Part shown: positions 1 through 64,000 of the stretch, in pieces
Numbering within the stretch: position 1 is the first letter of the stretch
Layout of the letters: every line of letters begins with the position of its first letter
NCBI GenBank assembly: GCA_021014325.1
Contig: CM037472.1
Location: 17,345,063-17,409,062 of the forward strand
Reading direction: 5' to 3'
DNA length: 64,000 nucleotides
From: Plazaster borealis
Taxonomy: Eukaryota; Echinodermata; Asteroidea; Forcipulatida; Labidiasteridae
Notes under the pieces: model-generated
Databases searched by the model: none
The model's input: the letters and a program-made list of their open reading frames with translations, nothing else
Told to the model about the DNA's origin: nothing
Program-made: the position numbers and the translations under genes

Positions 1-3000
1 TACTATAGGGCTATATAATATAAAAATGAATGCGGATTGCGTAAGGGCATTATATTATGGTCTTTTGGAAATGTACGTGTAAATAAATCTTTGTAAAGAT
101 GATCTAGTCTTCTGAGTCTGACCCTTTTATTCTTGTAAGTATGCCTGCCATGCCCCATACTACCATCCATAGCCATTGAAAACAAAAAATGCAATTTAAC
201 GTTGGTCCACAATCTATAAATGTTTATACAAAATAACAAAACTTTATTATAATTCGTTTCCATTGAGCGTTATGCACGTATCAGTTGTAGTTTCGGCCCT
301 GGGGGACCTGGAAGAAGTAGCCGGGAAATAGACAGGGTAGTCAGGTAGTGCAACAAACTATGCCCCGCTAGCCGGAATAGCGGATACTTGGCTTGGCAAA
401 GGTTGTACAATTTTGTTGCCCGGCAGTCCGCACCCTTTTCCTTCCCACAGTGCAATAGCGACCATTGTGCAAAATCAACCAGGCATTATTTGCGATAAAA
501 CTTATTTAACATCCCCTGGCTATGTCCCCACTGCTGCTAGTCCTAGTCCTATGACCATGACTCCTAGGTTCCCTCTGGCGCCAGGACTTCAACAATTGAT
601 GTGTGCATTAATGACTCACTGGACTGGACTGGTGTGGTCAGGTGGTGTAGACTGTAGTTTTAAGTTACAGATTGATTGCAGAATCCAGATCAATGATAAA
701 GTATTTGAAAACTTTGTCGTGTGTCACTATCAATTATCAAAATATTTGATGTCGACTGTCAAGACTCAAGTCAATCCTTTCGGTCAGGCTTTTATATTTT
801 CATTTAAAAATTTAATGAAAAATTTCCATGATCAACATCATGAATGAACATGATGAATGTCTGACTCTGACCATGGAGGAAGGAAATACAGTGGAACAAA
901 CAAAAAACAACATAACTAGCAATAGCATCTGTGTACATAGATAGGCAAACAGTCACGACGAACACACTGCATGATGATTTATTTATTTGCTTCGATTGAG
1001 TTCGAACGTTTGCAGACATTTTTAAAACAGTGATGATCTGATCAGCTGTTTATAGATGAAAACATTTGAGACAATGTCACTTTATGTTTTATTCAAACAA
1101 ACATATATCTTATGTTGAAATCAAAACAGTTGGTGAGATCTTAGGCAAATTTATGTAACTTACTCAGTTGGTTTAAGAAACTTAAACGATCACGGCACAC
1201 CGCTAATGTCACTTCCGTTTACACGTTATTACACTGCTTTAAAAACGGCGCACAAAGGAAAGAATTATTTTACGCTGCGCTGATTGGTCAATGGTGGAGT
1301 CTTTTTCAATATGTAAACATTTTAAACTCATTTATGATATTATCAAAACAAATTCGTAAATAATATGGTAGTTAAAAATGTATACTGTTTGTTTTCGATT
1401 TTACGTATTGATTTTAAATATTCATTGTATTTTTAAAGTACAATTAAAAAAATTGAAAACAGTAACTGTTCGTGATCACTAAGATAATCACAAGGTGGCG
1501 CTATACACACTAACGTCAAATAAAAACGACTATCCGTACGGCTAGATCGTCCACAAGCAACACCCTTGGCAACAGTCGTAGCTGTAGCCGTTGCCGCCAA
1601 TTTTTGGATAAGGCCCTCCATGATATAATGGAGATCATCTCCATTACTTTTATTTTGATAATCAATGCGTCGAAACCTGGATATTTTCGAAACAGCGCAC
1701 CGGAATTATCAAGCTTCCAGTTTTGTTGTGTTTTCTCTGGGCCTGAAAACCTGTGTTTCGCAAAGATCCTCTTTTTCAAAGGGAAACCTGGATATTTTCG
1801 AAACGGCAAACCTGAATCACCCGAGCTTACAGTTTTTTTAGAGAGTCTGAAAACACGAGTTTCGCAAACGCCTTTATTTTTCCCCATAATACAAAATGTT
1901 TGGAGATTTTCGTAACTGTAGGCCTACACCGAAATTAAGTTGTTAAATATCAACATTGGATTGCTGATTTATACATCATGTCTGAAATATATTAATAATA
2001 CATTCATTCGCGCCTCTAGTTTTCAACAAACACGTCATGCAACATCAACACTATATGAAAGTTATCAAGAATTCACGTTGTCGAACCCATTTGGGGGAGG
2101 GGGCGTGGTGGTTGTGCAGGTCCCGTTCACACTGATGCTAATCTTCCTGGATACCTGTTTGTGGCCATTTTATTTACACTTTGATATTATGTGATGAGAT
2201 TTTAACACTGAAAATAATCGATACTTCTATTAATATGTTGATAATTTTCATGTTGATAATTTGGATGTTGATATGTAGCTGATATATCATGACAACCTTC
2301 GCCGTCAAAAAAATGGTATAAAGTGACAGCAGACGCGAAAAAGTCCAACAAAAACTTCCTGGCGTCCATGCATCCAGCTCGATTCCTGCCCATACTGCAG
2401 GAGGGGTAGTGAGAGTTTTTATATCTTTGAAAATTTGTTTAAATCTTGAAAACAAATTTTTACAGAGGGGTTATGGGATAAACATAGTAACAAGTGGCAT
2501 ATCTGGGGGAAACAGGGAAATAAAAATGTTTTTCCTTATTAGCCCCGCACTCTTGAAATTGGGCATGGCTTGCCCATAGCGGCCGCAAACGGCCGCAAGA
2601 TTTGACCTACTTTAAAGTAGTAAGTAAAGGTAGAAAGTAAAGGTCGTGGCCGAAAATGAAAATTTCAGATGTCATAGTATCACAATTTATAAAAAAACAA
2701 AACAAATTTTCTGTTTTATATTCAGCTAAATTATATTGTTTTTGTTTACGTTTTGATTGAACAAATTGATTTTAAAAAAAATAACAGTAGGCCTTTTGGT
2801 GATGTCTGCGCGTATGGCGGTGTCTAAAGGCATGGAGGTAGAATTAGAGGTACAACCGTCCGGTGGGATTCAATTATGTTTAAATTGTTGTCACAATCAC
2901 AATAATCTGGAGGTAAAACAATTTCAATATATAACCTGGTGAATTCATTCGCACCGTGAGCACGGAAGACGGAAATTACGAGTCGAGTCAGAAAACGAGC

Positions 3001-4963
3001 TGGGAAGTACCACACATTGTTAATCCGTCTGATAAGTGGTTCCCGTAATGGTGACATTGCTGAAATTCCTCAAAATCTATCATCATCGGCTCGTGTGCGG
3101 AGGAATACACCTGTAGCTCCGATTACAAAAGCTTATGTGAGCGGCAAGACAAATCTCAACGGTAAATCTGCTAAGATCCTTCATATTCTTCACAAAATTA
3201 TTCATTGATTCGCCCGATGGTTTAAAGGAAGTTATTTCAACCGATTGCCCCCATCAGTGAGATGAATTAGTTCCGGCGGAAGTAGACTATTTTTGTGTGC
3301 GAAACGGTCTGAAGGTAATCAAACGTGTAGTCAGTACAGTGTGCACGCTTTGCATGCGTATGTCGTGCATTGTATGTGTACCGTAATTTGTCCATACCAT
3401 CCAGCCAGCGATACACATAACACTGTACATCACAGCAGAAAAAAGGCACGGGAGCTTGCACTCAATACATGCAATAACGACGTACACACAGACGCTCACA
3501 CACCGGCAAAACGAGAGGGGCATCAGGCGATCGTCGAGTGTTACCGTGGTACCAGGGCGTGTGGAATCCGAAAAATGGTGGTTAGTTCCGTACTACTAGC
3601 AGTAGCGTACAGTACCTGTGGATTTTATCACATTTCTGTAATTCGCGTGAGTGAATGCTAAGGAGGTGATTATTATTATTAGCCGTATAAAATAAATTAG
3701 CAAATCGTGGTTTTACATTGATGTCATCTCAGTTTGGATGTTGTATTGTCATTCTTTTTTTTTCGGGAAAACCGGACGTTCGGTCAACAACAACAATGGG
3801 AAATTAACTGATTTCACTTTTTTGGTACGGTAATTGTGGTTTCTGTTTATCTTCAAGCATGTCCAAAGAGTTTGTCATTATTCAAGTACATGTAGGATGT
3901 AGTTAGTGCTGTCTGCCTGGAATATCATCCCGCTTCTCTTGAATGAAAAGGAAGAACAATGTTATTGTTTTGATGGGTTTGCTGAGTTCTTACTATAGAT
4001 GTATGGACGGATCGTATGGACTACCAGATCCACCATTAAGGAATACAATTGAATTGGGGATGTCGTCCTCCAAAAGTCCAGTTTCCCTAAAAACCTTTTG
4101 AAGAGATCCTTCACATTTCAGAGGATACACATGGGATTTGGATCAATGTATGTTTTCTTCCTGACAGTGGTGGAATTTAACGGGCAGTTTTCATCTTCCC
4201 TTTCTTTGATTAATTAATGCTCAGTCAGTGGTAAAAACTAAAAGCAAATTATAGAGGTAAAAGATGCTGAATCCATTTGCCACTTTTTCCACTCATTATG
4301 AACAATCACGGAACAAAGTAGTATCTTATTTACCCAAATAAGGTTACACTACTTTAACTGAAACTGAAAAAGTAATGGGTGTATACAGCATATTTTCCGC
4401 TAGGTGTTTTGGTGATTTATTGTTGGGCCATTAAACTCAACACCTGAAGAGTCCGGTGGTCTTGTGTTTTTCAACCGAATAACAATACCTCACTGTGTAA
4501 TATCTTAAACAAAAACAATTACGTTCAAATGTTCACTTTGGGTGTGATAAATACCTTTAAATTTTGTTGAGTATTACGAACTATACTTTTGTACGAAGAG
4601 ATAAATCTTCTCTTACAATGTCTTAGTGCTTGTTCAATTAAATAAAAGCAGTATGCATGTTAAACTGTGTCAGCAAGTTTTGTTTCTAATTCTATTGAAT
4701 CTGGTCTTGTACACAAATTTCTGGACAGTAAATATTTTGACCTGCAAGCCCTTCTGGATTTGTCCGCCAAATTTGAGCCCTGTGTGTACAAGAATTAATT
4801 TTTCAAATGTTGTACACACCCTTTGACTTGTCCATCCATATAAACTAAAGTATAATCCTGATTTCTTTTCCATATGAGGCTGGTCAACATGTTTGATTCT
4901 TGTAGAACTTTGAAGTTGGAACCACCATTTGAAGCATTCAATTCAATTTACTTTTTCTTTCAG
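1..4963. other. Non-coding flank upstream of the PTPN14/21-like gene
   Basis: No exon of a recognisable protein is visible on either strand. The longest open frames (413-847, 3293-3661) have no family resemblance or coding-like composition. A stretch at about 2940-3660 has more CpG dinucleotides than its surroundings and could hold the promoter or a non-coding first exon of the gene that starts at 5153, but no core promoter element was identified. The only clear internal structure is the duplication at 1672-1882. Confidence 0.5.
1672..1882. repeat. Tandem duplication, 111-bp unit, two diverged copies
   Basis: The string GAAACCTGGATATTTTCGAA begins at 1672 and again at 1783, a 111-bp spacing. 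Similarity continues through the CTGAAAAC and GTTTCGCAAA landmarks in each copy. The unit is a multiple of three and stays open in one frame, but the resulting peptide resembles nothing I know, so I treat it as a non-coding duplication. Confidence 0.75.
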
Positions 4964-5152
4964 GTGTTTGAAAAGGATCACACAAAAATGTAGGAGTGCA
5001 CACTTAATGGAATTATACACGCCATATCCACACCTTTGTGCATCGCAACATGGTTCTCCAAACTGAGTAGATTTTGAAGGAAACAGTCTGATACAAAGTG
5101 AAAGGTATCACATTTTGGCTGTATTCCTCGTTCAGGAGGACATTCGGTCAAA
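4964..5152 (+). promoter_or_regulatory. 5' untranslated part of first coding exon, with three short upstream ORFs
   Basis: A pyrimidine-rich tract ending in CAG at 4961-4963 is a good 3' splice site, so the transcribed exon probably begins at 4964. Before the main start at 5153 there are three upstream ATGs. The first is a minimal start-stop (ATG then TAG, 4988-4993). The second frame is 5007-5066 (19 codons plus stop). The third is 5050-5070 (6 codons plus stop), overlapping the second. None is in frame with the main ORF. Such uORFs commonly reduce translation; that is general knowledge, not shown here. The acceptor implies at least one further upstream non-coding exon that I could not place. 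Confidence 0.5.
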
Positions 5153-5326
5153 ATGCCTTTTGGATTACGTTTGAAGAAGACTCGCCGGTATAACGTGACG
5201 GGCAAAAACTCCTATGTTGCCCGTATACAGCTGCTGGATAATACACTGCTTGAGTTGACGCTCACACCAGAGAGTCTGGGACAAGACTGTTTGGATACTA
5301 TTGCACAACGTTTACAACTTGAAGAG
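5153..5326 (+). CDS. PTPN14/PTPN21: PTPN14/PTPN21 (Pez)-like FERM phosphatase, coding exon 1
   Basis: Encodes residues 1-58, starting MPFGLRLKKTRRYNV and ending LQLEE before a GTAGGT donor at 5327 (phase 0). The N-terminus has the pattern of vertebrate PTPN14 and PTPN21: PFGLKL, a basic TRRY stretch, then the first beta strands of the FERM F1 (ubiquitin-like) lobe, VARIQLLDN, and the G-Q-x-C/S-L-x-x-x-A-Q-R-L-x-L helix. PTPN14, PTPN21 and fly Pez are cytosolic non-receptor tyrosine phosphatases with an N-terminal FERM domain and a C-terminal PTP domain, linked to junctions, actin and Hippo/YAP control. The ATG has A at -3 and is the first in this frame in the exon. The vertebrate pair arose by duplication, so a single invertebrate orthologue is expected; I cannot say which paralogue it is nearer to. 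Confidence 0.88.
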
Positions 5327-7584
5327 GTAGGTTTCCAACCCCTACCTTGTCTACTTAGTATTTTTACATGGAAGTTTCTTGGGTCCCTTATATCCAACAA
5401 AAAGGAACCTACATTGTATTTATTGCCTTCATGTCATGATGTACAGCAATAATCCATCAAAATATGCCGTGGAATTTTGATGCTGGTTTGAGGAATAATT
5501 TTGTAGGTTCTGAACTGTACTTTGACACTGATTTAACAATTTGAACAAAAATAACCCACCCTGTAACAATTAAGTGACAAATCTGCTGGCATGGCATAGA
5601 GAATGGCCTGAATGGCACTTGGGTTTATGATGTAAACAGTATTAACTGAAACATGAAATATCGAGCATGAAATGGTCGAACAAATCCTACCATGTGTATG
5701 ATGTGTACCGTCGCACTGCATTGAGAATGATACACGTGTATCGGTCTCTTACCTTCAAACCTTTTCTGATTTAGGAATTCACTCAGGAATTTAAGAAGTT
5801 CAGCACTACTTGCAACACATGTGAGCATCTGATGACAGCAATCATTTAAGATGTTTTCCCATAACGCATAATGCTCTGTCATCATGAACAAAATCTGGTC
5901 CCCAAATAAACACATTTGTAGGGTTCAGTACACCCCAATACAGTCAAAAGTAGAGTTTCCAGCCCATTGTTGTTGTGTTATTCATGTTAACTCTGGAAAG
6001 CAGTCTCAAATTTCCTGAAACTATTTATTTGGAATTTGTCCCACTGCTTTGGCACTTTGCAAAGTACATAGAGTGGTGCACCAACATCTTTATAATATTG
6101 AAACGGCTAAAAAAGTTGAGTGCTACCCTGACCTTGTCAAACCTGTTGATGTGACCATTCTGTCACAAGTAACCACAATCAATTCTCAGAGGTCTTCAGA
6201 ATCTGTAACAAATTAGTTCTTCACAAAAAGTTCATCTAAATTTCCATAATAGTGCACTTTAAATTTGTTTGTGGGGCGGGGGAGGTAAACCAGAGGTGTG
6301 CTTGTAAATCAGAAACGCAAACATAGACAATACAGCTAAACTAACTAACGTTTTTAGGCTTCTCCATTTGCTTCCCAAGTCAATTTTCACTGGGAAAAGT
6401 CCCGTTTGCTTTTTATCCTAAATTGCACAATCCCTTTTTGGTTGTACTGTACGCATCTCTTGTATTTAAGAAGACCACTAGAGGATGTGGAAACGCTGAA
6501 ATTCCCTCTGCAGTATGTCATGTCTGGCTAGCTAGGCAGGAGGTACAGTTCATCTGAGGTCGTGTCTGTAAGGATTTACAGTCTCAATAATAATGCGGCT
6601 ATAAATTTGCAAACTTGGGTTTGCTGAGTCATTATGGTTTCTACATACCTACAGCACCTTAAGTTCCTCCTTCAGACGTAACATTCCTCCTTGTAACTAA
6701 AATAAATTAGGCATGTAAAGGTGTGCGGTGTGACATCACAACTTTGTGTAAAAGGTTTTCCTGATCCTGTATCTGATGCATGTTCCTGACAATTGGAAGT
6801 AAGTTGGGTTGGACTTTGTGTTCTAATTGGCCGTGACTATCCACACATGATAAATTGTGTGGGGCCACTGGGGTGTTGGGTTTTGGGGGGTTTTGGAGGG
6901 GAGGAACAAGATTATAAATATTATTTAAATGTACAACTATGACAGTCACTTTGAGATATCAAATTGATTTGTTGACAGTCTCCAGTTGGTTTTTTTGGCT
7001 TAGCACATAAGTAAAACATCAGTCAGTTGGAGCATGGAGGTAGACACACAAAGGTTTTTTAATTAGATCCACCCATCACTGGCCAGTGGACCGTAACACT
7101 TTCTTGAATGCGCAGGGGAAAAAAATTGAATTTTAATTGCTAAGGTGAAAGCCAGAACCATGTATTGGGGACATGTGCATAAAGTTTGTTGTCAAATTGA
7201 AAATGTGAATAAGTTTTTAACCATTTTCTGTTTCAGAATTAGACAACTGACAATTAGGCCTATTATACTGATGCACATGATTCGCAGAAACAATTACATG
7301 TACATTGTAAGCAGATGAAAGAGTTCATGATTTGACTTCCATGTAAGGCAATAAAAGACAACACGTAGGTGACACGGAGACGAGAACAGATTTGGCAGAT
7401 TCCCAGTTCAGTCATTCATCATCCGCTACTTTGACATTCAGTGAATATGCTAGAAACCTGAATGTCAAAGCATCTAATGTCTGGTGCTACATCATACATA
7501 ATGTATGCAGTGAATGTATACATAGCATATCTAAGAGGCTTGAATTTCACCAGAAAAGCACCCTGGCAATGTGTGTCCGGCTGA

Positions 7585-7848
7585 AGATCTAGTGTTTTCT
7601 TTTGGGTTTTCCAAGAAGCAATTGAGAGTCATGTTTTAAAAGATGAAGACAAAGAAGCAATTTCAGATGGAATTGTTGTTATATTGTACCACCTGACACC
7701 TCATCATATTATGATGCTTCCAAAAGACATTCTTACTGATCTATATATGAGATTACACTCTCTGGGAATCCCTCAGGTACTCAAAGATTGTACAAGATGT
7801 CCACAGCTGCTCTTCAACAGAGGAGCTAACCTACAGATGAAATTCTAG
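7585..7848 (+). pseudogene. Unrecognised coding-like fragment inside intron 1
   Basis: An open frame without an obvious start runs for 87 sense codons between a TGA at 7582 and a TAG at 7846. Its middle reads like real protein, for example KDEDKEAISDGIVVILYHL followed by MMLPKDILTDLYMRLHSLG, with an alternating leucine-rich helical character. Possible splice borders exist (acceptor AAG before 7615, donor CAG-GTACTC after 7773), so it could be one exon of a nested gene, or the remnant of a retrocopy. I do not recognise the family and assign no function. Confidence 0.3.
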
Positions 7849-8350
7849 CCCTGTTGCCAATGGTGCATGAAGTACACTTTTTTTTAACAATATCTACATC
7901 ATAATGTAAAAACCAGCACCATTCCAGTCTGGTCTCTGTTTGTGTTTTTATTGTGACCTCAGCTGACACCTGATGGCCAACTCATACAAACATCCTGTCA
8001 AGATGTACATGTAGGAGTTTTACAAAAATGGATGGTGATTGGCTGAGGAGTGAAAGTGGAGGAGTCTTCTCTCGGTTGGAACATTGACATTGTGCTCCTT
8101 GGCTCTGTCAGATCATAGAGCAAGGGTCAGATCATAGAGAAAGCAGATAGAGTGACTGGCATGGAGACACAACAATTCTCATAATTTCCCCAATGGAAAA
8201 TTTGTGGTGCCGAAATTATCATTTATGCTAACTGGATTTCAAAGCTGTGTCACGTCTTTCTAGGGAAAAAAAACACCGTGTGTCTTGTATGTATTGACTG
8301 ATGTTCAAATGGAAAAATTTATGAGAGTTTAGTTAAATTTTGGTGACTGC

Positions 8351-8475
8351 TCTATATTCCGACACCCCTATGTTCCGATAACCCCCTCGTGATTAACATG
8401 TTAGGGTTAGGGTTAGGAGTAGGAAAATACACCAGGGTGTTGGAACATAGGGGTGTCAGAACATAGGGGTGTAAC
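8351..8475. repeat. Inverted repeat with telomere-like TTAGGG core
   Basis: The left side holds CCGACACCCCTATGTTCCGA and the right side holds its approximate reverse complement twice (GGAACATAGGGGTGTC, then AGAACATAGGGGTGT). Between them lies TTAGGGTTAGGGTTAGG, about three units of the metazoan telomere repeat. It looks like a small dispersed element and not a chromosome end. Confidence 0.7.
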
Positions 8476-9344
8476 CCTTTATACTAGTTCTTATGAGGAC
8501 ACACAAGTAATAACTAATAACCACTTTTTGAAAAAGTGTTGGCTCTGAGAAGAGCCAATTAGATGGTTCTCAATGTATCTAATAACCTGTTCTAGTCATA
8601 ACCAATTAGCTCTTTAGAGCCAGCGATCACTACATTGTGTACAAGAACTAATGTACCAGTAATTTCACCATGCAAAAACCTCATTTCTTACATTCTTGGA
8701 TGATTTTAAATAATAGGCCTACATACAACATTTTTTCTTTTGAACAAGCATTCAAAGCCTGTTTAAGGTACACATAGTTGTGGTTTTAACACTTTGAAAA
8801 GCAGTGCCAAATTCCTGTCATAGTGACATTGACCCAAGCTTGACCAGGTCCAGTACAGCAACATTTCTGGCATAACTTTACAGGTTGAATTGGGTGACCT
8901 TGCCCCAACACTCACACACATCATCCCTATACCAAATATGATTTGCGAGCCAGCCCTCCTAAATCTTGTCTGCTGGTATTCACCTGTGGTTGGTTTTTTG
9001 TTTATTCGTGAAACAAAGTAGTAGATTTTATCATGTGCCAGCATGCGTAGGGCTAGGGGTCATAATTTTATCTAGAGAAAATATGTGCATACATTGAAAT
9101 GGACACGTATGTGAGAAATTGGACTTGGTATTGTTTTGTTAAGTAAAAATATACATACTTTTAAATGATTAGTAACATGTTCACTATGTAAATCACAGCA
9201 TGGATGTTTTTTTTTATTGTGCACAACCTCATATGTAACAAATGATTTATATTTAGAGTAGGCTATACTTTTGTACTAGTTGTTCTCATTTCAATGTTTT
9301 ATAAAACTGTGTCATTATTATTTAGAGGACCATCCACCAACATA

Positions 9345-9450
9345 GGGCTGGTTAGCTCAGTAGGTAGAGCACTCCTACAATTGGAAAGGTTGCAGGGTCG
9401 CGTCGGACGTCAGCAAATTTTTCTTTGCTCCTTGTTAATTAATTATTAAA
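9345..9450 (+). repeat. tRNA-derived SINE-like sequence
   Basis: Begins GGGCTGGTTAGCTCAGTAGG, a good match to a tRNA 5' end with an A box (TAGCTCAGTAGGTAGAGCA). The T-arm/B-box region (GCAGGGTCGCGTCGGACGTC) is degenerate, the acceptor stem does not close, and a T-rich tail follows. This fits a retroposed tRNA-like SINE head, not a working tRNA gene. Confidence 0.55.
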
Positions 9451-9655
9451 ATATCTGTAGTCTAATGAGATTTCAGTTAATAAAAATACTGCACATTGTA
9501 CCAGCATCTTGACCAAGTGATGTCAGATGTAGGTTTAACATAAAGAGTGGCTAATATATTGAGATCATGTTCTTTGTGATGGCACTGATGGAATGTTCAT
9601 TTTATTGATTGTTCATTTTTCCTTTCTGTACTTTTTGGATTCTCCTAACTCATAG

Positions 9656-9825
9656 ACCATGTACTTTGGGCTCCAGTACATCAACAAGGGATACAAGCTG
9701 CGATGGGTAGACCTCGAGAAGCCACTCAAGAAGCAGCTTGAGAAAAACTCCCAGGACCCTATCCTTAGATTCTGTGTCATGCTCTATGCTTCCAATGTTC
9801 AGCAGCTCAGACAGGAGATCACAAG
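9656..9825 (+). CDS. PTPN14/PTPN21: PTPN14/PTPN21-like FERM phosphatase, coding exon 2
   Basis: Encodes residues 59-115, from TMYFGLQYINKGYKLRWVDL to QQLRQEIT plus two bases of the next codon (donor GTGAGA at 9826, phase 2). It contains the diagnostic FERM F1 features YFGL, RWVDLEKPLKKQL and the beta strand FCVMLYASNV. RWVDLEKPLKKQL is nearly identical to the vertebrate PTPN21 segment. The acceptor is a pyrimidine-rich tract ending TAG at 9653-9655. Joining to exon 1 is seamless at LQLEE-TMYFGL, where the family has LELRE-x-x-YFGL. Confidence 0.9.
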
Positions 9826-9940
9826 GTGAGACTGAGAGAGAAACTTTCCAAACACTGGCATTCGGAACAAATCTCTCATACATGTACAAAAGAAATAGTG
9901 GCATCAAATTACTTGTATTTTAATTGTAAAAACAGTAGTT

Positions 9941-10294
9941 TTAAAGGGTATTTGTAACATTGGTTAGAGTAAAAATATAAATGTTCACAGATTCACACAT
10001 AACTTACGTGGTATAAAGATGGTTATGATGGGAAACTTCCTTTGAAATAGTTTTGCTTTAAATGCTATAGTTTTTGAGAAATGAGTAAAACAATTAGTTT
10101 TGATCTCATGAGTCAAGAACTCGATGTTTGGAAACAGTGAAAACACTTAAGGTTTTTCCCCACTTTTTTCTGGTGATTGCAAATGCAATTACCGATTGAG
10201 CTTAAACTTTTACAGGTTTGTTGTTTCATGTATGGGATACACCAAGTGAGGATACTGGTCTTTGACATTTACCAAAAGTATAAACTGCCTTTTA
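9941..10294. mobile_element. TTTAAAGG-ended short inverted-repeat element, diverged copy
   Basis: Starts TTAAAGGGTATTTGTAACAT and ends with the CCTTTTAA complement. The interior carries the family landmarks ATACACCAAGTGAGGATACT and GGTCTTTGACATTTACC. It shares these with the copies at 15351-15737, 17031-17390, 18789-19135, 31094-31472 and 47967-48322. There is no coding capacity, so it is non-autonomous (MITE-like). Confidence 0.65.
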
Positions 10295-10380
10295 AGTCAA
10301 ATTGTTATCTCGATTTGAAACCACAGGCACGAACATTTATTATAAAACAATTTGATTGGATTTTCATTACTTTTCTGATA

Positions 10381-10541
10381 CAGGCCTTGAATAAAACAGA
10401 GGCCATGGCCTTCATTGCCCTTGGTTTTGCCTTTGTGCCCCTTCAAAAGTTTCCCTTAGACTTTTTTAAGATGTTCTAATGAAAGTGCCCTTTGCAAAAT
10501 GAAAATGGCCTTGCCCTCTCAAAGATAACATTCCAGGCCTG
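10381..10541. repeat. CAGGCC-ended dispersed repeat
   Basis: Begins CAGGCCTTGA and ends CCAGGCCTG. It holds repeated GGCCTTGCCC and GTGCCCCTTCAAAA phrases that recur at about 37745-37895 and 54885-54972. The ends are roughly inverted. There is no coding capacity. Confidence 0.5.
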
Positions 10542-13029
10542 TAGAACTGACTGTAAAAGGAATACAATAAATTCTGTGTCTACATGTACCACACCACATG
10601 ATCAGTGTTTACTAAAAAAAAAAAAAAAACGTTTGTAAACGCATGTTCAGGGGCCCAATTGGGAGCGTTAAATGAGTGATTTATTACACTTAAAAGCTGC
10701 ATTGTACAAGTAGGCCCTACATGTAGCTCATCAAAATCAATAAACGTTTCCATGGAAAGAGAGCCTTTTTCTAGTAAAAGGTCACATTAGACCCCCGATG
10801 TGTGCTCACCAGCTCCGCCATTTTTGTTTTGCTGTCATCTCCAAATTCCATCAGCCCCTTGTCAATGACACTAGCCTTTGTTATGCAGGTATTCCATATG
10901 GACCTTGCTTTTGTGTGGGATGACAATGGTGTGGGCTGAGTGAATGTCTCATGCTGTGCCACAGACATGTGAGAATGACACGGCTGGCTGCTCCCACCTT
11001 CCAAATGGTTTTCCTTCCGAGGTTTACAAAATTTACAGTTGTCTTTTTCAGTTTTAGCTTGCATTGGAATTATGTTAATATTGCGTGTGCGATGATCATT
11101 ATTACAGAAGTTGTGGTGGGGTGCATTTTGTTAGCAAAAGAGTTTTGTTTTTTATGCAGACACTGACAGTGACAATTTGAATAAATCTACATTGTACATC
11201 CATGATTGAATTATCATCTATGAGTTTTCTGGGAAAGTTACTCCACAAAAATAGCTCAAAAGAAAGAAACATACAATAGTTATTGAGAAAGTTAAGCAGA
11301 CACTTGTTTTCTGTTACCCATGTACATGAGTCAATGGTACACATGTACACTAAACTTAAACGTTCAATATGTAGATAAGTCCCAAACATTTACCTACATA
11401 CCGTAACAGACAAGGAATGTGCGTGATGATCTTTAACCCTTTAGAATATGTGCGGTGATCCAGTTATCTGTAATTTATCGCACGTAAAGACTTGCACTGT
11501 TTGTTGAACTTTTAAACTTCAACGATACAAGCATGCCCTTGGGAAAACACAACCAAAGAAAATTAATTAAATAAATAAATTATACACACACCATACAACA
11601 CATTCCCCAATAATGTTTTTTTCCAGTTATTTCATTAGAAATGTTTGTCAAGATTGAGCGTTGCGTAACCAAACTGACATTGCGAAACACGGACTGTGTA
11701 CTTTACATGCTTGTGGTTTCAACCTTTGGGTTTGCTTTCATTTTGGAAAGGTAACTACCCGCTGAAACTTTCTGAAAGAGAATGGCTACTCTGAATGAAC
11801 TTTGGATTATTGAGGTTAATCCCTGAAAAAAAGAAACCAATTTTTAAATTCATCAGTTATTTATAATTGATGGGAATTTACCTCTGGGGTATATGGTTTT
11901 TCGATTCTTTTCTTTTTCAGTATCAGATGGATTAAAAAAAACAAAAAAAACTATTTGAACAAATTTCTTGTAGGGCATACACGTCAGCACTACAGGTCTA
12001 AATAAATCATGTGTAAAATATCATCAACATTCTCAGAAACTGCCACAGCCCGCTCCCTTCACAAACATTGATTTCTCGGAAGACGGAAGCCTTGTGACAT
12101 ACATGTATGGACAGGTTTTATATTTCCATATACAACCATAGAGATTGGACTTTGCTATGTGACTCACTGAATGTAGGCCTATAATGTTCAACTGTACATG
12201 AGTGCTCATTTTAAAGGAATATTTGTTTTTGTACATAGGCGATCTCATTTCTTTATATGAGTTCAGATCACAAATTGCCTTCTTATTATAACAAACTTAC
12301 TACCTGTTAATATTTTGTAAAATATCAAATGATTAACAACCATAAATATTAAATTCAAATTTATCATTTTGTTTGTTACAATACCATGTGTAATCAAGAA
12401 GGTAGTGAAATGGGAAAAAATGTCTCCTGGTGTACACTTTATATTCATAATTCATGTTCCAGCAATTCTTTATTTTTTGGGGAAACCCTCCTGGTTGCAT
12501 ACATGTAGATGGCTACACTTACCATGTTAGAATCCAAGCAATGAACAGCGTATAATTATATGAGAATACTTTGTATACAGGTACATGTACATGTCAAGTA
12601 CATGTCAGCATGGTGGTTGTCATGGTTGTACCACTATGGAGCTTGCTGTATCTAGTGTACAGTAAGTTCGTATACCTACCCTAGAATAAAAAAAGGCACG
12701 AAGGTGTTCATTTTTCTTGGTGTAGGAGTGACTTGCATTACCCCCTAACTAGAGTGACCTTGGACTTGGCACATTAAACATTGACCAAAGTGACACTCTG
12801 ATGGAATCCAATAACATGGCTAGGAGCAGGTGGTTCATTGAGGTTAGTGGATTATTATTGCTCCTAAGCATTTTCACTGATTCTGCAGGATACACCTCTG
12901 CTGGTGTGTAGAGAAAAATGGATGGATTCTATTTTAGAAGTAGTTTACATTGTAAATGCCCCAAAACTACCATTATTAACATTCTTGTGTTGGGAACAAT
13001 CATTGCAAATGAAATAAGGAAATTAGGCA

Positions 13030-13145
13030 GCGTCCGAATTGATGACTTCAGCAGTGGCTATGGCCGGATTGCTTAAAAGGCCTATTCTCAACGTTATCTC
13101 TGAAGCCATTGGTCATAGCCATAGCCGAAGTTGCTTGATTTGGAC
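13030..13145 (-). mobile_element. Short MITE, intact copy of the GTCC...GGACGC family
   Basis: On the minus strand it runs from GTCCAAATCAAGCAACTTCG to CAATTCGGACGC and contains two facing blocks of CATAGCCATAGCC / GGCTATGGCTATG. It is about 116 bp and non-coding. It is the uninterrupted counterpart of the copy at 20621-21017, which carries a LINE insertion. A third, diverged copy lies at 46102-46195. Confidence 0.7.
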
Positions 13146-13154
13146 ATCAGCCAT

Positions 13155-13210
13155 ACATACATGTACATGTACATACATGTACATGTACGTACATGTACGT
13201 ACATGTACAA
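13155..13210. repeat. ACATGTAC palindromic microsatellite tract
   Basis: Continuous ACATACATGTACATGTAC-type sequence, made of the self-complementary string ACATGT and GTACGT variants. Short versions of the same string occur dozens of times elsewhere in the window (for example 25550-25575, 26405-26430, 30180-30250 and 31060-31080). Confidence 0.8.
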
Positions 13211-13245
13211 GGAAAGACCTGCTTGAAAAACCTTACAACAGTACA

Positions 13246-13406
13246 GGGCCCAATTTCACAAAAAGTAGCTTAACACAACAAAATTATGCTTACCAGAATA
13301 AGATTACCAGCCAAAACACCATGTCACATGTATAATCTGTGACTGGTATCCTGCGTATTTTTTGCTTAGCAGACACTGGTTAAGCAGATCTATCAAATTG
13401 GACCCA
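13246..13406. mobile_element. GGGCCCAATTTCA-ended inverted-repeat element
   Basis: Left end GGGCCCAATTTCACAAAAAG, right end CAAATTGGACCCA. The interior carries family landmarks (GCTTACCAGAATAAG, CCAGTCACA on one strand, TTTGCTTAGCAGA). It is one of at least ten copies in the window and non-coding. Confidence 0.75.
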
Positions 13407-14955
13407 GGTAGAAGCTGTGAATCCTAAATGTTTTATGTGCTACAGATGCACAATATACATTAGTTTGTGGAAATAAATTATTGATTAACATCAATATTGA
13501 CATTAATGGACTGGTGATCCATGTCAGTACGTATTCATGTGTACATTTCATTGCAATACAATTAGATTGCAAGCATGCATAAAAATACATGTTTTTTAAT
13601 GTAGCGTTACAGTATTTGCAGTCAAACTCTGAGTATTATTTTATACACGCCGGTGTGCCATTTTCCCACACTGATTTTCTTACACCTGCATTGACAAGAA
13701 TGTCTGTTCTGTTGTGTAGTCTGGAATCTTAACTATGATGGATCTGAGATTCAGTCTTTGCAACTTGCTTCTGGGCAATGGATTGAGATCGGTGGAAAAC
13801 AGAAGAATGTGTGTTACTGTTAGATGGCACATACTTGTAAAAACATGTTTGTCATGCACGCATGACATTGTTAAAATGTTGTTAAAAATGGTTGCTTGTT
13901 GCAATGTTTTGAGTAGGCCTACACAATTATATGTACTGTACATGTTTGTTCATTGACAGTATCTGTTACCGTTTGTCCACAAGAAACACTTTTATACACA
14001 CAGGTAGTTTGTATCAAGCTAAATCATATAAAAACACCTGTATTATTTCGTTAAATTGTTTCTGAATAAGCTCATCAATTTATTGTTTGAGTGATAAAAC
14101 GTTAAAATGAAATGATCGCAACCACTCAACCACTATTTTTCGATCTTAAAGTCATTAGAAAACAAAACTACAAACACACATAATGTATAATTATTTAACT
14201 AGAATTTTTTTTTAAAGTTGCACATGTAGAACAACAATTGCATCAATACTGCAATGATTGTATTGTTCTATACTTTAAACAGTTCAAAGTTACAGATAGA
14301 TTTGTAAAAACATACTAGATGCAGTAAACAGACAGGAAAATTATGGTGAGAAGTAGTATTTAAAAGCACTGACTGTACACTCACATATATTTTTCTTGTA
14401 TAGTAGTTGTATTAATACCAACTGTATTATCGTAATCTCTTCAGATGTATCCATTGTATCAGCTGACGTCAATCCATCCAAGTATTAACAGTTTGCGGCT
14501 TCTGCATGAAGTTGTCCGATTCTCTGGGACTTATTGAGCTGCCATTATAGATTAGTATTACACAGTGATGAAGCACAACTAGTGCTTTGTTATACACATG
14601 CCCTGCTGCTAATGATGTACAGTATAGGAACATTTAGCCATTTATGTACAGAAAATGTAGTACATGTATGTACATGTACATGTATACTATTGTTAATGAT
14701 TTCGGAATATAGGCCCTAAATGTTAAGTGAGCATATCTTCAGCCAAATTATGTTTATACATGTAACTAGGATGTGTAAATGTGTTTGTGTTTTGTGTACA
14801 ATGTAAACACCTCAAAACACACCTCATATCAATCAATGCATTTTTGTTTCTTGTTTCCTTTGTCCTCTCTGATTACTGTTTTAACGCCCAGAACGCCTTG
14901 TTGATGGATTTGTGCACTTTACAATACTTTTGTTATTGTTGCTATTATTATATTG

Positions 14956-15354
14956 TTAAAGGCAAAGTATACCTTAGGTTTTTGGAACCGTTCAATTGTT
15001 TTAATTCTATATAAATAAAGATATAAGCAATACAACTACCCTGTGAACATTTTCAGTTCATAAGGTGGTAGTGTTTTTGAGATTTTGCCGAAAATCTGGA
15101 GCGGTTATGTCCACGCTGGAAGAATAATCCGCAATTGGAATACACAATCTGAGAAAACGCTTCATACATACAGAAACGTTTCTCAGATTGACAATCCTTT
15201 GAATCCCAGTCTCTAAAACCACATTCCTTCGGGAATAGGGAGCAATTGTTTCTCAAAATGTAATACATTATCAACAGCTGCAGTGCTTCTCACCAACTAA
15301 GTTTTTATGGTCATTCATTTTTGGAGTAACTTCCAAAGGTATACCCTTCCTTTA
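14956..15354 (+). mobile_element. TTTAAAGG-ended element, GTATACC subfamily
   Basis: Starts TTAAAGGCAAAGTATACCTT. The right end, read as reverse complement, starts TTAAAGGAAGGGTATACCTT, giving an imperfect terminal inverted repeat of about 25 bp. The interior has GCCGAAAATCTGGAGCGGTT and ATGTCCACGC, shared with 42684-43062, 60651-60997 and 63792-64000. It abuts the next element at a shared TTTAAA. Confidence 0.8.
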
Positions 15355-15737
15355 AAGGTACCGTACACGGTTGGTAATGACTCAAAACAAATATTAGCAT
15401 AAAAACTTACTTGGTAACAAGCGACGGAGAGTTGTTGATAGTATAAAACATTGTAGGAAACGACTCCCTCTGAAGTAATGTAGTTTTTGAGAAAGAGGTA
15501 ATTTCTCACTAAAATAATAAAAACTTCTTGCAAGAAGTTTGTATTCCTATCTGAAAGCACACAAATTTGTACAACAAGGGTGTTTTTTCTTTCATCACTT
15601 TCTTGCAACTTCGATGACCAATTGAGCCCAAATTTTCACAGGCTTGTTATTTTATGCATACATGTACATGTATGTTGGGATACACCAAGTGAGAACACTG
15701 GTCTTTGACAATTACCAAACGTGTTCAGTGCCTCTAA
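15351..15737 (-). mobile_element. TTTAAAGG-ended element, GGACACG subfamily
   Basis: Reversed relative to the copy at 17031-17390. It starts TTTAAAGGTACCGTACACGG and ends ACCAAACGTGTTCAGTGCCT. The interior includes CTCAATTGGTCATCGAAGTTG on the complementary reading and the TACACCAAGTGAGAACACTG landmark. Non-coding. It shares the TTTAAA at 15351-15356 with the preceding element. Confidence 0.8.
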
Positions 15738-15930
15738 TTAATGATACTAAGTAAATATTCAGCTTGTACACATTTACTCTATATATATATATATATAGGA
15801 TTTACAAGGCTTGTACATCAAACAAAAATAATTGTTATCACTGTATTACTATTGACTTTTCAGTTTGTTGTCCTCCAACGCAATTTGCTGATTAATGTAC
15901 TTTTCTGTCATTTATTTATCTTTGTTCCAG

Positions 15931-16028
15931 GTACCTGTATTTTTTGCAACTCAAAACTGATATAATTGAAGGTATACTGCCGTGTAGTCCCGAGCAAGCA
16001 GTCCTCCTAGCAAGCTATGCTGTTCAAG
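15931..16028 (+). CDS. PTPN14/PTPN21: PTPN14/PTPN21-like FERM phosphatase, coding exon 3
   Basis: Entered in phase 2 after TTCCAG; the first base completes the R of the conserved TRY. It encodes [20 protein letters not shown] and then [12 protein letters not shown], leaving one base (donor GTATGA at 16029, phase 1). This is the first helix pair of the FERM F2 lobe: the family pattern is T-R-Y-x-Y-x-L-Q-L-K-x-D-I-x-x-G-x-x-P-C, then E-Q-A-I-x-L-A-x-x-A-V-Q. Residues 115-148. Confidence 0.9.
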
Positions 16029-16559
16029 GTATGAAAATGACTATGAGTCATAAAGTTTTGAGGTGAAATGTCTTGTAGAATGTCTATAAGATGTGTACAA
16101 TAAATGCATGTACAGTACAGTACAGTAGTACAAACCTGTATATTATCAAGAACCAAAAGGATAATCTGTTTTAGGGCTTCGCCTGTAATTATTTGTTGCT
16201 TTGTTGTGTCTGTTGTGGTTTTATAGTTCTTTGATTTGCCTTGTGTTGTATTTTTTGTTCTTGTATTGTTGAGGTTGAATAAATAATAAAAAATAGTAAT
16301 AGTAATAATATAGTGTGTGAATTTCAATGTATCTGGTTGAACAGATATTTTAATACAGGCTTGAAATCAACTCTACACCCCACACAGACTTAACATCATT
16401 ATAAGCCTAATATTAAGACATTAAGACAAACATGTACTACTGACTGACTACAAAACTTGCGAGAAATAACCCATGATTGGTCACATCATACCTCCATGGT
16501 CACATTGAGTGTCGTGATTTGACATACATCATCTTATCATGATATATACTTTTTTGCAG
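16029..16559 (+). other. Intron 3 of the PTPN14/21-like gene
   Basis: Phase 1 intron with a GTATGA donor and TTTTTGCAG acceptor. Sequence is AT-rich with no recognised repeat or RNA. Confidence 0.8.
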
Positions 16560-16630
16560 CCGAGTTTGGAGACTTTGATGCCCAGCGTCATGTCGTCGAG
16601 TTCCTACATGAGTTTGTTCTTCTTCCAAAG
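16560..16630 (+). CDS. PTPN14/PTPN21: PTPN14/PTPN21-like FERM phosphatase, coding exon 4
   Basis: Encodes AEFGDFDAQRHVVEFLHEFV then LLPK (residues 148-171) between a TTTTTGCAG acceptor and a GTAGCT donor, ending in phase 0. The A-x-F-G-D-F/Y motif after LAxxAVQ is a hallmark of the FERM F2 lobe in PTPN14/21. The FLHEFVLLP helix end corresponds to the family's FL-x-x-x-x-LFP. Confidence 0.88.
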
Positions 16631-16715
16631 GTAGCTGTAACTCATTTTCTCCTTGTGTAATTTTACATGTACCTAGATTGTCCTGTCTTTTTTCAACTTT
16701 TAAAAAACATTGCAG

Positions 16716-16759
16716 AAGAAAGAAGAGATAATGCAGTCTGTGACTGGACACCATCAATG
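16716..16759 (+). CDS. PTPN14/PTPN21: PTPN14/PTPN21-like FERM phosphatase, coding exon 5 (last one visible)
   Basis: Short 44-base exon after an 85-base intron. It encodes KKKEEIMQSVTGHHQ plus two bases (donor GTAAAG at 16760, phase 2). It fits the family segment between the F2 helices, where acidic/hydrophobic residues lead to a V-x-x-x-H-Q helix, but it is too short for a firm match by itself. Correct phase and good splice sites support it. The following exons (rest of F2, F3 lobe, linker, PTP catalytic domain with its HCSAGxGRT loop) are not found before the gap at 17977 or later in the window. Confidence 0.7.
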
Positions 16760-16807
16760 GTAAAGACCTCCATTCACTACAGGTTTTTTTTGTGGGTTTT
16801 TTTTTTT

Positions 16808-16836
16808 GGGGGGGGGGTGGGGGCCGGGGGGGGGGG
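16808..16836 (+). other. Poly-G tract with G-quadruplex potential
   Basis: A 10-base G run, T, five G, CC and then a run of 11 G, following a T-rich run, about 50 bases after the exon 5 donor. On the sense strand this gives more than four GGG tracts within 30 bases. It may also be a place of sequencing error, since homopolymers are involved. Confidence 0.6.
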
Positions 16837-17030
16837 TTTGTCAGTGAAGTGTTTTATCTTGGTCTGCCTGTATTTTTAAGCAGCACATATGGTTGAAAAA
16901 TTTAATCACTCAACCAAGTGATTTGACCCCGCCTAAAATGGTGGCCTGGTTCACAAAGTTTATGCACAAATGTACATGTTACGTGTCCACATACCAGTAC
17001 ATAAACGGAAAGTACATTTATTAACTATAT

Positions 17031-17390
17031 TTAAAGGCACTGGACACGTTTGGTAATTGTCAAAGACCAGTATTCTCACTTGGTGTATCCCAACATATGC
17101 ATAAAATAACAAACTTGTGAAAATTTGGGCTCAATTGGTCATCGAAGTTGCAAGGAAATAATGCAAGAAAAAACACCCTTGTTGCACAAAATGAGAAAGG
17201 CTTCAGTCTCAGATTCAAATATTTTAGTGAGAGATTACCTCTTTCTCAAAAACTATGTTACTTCAAAGGGAGTCGTTTCTCACAATGTTTTATACTATCA
17301 ACAGCTCTCCGTTGCTCGTTACCAAGTAGGCCTAAGTTTTTATGCTAATATATATTTTGAGTAATTACCAAACGTGTCCAGTGCCTTTAA
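17031..17390 (+). mobile_element. TTTAAAGG-ended element, intact 360-bp copy with perfect terminal inverted repeats
   Basis: The first 28 bases, starting TTAAAGGCACTGGACACGTT, are the exact reverse complement of the last 28. The element is 360 bp with no transposase ORF, so it is a non-autonomous DNA element. Because the ends themselves read TTAA/TTTAAA, the target duplication could be TTAA or TA and cannot be settled from one copy. Of the copies in this window it is the least decayed. Confidence 0.9.
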
Positions 17391-17976
17391 CAACCATTGT
17401 TGCTGACATATGGTTTATTGCTTCAAGTGGGAGGGCATATGGCCATAAAGTGTACAGGTAGCACTTCTGGACCTGACTATGTTAATAAATGTCATGAGTT
17501 TTTCCCCTGACACTAAGTGTGTTGCTCTGAGGGGAAACTTCGATCATGCAACCGAGTTCATTAATTGAGAACTCGCAGTGGTGGACATGTTTCTTGGTTG
17601 AGAAGGTTGTTTTCATTCAGGTCCAAGAAATGCGTGAGGCATGAAATTATACGCATTGGTGCGTTTCTGTTCTTATGAAAGGAATGGTTATACGAGCTTG
17701 AGTTTCAAAGAGTACCTTCATTTAAATCCTCTTGTCTTGTTTAAAGTGTCGGACCAGGAAATGAGAATTTAAGCATTAGAAAGTTATGTACAGCACATGT
17801 AAACAAAAGTATGTACACATACCATAACATGTGACTGAGTGGACAATTTAGAATGTGCATACATGTATGGTGTTTTTACAGATTATCTCTATGTTATTGA
17901 TTACCCTGCATGCATGACACACTACTGCACTATGTGGAAGATGATCTACACAAAAAGGTTGCCTTCCAAAATGACA

Positions 17977-18476
17977 NNNNNNNNNNNNNNNNNNNNNNNN
18001 NNNNNNNNNNNNNNNNNNNNNNNNNNNNNNNNNNNNNNNNNNNNNNNNNNNNNNNNNNNNNNNNNNNNNNNNNNNNNNNNNNNNNNNNNNNNNNNNNNNN
18101 NNNNNNNNNNNNNNNNNNNNNNNNNNNNNNNNNNNNNNNNNNNNNNNNNNNNNNNNNNNNNNNNNNNNNNNNNNNNNNNNNNNNNNNNNNNNNNNNNNNN
18201 NNNNNNNNNNNNNNNNNNNNNNNNNNNNNNNNNNNNNNNNNNNNNNNNNNNNNNNNNNNNNNNNNNNNNNNNNNNNNNNNNNNNNNNNNNNNNNNNNNNN
18301 NNNNNNNNNNNNNNNNNNNNNNNNNNNNNNNNNNNNNNNNNNNNNNNNNNNNNNNNNNNNNNNNNNNNNNNNNNNNNNNNNNNNNNNNNNNNNNNNNNNN
18401 NNNNNNNNNNNNNNNNNNNNNNNNNNNNNNNNNNNNNNNNNNNNNNNNNNNNNNNNNNNNNNNNNNNNNNNNNNNN
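17977..18476. other. Assembly gap, exactly 500 N
   Basis: A round-number gap, which is a scaffolding placeholder and not a measured distance. The gene interrupted on its left (PTPN14/21-like) does not resume on its right. Confidence 1.
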
Positions 18477-18558
18477 GTTTACATATTACCCTTTGAAATT
18501 TAAATTTTCAATGAAAACCTACTAATTTATGGCAAAACAAGTCACAAGTTTCACACTT

Positions 18559-18598
18559 CACACTGTAACTGGGACACCGGTGTCTCCGTTACAGTGTG
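18559..18598. repeat. 40-bp near-perfect palindrome
   Basis: CACACTGTAAC at the left faces GTTACAGTGTG at the right, with the palindrome GACACCGGTGTC at the centre. Only two base pairs in the 20-bp half mismatch. It could be an element end or a cruciform-prone site; no partner was seen. Confidence 0.8.
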
Positions 18599-18788
18599 AT
18601 GGATAGTTTTGGATCGTATATGAAAACAAAAAATCTGATTCGAGAAATTGAAGTTATACATTAAATGTATGAGCTATCCCCACCACTTAAACATGCAAAG
18701 AATATAGAAAGTACATTATCTTTTGAGATATAACACCATGTCACGCTTTGGCCCCCTTACTTATGGAAAGACCCATATACATGAAGCA

Positions 18789-19135
18789 ACTTGGTAATTG
18801 TCAAAGACCAGTATCATCCACACTTGATGTGACCCAACATATACATGAAGCAACCAACCTGTGAAAGTTTAAAGCTAAATCGGTCTTCGGAGTCATCAGA
18901 AAACAGTGGAAAAACCCCATTATATGTTTTCAAACATCTGATTTTGTCACCAGTGATAAAGACTGATTGTTTAACTCGTTATCCTAAAAACTATAGCATT
19001 TCAAGCAAAACTATTTCAAGGGAAGTTTCCACCATGACCATCTTTATACCATGTAAGTTATGTGCAAATCTGTGAACGTTTATATTTTCAACCTTTTATA
19101 TTTTCAACCTTATTAATGTTGTACACACCCTTTAA
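18789..19135 (+). mobile_element. TTTAAAGG-ended element, left end eroded
   Basis: Enters at TTGGTAATTGTCAAAGACCA without the usual TTAAAGG start and ends CACCCTTTAA. Landmarks shared with 9941-10294 and 47967-48322 include ACTATTTCAAGGGAAGTTTC and ACCATGACCATCTTTATACC. Confidence 0.65.
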
Positions 19136-19454
19136 AGGCAAAGGACAGGGCACTTTTTTACAACTACAATTCTACTTTCTCATATCATAAAACATTGCAA
19201 TAGAAGGACCCGTAAAGAACAAGTTAGTACAACTAAACAATTCTAAAACCAACAATATTTGAAATTGAATCAGGCATACAAACTTTGTGTGTGTATTTTG
19301 GGGGTGTTTTTTTTTTAAGGAACGAAGTGAATCCTCAAAGGTTCCTTTACTATAATTACATGTTTTGGCCTCAAAATATGTAAAGGGAATAGATAATAAA
19401 GAAATGTTAATATATTTGGTTTTGCGGTAACACCATGTGTGTATCTACTTGCCA

Positions 19455-19730
19455 GGTAGAGTTTTTTCTTAGAGAACTGTCTTGCTTAATTCTACTACTG
19501 CGGAGTAGATTGTTCGGGTGTTCGGGAGACTTCTCAGTTCTGAAAAGAACTGTCCTGCTTATTAACTATTACCTGGGCGGATGGTATAGAGTTAGGTTGG
19601 GACTACTACTTTAGCTTGTAGGATCGTAATTAACTGTACTACCGCGGAGTCAGTTCTTGGATTGGTCTCAACGTTTCGACTAGCTTGCTCTAGTCATCGT
19701 CAGGAGACCATGCAATGCCTCAAATCCTAT
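19455..19730 (-). mobile_element. Fragment resembling a Penelope-like element terminal region
   Basis: Identified mainly by the hammerhead-like motif inside it (19664-19709). The flank also holds internally echoed phrases (GAACTGTCTTGCTTAAT / GAACTGTCCTGCTTATT, and CTACTGCGGAG / CTACCGCGGAG), as in repeated terminal regions. No reverse transcriptase or GIY-YIG endonuclease frame is visible, so at most the end of an element is present. Confidence 0.45.
19664..19709 (-). ncRNA. Hammerhead-ribozyme-like motif, Penelope-like-element type
   Basis: Read on the minus strand from 19709: GGTCTC, then CTGACGA (core CUGANGA), then a T and GACTAG-AGCAAG-CTAGTC (six-pair stem II with a six-base loop), then GAAA, then CGTT, then GAGACC, which pairs with the opening GGTCTC to close stem I. 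The order stem I, CUGANGA, stem II, GAAA, very short stem III (A-C/G-U), GUU cleavage triplet is the minimal hammerhead layout reported for Penelope-like retroelements. The extra T after CTGACGA and the tiny stem III make activity uncertain for a single copy. Confidence 0.6.
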
Positions 19731-20620
19731 AAGAAATGTTAAGTTCTCGATATTGGATGAAAGGATCAAACGGGAACTGAAAACCCATGGAAGACTTTGA
19801 AACTTTGTTGACTAGTGAAAGGACGAGCTAACTGGTATCAGTCACTGGCTAGTCACTGAAAATGTTAAGGGTTAACCCTGCTTCTAGTCTGACAGAGGAT
19901 TCAAACTATGGGACCCTTGAAATGCACAGTACTTAAGTTTTGGGTGTTTACATAAAACACACATCCCCAAAACAACTTAGAAGCAGGTAGCTTTTATACA
20001 TGTACGTGTAAATGTTCTGGAATCAGAGTAAATTTGTCATCCAAGTGATGTACAGAATATCAATTGCAAACAATTAAAATTGGATTAAGAATATCTCTGA
20101 AAGTGAATACCATAATACAGACAGTGAGGCCTTTGTAAATTTGACAATCAGTAAAGTGGTAAACTACATGTACAATTGTAGCACAGGTCAATGTCATACC
20201 ATAACTCTGGTTTCCTGTAAACAGACCTCTCCTGATTATTTACTGATTATTTCCTCTTGTGGGTGATTTCTCTTCTGCTTTCATTTCTTTTTCATTTTCT
20301 ACAATAATTCCTAAATTTGTATTAAACTAACAAGCGTCATGTACAGTGGTCTTTTTAAATGCCAATTTGGACCAATTTTTACAAAACTGTTGTCAGTTTT
20401 CCAGTACATGCTTATTTTGGGGGAATAGTTAATTAACTTCTTTAGTCTTAATTCAGTTGAGGCAATCAAATTAAGCATCAATTATTTGTGGGGGTCTTCC
20501 AATTAAATTTTCCTAAATGTCGACAGTTCACTATGCAGATGGAACTATTTCGCACAAGGATTGGTCCTGGTATGAACTTGATAATCAGTGAGCTTCCAGA
20601 TTGAAACAAGTATAGGCCAA

Positions 20621-21017
20621 GTCCAAATCAAGCAAATTTGGCTATTACTATGGCTATAACCGTCGGCTACTGTAGCAACATTAAGGCCTTTTTAGCATGA
20701 CAGCCATAGCCACTGCTGAGGCCATTAACATACGAATCCAATTCAAAGTCCTCCTCCTTGTTTTTAAAGTCAGAAATGATCTAGCTCCTACTTATCTTCA
20801 GAACCTTAATTCTAATAAAGCCCACAGTTCTCGCAATCTATGTTCTTCTTCTACTTCCCATTTGTGCTTGTCCCCTGCACCCCGCACTTTTACGCGGTAT
20901 GGGCAACGAGCCTATAATTGTGTTTATTCACTGATGCTCTGTACATCGCTTTGAAACTTTGTAAAAGGCACTTTATGTTATAACTATTATTATTACTGTT
21001 ATTATTAATTCGGACGC
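20621..21017 (+). mobile_element. MITE of the GTCC...GGACGC family interrupted by a LINE fragment
   Basis: The left part 20621-20728 matches the intact copy at 13030-13145 read in reverse, and the right part 21004-21017 supplies the missing terminal ATTCGGACGC. The intervening 275 bp are foreign. ATTAA occurs at both junctions (20724-20728 and 21004-21008), as expected for a target-site duplication. Confidence 0.8.
20729..21003 (+). mobile_element. 5'-truncated non-LTR retrotransposon (CR1/L2/jockey-like) 3' end
   Basis: Encodes a C-terminal reverse-transcriptase ORF tail with the common LINE phrase IQFKVLLLVFKVRNDLAPTY, and ends in a short 3' UTR (CGCTTTGAAACTTTGTAAAA type) with a TTATTATTATT microsatellite-like tail. 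Only about 80 codons remain, so it is a dead insertion. Confidence 0.75.
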
Positions 21018-22210
21018 AACACAAAATGATCAAGTTTATCTTGACAATTACCAATCCTGACAATTTACTAAGCTACAGTACATGACACAGAAACATAGAC
21101 TGGACTGTAGAATTGCAACATAATTTTCTTTGAAATAAATCTGCACCAATCTGACTCAATATCATACTGTGGTTGTCTTATGTATACATGTGTAAACTCG
21201 GACTACATTAAAACAAAATGCACAGCCCCCACCCCCCCCCCCTTGTAAATTCTTCTTAAAACCGCTTGACCATCATTAAATGCACACATTGCACTGGAGT
21301 GCAACTAGACACATCCTCTCTTGGCACTGTTAAGAAATTGGGTGAACCTCATAATTACCCAAGATTTTGTAACTTCTTGTTCCTTATTTTTGCAATTTTG
21401 AGCGTAAACATCCTCTTGGCAAATTTTTCTGACTTTCTTAATATTTTCAAGTTTCCTGAAAGGCATTTCAAGTTGATACATGTAGTTTGACCACATAAAT
21501 AATATTGATATAGAAAGGGTTTGTAAAACACATGATTTTTGTGGCATTTATATTTGTTTAAAGTGAGTATACATGTAGTGTAAATTTTCACTTTCATTTT
21601 TGAACTATTTTCAAATTAGTACAGTAACTCTGTCACGTTTTTAATCTCTCCCAATTTCCTGGTGAGAAAGTCGCTTCAGACATGTCGGTGCCTAAAAAGT
21701 ATGACAAGAACAAATGACTATTTTGGAATGATCATGTACAAGGTGGATCACATTACAGCATTCCATGTCAATGATCCATGCTCTACATTCTTGAAGTGAC
21801 CTTTCAGATCATAAGGTCACAAAGCTGACGATTTGATGACAGTGTTTGTTTAGCACATTGTGACATTTTGTCTCCGTAAAACCCTTGATTGGCAAGTCAA
21901 GTTCACAACAATTCGCACAGGTGCTGTGCCAATTCTTTTCCCTCCCCAGAGGAAACTCATTTTTCCGAATATACTCAAGATGTCAAATAACTTCATAAAG
22001 AGACATTGGAATTCTTTTAAATTGTTCATAATTCTGTAGAAACCCATCAATTTGCAGGGGGGGAAATCAATACATGAACCATGACAATTTTTGCAGATAT
22101 TTTCAATTTTTGAAAAACAAATTATTATTAAAGATTTTTAGTTTTTCTTTATGTTCCTCAGGTGTGATTAACGTACAAACTTTCAAGATATAAGACTTCT
22201 TACCATAATC

Positions 22211-22619
22211 AGGCATGCAACTGCCCGATGAAAAAAAAAGAGGAAAATTTTCAAAGGCACAACTCAAGCGCAGAACGAGGCAGCCAAAACGCCAAGGGAC
22301 ATGAGACCCACAATGGTACCCTAGAAAATGTTGAGGTTTATTATGCTCTTTTATTATGCTCTTGAAACACTACATGATGTAAGAATGATCGTGGAACGTC
22401 AAGTGAGCGCGCGTCACACACTTACGCTGGTCGAATTGGGGCACCCGTTGATCCAATAACTAGGCTTATTTCACATTATTGTAGTTGTACATTGTTGTTG
22501 CCAAGCATATATTAGGCTTTTAAAAAAAATCTTTAAAAAAAAAAACCCAAAACGCTGATCTTTTTTCTTTCTTTTTTTTACGCGGAAATCCGCAGAAACG
22601 CGGAAGAGTTGCATGCCTG
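22211..22619. mobile_element. Inverted-repeat element with AGGCATGCAACT ends
   Basis: Left end CAGGCATGCAACTGCCCG, right end GAGTTGCATGCCTG, about 409 bp. The interior has poly-A/T runs and GC-richer patches (CGCGGAAATCCGCAGAAACG) near the right end. No ORF of a known transposase. Confidence 0.6.
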
Positions 22620-22646
22620 CATAATTAAGCACCTTTGCAATCAGCT

Positions 22647-22845
22647 GGGCCAAACTTCATAGAGTTGCTTTTAAAGCAGAGAATGATGCTTAACAACATT
22701 CTGCTAAGCAAAAAAACAAGCAGGATACCAGTCACATATTGTACACGTGACATTGTATTTTAGCTGGTAACCTTATTCTGGTAAGCATAATTATGTTGTG
22801 CTTAGCTACTTTATTGTGCTTAGGCAGCGCTATGAAATTGGGCCC
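22647..22845. mobile_element. GGGCCC-ended inverted-repeat element
   Basis: Starts GGGCCAAACTTCATAGAGTT and ends CTATGAAATTGGGCCC. Landmarks CTAAGCA, GATACCAGTCACA and TAGCTGGTAACCTTATTCTG are shared with the copies at 33756-33952 and 45911-46100. Confidence 0.8.
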
Positions 22846-23048
22846 TGACTTGGTACCCTCCCTGTGAACCTGATGTTTCCAAGCGTGCTTTGCCTAAAAG
22901 AGGGTTGATGCATTCTTAAATTTATTGACAAAATGATAACTCGGAAATGCACATTGAAAACTTTTAGTTACATTGTACCATGATCAAGGGAAAACTTGCC
23001 CTGGATTAGAGTACACTGATTAAAAAACTGATCAAATTTTTGACTAAC

Positions 23049-24463
23049 CTCTGGAGTGGTATTGGCACTGTGTCGGGAAGCAGCCGAGGCACCTGTTGTT
23101 GTATTTCTTTTCCGGCCTGTTAGTTTTCTATTCTTGATGACATCCTCAATGTCAAAGTATGTACTCTGGACATCGTAATGCTGGAAGGCAAGTTGCCTCG
23201 TTCTCTCCTCGATCCTATCCTCAAGACTTATGTCTTCCTCCTCTGCTGCCCGAGAAGTCTTCTCCATGGCCTCCGTACGGTCGCTGCCCTTCACACTGCT
23301 GCGCAGTTTCTTCTTGAAGAAGGATTGGTCTGCTGCTGACACAGACTTAGCTCGGTTCTTCTTGTTGCGCTTGCTCTGTCTTCGAGAAACCTTGGGGCTT
23401 CCCCCGAAGTCAGCATTGTCAGTACTATCTTTAGAGAAGAGAAGTTCTCTACTTCCAGACTTTTCAACAGTTGTCTGTTTGGAAACAGAAGGCATACCTC
23501 TGTCACTGTCATCAAAATGGGCACCTCTGTTCACTTTTCCCTGGAGGAGTTTATTAAACTGAGGCGGTGCGGGACTTCTTTGATCCGTGTCTGCCCGATA
23601 ATCTTGCAGCATTTGGAAGAAGCTCTCCCCACCCGAACTCTGTACGTCAATAGATGACGTACTACCATATTCTCGTCGGGGTAACAGGGCGCTGTGATGA
23701 TAGTCCATCCTGTCATTGATTTCGTTAAGGGTGGAGTTACTATTGCTACGACGAAGCTGTGTACGATCGTTCCGTATGAGGTTCCTTACATTATCTGTGG
23801 TCAAGGCTGCTTGTCTGGAAGCATCAATGGTTCCCTGAGATGATACAAAGTACTTATTATCTGGGCTGGTGTTGTGCCGTCGATGAGGGCTACCAGTCAT
23901 CCGAGTCCGTTTATCGTCCGGCACACCATCCCTCCAAAAGCGGCTGTTCCCTGATGGTGTGTTTACCTGATCTTGGTTCCGCATCAGTTGCACCCTGGTT
24001 GCCGTGCTCGTCCGTGATTCGTGAGGGAGGGCTGGTCTCACTTCACCACCTTGCTCTGATCGCTCCCCTAATCTGGTATCCTCATAGTTCCTTTCATACT
24101 TGTCCTCTACTCTCACAGGAGTAGCTATAAAATGTCCCGACGGTAAAGCCCCACTGCTATTAGTGCCGCTTTGGGTTAGTCGATTTACTTCTTCATTTGG
24201 TTTCATTGGGTCGTCCATACTTGGTATCCGCCTGCTGTCAGATCTGGGCGTATAATAGTTGTCACTGCCATCCCCCGATGGAGAGCTCCTCCCATTGGGA
24301 ACCATATTATTGTGGTAGTACTCCGCCATTTGGGTTGCACCCTGTCGTACGCTCTTGATCAGATGGGACTGTGTTGTCGACTGGGACACGTTAGAGTGCA
24401 TGTATGATGGGTAGACACTTCTTCCTTGTGCAGCCATTGCGCATGTCACAGCAGCATTATTGG
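23049..24463 (-). CDS. SIPA1L: SIPA1L/SPAR-family Rap-GAP, large N-terminal coding exon
   Basis: Minus-strand exon with an acceptor TTTTAG before 24463, probable start ATG at 24437 (MAAQGRSVYPSYMHSN) and a GTTAGT donor after 23049, giving 463 codons in phase 0. Conserved SIPA1L landmarks appear in order: REYGSTSSID (residues 255-264), ESFFQML (271-277), DQRSPAP (285-291), a Lys/Arg-Ser stretch then QSFFKKKLRSS (about 371-381), HYDVQS (420-425) and RNTTTGASA (about 444-452). The first 250 residues are polar, Ser/Asn/Arg-rich and weakly conserved. SIPA1L proteins activate Rap GTP hydrolysis and organise actin at postsynaptic and junctional sites. The Rap-GAP domain would follow but is not seen. 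Upstream of the start are a tiny uORF (MLL-stop) and an overlapping out-of-frame uORF. An in-frame start further upstream (24593) is open but crosses the likely acceptor. Confidence 0.88.
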
Positions 24464-25744
24464 CTAAAACGCACAGCGCAAGGGCAGGACAAGGCAATGT
24501 GGTGTCCTTGCCACAATACCAGTTTCCTTCCTTCCTATTCCAGACCCTCCAGTTTCCTGTACAAAATAGTCTCTCCCTCCCTCCCTCTCCCACTCTCTGT
24601 TGAGGAGAGATTGAAACTGATTACCATGGACACAGTTGTTTTGGTTTCCCCATGTCCAGAAAAACAGCAACAATTATCACCACACACATATCACATTCTT
24701 GATTATCGTCAGCAAGTTGTTTCCATTATCAACTTCTCCTACATATAGACGCTCTCACTAATAAATTTTCGGAAGTTTCGGAAGTCAGGATTGTTTTTTC
24801 TTCCTGATAAAAAGTATCTGACGAACTAGTTGCTCTTTCACTTGTTTATAACATCAACAGACGCACTGGTCAGCATTCCTCGCTTCCATGGTAGACAATC
24901 ACCATTTCTGAAAAAAAGGGAGTAAGAGAATAAATACTTATTTTTAGGACAAATCATGTGTACAATCATAGATCAAACAGTACAATACGTGTACAGCTTG
25001 GACAATGCAAGACGTAAAACGTTGGGTCACACAATCGGGTAAAGGGCAAGTCATCCACCGCACTCCTGAAACAAATTTGAGACAGACAACGTGTACTTTG
25101 TACTGCTTATGCTTAAATGGACAACATACCATGGGAAAATGTTGGGTATTTTTAAGCTGCATTAAATAGTGTAACTCAATGCATACACATGCACCGGATT
25201 TGGAATAATCAACAACATGTAACTTACACTCCCATTGCAAATAAAGAGATGTTTATACAAGTCAGTTTGTATTATGTACAGTATGTAACTCAGAATTAGC
25301 AATTGTGTTTGTGATTCAAGCTTTATAATAGTAGGAAGTTGTTATACTTTAAGGTCCATTACAGTTCCAAATTCTAGAGAAATCCTTCCTTTTTCCCAAT
25401 ATTTTTTTTCATTGCATGCTATAAACATATTACACGCACAGAAGTTTGTACTATGCATGCAAGCAACATGCTATTAATTATGAAATGTTCTTGCTTTACT
25501 GAAATCAACCACAAGACAAAATTTGTTGTGAAATTTGAGCATGGCACAAACATGTACATGTACATGTGTAACGTGCATGTACATGATCGTATCACTAAAC
25601 TAGAGAATAAGAACAGAATTAGAAAATGTGTACATTTCCTGAAACTTCTGCACGTACATGTAAAGTGAAATCTGTCCCGGCTCATTAGGCAGGTGTTTAT
25701 ACCCGGTTTCCTGGGCATTAAACGACAGAGAATATTTCTATTCC

Positions 25745-25925
25745 CACTGGACATGATGCCAGTCCATCACAGGTTACTCCCCTGCTCTTGCCGGTACCCA
25801 TTTGTACTCCTGGGTGGAGAGAAGCAATTATGATAAAGTGCCTTGCTCAAGGACACAAGTGTCATGACCGGGACTCGAACCTACACTCTGCTAATCAGAA
25901 ACACCAGAGTTGGAGTCCGTACATG
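25745..25925 (-). repeat. tRNA-derived SINE-like repeat
   Basis: On the minus strand it contains GGTTCGAGTCCCGGTCATGA, a good Pol III B box/T arm (25870-25880 region), followed by GTCCTTGAGCAAGGCACTTT and CTCTCCACCCAGGAGT, a body widely seen in SINE-like repeats of marine animals. The A-box end is eroded. Confidence 0.6.
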
Positions 25926-27957
25926 TAAATGTACTTTCCCTTTAATTTCAGCATTATCATTCACTGACAAACACACCCGCAGACACTAATGACCACATCT
26001 GTACCAACAACCTTGAATGATTTCCACTTTGGATCACTCTACAGGATCAGGACACCCCTGCTTGTATAATTAAACATGGATACACATCACAGCATCGAGA
26101 CACGGCAAACATAAGGCAGAGTAGCAGGGAGTCACACAGACGCCCCGTTAAGATGAGCTGTAGATGACATTCCCTGAATTATACAGAATCCTGAATAAGC
26201 ATGGGAACAAGGCACCGCGGTTTCAACCCAAGCAGACCGGTAGATATCCCTGGTTCAACAACATACAGTCTAACAGACCTGGGCAAAATAACAGTCACAT
26301 GAGGGTCCAGTTGGACTGGGATTAACCATACATGTCCTTGCCAGCCATTCAAAATACATTGTATTGCCAACATGAATGAAAACATTAAGCCATTGTACAC
26401 ACGTGTATGGTACATACATGTACATGTACACTGGTACACTGACTGTACAATAACGTGTAAAGTCCAAGATGTGCATTCATAATTGTAATCGTGGTCATTC
26501 ATTAATCCACTTCCAAGAAAGTTTTATTGTAAGTACCATCAACAAAATGGCACTCAATTTGTGAATAAACACGTGTACAGGCTTCGTACAGTAAAGGTGG
26601 AAGAGTACAATTGCAACCAAAAAGTTAACAGGTGATGTAATTAAATTGCGAAAATGCTGACATAGTGTGACAACCGCAAATCAAAGATGCGGACAATCAT
26701 AGGCTTTATTTTGGAGGTTAAATTATTATTATAATAAATATTTTTTTGAACAGACAATTACTTTTTTAATTATCTGTATTACACACACTTATCTATCATG
26801 TCTGCTGCATCATGGAGCTTACAATACATGGAGCTTTTAGCTCCGTCAACCACACTGAATGCAGTGGTTTGGCAGTGGTTTGTCCCCTGTCCTATGGGTG
26901 TGTTGTATGTACATGTAGTTCCACCTCAGGCAAGCCAACCTCACACGGTTTGGCTCCAGCGATTAAGACCATAGGAAATGCATTGAGTAGGTTTTTCTTT
27001 AAGGATTTACTCACTTCCACTTCCCTTTCAGTTTTCACACACGATGTAAGTTTTTAAAAGACTCAAGGTCTCATTAACAATGTCAAATTGTGTCACAAGA
27101 ATTGCTCTCTGTGAAACAAGTGAATTTGGGGTAAATTATGTACTGTACGGCAGCTTTGAAGTTGGAAATAGTTAAAAACTCCAGCATGCTGCCAATGCAT
27201 ACACACATAAACATTGACTTACACAAGTACCAACAAGATTCCCCTGTTCTTGGCCTGACTGCCCCTTTAAAGTTTCCCCTTTCAATCTGATACATACTTA
27301 AGTGCCCTTAACTCAGGAAAAGTAGACTTCCCCATATGAGAATGAAAATCCAGGCCAGTAAACCATGGAGGTAGGTGTGTAACTATTGATAATGAAAAAT
27401 TGTTAATTGAATCCTTAACGATTTTATTGGTGGTTTTGACGCAGGGGCTTCACACATGTAATTACATCACGTACATTTTTACCAAGCATGAACAGTCCGT
27501 AAAAGTGCAAGCCTACTGGTGACCTCTGCCACTTTTCAAGTGAACAAAGATGATTAGCTGTCTCACATGAAGACCTGTGTATACCTTTTTGTACAAGCAC
27601 ATGTACCAATTCCGTCAAGGGCATTACTATTGTACTTAAAATACTAAGCATTCCTAGAAAACCACCAACCCATGAAGTCCAACTTGATCAAATCCACCTA
27701 TCCACCTACCCACGTATAAATGTACAGTGACACTCTGGCACTCACTTATTGATATCGTGATTGACCAGAAGGCAGTGGGTGGTGACTTTGATTCATGATG
27801 ATTAAGAAATGTGAAACTATGACCAACAATTACGCACTCAGCAGCTGTTGTTACTTTTGTGGTATAAACATTGAAGAACCTGTGTGAACCGTTTGGAACT
27901 AAAAAATGTAACGTAAGGGTGGAAAGTACAATGTACACAACAGCAATCTCCCTTAAC

Positions 27958-28165
27958 AGTGGTCCACTGGTGAAATGCCAGTTCAAACACCTGAGGAGTG
28001 AGGACCAGTCAAAATTCACTCCAAGTGGTCCGGCTGACTAGTTTAGTGTTGAAAAGTACCCCTACTTCATTTGAAATAAGGACTCATTAAAAAAGCTGAC
28101 TAACAAAGTGAAATAACAAGCTAACTGGTCATGCTGACTAGTCACTGAAAAAGTTAAGGGCAAAC
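27958..28165 (-). repeat. Dispersed repeat, CTGGTC/GACCAG-rich, copy 1
   Basis: The reverse complement contains GACCACTTGGAGTGAATTTT and GACTGGTCCTC, matching the plus-strand copy at 38837-39045 over about 200 bp. A shorter related stretch lies at 19800-19880. Non-coding. Confidence 0.7.
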
Positions 28166-31093
28166 CCTACAATTACACAGTGTAGATCTATGTTTATAAA
28201 CATTACATAAAACTTGTTTATTGTTGAAAGTTCCTTGGAAAACATGTTTTACCACACACGTAGGTACTCTCAGTTTGTGGAAACTTGTTCCATTCACGAA
28301 GCTGCTTCCTAAATATTTCAGAATTTGTTCCACAACTCAAGGTACACTGTTGAAATAATACATCAGATAGACCACCTGCTGAAATTCATTTAAATTAATC
28401 AAATAAACCAGAAACTATATGTGCATGTCAGGCCTCGGTGCCCATTGAAATATTCAAGTAGAAATCTCCCACATACACTGTACGTACAAATGTATGTAGG
28501 TGCCCTTTACTTAGGGTTGCACCCCACTAAATGGGGAGAAAACAAAGCGTCGGCTTCATTAATATTTTGTAGGCCCTCAAAATATTCTACATGTATATTA
28601 GACAGATTTGAGAGCCTAATAAAAGGGGGAGAGTGTAAAAATGTTGCCCAATTGTGACCTGGGGGTTGTTGACTTCCAACTTGAGGTATTTTAGATGACA
28701 TAGGCTCTGAAAAAATGGTCCTATTTGCGGAGAGGTGTAGGGACATTTATCAAGAAAGACGTTTGGAAGTTTAGGAAATTTCACTGCTGTGGGGGGGGGT
28801 ATTTGGAGGGAGAATAACTCTCCGTGCCTTGGGACTCCCCATATCAAATTGAGCAGAGGATAACAGTTCAAGAGTCTATGGATAATTTTCCCTTTACTGT
28901 AAAAAGCTGTGAGACTTTTAAGTATTTTCTTTTGAATATTTAGCATTTTGCACTGTATGCTATGGGAGTTTATTTACTGGTGTGCACCCTTAGGAAAAAA
29001 ATGCCTTGCCCTTAAACTACAATACATGAAAACAGTTGGACTACTTAGAGTTAAATAAAGATTGTAAAATGAGAAAAAACAGGTCAGAAAGGAAAATATG
29101 ACGGTTTCCTGAAGCAAAGAGGCCACAAATTGTAATGAACCTCCGTACCTCATCAAAATGTTGTTCCGCTGCAGATGTCTTGTAATAATAAGAACTTCAA
29201 CACTGTGTTGGCGATTGAATGGTAGAATTCCCGGCATTTGGTTAATGTATGCCTTTAGCAATGAGGCAAAGTTGTAACAAGTCTCATCTAAAGTTTGCTC
29301 TGCTGCAGATGTGTAAGAACCAAGAACCTTACTACTGTGTTACTGATTGAATGGTCGGGTTTACAGTGTACATCCGTTAGCCCGTAAGCAAGGAGGCAAA
29401 TTCTTTAATGAATTCCGCCCTTGATGCAGTTTCTATATGTTTGTACTCCTGAAGCAATGTACACTGTCTACTTGGGAGTGATCAAAATCGATTCAGCTGT
29501 ATAAACCCCCCAAGAGCATTCATGAAGGAATCCTTGCACTTACATGTAAAGACGTTAAAGAATTTGCAATTATCACAAAAAGGTAGTTGCAAATTATCGA
29601 TTATTAAATTTTGATATCTATACACACTCAATGTCTTAGAAACGCATGTTTACGACCATGATGCGAATGACCGAACTACAAACATTTACCACTGAAACCA
29701 GTAGTGCACATTTCAAGTTGCCAAAATGTGCAGCTGTGTTCAGATGTACAGTTCTGCTGATTTTGCACCGTACCTTTTGTGCAACTTCCCCTGTACATGA
29801 AATGCATACCAATTTTGTTCATGAAGTGCATTGCAAGGGGTCTAATGTAAATTGTCATAAACTTTCCCAGGTGAAGGCTTCATCTTGGGGTGAAGGTTGC
29901 ATGGGCAACCAATGGGACTATGATTTCAAGAGAAGGTACACACACAGTATGGAGAAATTTCCTTATTTTCCAAAAAACTGAAGCAGTGTACATGTACACG
30001 TGAAGCTCTATAGATTTGTGCATACTTGTACCAGCTTGAATTCCAAGGTAAAAGCTTAATATAAAATCATTGTCAATGTTGGTTTGACCATAGAGCAAGA
30101 TTGACCATATTGGGCCTACAAGCTGTAATGTTTGACAGGTCCCCTTTCTGACAATGCAATCATAACTAGCTCATTACATACTGACTGTACGTGATGTACA
30201 GTGCTGCTGTACATGATGTACAGTACTGTACATGTGCCGATACATGTACCTCACCCTTTTGTTTCACGCTGTACATGTACCTACAATTATAAGCAATCAC
30301 AATAAGAATAAAAACATTCAGGGACAGGGATAACACAATCTTGCAGAGCGCTGATAATTCTGGAGGAAGTCAGCCTTAAATTGAAACTTCCTTCAATAAT
30401 TTCCTTGGATTGTATCAATTGCTTCCGTTTAACATGCCTCCCCTCCCCAGGGTACCCTCCTGCTTAGTGCTGCATGCTTACTCTAATCTTTACTGTATCT
30501 TCTCTTTTTTGGGGCACTCTGTACGCAGCGCATTTGACGTACACGCCCTTCAAACCATTCTTGATGGTAAACTCTACCCCCACCCCTCCCTCATACAACC
30601 TCATATTAATGGTAGTAAGCATCCTGCAAAATTATTTCGTCTGAATTGCCCCCATTGATTAGAAATCAATCAAAACATTTGAGTCTGAGAAACGATTCAT
30701 ACATGAATCGCTTCTCAGATTTCTGAGGGTTGGTGCCTGTTCGGCAATGTTGCTGCCAGAGATGCGGTTGGTATCTACTGTCACCTCGCTAAACATGGAT
30801 AGATTGTATTTTTTGTGTGAAAATGTGTGAAAATACTGTGTGAGTTTTTTTGCTGTTTTCTCAACAAGTAGAAACTGTTTTCAGCTACAACTTTCCCATG
30901 TGACTTTTATTGTATCTTTCTTGAAAATTTTGCCAGTAAATCAGCATTTAACCTTGACAAAAAACAATCTATGACCCCACCTTTAAATACATAGCTTGCC
31001 AGACATCCATTTCCACTCAAGCATGATAACAAAAAAATAATTTGTGCTTCTATCCTGCATACATGTACATGTACATGTATGTTTACTGAATCT

Positions 31094-31472
31094 TTAAAGG
31101 CACTGAACACGTTCGGTAATTTGTCAAAGACCAGTGTTCTCACTTGGTGTATCCCAACATATGCATAAAATAACAAGCCTGTAAAAATTTGGGATCGATT
31201 GGTCATCGAAGTTGCAAGAAAACGATGAAAGAAAAAACACCCTTGTACAAATTTGTGTGCTTTCACTTCAGAAAGGAATAAAAACTTCTTGCAAGAAGTT
31301 TTTATTATTTTAGTGAGAAATTACCTCTTTCTCAAAAACTATGTGACTTCAGAGGGAGTCGTTTCCTACAATGTTTTATACTATTGAAACAGCTCTCCGT
31401 TGCTTGTTTACCAAGTAAGTTTTTATGCTAATATTTGTTTTGAGTCATTACCAAACGTGTACGATACCTTTA
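31094..31472 (+). mobile_element. TTTAAAGG-ended element, GGACACG subfamily
   Basis: Starts TTAAAGGCACTGAACACGTT and ends ACCAAACGTGTACGATACCT before TTTAA. The interior is close to the copy at 15351-15737, including an imperfect hairpin ACTTCTTGCAAGAAGT and the GCAACTTCGATGACC complement. No ORF of substance. Confidence 0.85.
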
Positions 31473-31849
31473 AATTTAAAACTGCAAACATACACAGTTA
31501 AAGGGCATCATTTCCACTAAGGAATCAACTACTTATGATCAGCCCACTAACATAAAAATCTCATTTCACAGTCCAGCAGAGTTGATCCCCACTAGCCATG
31601 GGTGTGTGTGTGTATTGAGTGTCTTACTGGCCCTGCTGACAGAAGATCTGGACATGCCAGGCATTCTTCCTGTATTGGAAAATTGGCTAAGTAACATCAA
31701 CAGGCATTACAGCCCATGTTTGTGTAATAACAGAGAATGTCAAACTTGTAGAAACCAACTGTGACCAGGTTCCACTGAAAGAAATGAAAAAGTATTCGCA
31801 CAAGATTGGTTCTTTCTATCCCCCTTCATGTTTACTGGGTGAACCTTCT

Positions 31850-32570
31850 TCAATCCTCCAAAATCAACCAGTATGTGTGAATGTAGAGAATTGACTGCAT
31901 AATTTTCCCAAAAATCAACCATTTGGTGTGATCCTCCAAAAACAACCGGTTAGAGGATCTCAACTGCCTCAACCCTCTAAAATCAATCAATCAGTTAGTG
32001 TGAATGTAGGATCCCTACTGCCTCAATCCTCCAAAATCAATCGATCAGAGTGAATGTAGGATCCCTACTGCCTCAATCCTCCAAAATCAATCGGTCAGTG
32101 TGAATGTAGGATCCCTACTGCCTCAATCCTCCAAAATCAATCGGTCAGAGTGAATGTAGGATCCCTACTGCCTCAATCCTCCAAAATCATTCGATCAGAG
32201 TGAATGTAGGATCCCTACTGCCTCAATCCTCCAAAATCAATCGATCAGAGTGAATGTAGGATCCCTACTGCCTCAATCCTCCAAAATCAATCGGTCAGAG
32301 TGAATGTAGGATCCCTACTGCCTCAATCCTCCAAAATCATTCGATCAGAGTGAATGTAGGATCCCTACTGCCTCAATCCTCCAAAATCAATCGATCAGAG
32401 TGAATGTAGGATCCCTACTGCCTCAATCCTCCAAAATCAATCGATCAGAGTGAATGTAGGATCCCTACTGCCTCAATCCTCCAAAATCAATCGGTCAGTG
32501 TGAATGTAGGATCCCAGCTGCCTCAATCCTCAACAAATAGAACAAAATGTAGGATCCCTACTGCTTCAAT
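31850..32570. repeat. 50-bp minisatellite array
   Basis: The unit contains GTGAATGTAGGATCCCTACT then GCCTCAATCCTCCAAAATCA and a variable TCGATCAGAG or TCGGTCAGTG end. Periodicity is exactly 50 bp from about 31985 to 32510 (for example TCGATC/TCGGTC at 32041, 32091, 32141, 32191), with degraded units on both sides. About 11 good copies differ mainly at the GATC/GGTC and GAG/GTG positions. Confidence 0.95.
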
Positions 32571-33551
32571 CCCCGAATTCAACCAGTACATGTACGTACG
32601 TGCATCCAATAGCTAATTCACAACCCTCCCAATCCTCCAAATCCTCAGGTTGATTTTGGAGGATCTAGGAGCGTAAGGGTTCTATTCCTTCCTCCATGGT
32701 TAATCTAATGAACTGAAAAACCAACGCCATCATTGAACTGTTCACTTGTCAACCAAACATACTCTTTACACATGCTACATATATGAATTTATAAACAAAC
32801 CTTGGTAATTTCTAAATTCCCACATTGCGTGGCACTGGGTTACAATTTAGGGGAAGACATGCGCTGCAAATACTGTGGACACTCCACTTGCCAGCGAGTG
32901 ATTTATCATACAATAAATCATACATAAATGTCAAATGAGTTCTTGTATTTACCACAGAGCATTGTGTATTTTACACCAACTCTTAGAATCTGCACATTGT
33001 GTACACACTGTACATATAAAGGTACACATCATGTATATGAACCTACTATGGTACTATATACACACCTACACATCAGATTTTGAACATATGTTCAAAGCTA
33101 AAAGCAAACACTTGGCCATGCTTGACCATTGATAGAGCCCTTAAGTACAAACACAATACAACAACAGGGAAACAATTAATAAACAAATAGTGTGCAGAAG
33201 TCTCCGCCAGTGCACAATGCCAAGTACAACCAAATCTATGTTGGTGATTTTCATTAACACCGTGGGAAAGACAAACTAACTTCAAGTGCAAACTGTCTTG
33301 GTGCAACAAAACCTGTCTTTTATTGTGCAGAGTACTGGTCGTGTGAATGACCTATCAGGTGAGGTCGAAAACTGTGTAGGCGTTAGGATTGTCAAAAATC
33401 CAAGGATGAACAGGCTTTACTGGCCCCACTGCACAACCACAAAATTAACGAAAAAATTCCAAAATACCTGAACACACCCCCTTAAATCATCCACATATCT
33501 TTGCAAACAACTCCCTTTTTTAGGATAAATCACTGGAAAAATTGTATCAGC

Positions 33552-34110
33552 AGGGTCCAATTTCATAAAGCTGTTAAACTGAAAATACATGCTACATATT
33601 GTATGCAAAGCACAAATGGTCAGAAAAAACCCCGTCACAAGCTATGTGCACAACGTAGGCCTAAGTGTTTTGTCTGGAAACCTGTTCCTGCTCAGCAACT
33701 ATTTTATCTGGCCAAGTAAATTAAGTCTACTTACCAGCTTTATGAAATCATCCCAGGGCCCAATTCCATAGACCTGCTTTTAGCAGAAAATACTGCTAAA
33801 CAATTTTCTGCTCAGCAAAAATTAGCAGGATACCAGTCACAGGTGGTACATGTATATGCATTTGGTATCTTGGCTGGTAACCTTATTCTGTTAAGCATAA
33901 TTTTGTTGTGCTGAGCTGTTTTTTGTGCTTACACAGCTCTTTGAAATTGGGACATGGGTCCAATTTCATCAAGCCTACAATTGCTAAACACAGAAAAGAA
34001 TTGCTTATAAATAGAAACAGGTTACCTGCCAAAACAGTATAATGTTCTGGGTGTTGGGACTGGTACCCCAATCAATTTTTGCTCAGCAGCGTCATTTTCT
34101 AAGCAGTACT
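33552..34110. mobile_element. Cluster of three GGGCCC-ended elements in tandem
   Basis: Successive ends occur at 33552 (GGTCCAATTTCATAAAGCTG), 33756 (GGGCCCAATTCCATAGACCT to about 33952) and about 33957 (GGGTCCAATTTCATCAAGCC). The middle copy is the best preserved; the flanking copies are diverged. This suggests the family inserts into or next to its own copies. Confidence 0.75.
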
Positions 34111-34625
34111 TTCTACTTTAAAAAAAAACAGCTTTACCAAAAAAAGAAACCTTTAGTCTTATCAAGTCCACACCAATTACTAAGTTTCAATAATTACTGC
34201 CCAAACAAACAATTGCATCCAGACCACAGCTGGTAAGTAACTGATTATCAATCGATCAATTGGATGACATCCTTTTGTTTGTCTTCAATTTCTTTCAGTC
34301 TGTAATCAGGTACTAATTGCCTTATCTTGGTGAGAGATACATGTCCACTTATAGTTAGGCCACGGTTGTACATCGCATAATCTACAATTCCAAACAGATG
34401 TATAAATAATTTGTGCATGGTCATTTAATTTTTAAGGCTCCACGGCATTACCAATTAGACAGAGAGTACATGTACACATGTTATACATTTTTTTAAAGTT
34501 AATGCCCCATCAAAAAATACAACCCCCCAAAACCCAAAAGTCCAGTTAAAGGCATCAATTTTTGAGATGACATATTGTTCTGCACATGTAAGCACCCATC
34601 ATGCTAATAACAAAGACTGGATCAA

Positions 34626-34658
34626 ATCATGGAGGTAGAATTATTCTACCTCCATGAT
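34626..34658. repeat. 33-bp perfect palindrome with one-base centre
   Basis: 16-base arms, ATCATGGAGGTAGAAT and its exact complement, separated by one T. Related half-sites (CATGGAGGTAGAAT or CATAGAGGTAGAAT) are seen singly at about 2831 and 41151, so it may be a minimal element made of two terminal repeats. Confidence 0.85.
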
Positions 34659-34934
34659 CAAATGTAATGCAGGGCATGTGTGAGGGCAAGTGTTAGGTTC
34701 AATTGTCGGGTCGCACCTGGCACTGCATGTTCATTTAATATTATTTTGCCAAGTAAAGCTTCCAACTGTAAACTTACGTATGTAACTGTAAAAGATGATG
34801 CATAATATTGAGAATCCAGGTTTAAATTCTTATATTCATTGTACAAATGATGATTTGTTATAATATGTACAGTAAGGTACAACTCATATTAGTAATGTAC
34901 AGACAGACTGCATTATTTATGTATCAAAAGAGGT

Positions 34935-36535
34935 GTGTGTGTTATTGCAATACTAGCCTTGATCAAGGCAGTCGCATTTTTCACTCCAAAAAAGACGCCG
35001 TAAACACACCCGTATGTGTGTGCGTAAGGTGTGTATCGTATCGCATGACCCACCCGTATACACTGTGTGTGTATCACGTCGTACGACGCCCGTACACACA
35101 CTGTGCGCAGGTCATCCGCACTCGTACCACTCTCCGCATGCGGAGGCCGTCAGGCCGACAGCCTTGACGGGTCTGTAACTTCCGGGTTTAATGTGTTTCT
35201 TGATATTTTCGTCCAATATTGGACGAAAATGGGGGGGCTCTCGGATATGCTAGTATGCAGGTCATGAATATTGAAATCTTTCGTCAGACCTATTGCAGAC
35301 AACACAGGATGGGAAGCAAATGAATTATTCATTTTGACGTCCAATCACGAGCTTCTCTCACTATGACCTTTGTACCATATCAATATCATGCTTGCTGTAT
35401 GTGATGCGATGTGAGTAGTTACCGACTTAATGGCGTTTGTGTGTAGCATTGTCTCAGCCATTTGGACCGGTAATCTGCGAGGCTGGTCAGTCAGCTCACA
35501 AGTGCTGAACCCGGGCGCGGCCCCTGGAGCTTTTTGCGCTGCACTCAAGTTCCCTCATTGGACTACCCTGATCACTCGCCATTCTTTTGGTTATTAATTC
35601 TGGAGTTGATGTAGTTTCTGCATCTGTCTTTTCCTGACATGTCCTCTCGAAGTCCGACTCTGTGCAGCCACACCGTCTTCATACTTTTGAATTGTTCTCA
35701 GACAGGGTCTTATAAGAATTTACTGCCAAACAAAAATTGACAGGATACAGCCACACATGATACATGTGAAATAGATTTTTAGCTACCCTATTCTAGTGAA
35801 TGTACTTGGGAAATTTGGTTAGGCAGCTCTTTTTTAGTGGGGCGGCCCAAATGATATAAAAAGTGCAATGAGCTATATGCCTTCATGATGAAACAATCAA
35901 TAATGGTAGTTTATTGAGGTCTTTGTTTTGTATATTCTACCTCCAATGAATGCACCAACAATGATTAAATCACTGTTTAATGATGCAAGATGGAGACAGT
36001 AGATGGTCAATCGGGCCTTACGTCACTACGAAAAATACATCAGAAAGCGTCTTCCTGCTGGAAAATGGTGTATGTAATGTATGTAACAAATCGATCCACG
36101 CAACCTCATTTGTTTAATTCCATGCCCTCATTGTCTCACTCAGCTGAGGAGAATACGCAACATTTTCAGATAGATATTGTTATAACAAAGTATTCCCAAA
36201 TTCAAACCGGCGCGCCAGTGTAGCCACATCTGGATTCTGCATGACTTCCGCCACTGACCAATGGGGTCTCGCCTTTCGCACGCATTATAGTAATGAGTCA
36301 TCGGCGGGGAGACAGAAACGTCAAGGCGTTGATCGGTGAGTGTCGCATACAGCTCACACGACCACGCGCGCACCGTATACTGCACACACAGACACCATGC
36401 GCACAGCTCGAGCGGGTTGGTAGCTCGGGTTGGTAGCTCGGGTGTGTAGCGCGGCGCAAATAAAATAAAAATGAAAACAATATAATAAAATTGAGAAAAA
36501 ACTCCAACGCCTTGATCAAGGCTATTGCAATACAC
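34935..36535. mobile_element. Candidate 1.6-kb element with long diverged inverted repeats
   Basis: Left end ATTGCAATACTAGCCTTGAT followed by CAAGGC; the right end read in reverse is TATTGCAATAGCCTTGATCA followed by AGGC. Weaker inverted similarity continues inward (GCCTTGACGGGTCTGT on the left against GCCTTGACGTTTCTGT on the right), suggesting arms of 200 bp or more. The interior is richer in CpG than its flanks and contains a diverged GGGCCC-family copy at about 35695-35850. No transposase frame was recognised. Alternatively the CpG-rich part could be a promoter region of the SIPA1L gene. Confidence 0.45.
35205..35230. repeat. 26-bp perfect palindrome
   Basis: ATTTTCGTCCAAT followed directly by its exact reverse complement. 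It lies inside the left part of the 34935-36535 candidate element. Confidence 0.9.
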
Positions 36536-38836
36536 ACTTGCCATTATTATCAGGTCAACAAGGCCTCAATGCATTGATAAAAAAAAGGGAGATCAAAACA
36601 AGAACAGTCACTGTTTATTCCCAAGGTCAAGACATAGCCTGACCTTGCCGCTGGATTAAGGTCAAAGGTCAAAGGTCATTCAGGGATTGAGACTTCAAGG
36701 GTAACTACAATGTTTTGTGATAATAATCCACCAGTCTGTCATCCTGATATCTGAAAGGATAACAAAGTGAACAAGACTAGTGTCAACTAGTCTTGTACAG
36801 TATTTTTTTGTTGTAAGAACGGCGACTTGTAAAATTGTGGTATGTTTTGACTTGTAAGTAATTGTTCACTTCACTGTACTGCTCTGGGTCATTCAACTGA
36901 ACAAGTTTACCAAAATTCCTTTGTGTACAGTTGTGTGCCTGTTTACATTGTACTCTTGTGGAATAGTACACAACTTTGACCAAATAAAAGGTTGGATCAC
37001 AAAAACAGCAGGACTTGGGAGTGTTTCATGAACCACATGAGCCACTCTTGAATTGATAGGTTGTAGGAATCACGCTGGCAGATGGCTGCTGGTGAGAATT
37101 TCAGATACATCAGAAGGTGATCCCTTTCACACGTTTTGGGCTGTCTAAAGTGTGGCATTATTAAGAATAAAGAAAGTGTTTTGTGGAGCATTACTTTTCT
37201 TCTTCGGTGGAGGGGGGGAAAGATGTGTGACGGCAGATAATAAGTGAAAATCAGTCATGCAATGAGAGTGTGTGCTTGAGGAGCTTACGTGAACAGGCAT
37301 GCTACATGTAGGTTAGAACAATCGTTTACTACAACACACACATTTCACAACACGTACGTGTGCATATTACTCTACTAATAATAATAATAATAATAAGACT
37401 TGTAATGCGCACATATCCACCCTGCTGGGTGTTCAAGGCACATCTACTGTATAAGTTTTACATGAAATCATGTAGACTTCCATAAACAGCTACAAAAGTG
37501 AGTCTGGTGTCCATATGTCATCAAGTCATTGTGAACATCCTTCAATGAAAATCAACCTAAATTGGGTCAAAGTACCTGCTTCAAGTCTTCCAATTTATTT
37601 AATATTTAAGACCAGTAAAAAAATACAGGAAAATGAAAAAACTGGAAACGCCTACTGATAATTTGTTTTAGCTACTTGGTATTAATTTACATTGCACAAA
37701 CTGTTCTTCAAGCACAAATTGTAAGATTTCACTAAGTGTATACATGCAGGCTTCCCCCTCATCTTTTCCTTGGTGCCCCTTGAAAAGTTCCAATGAAATT
37801 TACGATTTCTTTATCTGAGCATCTGAGGTAGCCTTTACACAGGAAAAACACCTTAGTGCCCTTGCCCTTTCAAGAATGAAGCATCAGGTCTGTACATGTA
37901 GTTTGTTTAACCTAAGATCTGCAAACCCTTTTTCTTTTGAGTGTGCAGAACATGTCGCCACCGTTTTCACGAAAAGCCACGTATCTCAAAATGACAAATT
38001 ATTGATTTTTACAAGAAGGAGCCTGTATCTCAAATAATTGCATTATGCGTTTTCACAAAGAGCCACAAGCCCCTAAAGATGTGTGTAATACATTTCAACA
38101 GAAGAGCGTAAATTGTAGGTCAACGTGTTTTTTCGGGTTTCACGAAGAGCCACTAATGTCAGTGTGCACGTGATCATGTGACATGCATGGCCCTTTCCTT
38201 TGTAAAAACAAGTTAATTTTCAGTTGGGTGATTAATTAGGTCATCTCACTTTTTACAAAGAGACACAATATCTTTGACTTACTAATTACTATGCCAATTA
38301 GCCAATAAAAGAAATTAGTTAGTCAATGGAAAAGTTAAACTTAAACAGAATCATATGAAAGGTCTTAACCTGCAAACCGTGGCTTTGGTATTGCAGATTT
38401 GCAGTTTTAAGCCAAGCAGTGTGTGTACAAATGTAAATCTCAATCAAGCGTTTGGACATAAGTGGCTCTTCGTGAATACAGTGACGATGTGGGCGATCCA
38501 AGGGGCTTCATATAGAGGTAAAGAAATACTAACCTGTAAATTATTTAGATTAAATTTCCCCCATTAAATTACTGACTGTCTGAGTGTGCAATCTCAGTGA
38601 CAGACTGTGTTCACATGCCTGCCTGACTCTACCCTCACAACACCTCAATCATAGCGGGAATAATTCCATAAGCCCATAATTTGATTTGTGTATGCGGTGG
38701 TATTAATTACATATGTGCACTTCACATTAACATACCTTCCGTGTACAGAATGTATCAATCATGCGCCCAAAGTGTACACGTTGTGAGCATCTATGGTCCT
38801 TTCTCTATGTAGTGAGTAGGCGTGTCAGGGTTTGGC

Positions 38837-39045
38837 CAAAACTTTTTTAGTCACTGACTGGCCAGCAGGACCAGTTAGCTTGTCATTTTTCTACTAGTCC
38901 ATCACCTTTTTCTCTAGTCCATTTTTTAAATGAAACAGGGATGCTTTTCAACACTGAACTAGCCAGCGGGACCACTTGGAGTGAATTTTGGCTGGTCCTC
39001 GGGTGTTTTAACTGGCTTTTGGCCAGTTGACCACTGTTAGGGAGA
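38837..39045 (+). repeat. Dispersed repeat, CTGGTC/GACCAG-rich, copy 2
   Basis: Plus-strand copy of the repeat at 27958-28165, with GACCACTTGGAGTGAATTTT and GGCTGGTCCTCGGGTGTTTT. The two copies are in opposite orientation 11 kb apart. Confidence 0.7.
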
Positions 39046-41164
39046 ATGCTGCATGTATAGTATGGACCTAAACAATGTACATGTGTGCAACACATTCAAG
39101 CAGGATCTGTAACCAATTGTTTTCACCAATTACAAAAAGCGAGAAAAAGAAATTGATTTGAAATTGCTGCAAGTTATAAGAACTGCAACTCATTAAAACA
39201 TCTCACTTTTCTCAAAACAGAGACTAAGAAATTGAGAAACAATCTATTAAATTTCACTGATAGTGAATAATTAGGCAAATTTTCTTTACTTGTTCAATTG
39301 AGTTCAGATACATCCACATCGTACAGGTGCAGTTGCAGTGACTTCACATTGCAGTCGGATCATCGGCTGTCTTTTGTGCTCAGTCCTTTGATAACACTAA
39401 CGGTGCATCTTTTGTGCTGGACCACATTCCAACCTTACGCTCCAGGCATGAGGACAAATGGCAGGCCACTTTACTAGGACATCTCTCGTGCGTGAACCCT
39501 ATTGTTGGTACATGTGCATACGAGTGATAGCACTAGTCCTTCACAGGGTTCTCACCAGATTTTTTTTTAAAAAATTGTCGGGCATTCTGGACCCAAATTT
39601 TTGAAGTTTGGCCTAAGCATGCTGAATCTCAAAACGAGTCCTCAGAATGTTTGATTAATTAAGAGCTTATCTTCGGCTTTAAAAGCCCTTCTGTATAGTC
39701 TGCATGGATTCTGCTTAGCAAGTTCCTTGCCAACCCAACAATTAGCATGACACTGGTCAAAATAATGATATCTTTATGGCGATGGGGCTGGTAACCAACA
39801 ATATTTCTGTGCTTAGCAAAATGTGTGTGCTTACCAGCTTCATGAAACTGGGTCCTGATCACTTTTTTGTCCTAAGAAAATTACTGAAAAAAGGGGCAAA
39901 GCAATTTCATTGAAGAAACTTTATTCTTCCTTGACATGTACACCCTCAGAACGTTTACAGTATAGGTGTATTGGGGAAAAACTGGTCTTCTTTCTAGTCT
40001 TCTTCCTCTATTGAGAACAGTTTGCCAAACCTCCAACAAACAGAGAGAAAGACAGCAAAAGCAGTTTAATAAAGAACAAACACAAAAACCTTATAAAAAT
40101 TAGCAGAAAATAAAAATGCCTAGTTGTGTACACATGTACACACAAAGCTACGTGTACGTTAAAAAAAAAGTCATCCTTGGCAGAAAATTACCAATCCTAT
40201 GCAGAAATTAGCACACCAAAAGGTCATTATTTTTAGAATTGAGGTGAAGAACATTCTTTGTCTCTCTTGCTTTATAATCAACAGTGACAACAATTAAAAT
40301 AGACAACCAATTTCAAATCTTAGTGACAGCCTTTCTCTGAACAACTGTCAGAAAATTCAAAATAACAATTTTTAACAAAATTGATTAATACATGAATTTG
40401 TTTTAAAAATGTATGACGCTTCTAGCTTATTATAAAAAACCCTGGACTCAAAGGATCCAACAAACCGCATAAAATACCCTGTCTAAGTACTTCAAAAGAA
40501 TAACAATCGTACACTTCTGGACTATCCTTGGTGGTGATGACCAAAGGACCAAGCTCAATACAAAGCATACTTCAGAGTTGGTCTCTTCCCGCAGCACACT
40601 GACACTGTCCCCAGTATTGTTAAACAAAAAGGGAGCATTAACTTTGCTATGGATCATAAGAGTGAGCTGTCCACATTCATCTTAGTATGGATTAGCATTC
40701 CAATGGCTGTGCCTCTCGGCCATTCACAGCCTGGATCCATGGCATGACACCAGGTACCATGCACACTTTATACTGGTTGCTGTCCAGTCACCCATATAAT
40801 GACAAGTAGAATGTCTTGGTTACCAGGACAGTTGTTGATAGGATAGTTCTTCACCATGTTTGTACATGTTGTGACTTGTTTGACCGAAAGCAAAATGCAC
40901 CGGTGATTTTTCAAAATCAAGATGATTGATGCCTGAATTCCATAACTTTAATAGCATCTTTTCATTAACCAAGGGTTCCTTCTACACCAAAAAATATTGC
41001 TCATAGTTGTAGACCACGCGTAATGCATTGTTTTTAAGGCAACATTCAACTTTCTTGTGTGGAGTATTCATGAGGCTACCCAGTATAGTACCAATCTCCT
41101 GGGGACAGGGTATTTAGAAGTTTGCCATAGGTATATAGGGGGTATTCCCATAGAGGTAGAATTC

Positions 41165-41349
41165 CAGAGCTGCCGACATATGCATCTTGCAATCAGGGAG
41201 TTTTTGTGCAACAGTTAGGGAGATATTTAGAATTGCATTCAAAAGCTTCCATAATCAGGGAGATTTTCCAATTGGTTCATCATACTATTGAAAGAATGGT
41301 ATATTTTCAGGGAACTTTCTGCAGAATCAGGGAGCATTGGCAGCTCTGG
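41165..41349. mobile_element. Short inverted-repeat element with CCAGAGCTGCC ends
   Basis: Starts CCAGAGCTGCCGAC and ends GGCAGCTCTGG, 185 bp. The interior repeats AATCAGGGAG three times. Non-coding. Confidence 0.65.
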
Positions 41350-41667
41350 TATTCCTAATAAATTTACGAACTTGCAGTTTCAATAGTGAAATGAGTAAAC
41401 ATGGTACACCTTCTGTACATACAATACCAAGTCTCAAAAATGACCACACATGTTTGGTGTTAGGTAATTACATGTATTGGTGTATACATCAATTACTGAC
41501 CAATATAAGGTGCAAGTTTGTTGAAACTAAAAGTCCTTCAAAATCCATTCACCTGGTTTTGCCTTATTTTGATGGATTCCAAGGCATGGCATAACCAGTC
41601 GCGCTTAGCATGTCATCAGGCATCATTCCCCAACATTAAGATTAAAGGTTTGAACTTTTGAAACCCA

Positions 41668-41937
41668 GGGGTCGATTTCACTAAGCACTAAAATTCATCT
41701 TAATATGAGTTGTCAGTATTACCAATCCATAGTGATAAGGAATGAAATGTAAATGGCCCAGTGACCAGGGGTAATAATGTTGGAAGCGCTTTGAGACGCC
41801 CTTCGGGAGTGAAAAGCGCTATATAAAAACTGGTTATTGTTATTATTATTATTTGTATTGTGACATCACACTTTGCTTAGCAATTAAGATTGATTTGCAC
41901 TTAAGATCAATCTTTGCTCTTTCGTGAAATCGAGCCC
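41668..41937. mobile_element. Inverted-repeat element containing a retroposon-like tail
   Basis: The outer ends GGGGTCGATTTCACTAAGCA and TTTCGTGAAATCGAGCCC are inverted copies. Inside is GCGCTTTGAGACGCCCTTCG followed by AAAAGCGCTATATAAAAACT and (ATT)n, the typical 3' end of a CR1/L2-like LINE or dependent SINE. It may be a nested insertion like the one at 20621-21017. Confidence 0.6.
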
Positions 41938-42683
41938 AGAAGTAAAAGTTTGGAGTTGCTGTACAAGTACACAGAATTCAAATTAATTCAAGAGGGTTCC
42001 TGAATAATAAAAATGCTTCAAAGAGGCTTGGGTTTGGTTAAGAATAAAAAATAAACAAAATTACCGGAAGTTGCTAATTACCGATTCTTCTTGTCCCTCT
42101 ACATGTGGTAAGCACCAGTACATTGAACAGTATTAGGTCGAATAAGCCATGCATACTTACCTAAAATTAATGACCATAAAATAAACATGCATACCAAAGG
42201 ACACAATATCATCTACTTGTACCAGCAAATCAGTTAAAAACATTCACAATTTCCTATACTGTAATATGAACAGATGCTTATAAGGAATGGCTTCAGGGAC
42301 AAGAAGTGAATGTCATACATATATACAAAAAGTATGTTCAGTACTTCGGTATGACAATTCCATTTACGGCATGGTAGAGTAGTCACATTTATGCATCGCT
42401 CACCATCCCCACAAAAATATTAACATGTCAAATTATCCCCATCAAACTACGGAAGATTTCATCACAAACAATGGGGGACTTTTGGGACGCTAGGTGGCAG
42501 CAGACTTACCAGGTAAATCCATTGTTCTTGTAATGTGCGCATGCTCAGAACTGTGTAAACAATGGAAATTTACCTGGTAAGTCAAAGTATAAACTTTGAA
42601 TTAAATAACCTGAAAACATTACTCTATTTTATTTCAATTGTATGCATGCATACATATATATCTATTAACTTCTGATTAGTATG

Positions 42684-43062
42684 TTAAAGGAATTGTATAT
42701 GTTTGGTATCTGGAACCCACTTTTTTTTCAATCCTATATGGTTGTAGATATCATAAAACTAACCTGTGAAAATTTCATTTCAAAAGGTCATAGCGTTTTT
42801 GAGATATTGCCGAAAATCTGGAGCGATTATGTCCACGCAGGAAGAATAATTTGCAATAAGATTACACAATCTGAGAAACGTTACTGTCAGTAACGCTTCT
42901 CGGATTCAAATTTTTGGGGATAAAATTAAAAAGTGATACTAAGTGAAAAGTTTCTCAAAATGCATTATAATGTACTATCCAAAGCTGCTGTACTTCTTAC
43001 CAAGTAAGTTTTTATTGCCATTAATTTTCAGAGTCATTACCAAACATATACAGACCCTTTAA
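42684..43062 (+). mobile_element. TTTAAAGG-ended element, GTATACC subfamily
   Basis: Starts TTAAAGGAATTGTATATGTT and ends ACCAAACATATACAGACCCT then TTAA. The interior has GCCGAAAATCTGGAGCGATT and TATGTCCACGCAGGAAGAAT. Close to the copy at 60651-60997. Confidence 0.85.
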
Positions 43063-43476
43063 ATAAACAAAATTTAACAAAATTCTCTATGCCTACATTT
43101 AGATTCCTATCAAAATGTGATACAACAGCTAATTTACTTCTATCATAGGACCATAAAAATAGCAACAGAGATGCCTCACTGGTCAATTAATCCATGATTA
43201 AACACCCCTGATTAAGCATCACCTCCAACACAAAGCACAAAGCTCAAAATCCCATTGGGACGCTGTTAAATTTGTGACTCACCCCCATTCAGGGTGACGC
43301 TCTAATCTGCAGCCTCATTTGCATCTAGCTAAATATTGCCCTAGATGCATTAACCATTGGATGATTAGCGTTATAGGGATTAATAATCAATGGGGGTGTT
43401 CCATAGGGAGCCAAGATTTGGTAAAAGGGTGTCCAAATTTGCTGGATTTTAAAAACTGGGTGTCCAAATTTGCTGG

Positions 43477-43976
43477 NNNNNNNNNNNNNNNNNNNNNNNN
43501 NNNNNNNNNNNNNNNNNNNNNNNNNNNNNNNNNNNNNNNNNNNNNNNNNNNNNNNNNNNNNNNNNNNNNNNNNNNNNNNNNNNNNNNNNNNNNNNNNNNN
43601 NNNNNNNNNNNNNNNNNNNNNNNNNNNNNNNNNNNNNNNNNNNNNNNNNNNNNNNNNNNNNNNNNNNNNNNNNNNNNNNNNNNNNNNNNNNNNNNNNNNN
43701 NNNNNNNNNNNNNNNNNNNNNNNNNNNNNNNNNNNNNNNNNNNNNNNNNNNNNNNNNNNNNNNNNNNNNNNNNNNNNNNNNNNNNNNNNNNNNNNNNNNN
43801 NNNNNNNNNNNNNNNNNNNNNNNNNNNNNNNNNNNNNNNNNNNNNNNNNNNNNNNNNNNNNNNNNNNNNNNNNNNNNNNNNNNNNNNNNNNNNNNNNNNN
43901 NNNNNNNNNNNNNNNNNNNNNNNNNNNNNNNNNNNNNNNNNNNNNNNNNNNNNNNNNNNNNNNNNNNNNNNNNNNN
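43477..43976. other. Assembly gap, exactly 500 N
   Basis: Second round-number gap, closing the 25,000-bp block. SIPA1L C-terminal exons begin only 118 bases after it with no preceding Rap-GAP or PDZ exon in the window. Confidence 1.
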
Positions 43977-44093
43977 TCATATTTGTATGCTCATGGTATT
44001 CAAAATAAATGAACACTATAAAAGTATGTAAACTTTAATATTAAAGACATGAGGTTTGTATTTTTATGAGTTTATATATGTTTTCCCCCTCAG

Positions 44094-44666
44094 ATGGAAG
44101 AACCGGCCATGGGTTACACTCAAGGTCAGTCACAACACCTGGTACCCTTGCCTCTATCTCCCACACAAGAACCGCCTCAGAAATGTCCAGATCAAGCGAA
44201 GACCCCGACAACCCAAACAACGTCCGAAACGCCATCGCCACGCTCGAGCGACGCATCACCCACCAGCAGGAGCCCCGGGTCGGGGGTCAACATCGGTATC
44301 GCGCCACAGTCAACTACTGGAAGGAGGTGAACCAGGCAAATCGGATGGCCATCAGAGATTCCAGCATCTCTTCAGGCCATGGCTCACTGGATAGCAGGGG
44401 CTCGAAGGAAGGGACAGAGATGATGTTCTCGCGGATGGCGAATGACAGACGCAGTGCGAGGGAGCTCCGGCCGCGCCTTCATGAGACTCCGGCGAGGTTG
44501 CAAAGCTCTCAGGAAGAGCTTGAGCAGATCTCATCGCTAGCGGCCAACAGGCAATCTAATATTATGGGCTCACAGGATGAACTCAATCGAGTGGCTGGTG
44601 ATGGTAGCTCACACGCCAGACAGAACTCATTGGAGGATAAATTAGAACCTTGCAGTAGAGGCAGAG
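44094..44666 (+). CDS. SIPA1L: SIPA1L-family protein, C-terminal half, exon A
   Basis: A 573-base exon entered in phase 1 after CCCCCTCAG and left in phase 1 at a GTAAGA donor; 191 codons starting (D/E/G)GRTGHGLHSRSVTTP. The product is Ser/Arg/Asn-rich with no folded domain; SQEELEQISS and GSQDELNRV look like repeated SQ-x-EL phrases and RQNSLEDK resembles a basophilic kinase or 14-3-3 site. Family assignment rests on in-phase splicing to the later, clearly SIPA1L-like exons. In family members this position lies after the PDZ domain. The 5' neighbour exon is missing. Confidence 0.75.
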
Positions 44667-45345
44667 GTAAGAGCAATAATCTCTCTCTTCCCTTGAAAAA
44701 AATAAAAATACAATAGAAGGAAAACACAAATATGGAAAACATGAACCAAGTAGAAATCATGAACCAAACAGAAATAATGAACCCCCCCCCAAAAAAAATA
44801 AAATTGAACTAAATAGAAATCATGGACCAAATAAAAACCATGAACCAAATAGAAATCGTGACCCAAATGGAAATCATCAAATAAAAAGAATAAACCAAAT
44901 AGAAATCATGATCCAAATAGAAATCATGACCAAAATGGAAATCATGGACTAAATAGAAATCATGATCCAAATTGCAATCATCAACCAAATAGAAATCATA
45001 ACCAAATGGAAATCATGACCCAAATGGAAATCATGGACCAAATAGAAACCATGACCCTAATAGAAACCATGACCCAAATGGAAATCATGAACCAAATAGA
45101 AACCATGAACCAAATAGAAACCATTTTCTAAATTGAAATCATTTAATAAGGTGAAGATGCAAAGAATCTGTGATTCACATTCGTTGTCATTCGTCCACAG
45201 TCCAGCGTATATCTGTTTTGTTTCTCTTCTCTGTTTTCAACTCCAAGAGAATTTATTCAGTGCCGCTTGGTACAGCTGCTGCTCCTAAAATAAGCCATCC
45301 CCTCACGATTCAGTAACAAACAAACTTTTTCTGATTGTCCTACAG
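44667..45345 (+). other. Intron A of the SIPA1L C-terminal part, filled by a minisatellite
   Basis: Phase 1 intron with a GTAAGA donor and CCTACAG acceptor. Most of it is the 18-bp repeat array at about 44715-45135; the rest is unremarkable. Confidence 0.8.
44715..45135. repeat. 18-bp minisatellite in intron A
   Basis: The unit is approximately AACCAAATAGAAATCATG with variants (ACCCAAATGGAAATCATG), about 22 copies. The unit length keeps a reading frame open on both strands across much of the array, which explains long spurious ORFs here. Confidence 0.9.
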
Positions 45346-45476
45346 TTTTGTCCGACTCGTCTAAATCTTCATGGCAACGGCCAGGACGTCATCAGCAATC
45401 TGCGACATACCCCGAGGGGAATCGTGAACGAGGGAATCCTCCCCCATTTGCCACGCCCACCAGTCACTATCGAGTG
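45346..45476 (+). CDS. SIPA1L: SIPA1L-family protein, C-terminal half, exon B
   Basis: 131 bases, phase 1 in and phase 0 out (donor GTGAGT). Encodes VLSDSSKSSWQRPGRHQQSA and then a proline-containing PPPFATPTSHYRV end. SKSSWQR resembles the STPSWQR phrase in vertebrate SIPA1L1 at the equivalent location. Disordered sequence with no known fold. Confidence 0.8.
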
Positions 45477-45910
45477 GTGAGTCAAGAAATACTCAATCTT
45501 TATCTATTGTTCTATTGAACTTAGCTTGAAAATGTACTTGGTCAAAACTAAAGTGTTAATTCCAGCCTGAATGACCTGAAAGTTGATATGATGTGAAAGT
45601 GATTCTCAGTCGAACCCGGAAATGGTTTTTTCAGCATTTTTTTTTCATCATTCATTTCTTTAAAGCTATAGATTCTTACTTGGAATGGAAAAGCTTTAAT
45701 GTGGGTAATTATATAAATTATATGGAATAATGTCGGTAATTATATCAGTCGTCCTGAAAAGAATTTACATTTGAAATACTGTCCAATGCTTAAGTTAATT
45801 GTACATTTACATCAATTCTGTGTGTTGAATAACATAATGCACCAATTTAATGGGAACAAACACATCATAAACAGCTTTGGTTCAGCCAAGTTTTTACTTT
45901 CTATCCCAGT

Positions 45911-46100
45911 AAGGCAAGCGGCCTTTCATAAAGCTGCTTAAGCAGCAAATATTGCTTAGAAATTTTCTGCTAAGCAAAAATAAGTAGGATACCAATCACA
46001 AATGGTACATGTGGAATGCTATTTTGGCTGGTTACCTTATTCTGGTAAGCATATTTTTTTGTGCTTAGCTAGTTTAAACAGCTCTATGAAATTGGGCCCA
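45911..46100. mobile_element. GGGCCC-ended inverted-repeat element
   Basis: The left end is eroded (GCGGCCTTTCATAAAGCTGC), the right end CTATGAAATTGGGCCCA is intact. It shares AGGATACCAATCACAAATGG and TTTGGCTGG with other copies. It directly abuts the repeat at 46102. Confidence 0.75.
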
Positions 46101-46101
46101 G

Positions 46102-46195
46102 GTCAGAATCAAGCGACTTCGGTTATGGCTATTGCTGTTGGCTGCAGCTGAGAATTGAGCCATCTAAGCCACTGCCAAAGCCATCAGTTCGGATA
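46102..46195 (+). mobile_element. GTCC...GGACGC-family MITE, diverged short copy
   Basis: GTCAGAATCAAGCGACTTCG to CATCAGTTCGGAT, with TGGCTATTGC and CCACTGCCAAAGCCAT blocks corresponding to 13030-13145 (reversed). It is about 20 bp shorter than the intact copy. Confidence 0.55.
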
Positions 46196-47205
46196 TGGCA
46201 TATCATTGGAAACATGTGTTAAGTTAAAAGCTTTTTTTAAAAAGTCTGTGAACAATTTATACTGGATTTGGTCCAGCTGTCTTTGAAATAAAATTGCCTG
46301 AGACAGACACAGGAGTTAAATGCCATCCTGTGACATCATTGAATGTCAACTTGGCACAAAAAACCCCACTAAGTGATACAATAAGAATATATGCAATATT
46401 AAAGCTATGCCTGGTCAACAGAGGGCTCCCTTCATGTAGGGATGTAGACTGAGACTGGTCATTGCCCTGTCTAGCATTTTGAATGGGAAATTGTGCAGGG
46501 GTGTCTTGGACACTGTCTCGTAAGTTGTAATGCAGGGAAGTAGAGATTCCTGTAGAATAGCTTGCATAGTTACTTTATGACATGGCGACCATGTACTGGG
46601 AGTTCATTATTCTGGTAAATAATGCTTGTTTTTAAAGGCATGGAATGAATCAATAATGAAGCAAAATTTGTTTTGACAAATATTGTCAAAATGTTGCATC
46701 AAAGAATAATGGTCATCCGATACGCTGGGAATGTATTTTACGGCTTATATTTGGATAAGTTATCATATAAACAATTATAAGATTTGTTTCCCATTACCAA
46801 TGCATGATTATAACACTCTGTATTTTTAGATAAAAAAAACCCTTTATGAAGATTATAATTATGATTTTTTCAAAAGTTCTTTGTGGCAACAACCAACTGG
46901 CACCTCATGTCAGAGATGTAGCCACGACCTCGAGCATAAAGTATAGATGCTCTTGTTAACATTTGATATAATGTGCAGGCTCCGTGTAAATCTTTTTAGG
47001 GAACATCAAAAAATTATGAGGAATCTTAGGAATTCATCCTGCATTCCCTGGTCACTTCTCTTCCAGATGTCATTAATTTTATTATGAACTTTTAACATTT
47101 ACAAAAATTCATTCATGAATATCAGTTAACAGATTTAGCTGTAAGAAATGAAAGGCCAGTGCACACTGTAAACTCGTTTTCTTCCCCTTTCATTTCTCTT
47201 TCTAG

Positions 47206-47846
47206 CCCTCGAAACACACAACCGGTGGGGACTCTCTTGGAATGACGAACAATGATGAGAAATGGTACGATACCCATGATGACCTCAATGGTTACCACGA
47301 CAGCCGCATTGCCTCGTCACATGACAACGTCGCCGAGCCGAGCTACAGCATGGTACCTGTAAGCGTACCAGTTCAACACAGTATCCCTGGGGAGTATAGA
47401 GACAGTGAACTGTATGGCAAGCCTGAACGTTATAGTCCAACGGAGCATTTATACCCTGAGCAGCGTACACCGGCTGAGTTGGAACAGCAGCATCTGCAGC
47501 AGCAGCAGAGGGTCGGTAGGCCGGCTCCGATAACCAGCAACCTCAACCTCCCCACGGCGAGCAGCTCCAATCTGAGCGACGTCTCGCTGCACTCTCACTC
47601 AACACACTCCAGCGGATCAAGTCAACGAGGAGGTGACTATCGAGAGATGGGGAGTCTTCGATCTCATGGGGGCAGTCTACCGCGCACTTCCATGGTTACC
47701 AGAAGTCCCGAGCAGAGCCGTAGGAATACGGTACACGGCACTGGACCTAGGGATTATATGAGTAGTGGACACAGGAGAGCTGGTCCCTCCGCTTCATCCA
47801 GTAGTAGTATTAGTGAAAGCAGCACTAGTCCAAGAATCGCTCGCAG
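47206..47846 (+). CDS. SIPA1L: SIPA1L-family protein, C-terminal half, exon C
   Basis: 641 bases, phase 0 in (acceptor TTTCTAG) and phase 2 out (donor GTGAGT), about 213 codons. It begins PSKHTTGGDSLGMTNNDEKW; NDEKWYD is close to the SDEKWYD motif of vertebrate SIPA1L1 and is the best family marker here. It continues with a tyrosine-rich stretch (SELYGKPERYSP, EHLYPEQ), a short glutamine run (HLQQQQR) and a Ser-rich end (ASSSSSISESS). Disordered scaffold region, probably heavily phosphorylated in the family; no enzyme motif. Confidence 0.88.
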
Positions 47847-48450
47847 GTGAGTTTCCTACAATGAGTTCTGAGAGGTTCTTTTTTTTTGCTTCCGGTTGAA
47901 GGAATTATCATCAAATTTAGAGAAGAAAAGGACAAAAACTTGTTAATACTTGATGTTTGCATTTGGTTAAAGGGAGTGCACAACATTAGCAAGATTGAAA
48001 ATATATTTACATTCACAGATTTGCACACAAGAAACATGGTATTAAGATGGTCATGGTGGAAAACTTCCCTTGAAATAGTTTTGCCTGAAATGCTATAGTT
48101 TTTTAGAACAATGGTTAAACCAATTAGGTTTGATCTTGCGAGACCAAAACTTGTTGATGTTCTAGAATGGTGAAAACGTATCAGGTTTTTTTTCACTATT
48201 TTTGTGTAACTCCAAGTACCAATTGAAGCCTAGATTTGTGCAGGGTTTTTTCATGTATGTTGGGTCACATCAAGTGCAGATAGTGGTCGTTGAAAATTAC
48301 CAATGTTGTCCGTGTGCTTTAAGCAAAGCATGCTACAATGTACTTGTTTCTCTACAGTATGATAAACTTTCTAGAAATACAAGATTACAAGCTTTTAGGC
48401 TATGCAACTGTTCAACATTTTACAAATTCAATTTTATATATGCTTTGCAG
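47847..48450 (+). other. Intron C of the SIPA1L C-terminal part
   Basis: Phase 2 intron. More than half is a TTTAAAGG-type element (47967-48322). Confidence 0.85.
47967..48322 (+). mobile_element. TTTAAAGG-ended element in intron C
   Basis: Starts TTAAAGGGAGTGCACAACAT and ends ACCAATGTTGTCCGTGTGCT then TTAA. Landmarks GGTCATGGTGGAAAACTTCC and GGTTTGATCTTGCGAGACC match 9941-10294 and 18789-19135. Confidence 0.75.
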
Positions 48451-48631
48451 AAGAACAACAGAGGTCCGAAGTTCCAATGATTCGCTGAATACCCGACTCC
48501 GCCAGGGTCTGGCAGGGACCAAATCACTGCCTGCAAGCAACGAGGTCCAGGAAAACCTCCGAAAACTAATCGCGCCCGAGTCTCTCAACATCGAGCCGTC
48601 CAAGGCTGCATCCACCTCAGCGGGACCACAG
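48451..48631 (+). CDS. SIPA1L: SIPA1L-family protein, C-terminal half, exon D (short form)
   Basis: 181 bases, phase 2 in (acceptor TGCTTTGCAG) and phase 0 out (donor GTGAAT at 48632). Encodes RRTTEVRSSNDSLNTRLRQG then SNEVQENLRKLIAPESLN. The pattern E-x-x-L-R/K-K-L-I-x-x-E-S is the conserved IEEDLKKLIDLES helix of vertebrate SIPA1L1, the start of the SPAR_C region. A second, downstream donor at 48878 is also in phase (see findings). Confidence 0.88.
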
Positions 48632-49664
48632 GTGAATAGGAAGGCCATCACATCATCAGTCTCACCATCATCTCTTGGCTCTCCTCCGACTTTCTCTTTT
48701 CCTCCACCACCCTCTAGCACCCCTCCGCCCCTCCCTTACTGCGCCCAGCTTCCCCCTCTTCCACCTAAGCCCATTTTCTCTCACTCTCTCCCCATCCACT
48801 TTGGTTCAAGGGTTCCTCAGAGGAGTCGTTCTCTGACTCGTTTTCGGGATGCCTTCCTTGGTTTCCCGAATGTCTGGGTAAATATGCTAATCTCACTCTT
48901 AGCTGTGGTTGTTGTTTGGGCTGATGTGTTCCTGAGTGGCATTCCTGGTTTTGTTTTGCTCTCCAGTAGGTCTTCCTCTTTTGCATGCTGGGTTTGTAAA
49001 ATTCCCTTCTTTTCAAGTGTTGGGGAACATCCAAAAAGGTTTAGTTGCGCTAACTATGAATAAGAAGTTTCTTTATCAGAGATTGAATTACTTAAATGCC
49101 ATTATTTTAAGGGGAAAAAAAAGTCATATCTGAAAAGATTTCTTTCTCTATAATCCTGCTGTGTAGGTTTTCTATTGAGTCTTAAGACTTCAGCTATGTA
49201 AGATACGAAAAGAGCGCAAATCATGGGCAAAGAATCAACCGTCATGTCAAAATTTCCTTGAAAATACACTGTTTCTTTTGCATTTTTATTTCACTTCTTT
49301 CTTCTCTCTTTTTCTCTATTTCTCTCTTGTATTATATTTTCAAAATGTTGCTTAACCTTAGGACTAGTTACTGCAATCCTGACATTAAAAAATTGTGAAC
49401 TTTCTTTACTGTTAGTATGTTACTGGCTGAATCTGAGGTGTTTGTTTTAAATGCTAAAATGCATGAAACGTTCGGAGTTGTTTATATTACTGCTGTGATG
49501 TATTTTTTAAATGAAAGTTGTTGCGAAAACTGCATACAAACGCAATTATCCCAATTACATTTATTCCTTCTGAAATCCCAAGAAGAATCTATCTGTTCTG
49601 CTGTTGTCATTTTCCGACAACTGCTCAATAAAATGACGTGGAATTAACCCCTGTTGCCTTACAG
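48632..49664 (+). other. Intron D, with an optional in-frame exon extension at its start
   Basis: If the 48632 donor is used, this is a 1,033-base phase 0 intron. The first 246 bases stay open in the exon D frame and end at another donor (GTAAAT, 48878), also phase 0, so they may be an alternative exon extension. The remainder is AT-rich without features. Confidence 0.6.
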
Positions 49665-49869
49665 GCCAACCCATCGAGGGACCATGCTCAGGCCGGCAGG
49701 CCTGGCCCTCTTCATCGCACCTACTCTGATGAGAGTATCGCAGCTGGGGGTGGGCCATACAATCGAATTCCTCGCAGGGATAGCTACGACATGGACAGCC
49801 ATAACGACGTTTTGTTTACGAGTTCCAACTCCGAGCTCCAGAACGCACAGGCACCCGACAACTACAAAG
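49665..49869 (+). CDS. SIPA1L: SIPA1L-family protein, C-terminal half, exon E
   Basis: 205 bases, phase 0 in (acceptor CCTTACAG) and phase 1 out (donor GTATTG). Encodes ANPSRDHAQAGRPGPLHRTY SDESI followed by YNRIPRRDSYD and SHNDVLFTSSNSELQ. LHRTYSDESI and NDVLFTSS correspond to LHRTLSDESI and NDVLFSST in vertebrate SIPA1L1, in the same order, within the SPAR_C domain. This is the strongest single piece of evidence for the family. Confidence 0.93.
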
Positions 49870-51141
49870 GTATTGGAAGCCATTTTAACGCATAGCACTC
49901 TTCTTCCATTTGTTGATTTCATTTTGAAGTACAAGTATCAACATTGTCTTTCTTTCATAAATATGACCTATCACTGATGTTTTGTTTCTGTGTTAACAAT
50001 CACATACTTTCCTGAATGTTGAAATATAACAACCATTATGGCTTGTTCCTACATGGAGCATTTGCATACAGCCCACTATCATTCAGCAAGTAACAATTGA
50101 CTAGTGTATTTTCATTCACTGATATGCATTCCCATCATAAATCCCCCCCCTTCAGTCCTACTCCAGCTTTTAAGAATTACTCTACCAAAGTGGTTCCAGC
50201 TTTTATTTATTTTATTTACCAGTGTCTTAATGATAAAATATGGGAGTTGAGTACCAGTGAAGGGACCGTGTCCCTGAGGTTGGTGCAAGGTAGTCGACCA
50301 ATGGGAACTGACTAGGAACTCGATAGACCACTTTCAAATTTATAGGATTCTTCTACAAATACTGTTTACCTATATTTGACAGATTTGACAATGGTTGCTT
50401 GAACTTGATATTGACCCCATGCACGAAGCACAGCGCACTTACATGAGCCTGTCCTGTCCCCCATTTTGGAAGTTGAAATGTCATGAAACGAATTGATCCC
50501 CAAAATGGTGGAAATAATGGACGCACATTTTGCAAAGGTGCGTTCCACGTCAATACTGTAGATTGTAACAGGTAAAAAGCACAATACCCAGATGGACCAA
50601 TGCACGGAAAGGATAACTGAAAAACTATTAACCTTCTCCCAAAACCTGTGCTTACATTAGCTGTATCATCAGGTGTTTAACTCATTTGCATGAATTTCCT
50701 TTGATTTTTATCTCCACCAAGCCTTACGATTCAAAGCACAACAACCGTTAAGGACTAACAAGGGGAAAAAAAGTAGGTTGTGATCATTGTGTGTAAATGC
50801 AGTCTAATACCTGTCCATGCTTTGTCTGATTGAACGCTGTCTTGGATCATGTTATAACAACCAGAAATTATGCATGTATTTGACTACTCTATTGCGTTTA
50901 CTTTGATAAAACTAAGAATTTAAATGAGTGGCGATTCTCTTCTTAAGTAAGACCAGGACTAAGGTTTCCTTTGGAAAGAACATTTTAGAAATACAAATTC
51001 AACTAAAACATGGTTTTGTATTTATTCAAGTTTTGTATCAGTCTAGAAAAATAAACTTGTTCAAGATTGAAAATGTTTATTTTTTTTATTTTGAACTGTC
51101 ATTTTTTTGAAAATTGACTATCAGAATGATGGATAAGTTCT

Positions 51142-51334
51142 AGGCCCAAATTTATAATGCTGTTTAGCAGAAAATGCTGCTTAGCAAATTTCTTTGCTAA
51201 GCAAAAAATGAGTGCGGCACCGGTGACAACAGTATAAACTTTATGGATTGTTGGCTGGTAACCCGCTTCTGCTAAGCAAGATTTTTCTGTGCTTAGCACG
51301 TTTTTGTGCTGACAGGCTTTATGAAATTGGGCCC
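51142..51334. mobile_element. GGGCCC-ended inverted-repeat element, CTAAGCA type
   Basis: AGGCCCAAATTTATAATGCT at the left and CTTTATGAAATTGGGCCC at the right. The interior has TGCTAAGCAAAAAATGAG and GTTGGCTGGTAACCCGCTTC. Confidence 0.8.
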
Positions 51335-51686
51335 TGGTCTGTTTCTTTTAACTCTTGCAAAGATCACAAAGTTTTTGTTTTGTAAAGAACCATTTGCATA
51401 TGCTACCATAGCTGATGCCAGACATTGAGTAGGCTGACATGTGTTGGTGTCATACAACTGATCTGTCGGTTAATGATGTGCCAATGTTTTACCTCAATGA
51501 GGGGAGCTGTTTGAGTGTGTGATGTCATGTGCTAGGGGTCTCTTGCAGTGTGTTGCACGTTGTACAATCCTTCCAAGTTCCTCGATCAATCCATGGCATT
51601 GCTGACTTGGATATTGCAGATGTAGATGTTTGTTTGAATTTATTATCAGGGCTCCAAATAACCACTTGACCACTGGCCACAGTCTA

Positions 51687-51808
51687 GGGCCCAATTTCAT
51701 GGCTTTGCTTACTGCAGAATTCTGTGCTTACAGCCCATAGAACTATGTGCTTTACAGGGCGACGTAAGCGCAGAATTCAGCAGTAAGCAGAGCCATGAAA
51801 TTGGCCCA
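51687..51808. mobile_element. GGGCCC-ended element, short GCTTAC-type copy with long inverted ends
   Basis: 122 bp in which roughly the first and last 40 bases are inverted copies: GGGCCCAATTTCATGGCTTT on the left against GGGCCAATTTCATGGCTCTG on the reversed right. It looks like an internally deleted version of 52005-52231 and 58661-58917. Confidence 0.85.
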
Positions 51809-52004
51809 GTAGCTTTAGCATTTGTCCAGTAACCACACAACCAAACAAGTGCAGTCCAAGTGTTTTTTCTAAACATACTTTAAGCAATTATGTTTTAAAA
51901 AGGAAGAAAGAATTTACAAGTTGTAAGGAATATTTCAGGTCCGGTGGAAGCTGTGAGCTACCGGTGCTGAGGTCCAGTGGATATTTTCTTGAAATTTCAT
52001 GACT

Positions 52005-52231
52005 CTGCTGAATTTTGCGCTTGCGATCACCATTCTCCCCTTACTGTGCAAGCGCCGATTTTTTGCGCTAGCTGTGTAAGCGAAGAATGCCTAGTAACGT
52101 GGAGTTCGCACTCACACAAGCGAAAATTCCCTGCTTACCTGTGAAATATGCTTGACGTAAGCGCGGAATTCCCTGCTTCCGTAAGCGCCGATTCTTTGCT
52201 TATGTTAAGCAGAGCCATGAGATTGGGCCCA
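52005..52231. mobile_element. GGGCCC-ended element, GCTTAC type
   Basis: Right end GCAGAGCCATGAGATTGGGC CC; left end CATGACTCTGCTGAATTTTG lacks the outermost bases. It shares TGCGATCACCATTCT, GCTAGCTGTGTAAGCGAAGA and CTTGACGTAAGCGCGGAATT with 58661-58917, about 85 percent alike by eye. Confidence 0.8.
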
Positions 52232-52845
52232 GATCTTGTATGCAGCCCTCTAGTTTTTCCTCTCAACCTAAGGCCATTTCTGAAAGTAGTCTGGTCTCTT
52301 TGCTTGCTGTGAGAGTCAATATTCACGATCGTTTAAATGTGTGCAGGGAACATGACCAGAAATGATCGCATCATGATAAAGATTGAATCTTAAAGATCCA
52401 GTGTGTTGTTTTATGTTGTTCTTATTTTTTGTTGTTCTTATTTTTTGTTGAATTGATTTTTGCTTTTTCTCATTACTGTATGTAAAAGCCTACTTCTCTT
52501 AAATGTTTTTTTGTGCTAAAAAAAGTGTGATTAGTGTCTATTTCACTGTAGAATTTGAGAGCTTTTGAATGACCTGCCTGGCCCAATAATCTGTTATTTC
52601 AGTTTATTACTGGAGAATCTGAAAATCAGGGAGTTTTTTCTTAAAGATGTGCAATCCCCACTTCCCCTTTCACATCACAAATGATTTTGTGTTTGTAATA
52701 ATCCGATCTCCGACCTGGAACTAAAGTAGAGGTTGTAACTACCCGTACCCTGGCACCATTTTAATAAGACCAATTTTCATCCCTCGCATCTCGGATTAAA
52801 AAAATTATGAGGCTCAACCACCGTGATCTTTTTAACCACTTACAG

Positions 52846-52986
52846 AGCCCAGGAAGAGCAAGGATGACCTCAATGCTAACAATAACCGAGGAACATCCAA
52901 CCCATCCCTGTTTCCCCTGCCGGACTCTGCGGCTAATCTTGATTGGCATAATCTGGTGGAGACGGCCAACGCTTTTCAGGATACTG
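52846..52986 (+). CDS. SIPA1L: SIPA1L-family protein, C-terminal half, exon F (last one visible)
   Basis: 141 bases, phase 1 in (acceptor CACTTACAG); likely donor GTGGGT at 52987, phase 1. Encodes EPRKSKDDLNANNNRGTSNP then SLFPLPDSAANLDWHNLVET and ANAFQDT. PLPDxAAxLDWxNLVxxAxA(F/Y) is nearly identical to vertebrate SIPA1L1 and lies in SPAR_C. If the donor is ignored the frame stops at once (GG-TAG). The remaining family C-terminus, a leucine-zipper-like coiled coil, should follow but was not found in the next 11 kb. Confidence 0.9.
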
Positions 52987-54039
52987 GTGGGTAGTCTTTA
53001 TAACTGAACTAATCTCGGTGAATATTGTGAAAGTAACCTAACCTCGGAGTTGATGGTTAAGAGGCATGAAGCTGTTAGATATCCTTTTGGATTCCATACC
53101 CGAGCGCCTTCATTTTATATTTGGTGTCATTTTGTAAAATTTGTCCACATCTGTGATGAAGTAAATTTCAGACTTTGCCTTGTAAATGAAGAATGCTGTA
53201 TTTTTCTCCAAATTAAATAAGTCATGCTCTCTGATCTACTTCTTTAGCACTGAGGATACTGTTCTCAAAAGCTCCTTGGAATCTATAATTCCAGGGGTTA
53301 TCAAAAGGTGGAAATCATTTCAATGTACCACCTAACATCTGGACCCCAGTTTTAGACTTTTTGTCAGCAATGACTCTCACACCTGAGTAAAAAGGCTGTA
53401 GAAATGCTGGGTTGGGTTGCTCAGTTTGGTCATAAGTTAAAGAGGGTTGTACATCTGTGACAAATAAATGTTTATTTGGGGGAAACAAAATGTGGTTCAG
53501 GAACACTGGATTGGCAACCCAGTCTGTTTTCAATGCACAAAAACAACAAGCAGTGAGGGATAGTTTTCCACGCAGTGGAGTTGATCTCTCGCACGTGTCT
53601 TTACTTTAAACAGAGTCCAGTCAACAAGTTCTCTATACTTCACATCAACCCGGTTTTGTTTCCCCACTTGAAATAGTGCTCAACGAACGAACCTCTATAT
53701 ATAAACTCCCAAAAGGTGCTGACACAAATCGTTGGCACACATTTTTACGCCACGTCATTAAGATAGCAGAACGTATGAGAGTCACCACACCCATTCAGCT
53801 TACTTGGTAATTTATAATATCTTCATTAACCACTCGCCTTATAAGGGCAGGTTTGTCTACAGTTCCTCCCTTCCATTAGGCTGTTAACAGTTCATGTCTT
53901 CCCTGGTCCCCATGTGTATTGAACGCCAGGGAGATTATTGATAGTTACCGAAGGATATCAGTTAGCGAGGGAAGCGTTTGGCTTAGAGATTGATTTCCTG
54001 TGTGACTTGGGATACATTCGGATTCATTTCTTGTTGTAC

Positions 54040-54665
54040 CCCCCTCGTGCTGGATTAGTTATGTAGTACCACCTCATGCAGGATTGGTTAGTAGTACCAC
54101 CTCATGCAGGATTGGTTAGTAGTACCACCTCGTGCTGGATTGGTTATGTAGTACCACCTCATGCTGGATTGGTTATGTAGTACCACCTGGTGCTGGATTG
54201 GATTGGTTATGCAGTACCACCTTGCACTGGATTGGTTACGTAGTTTTACCTCTTGCTGGATTGGTTATGTAGTACCACCTCGTGCTGGATTGGTTATGTA
54301 GTACCACCTCGTGCTTGATTGGTTATGTAGTACCACCTCGTGCTTGATTGGTTATGTAGTACCACCTCATGCTGGATTGGTTATGTAGTACCACCTCGTG
54401 CTGGATTGGTTATGTAGTACCACCTTGTGCTGGATTGGATTGGTTATGTAGTACCACCTTGCACTGGATTGGTTACGTAGTACCACCTCGTGCTGGATTG
54501 GTTACGTAGTACCACCTCGTGCTGGATTGGTTACGTAGTACCACCTCGTGCTGGATTGGTTATGAAGTACCACCTCGTGCGGGTTTGGTTAAGTAGTACC
54601 ACCCCGTGCTGGATTGGTTATGTACACAATGTAGTACCACCTTGTCCTGGATTGGTTATGTATTG
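54040..54665. repeat. 29-bp minisatellite array
   Basis: The unit reads approximately GTAGTACCACCTCGTGCTGG followed by ATTGGTTAT, about 20 copies with occasional GGATTGGATTGG expansions and CATGCAG/CTTGCAC variants. It ends at 54665 with a partial unit. Confidence 0.95.
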
Positions 54666-55238
54666 GTCTGTTACTCTGGGGTGAATGCATTTCATCAATG
54701 TTGGCTAGCCTGCTGTGGAGTGTTCTCTTTAACTCCGTCATCGTTTTGATTGTTTCCTCACAAATTTCCCCCCCCCTTCTGACATTAAATTATGCCTTTG
54801 AGAAGACGGTATAACATGAGGGATGGAAAGTTCTATTTATGCCACGTTTTTTTTCTCAAAAGGATTTGTTTGTCTAGTTCAGGCCATCTTTGTTGCCCCA
54901 TGCCTTGCATTGGTGCCCCTTCAAAAATAAAAATGGCCTTGCCCCATCAAATATGAAATTCCAGGCCTGTTTTTTTTTTGGGGGGGGGGTTCAATTGGAT
55001 GGCCCATTGCAATCACTTCTCTCAAAGTGGACCCATTATAAGTAAAAAGACATCAATATCAATATTAAATACTAAAATACACACAACAAAAATAACATTT
55101 CCAAAGTGATAATTTGGACAATCATTAGCCCTGCATGAACAATTGGATAGACTTGAGTAATGTCTCCCTCTATTCTATTCATCTTAAAGGTGTGCTGGGT
55201 ACACATGCTGCACTTCTAACCTCTTCCTAAAAAGCATG

Positions 55239-55488
55239 CTTAGGGATCGTCCAAAGTTGTCAACATTGTTCTGGTCATACAGAGAGTGCTACTTTTGTGA
55301 ACCCCCCTCCCTCCCCCCAAAGTAGTTCTTATCAACATTTTTTCTGTCAAAATTGATGCACATTATTTTAATATCAACATTTCACACACCTTTTGAAGTC
55401 GTACGTTGTCTCCGATTCCCCTCCCCCTGTCATACTCTTTTTTTTGTATGACTATGAAAATGTTGAAAACTTTGGACGACCCCCTTAG
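55239..55488. mobile_element. Inverted-repeat element with GGGATCGTCCAAAG ends
   Basis: Left end CTTAGGGATCGTCCAAAGTT, right end AACTTTGGACGACCCCCTTA, 250 bp; the interior repeats TCAACATT. Non-coding. Confidence 0.75.
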
Positions 55489-57881
55489 TACATGCAGTGT
55501 TCTCAACCTCCCTTGATCAATGCCATTTTCGCCATCTCAGAGTGCGGGCCGAGTCACCGCTTTCTCATAGCAGTCTGCACTGGATCACAAGCAATCCACT
55601 CGAGGGTTTCTTATTAATAATGTGTAGTATTAACCTGGAACATACCGTATTCATAAAAAAGAGGTTGGATTACATGTATTTCGGGCTGTTTCCTCCGCTT
55701 GAGCTCGCTTAATTTACCCATTACCTGAAGGGGAAATAACATCAGGATGCTATAGCCAGTACTCAATGAGCCTTTCTGTAGAGTTCAATCAGTACCCTCT
55801 TCGATACCTGTCTTCTTGGGATACTTGCTTGTTAAAAAAAGCTACATGACTCTGACTGCAAAGTTTGGTCATATTTGGGTGAGTCACTCATATTAGTTAC
55901 ATGTACCATGAGAATAGTAACTAAGCGCTTACGTGCATATAGACAAAAATGATAATTCCTAAGGGGAGGGGGGTGTTTTGGGGTTATCGAAGAGGAATGG
56001 AAAGGAAACTTTGTTTGATTTTGTATTGTACTTTGTCGACTTAATGTATGGTTTGGTTGTTCTCATGTGCCACTTAATGACTGGTTTATTCCGGAGGGCT
56101 GGGCTGTTAAAAAATGTGGATGTGTGCTCTTGGCTTCCCCACGAAATAGTGGAGTCACCCGAAGAGGCCCCACTTACGTCAAGTTGTTGAATGCCCAGTA
56201 GTTCCTAGTCACCGGCTCCTCGTCATGTGTTCAGGTCTCGTCATTGCATGAGTTGGTTACTTGCGAGAGGTGAGAGACTCAGGGTTTGAATTCTTGAGCG
56301 ATATAGAGAGAGAGAGAGAGAGAGAAGGGGGTTCATTCTCCCATTCATAGAAAGGGTCGTCATGGAGCAAGTGCCTAGTTTTGAGTGGTTGGATTTCAAG
56401 CAGAGGATGCGAGCGGTGTATCAATGGTTTAGTGGCTGTGGCAGCTCGGTGATGAACGTCATCTTGGGTTTCTTTCAGAAGGGCTGCTATCATCTCCCCA
56501 AGGAAATGGAGCTGTATTACGGTCTGTACTGCTTCATATCTCTTTTCTTTTTTCTGGTTGAAACGTCTTGGTTTGATCCCGATTTGATTTTTCAAAAACC
56601 CATTGGCTTGACTGAAATAGATTCTTTGTTCAGTGGCAATGTGTTTCTGTTGAATCTTGTTATGATTGAATGCAATATAAAGAGTAACCGAATATCAAGT
56701 GCACTTACTGTAAGTGCTAACTTAACTACTCGTTTCATTAGCAAGGTATAGTTCCCAAGCGAGTTTAATACAAAGTAATTATGTACTGCATGTTTTTGTC
56801 CATATTTGTTATGGGACTGCTAGTTTGGGTCCTTAAGTAGAGTGCATGACTGGGCTTCGGAAATGTGTTCATATTTTTCTTCATATGCTGGTTTTTTGTT
56901 ATATGTGTGTATTGTAGTAGGTTGTTTGAAATATCTGAATTATGTTCGTTTAAGGCTAATATTGAAAAAGACAACCATTACTGTCATGGTTTGCTGATAG
57001 ATCGGCCACTCACCTTTCAGAGGAATGAATGTTTGGAACAAAATCAAGACCAAAACAAAATCATAACTGCAGCAAGATCAAGCAATTTCTCTTGGAAATT
57101 GGCACTAATCTCTTCTGTTGAATTTCACTTCGATATGCCCACAGTTTTCATGAGTACGGACTTGACTGCCATTTGACATTTTGTTGGGTATCAGGTAGCA
57201 CTCTGTGACGCATGGTTAGCAAAAGCGGTTGATTTTGTCAAATCAACTTCAGTGAAGGGGGGGAAGTATTTTGGTCCCCCTGGGGTACAAACTGACAAAG
57301 CCGTTGGGCGTACGTAGATTACTGCTTGAGCTGTGCGATAATTGGGACGTAGTAGTTGACATTTAGTGCTCTTGAAAATTGTCCAAGTCTTCTGACGTGC
57401 ATGTTAGTCCTGGTTGCATTTCCACGGTAATTCACAGATCGTTTGAAAACCACTCAACTGCCAGTTGCCTGAATTAATTGTGTGCTGCCACTACGCATAC
57501 ACCATGTGCAGTACTGCTGGCTGGCTTAGTGCCTGTAAAATTCAGTTTTTCCAATGAACTAAGTATCCCAAGATAACAAATATTAATTCAACAATTTCAC
57601 AAGCAATTAGACAAGTTTTGTGAATGCCCATTTGGTTTTGAGATCAAGATCACAGTACAATTTTGTTAGAGTACATTGAAATGTTTGATTTCATTGGCTC
57701 TATTTTGAATGAACAAATTTATACAACTCTTTGGAGATTTTTTGATTTTTCTTCTCAAACTGGTCAAACACTTTGTTACTTTACTTCACGCTACAAAATC
57801 CCACAAATTTGCACAGCATCAAAGTTCTGCGGTACCCGCTACTAATAATGCAGGATTCGAACAGTCCTCTTGCCACTATGT

Positions 57882-57950
57882 ACCCTCGGTGGTCTAGCGG
57901 TTAAGACATTTGCTGTAGAATGTGGGGGTCATGGGTTTGAATCCCTGTGG
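57882..57950 (+). repeat. tRNA-like SINE head
   Basis: CCTCGGTGGTCTAGCGGTTA gives an A-box-like D arm and GGGTTTGAATCCC a clean B box/T arm, 50 bases apart. The acceptor stem ends do not pair and the anticodon region is not canonical, so a retroposed tRNA-like sequence is more likely than a functional tRNA gene. Confidence 0.55.
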
Positions 57951-58034
57951 AATTAGTTACATAGGACTTGGAAAGCAATGATTGTACAGTGCTTATATGG
58001 ATAATACCAAAATTATATCAAAGTTCTGCTTTTA

Positions 58035-58312
58035 GCAATTTACAAGCTAGAAAAAGTTACAAGCCAGAATAAGTTACAAAGCCAGAACAAGTTACAAAGC
58101 CAGAACAAGTTACAAAGCCAGAACAAGTTACAAGCCAGAACATGTTAAAAAGCCAGAACAAGTTACAAGCCAGAACAAGTTAAAAAGCCAGAACAAACTT
58201 TACAAAGCCAGAACAAGTTACAAGTCAGAACACGTTAAAAAGCCAGAACAAGTTACAAGCCAAAACAAGTTACAAGCCAAAACAAGTTACAAGCCAAAAC
58301 AAGTTACAAGGC
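58035..58312. repeat. 17-18-bp minisatellite array
   Basis: Unit AAGCCAGAACAAGTTACA with variants (AAAAGCC, CAAAACAAG), about 15 copies. The unit length wobbles between 16 and 20 because of A insertions. Confidence 0.9.
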
Positions 58313-58660
58313 TGGTGGGAGAATTTGTTAAGCAGCTGAGCAGCACTTTTAAAATGTGGCCATTTACTCTCGTCGTTAATAGTGCATGTAGTCATAGTCA
58401 GTGTTGAATAGCTAAGATAGCACTCTGTAAATCTTTCAGGAGTAGAGGTGGCTCAGAAAAGAACTACCGATAATGGTATAACGAACTCATTGTGCTCTGA
58501 TTTTGAACTTAACTGTAGCCATAGAGTTATATTAAAATAGAACTAGAAGGAGCACTCATTATTACTCACATGAAACTGCGCTGTCCCACCGTGGGCACAA
58601 GTCCCTATGGGTAAATTACATACAGATGTCTACTCACAAAATGTTGGTTGTGTGAACAGG

Positions 58661-58917
58661 GCCCAATTTCATGGCTCTGCTTACCGCTGAATTCTGTGCT
58701 TGCGATCACCATTCTTCGCTTACAAGGGCAAGGGCCGAATTTCTGCACTAGCTGTGTAAGCGAAGAATGCCTTGAAGTAACGTGGACTGCACACCTGCAC
58801 AAGAAGAAATTCCCTGCAAACCTGTGAAATACGCTTGACGTAAGCGCGGAATTCCCTGCTTCCGTAAGCACCGATTCTTTGCTTACGGTAAGCAGAGTCA
58901 TGAAATTGGGTCTTGGT
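58661..58917. mobile_element. GGGCCC-ended element, GCTTAC type, full-length copy
   Basis: Left end GGGCCCAATTTCATGGCTCT, right end GCAGAGTCATGAAATTGGGT, 257 bp. The interior is as described for 52005-52231. No ORF. Confidence 0.85.
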
Positions 58918-59651
58918 GCGTGACCTGTGTTATACGATGGGTCAGCACCATTTTCTCAATGGGCGAAAATACAACTTCTCGTCGGGCCGTGTCACATGGT
59001 TTTGTACACCCTCTAATTCTAATATAACAGCAGCAGAGAAAGGGTTTTTTAAGTGTAGAGTTAAACGATGTCCATCTAAAGTTAGTAAGCCCACTTAGGT
59101 AAGGAGTACTTAGTGGGGGATGAGTTTGTGACATCTACCGACTAATCCTGACATTCATCTATTGATCATTGTATTGTCACTGAGCCTCTTATTTAAAGAT
59201 CTATTCTGAATGAGACGTGAAGGCTTGTATCATCTGCTGGTAACAGATGGCGCTTACACGAACGATACATCAGTTCGCCTGTCTGCTATTGTTGAAACTA
59301 AACATATGTAGGAAATCTTTCATTGTCTAAGTTATTTATCCGGACTTACGATATGATATTAAGAATAAGTCATACGAGAGGATGGCTCTCTAATAGATTG
59401 TAATATGCTTAACCTGAATTAACGATGGGGGAATTGTTTTGCGGGCATTGTTTTAAAGGTGAAAGTGTCATGGAATTGTGGGGGTTTTTGAAGTTGGGAA
59501 ATTTCAGCTTTGCTCTTGATGTACATAAAACAACTGTTAACACCTGGAAGTCAAACATTCAATAGTCATTCATCAGTTAAAAATAACCCACAGATAATGG
59601 TGTCATTTTCAATAGTTCATTCAACTCTTAAAATGAATATATCCTGCTTAA

Positions 59652-59945
59652 TGGGTGGTACTGGGTGGCATGGTGAGTAAAGCGGTCGCCTCTTACCACT
59701 GTGGCCCTGTTTTGAGTTGTGCGGTGGTTCTTTCCGGTGCCACGATGATTTTTCTCCGGGCCCTCCAGTTTCTCCCCTCCACTTTCGATCTCTGGCTGTG
59801 CTCCATGGTCGTGTATGCATCGATGTGGCTGGCTGCCAAAAGGCGCCTGTACATGCCTGCAGCTCGACCACGTTGTGGCCGCGCCCTTCACAATTCAGCT
59901 TCTCAGCTACGAGGGAGGATAATTAGCCTCCCAAATTACAAATTG
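59652..59945 (+). repeat. SINE-like repeat with tRNA-like start
   Basis: TGGCATGGTGAGTAAAGCGG and TCGCCTCTTACCACTGTGGC resemble the D arm and anticodon region of a tRNA. It is followed by GATTTTTCTCCGGGCCCTCC, a body phrase common in SINE-like repeats. The open frames seen here are by-products of its higher GC content. Confidence 0.5.
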
Positions 59946-60650
59946 TAACTCTGTATCTACATTGTTTCTTCAGTTTCCCTGTTACTATCATATCATATTT
60001 TTGAAATTTTCTTGACACTTCCATTTCGACAAGTAACAACGCATTCAAGGAAAGGTTGTCTCTTAAATTTTATGACAGTTATTTTGTTGACAGCCTCTGT
60101 AAAAAAATGACTACTATATCATGTAAGTCTTGTATCGTAACTCTGTCCACTTGGGACAGAGGTACTCTCCGCATTCGTCAGTCACTCAATCACGACTGCA
60201 TCAAGAGAATTGTTCTTTGGGGATAATGGATAATTGGTACTTGCCGTTTGCGTTCCACCTGCACCTCATTGATTCAAGACAAGAAGCAGACGATAAAGAG
60301 AAACGAGTTTCTTCCCCCCCCCAACATTAAATAAGTATTTCCTGATCTAAAAATAATCAAAGTAATAATTGGTAATTCATTTGATAGAAGGTAGGGGGAT
60401 GGGTATAGCACATGATTTATGTCGGGTTCAAACTCGGGTGGATTCTGACAGAAGACTTCATTGTGAAATAGACGTCACGGCAGTGTTATGGAAATTGGAA
60501 AAGTATGCATTTGGAGGCATAACGCAGTCCTTATGGACAGCGAATTGAAACATGAAAAGTCAACTCATGTTGTGTCAACTTCAGAAAACTTAAAGAGTGA
60601 AAAGGGGACTCGTTTTTATATCGCCAAATATCCTGCAATATGATGGCTCT

Positions 60651-60997
60651 TTAAAGGGATTGTATACGTTTGGTAATTGGAGCCAGCTGTTTGTTTCAAT
60701 CCTATAAAACTAACCTGTGAAAATTTCATTTCAAAAGGTGGTAGTGTTTTTGAGATATTGTCGAAAATCTGTAGCGGTTTGTCCATGCAGGAAGAATAAT
60801 CTGCAATTGGAATACACAATCTTCTCAAATTTTTTGGGATACAAAGTAATATCTTTTTTCCATAACCGCAGTACTTCAAAGTGAAAAGTTTCTCAAAATG
60901 TATTTTATATTATCCAAAGCTGCTCTACTTCTTACATAGTAAGTTTTTATTGCCATTAATTTTCAGAGTCATTACCAAACGTATACAGACCCTTTAA
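60651..60997 (+). mobile_element. TTTAAAGG-ended element, GTATACC subfamily
   Basis: Starts TTAAAGGGATTGTATACGTT and ends ACCAAACGTATACAGACCCT then TTAA; interior GAAAATCTGTAGCGG. It lacks the hairpin segment found in 42684-43062. Confidence 0.85.
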
Positions 60998-62946
60998 GTG
61001 GAAGATTATTCTTGTGTCCACACCTAAGTTTACTTAATTAAATAAATCCTACTCAATTTGGGTGATGTCGCTCTCTAACACGCAATCCAGGATGATTTGT
61101 GCCTGTGGGTGGCAGAATTAGTAAGTACCTCTGCGTTTGTAGCAGTTCCCATGTATCTATAACGAGACATTAATTACTTGTTCCCCTTGACAACGCTGTG
61201 CAAGGACTCTCAGTATCTTGGGTCCCTGGTCTGCTGTGGAACCCAGGGATATTATGTTAATTTGTTTGAGAGAATGACAACTCCGGAGTTCATGATAATG
61301 AATCATCTTTAAAAAAAAGCAAAAGTGCCGGTGTCGGAAAGCTTTGTCTGTAATGTTCGCAAGGGGTGGGGGTTAACGATTACCACCTCGTTGAGAAATA
61401 ACATTTTGGCCCATTCTTCAATCCGATTTTCAGATTTACAGGAACATGTTTGGCCTCTTCTAAATGCTTGCACAAACAAACTAGGATGATGATCGTCGTT
61501 AAGGCCAAGCAAGAAGATCCCAGACAAAAGCAAAACCTGCTTAAATTTCTTTCAGTAGGAATCAGTTCAAGTTGTTTTTCAACCTACAATGGAAGGGAAA
61601 AATACTAAAAACATTTGTTCAACTTACAATAGAAGTGAAAAAGACTCAAAACATTTGTTCAACTTACAATTACTATTATTATTGCAATAACACTGTCATT
61701 TAATCACAAAAATTTGTCAAAATTGTCAGTTTCTTATGATAAACCAAAAGAATTTATTGTAGTTTACAAAAGTTTATTTAAGGAAATAGAATTAGCTGTT
61801 GCAAACTTCTTGCTAACTAAATGCTAAAAATACTTAATGGCCTGACGTTTCGACCCTATCAGAGTTTATTTACTGAAGAGTACATGATGTGGTTTTGACT
61901 TTTCCTGAGATTTGTTTCTAAAACTTCAGCCCCCCCTCCGAAGATGAAATAATGGTTAAGAGTCATTTGGTAATATTTCATGGCATTTTCTTGCTGCCCA
62001 CAAGTTGCCTTGTGGCATACTGCCTGCATAATTCTTGATATCCTGTATGCAGTCATGCAGTATGCTGTCATTTCCCCACCTGTGGACACCAGGCATTGAT
62101 GAGTTAGTGTGGTGGGGGGGGGGGGTGGTGGTGGTGAGCATTCAGACAAGGGACTGTCACATGTGGGTACAGGACGCCAGACTTGATTGTCCTCCACGCA
62201 TCATGGTGGAGATAAATAGACAGACCTCGTCCGTGAAATCTATGCAAGGTGCTTTGACTGAATATCAGGTGTTCTCTGGGCTTGAAGCTTTTCAGTGTTT
62301 TCAACATTTAAGGGTAGGCTTTCTTTGGAGACCCCATTTCATTAACAATTTGTGCTTTATACACCTCAACCTTGGAATTCAGTACAGTCGGAATCATTTA
62401 AAAAACATTTGAATAGATCTCAATCAAGGTGGTACAGGTTCGACATAAAGAATGTGGTTCAAAACTAGAGAAAGCTGTGATTAATTTTTATATACAAACT
62501 TGAGTTAGCCCTTTAGAAAAGTTCTGTGAACTATACACTAGGTGCATGTGCACGGCCCCCCCCCCCCCAAATGATTCATTTCCTGACAATTGCCCCCCTC
62601 ATACTAAATATTATGACGAGTTGCATCATGGGACCCTCCTCACGCTATATGGGTGCCCAAGTTAATTGGAAACATTACCACCACATCGCTGCGTGCAGTA
62701 CGGTCTTAACTTTCATCATTGTGTAAAATCAAGGGGGGCTGACCCGTGTACATGTAGTTGCATGAAACGAACTGAACTTTTATTGTGCATACAATGTACA
62801 TAAATACATGAAAATGTAGCATTTCAAGCAGAGCACAGTTAGTGCAACATATTTATTGTGACAAACCCCCCCCCTACCCCTAGATGGGTACACATTGGCT
62901 CCAAACCCTCCTTGAGGTTGTCATCTGTCTTTGCGCTGTGTTATAA

Positions 62947-63698
62947 TACCATAATTTCCGGAGTATAAGACGCTTGGCGTGTAAGGCGCAGTACCCCATA
63001 AATCACCGAAACAAGATTCAAGTGTTAAGGAAACAAGATTCAAGGCCCCGTTTACTATTGGTACATCACCACATAAAGGGGTCATTGTCTTGGTATAACA
63101 TAGCCTCATGGCTTCTCTTTTTAAATAATGATTGTACCACACACGCACACACGTTGTCCCAACGTTTCCTAATGAATGGGGTGCTAGTCTTTGTTATCTC
63201 ACTTTTTTGCATGCTATAATGCATGCAAGAACCACCGAACGCTAGAGGGTGCTTTAAAAAGCAACACTTTCACTATTAGAACGTATGCCCTCTGTTGGCA
63301 AAATTTAACAGTGATTTACACCATAACATACAAAAACGAATGGATAAGTAAAGACTAGTATGTCACTGGGTTGGGCGCTATAGCCTTGTACTGCATGGTT
63401 TATCGCTGGTTCGTGCCGGTATTATTGTTTTTATTGTGGGCAGCAGCATGGATAAGTTTCGTCAATCTTTGTAAAACTACACAACATGTATGATAAAGTT
63501 TTATTTTAATAAAATGATAACACGAAAGAATGTAATAAGGGATTATTTTACAGTATAACTGTAAGATTTCACACAGTGATCATCGCAATGAACTCAAGTG
63601 ATACCAGATAAGGCGCAACATTAGATAAGACGCAATGGGTTTTTGTTTTACCTTTGAAAGTCAGATAAGCCGCGTCTTATGCACGGGAAATTATGGTA
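62947..63698. mobile_element. Inverted-repeat element with TACCATAATTTCC ends
   Basis: Left end TACCATAATTTCCGGAGTAT then AAGACGC; the right end read in reverse is TACCATAATTTCCCGTGCAT then AAGACGC, a 27-bp imperfect inverted repeat about 750 bp apart. Additional TAAGGCGCA / TAAGACGCA phrases occur just inside both ends. No transposase frame. Confidence 0.75.
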
Positions 63699-63791
63699 AT
63701 GAGTCTGGGGCAAAGTTCAATTCTATTTTCACTTTGCAGTGCCCAGTCCTTCATTTTAAGAAATATCAGGAGAGATATAAACTGCTCTCCT

Positions 63792-64000
63792 TTAAAGGGA
63801 AAGTATACCTTTGGTTTTTGGAACCGTTTGATTGATTTAATCTATAACTTGTGAAAATTTCATTTCAAAAGGTGGTCGCGTTTTTGAGGTATCGCCGAAA
63901 ATCAGGAGCGGTTATGTCCACGCAGGAAGAATACACAATCTGAGAAACGTTACAGTCAGTAACAGTTCTCAGATTCAAATTTTGGGGGTTAAAATCTGTT
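63792..64000 (+). mobile_element. TTTAAAGG-ended element, GTATACC subfamily, cut by the window edge
   Basis: Starts TTTAAAGGGAAAGTATACCT and carries GCCGAAAATCAGGAGCGGTT and ATGTCCACGCAGGAAGAAT; the right end lies beyond the window. Confidence 0.8.

What the first reader, a model, noticed from the sequence alone, without database searches (positions are those of the whole stretch)
17977..43976. Block of exactly 25,000 bp between two 500-N gaps: a likely Hi-C correction fragment put back in the wrong place or orientation
The non-N sequence between the gaps is 18477-43476, exactly 25,000 bases, and both gaps are exactly 500. These round numbers match what I recall as default editing resolution and gap size of the 3D-DNA scaffolder. 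The gene content supports it: the block holds an N-terminal SIPA1L exon on the minus strand, the next block holds C-terminal SIPA1L exons on the plus strand, and the PTPN14/21-like gene on the left breaks off at the first gap.
Basis: partly seen in the sequence, partly recalled or inferred. Interest (0 to 1): 0.8.

Follow-up and report, generated by a model that had tools for sequence, protein, structure and literature searches.

The report
Flipped 25-kb scaffolding fragment breaks genes
In this starfish genome assembly a 25,000-base piece was put back upside down and its two 25,000-base neighbours were left out of the chromosome by the assembly process, which breaks two genes that are whole in related starfish; it is a computer artefact, not biology.

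Summary
The block's true neighbours are unplaced contigs of the same assembly, C184 and C185, each exactly 25,000 bases. Restored order: left flank - C184 - block reversed - C185 - right flank. Block edge 18477 cuts a dispersed repeat; C185 starts at base 1 with its missing part (59/60). The other edge cuts a short tandem repeat that C184's last 26 bases continue in register. Each match was found for one of 30 edges compared. In that order Acanthaster SIPA1L1 maps in sequence along residues 1-1968 (short stretches unmatched), and Asterias PTPN21-like along 1-1289, on one strand. As deposited, the SIPA1L N-terminal exon is reversed and residues 473-1158 are missing; PTPN21-like stops at 171. 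The assembly is very probably Plazaster borealis, scaffolded with 3D-DNA v180419 and Juicebox (PMC9270726; its N50 equals the length of C17). Of 40 unplaced contigs sampled, 14 are exactly 25,000 bases, so the fault may be widespread. Assembly artefact of a known kind.

The parts
5153..16630 (+). four exons of a PTPN21/PTPN14-like gene (5153-5335, 9656-9826, 15926-16027, 16547-16630; residues 1-171); the other exons are on unplaced contig C184
   Evidence: tblastn of Asterias rubens P0241 and Acanthaster P0242; FERM_N Pfam hit over cut-off
17977..18476 (.). 500-N gap; in the restored order C184 (25,000 bases) follows the left flank here
18477..43476 (-). 25,000-base block, inserted in reversed orientation
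   Evidence: repeat seams; exon order
18477..18779 (.). dispersed repeat arm cut by the block edge; its continuation is C185:1-60
   Evidence: 36 of 41 other copies keep the upstream 20 bases; C185 start matches 59/60
23043..24437 (-). N-terminal exon of the SIPA1L gene (residues 1-472 of A. planci SIPA1L1)
   Evidence: homologues
43427..43476. about 1.6 copies of a 31-base unit, cut by the block edge; the last 26 bases of C184 continue it in register (too short for Tandem Repeats Finder, which lists nothing here)
43477..43976 (.). 500-N gap; in the restored order C185 (25,000 bases) precedes the right flank here
44093..52988 (+). C-terminal exons of the same SIPA1L gene (44093-44665, 45345-45482, 47212-47847, 48449-48595, 49656-49874, 52842-52988); two more lie past the window at about 65555-65851 and 67558-67695

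Best explanation
This is a scaffolding artefact. A continuous long-read contig was cut on a 25,000-base grid, most likely by the Hi-C misjoin editor of 3D-DNA. Three consecutive bins came out as separate pieces: C184, the block, and C185. The outer two ended among the unplaced contigs. The middle one was scaffolded back between the same two large neighbours but upside down, with 500-N spacers. Shown: exact sizes, both seams of the block, its flipped orientation, where the missing pieces are, and that both genes run in order along the restored sequence. Documented for the matching assembly: 3D-DNA v180419 and manual Juicebox correction. Inferred: that the two outer bins were flagged and the middle one was not; that orientation was lost because a 25-kb piece gives little Hi-C signal; that no further sequence is missing at the left|C184 and C185|right seams.
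For: Sizes: block, C184 and C185 are each 25,000. Seam reversed block|C185: the block edge cuts a repeat; 36 of 41 other copies share the upstream 20 bases; C185:1-60 is the reverse complement of the 60-base upstream stretch, 59/60, starting at base 1; the other 29 of 30 edges compared match at most 22/60. Seam C184|reversed block: the last 26 bases of C184 equal the last 26 of the 31-base unit that starts the reversed block; the other 29 of 30 edges share at most 4. Exon order: 20 of 20 tblastn matches (E up to 1e-3) of A. planci SIPA1L1 are colinear on one strand: reversed block 1-472, C185 470-1158, right 1159-1822; residues 1817-1920 and 1923-1968 follow just past the window. 15 of 15 matches (E up to 0.01) of A. 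rubens PTPN21-like are colinear: left 1-171, C184 164-1289. Splice phases, read by eye, agree across the three joins that genes cross (0/0, 0/0, 1/1). Provenance: scaffold N50 24,975,817 in the Plazaster borealis paper = C17 length; 179 draft contigs became 801 scaffolds; 3D-DNA v180419 and Juicebox.
Against: No read, draft contig or Hi-C map could be examined. The seams left|C184 and C185|right rest on gene order and splice phase, not on a repeat that crosses them; the search meant to test C185|right did not complete and none was run for left|C184. The 25,000 and 500 defaults are recalled, not read. In the SIPA1L mapping residues 627-629, 992, 1404, 1670-1682, 1759-1773 and 1921-1922 of the A. 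planci protein are unmatched, none of them at a piece boundary. The held assembly has 717 sequences and 560,608,030 bases against 801 and 561,050,340 in the paper, and its 22 large scaffolds sum to 518,877,062 against 518,884,334, so it is a slightly different version.
Confidence: 0.96

Rival explanations
1. All three 25-kb bins were excised and the middle one was put back by hand, flipped, during Juicebox curation.
For: [quoted passage not shown] The end product would be identical.
Against: From recall, adjacent flagged bins would be merged into one larger fragment; 50,000-base contigs do exist (3 of 40 sampled). A curator would have little reason to restore one of three.
Confidence: 0.2
2. 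The block is a real inversion in the animal, with the missing exons deleted or moved.
For: The deposited chromosome reads that way.
Against: The breakpoints are exactly 25,000 apart, both lie at spacer gaps, both cut repeats whose continuations start or end two other contigs of exactly 25,000 bases, and those contigs carry the missing exons of both genes in order.
Confidence: 0.01
3. The block comes from another locus and the shared SIPA1L gene is a coincidence of paralogues.
For: The repeat family at edge 18477 has many copies, so a repeat match alone could mislead.
Against: SIPA1L residues 1-472, 470-1158 and 1159-1822 meet at the piece boundaries without loss; the seams are exact to the base; C184 and C185 bear neighbouring numbers and carry the matching parts of the two flanking genes; of 12 Rap_GAP matches in the genome, the best and one more are on C185 and the other 10 lie on C12, C21, C2 and C18 near 29.18 Mb. 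Those 10 were not examined for being a second SIPA1L gene.
Confidence: 0.02

Closest known systems
Hi-C scaffolding artefact: 3D-DNA misjoin-correction fragments and orientation errors of short pieces
   Same: pieces of exactly 25,000 bases, 500-N spacers, unplaced contigs of the same size, assembly documented as 3D-DNA plus Juicebox
   Different: here the correction looks false: the cut contig was right at two seams, and the two excised neighbours can be named and put in order from the public sequence alone
SIPA1L (signal-induced proliferation-associated 1-like) gene family
   Same: colinear along A. planci SIPA1L1 once the pieces are reordered
   Different: split into three pieces in the deposited assembly, the Rap-GAP core being unplaced
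PTPN14/PTPN21 FERM-phosphatase gene family
   Same: colinear with A. rubens PTPN21-like 1-1289
   Different: in the chromosome only residues 1-171 are present; the phosphatase part is on C184

Membership tests
3D-DNA correction artefact | piece length equal to the coarse editing bin (25,000; value recalled) | tested here: met
   block 25,000; C184 and C185 25,000
3D-DNA correction artefact | spacer gaps of one fixed size (500; value recalled) | tested here: met
   both gaps in the window are 500; gaps elsewhere were not surveyed, and none lies in the 10 kb on either side
3D-DNA correction artefact | many unplaced pieces of the bin size or its multiples | tested here: met
   14 of 40 exactly 25,000, 3 of 40 exactly 50,000; C182-C194 13 of 13
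3D-DNA correction artefact | cut positions ignore sequence features | tested here: met
   both block edges lie inside repeats
3D-DNA correction artefact | assembly made with 3D-DNA | tested here: met
   PMC9270726 section 15; that the held assembly is that one is inferred from N50, size and 22 large scaffolds
3D-DNA correction artefact | debris label of C184 and C185 and Hi-C depletion at those bins | not testable with these tools
   no .assembly or .hic file held
SIPA1L family | Rap-GAP domain between the family's N-terminal and C-terminal (SPAR) regions in one gene | tested here: met
   Rap_GAP over cut-off on C185; colinear with A. planci SIPA1L1, whose listed domains include Rap_GAP and SPAR_C. 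SPAR_C in the one exon scanned was below its cut-off
SIPA1L family | PDZ domain after the Rap-GAP domain | not tested
   a PDZ-like stretch on C185 was recognised by recall only; no domain search was run on it, and the A. planci protein is listed without a PDZ family
PTPN14/21 family | FERM domain followed by a phosphatase domain | tested here: met
   FERM_N, FERM_C on C184, alignment along the whole A. rubens protein, whose listed domains include the phosphatase PF00102

The most novel reading that the evidence does not exclude
The fault is systematic: false misjoin calls cut correct nanopore contigs at many places, some hundreds of 25-kb bins were dropped, and other surviving single bins are flipped, so that many genes are broken and statements on gene loss or synteny from this assembly are affected. 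From 14 of 40 sampled, roughly 150-350 of some 695 unplaced contigs would be single 25-kb bins. That other bins are falsely cut or flipped was not tested.
Probability: 0.7. Interest if true: 0.3.

Novelty: not a real feature. Interest (0 to 1): 0.2.

Why it matters
Two conserved signalling genes look truncated in this assembly's chromosome when they are whole. The correct order can be derived from the public assembly alone: unplaced contigs of bin size carry the missing exons and their edges fit. The same reading could be applied to other 3D-DNA assemblies: a placed piece whose length is an exact bin multiple, with consecutively numbered unplaced contigs of the same size, is a flag for a falsely cut contig.

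Tried and rejected
Simple inversion in place with nothing missing: rejected, because the right flank does not continue the repeat cut at 18477 (20/60) and the SIPA1L core is absent from the window. Block in place as deposited: rejected, because the left flank does not continue it either (15/60). Real inversion and paralogue coincidence: see rivals. A printed statement of the 25 kb default was not found: one search gave 0 papers; one search gave 15 papers that name the parameter, of which I looked at passages in 2, where it was set to 100,000 and 50,000; the listings led to passages in 2 more papers, which do not give it. One search (gene names in papers) gave nothing of use. The PDB comparison of the N-terminal exon gave 0 matches. 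Whether other flipped blocks exist was not tested. A seam search for left|C184 was not run; those for C185|right and for the left, right and block edges did not complete.
Full report
Observation. The window has two N runs, 17977-18476 and 43477-43976, both 500, and the block between them is exactly 25,000 bases. The window is G000:C18:17345063-17409062 of a 560,608,030-base assembly in 717 sequences. No other gap lies within 10 kb on either side; gaps elsewhere were not surveyed.

Other pieces of the same size. I sampled 40 unplaced contigs by number (C23 to C717): 14 of 40 are exactly 25,000 bases, 3 of 40 exactly 50,000, 3 of 40 are other multiples of 1,000 (14,000; 67,000; 178,000) and 20 of 40 are not multiples of 1,000. 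All 13 consecutively numbered contigs C182-C194 are exactly 25,000; C177 and C178 too, but C179, C180 and C181 are not. These were looked at because C185 is among them, so they are no random sample. Of the 22 large scaffolds, 5 (C1, C2, C3, C10, C15) have lengths that are multiples of 500; with chance 1/500 each this has probability 8e-10.

Provenance. The 22 large scaffolds, the total size and a C17 length of 24,975,817 match the Plazaster borealis assembly in PMC9270726 (abstract and outline, and sections 5, 8 and 15, seen): 561,050,340 bases, 22 chromosomes, scaffold N50 24,975,817. That paper states 179 draft contigs with N50 11 Mb, 801 final scaffolds, 42 Mb unanchored that 'required further investigation', 3D-DNA v180419, and Juicebox v1.13.01 used to validate orientation and remove ambiguous fragments by hand. 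The species name is an inference from these equal numbers; the held version is slightly smaller (717 sequences; 22 large scaffolds 518,877,062 against 518,884,334). That 25,000 and 500 are 3D-DNA defaults is recalled; (passages) show only that the editing resolution is a parameter that others set to 100,000 and 50,000. [quoted passage not shown] passages of PMC13085270 say that scaffolders' breaking steps sometimes break contigs wrongly.

Edge 18477. The block begins inside a dispersed repeat. Among 41 other copies held in 29 loci, 36 keep the same upstream 20 bases (17 or more matching); 5 do not, by small indels or other sequence (copies listed; only the best 40 candidates of the genome were scored). 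Neither the left flank end nor the reversed right flank start has that stretch (15/60 and 20/60). So the block abuts neither deposited neighbour at this edge.

The missing core. SIPA1L-type proteins match the block's long minus-strand exon, but beyond that exon they find only chance-level matches in the window. A genome search for Rap_GAP gave 12 matches, the best on C185:12330-12602 (+) and another at C185:10244-10363 (+). C185 is 25,000 bases. Its first 60 bases are the reverse complement of the repeat stretch that the block lacks, 59/60, starting at base 1; of 30 edges compared, the other 29 match at most 22/60. Hence the reversed block runs into C185.

Edge 43476. A FERM_C search gave 14 matches, one of them on C184:2804-2953 (+), next in number to C185 and also 25,000 bases. 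The last 26 bases of C184 equal the last 26 of the 31-base unit with which the reversed block starts; the other 29 of 30 edges share at most 4. Hence C184 runs into the reversed block. The edges compared were those at hand: 21 contig starts, 4 contig ends (C184 among them) and 5 edges of C185, the flanks and the block.

Gene order in restored sequence. The A. planci SIPA1L1 protein (P0121, 1968 residues) gives 20 of 20 matches (E up to 1e-3) on one strand in order: reversed block 1-472, C185 470-1158 (13 matches), right flank 1159-1822 (6 matches); residues 1817-1920 and 1923-1968 follow at about 65555-65851 and 67558-67695, past the window. Unmatched are residues 627-629, 992, 1404, 1670-1682, 1759-1773 and 1921-1922, none at a piece boundary. 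The A. rubens PTPN21-like protein (P0241, 1289 residues) gives 15 of 15 matches (E up to 0.01) in order: left 1-171 (4 matches), C184 164-1289 (11 matches); A. planci PTPN21-like gives the same picture. As deposited, the window gives 7 SIPA1L matches on two strands with 473-1158 absent, and 4 PTPN21-like matches ending at 171. Splice sites, read by eye: PTPN21-like left exon ends AAG|GT, phase 0, C184 exon begins CAG|AAC, phase 0; SIPA1L first exon ends GAG|GT, phase 0, C185 exon begins CAG|GGT, phase 0; C185 last exon ends AGA G|GT, phase 1, right exon begins CAG|AT GGA, phase 1.

Interpretation. The most likely course: the Hi-C editor flagged two bins, C184 and C185, of a correct contig, and left the bin between them. 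The flagged bins went to the unplaced pile; the 25-kb remnant was scaffolded back at its locus with no reliable orientation, and came out reversed. Each 500-N gap thus hides a missing 25,000-base piece and joins a flank to the wrong end of the block. A hand edit that restored only the middle piece would give the same product and cannot be told apart here.

Limits. No reads, Hi-C map or draft contig could be examined. The seams left|C184 and C185|right rest on exon order and phase only. How many other loci are affected was not tested; 14 of 40 gives a rough 22-50% of unplaced contigs as single 25-kb bins, from a systematic, not random, sample.

Noticed in passing
18477-18779; loci L002-L031: Dispersed repeat with arms of about 302 bases, in several loci present as an inverted pair about 300-400 bases apart (L004, L007, L011, L012 and others): looks like a fold-back or MITE-type element.
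   Followed up: partly
31954-32572; 44735-45142; 54043-54624; 58036-58310: Minisatellite arrays with units of 50, 18, 29 and 17 bases.
   Followed up: no
C1, C2, C3, C10, C15 (whole scaffolds): Five of 22 chromosome-scale scaffolds have lengths that are exact multiples of 500, as if built from grid-cut pieces and 500-N spacers.
   Followed up: partly
G000:C340:1-1500 (L098): The first 1,500 bases of this unplaced contig read N: a gap or a withheld stretch, cannot be told.
   Followed up: partly
   Followed up: no
C177, C178, C182-C194: Long run of consecutively numbered unplaced contigs of exactly 25,000 bases: candidates for other falsely cut neighbours.
   Followed up: no
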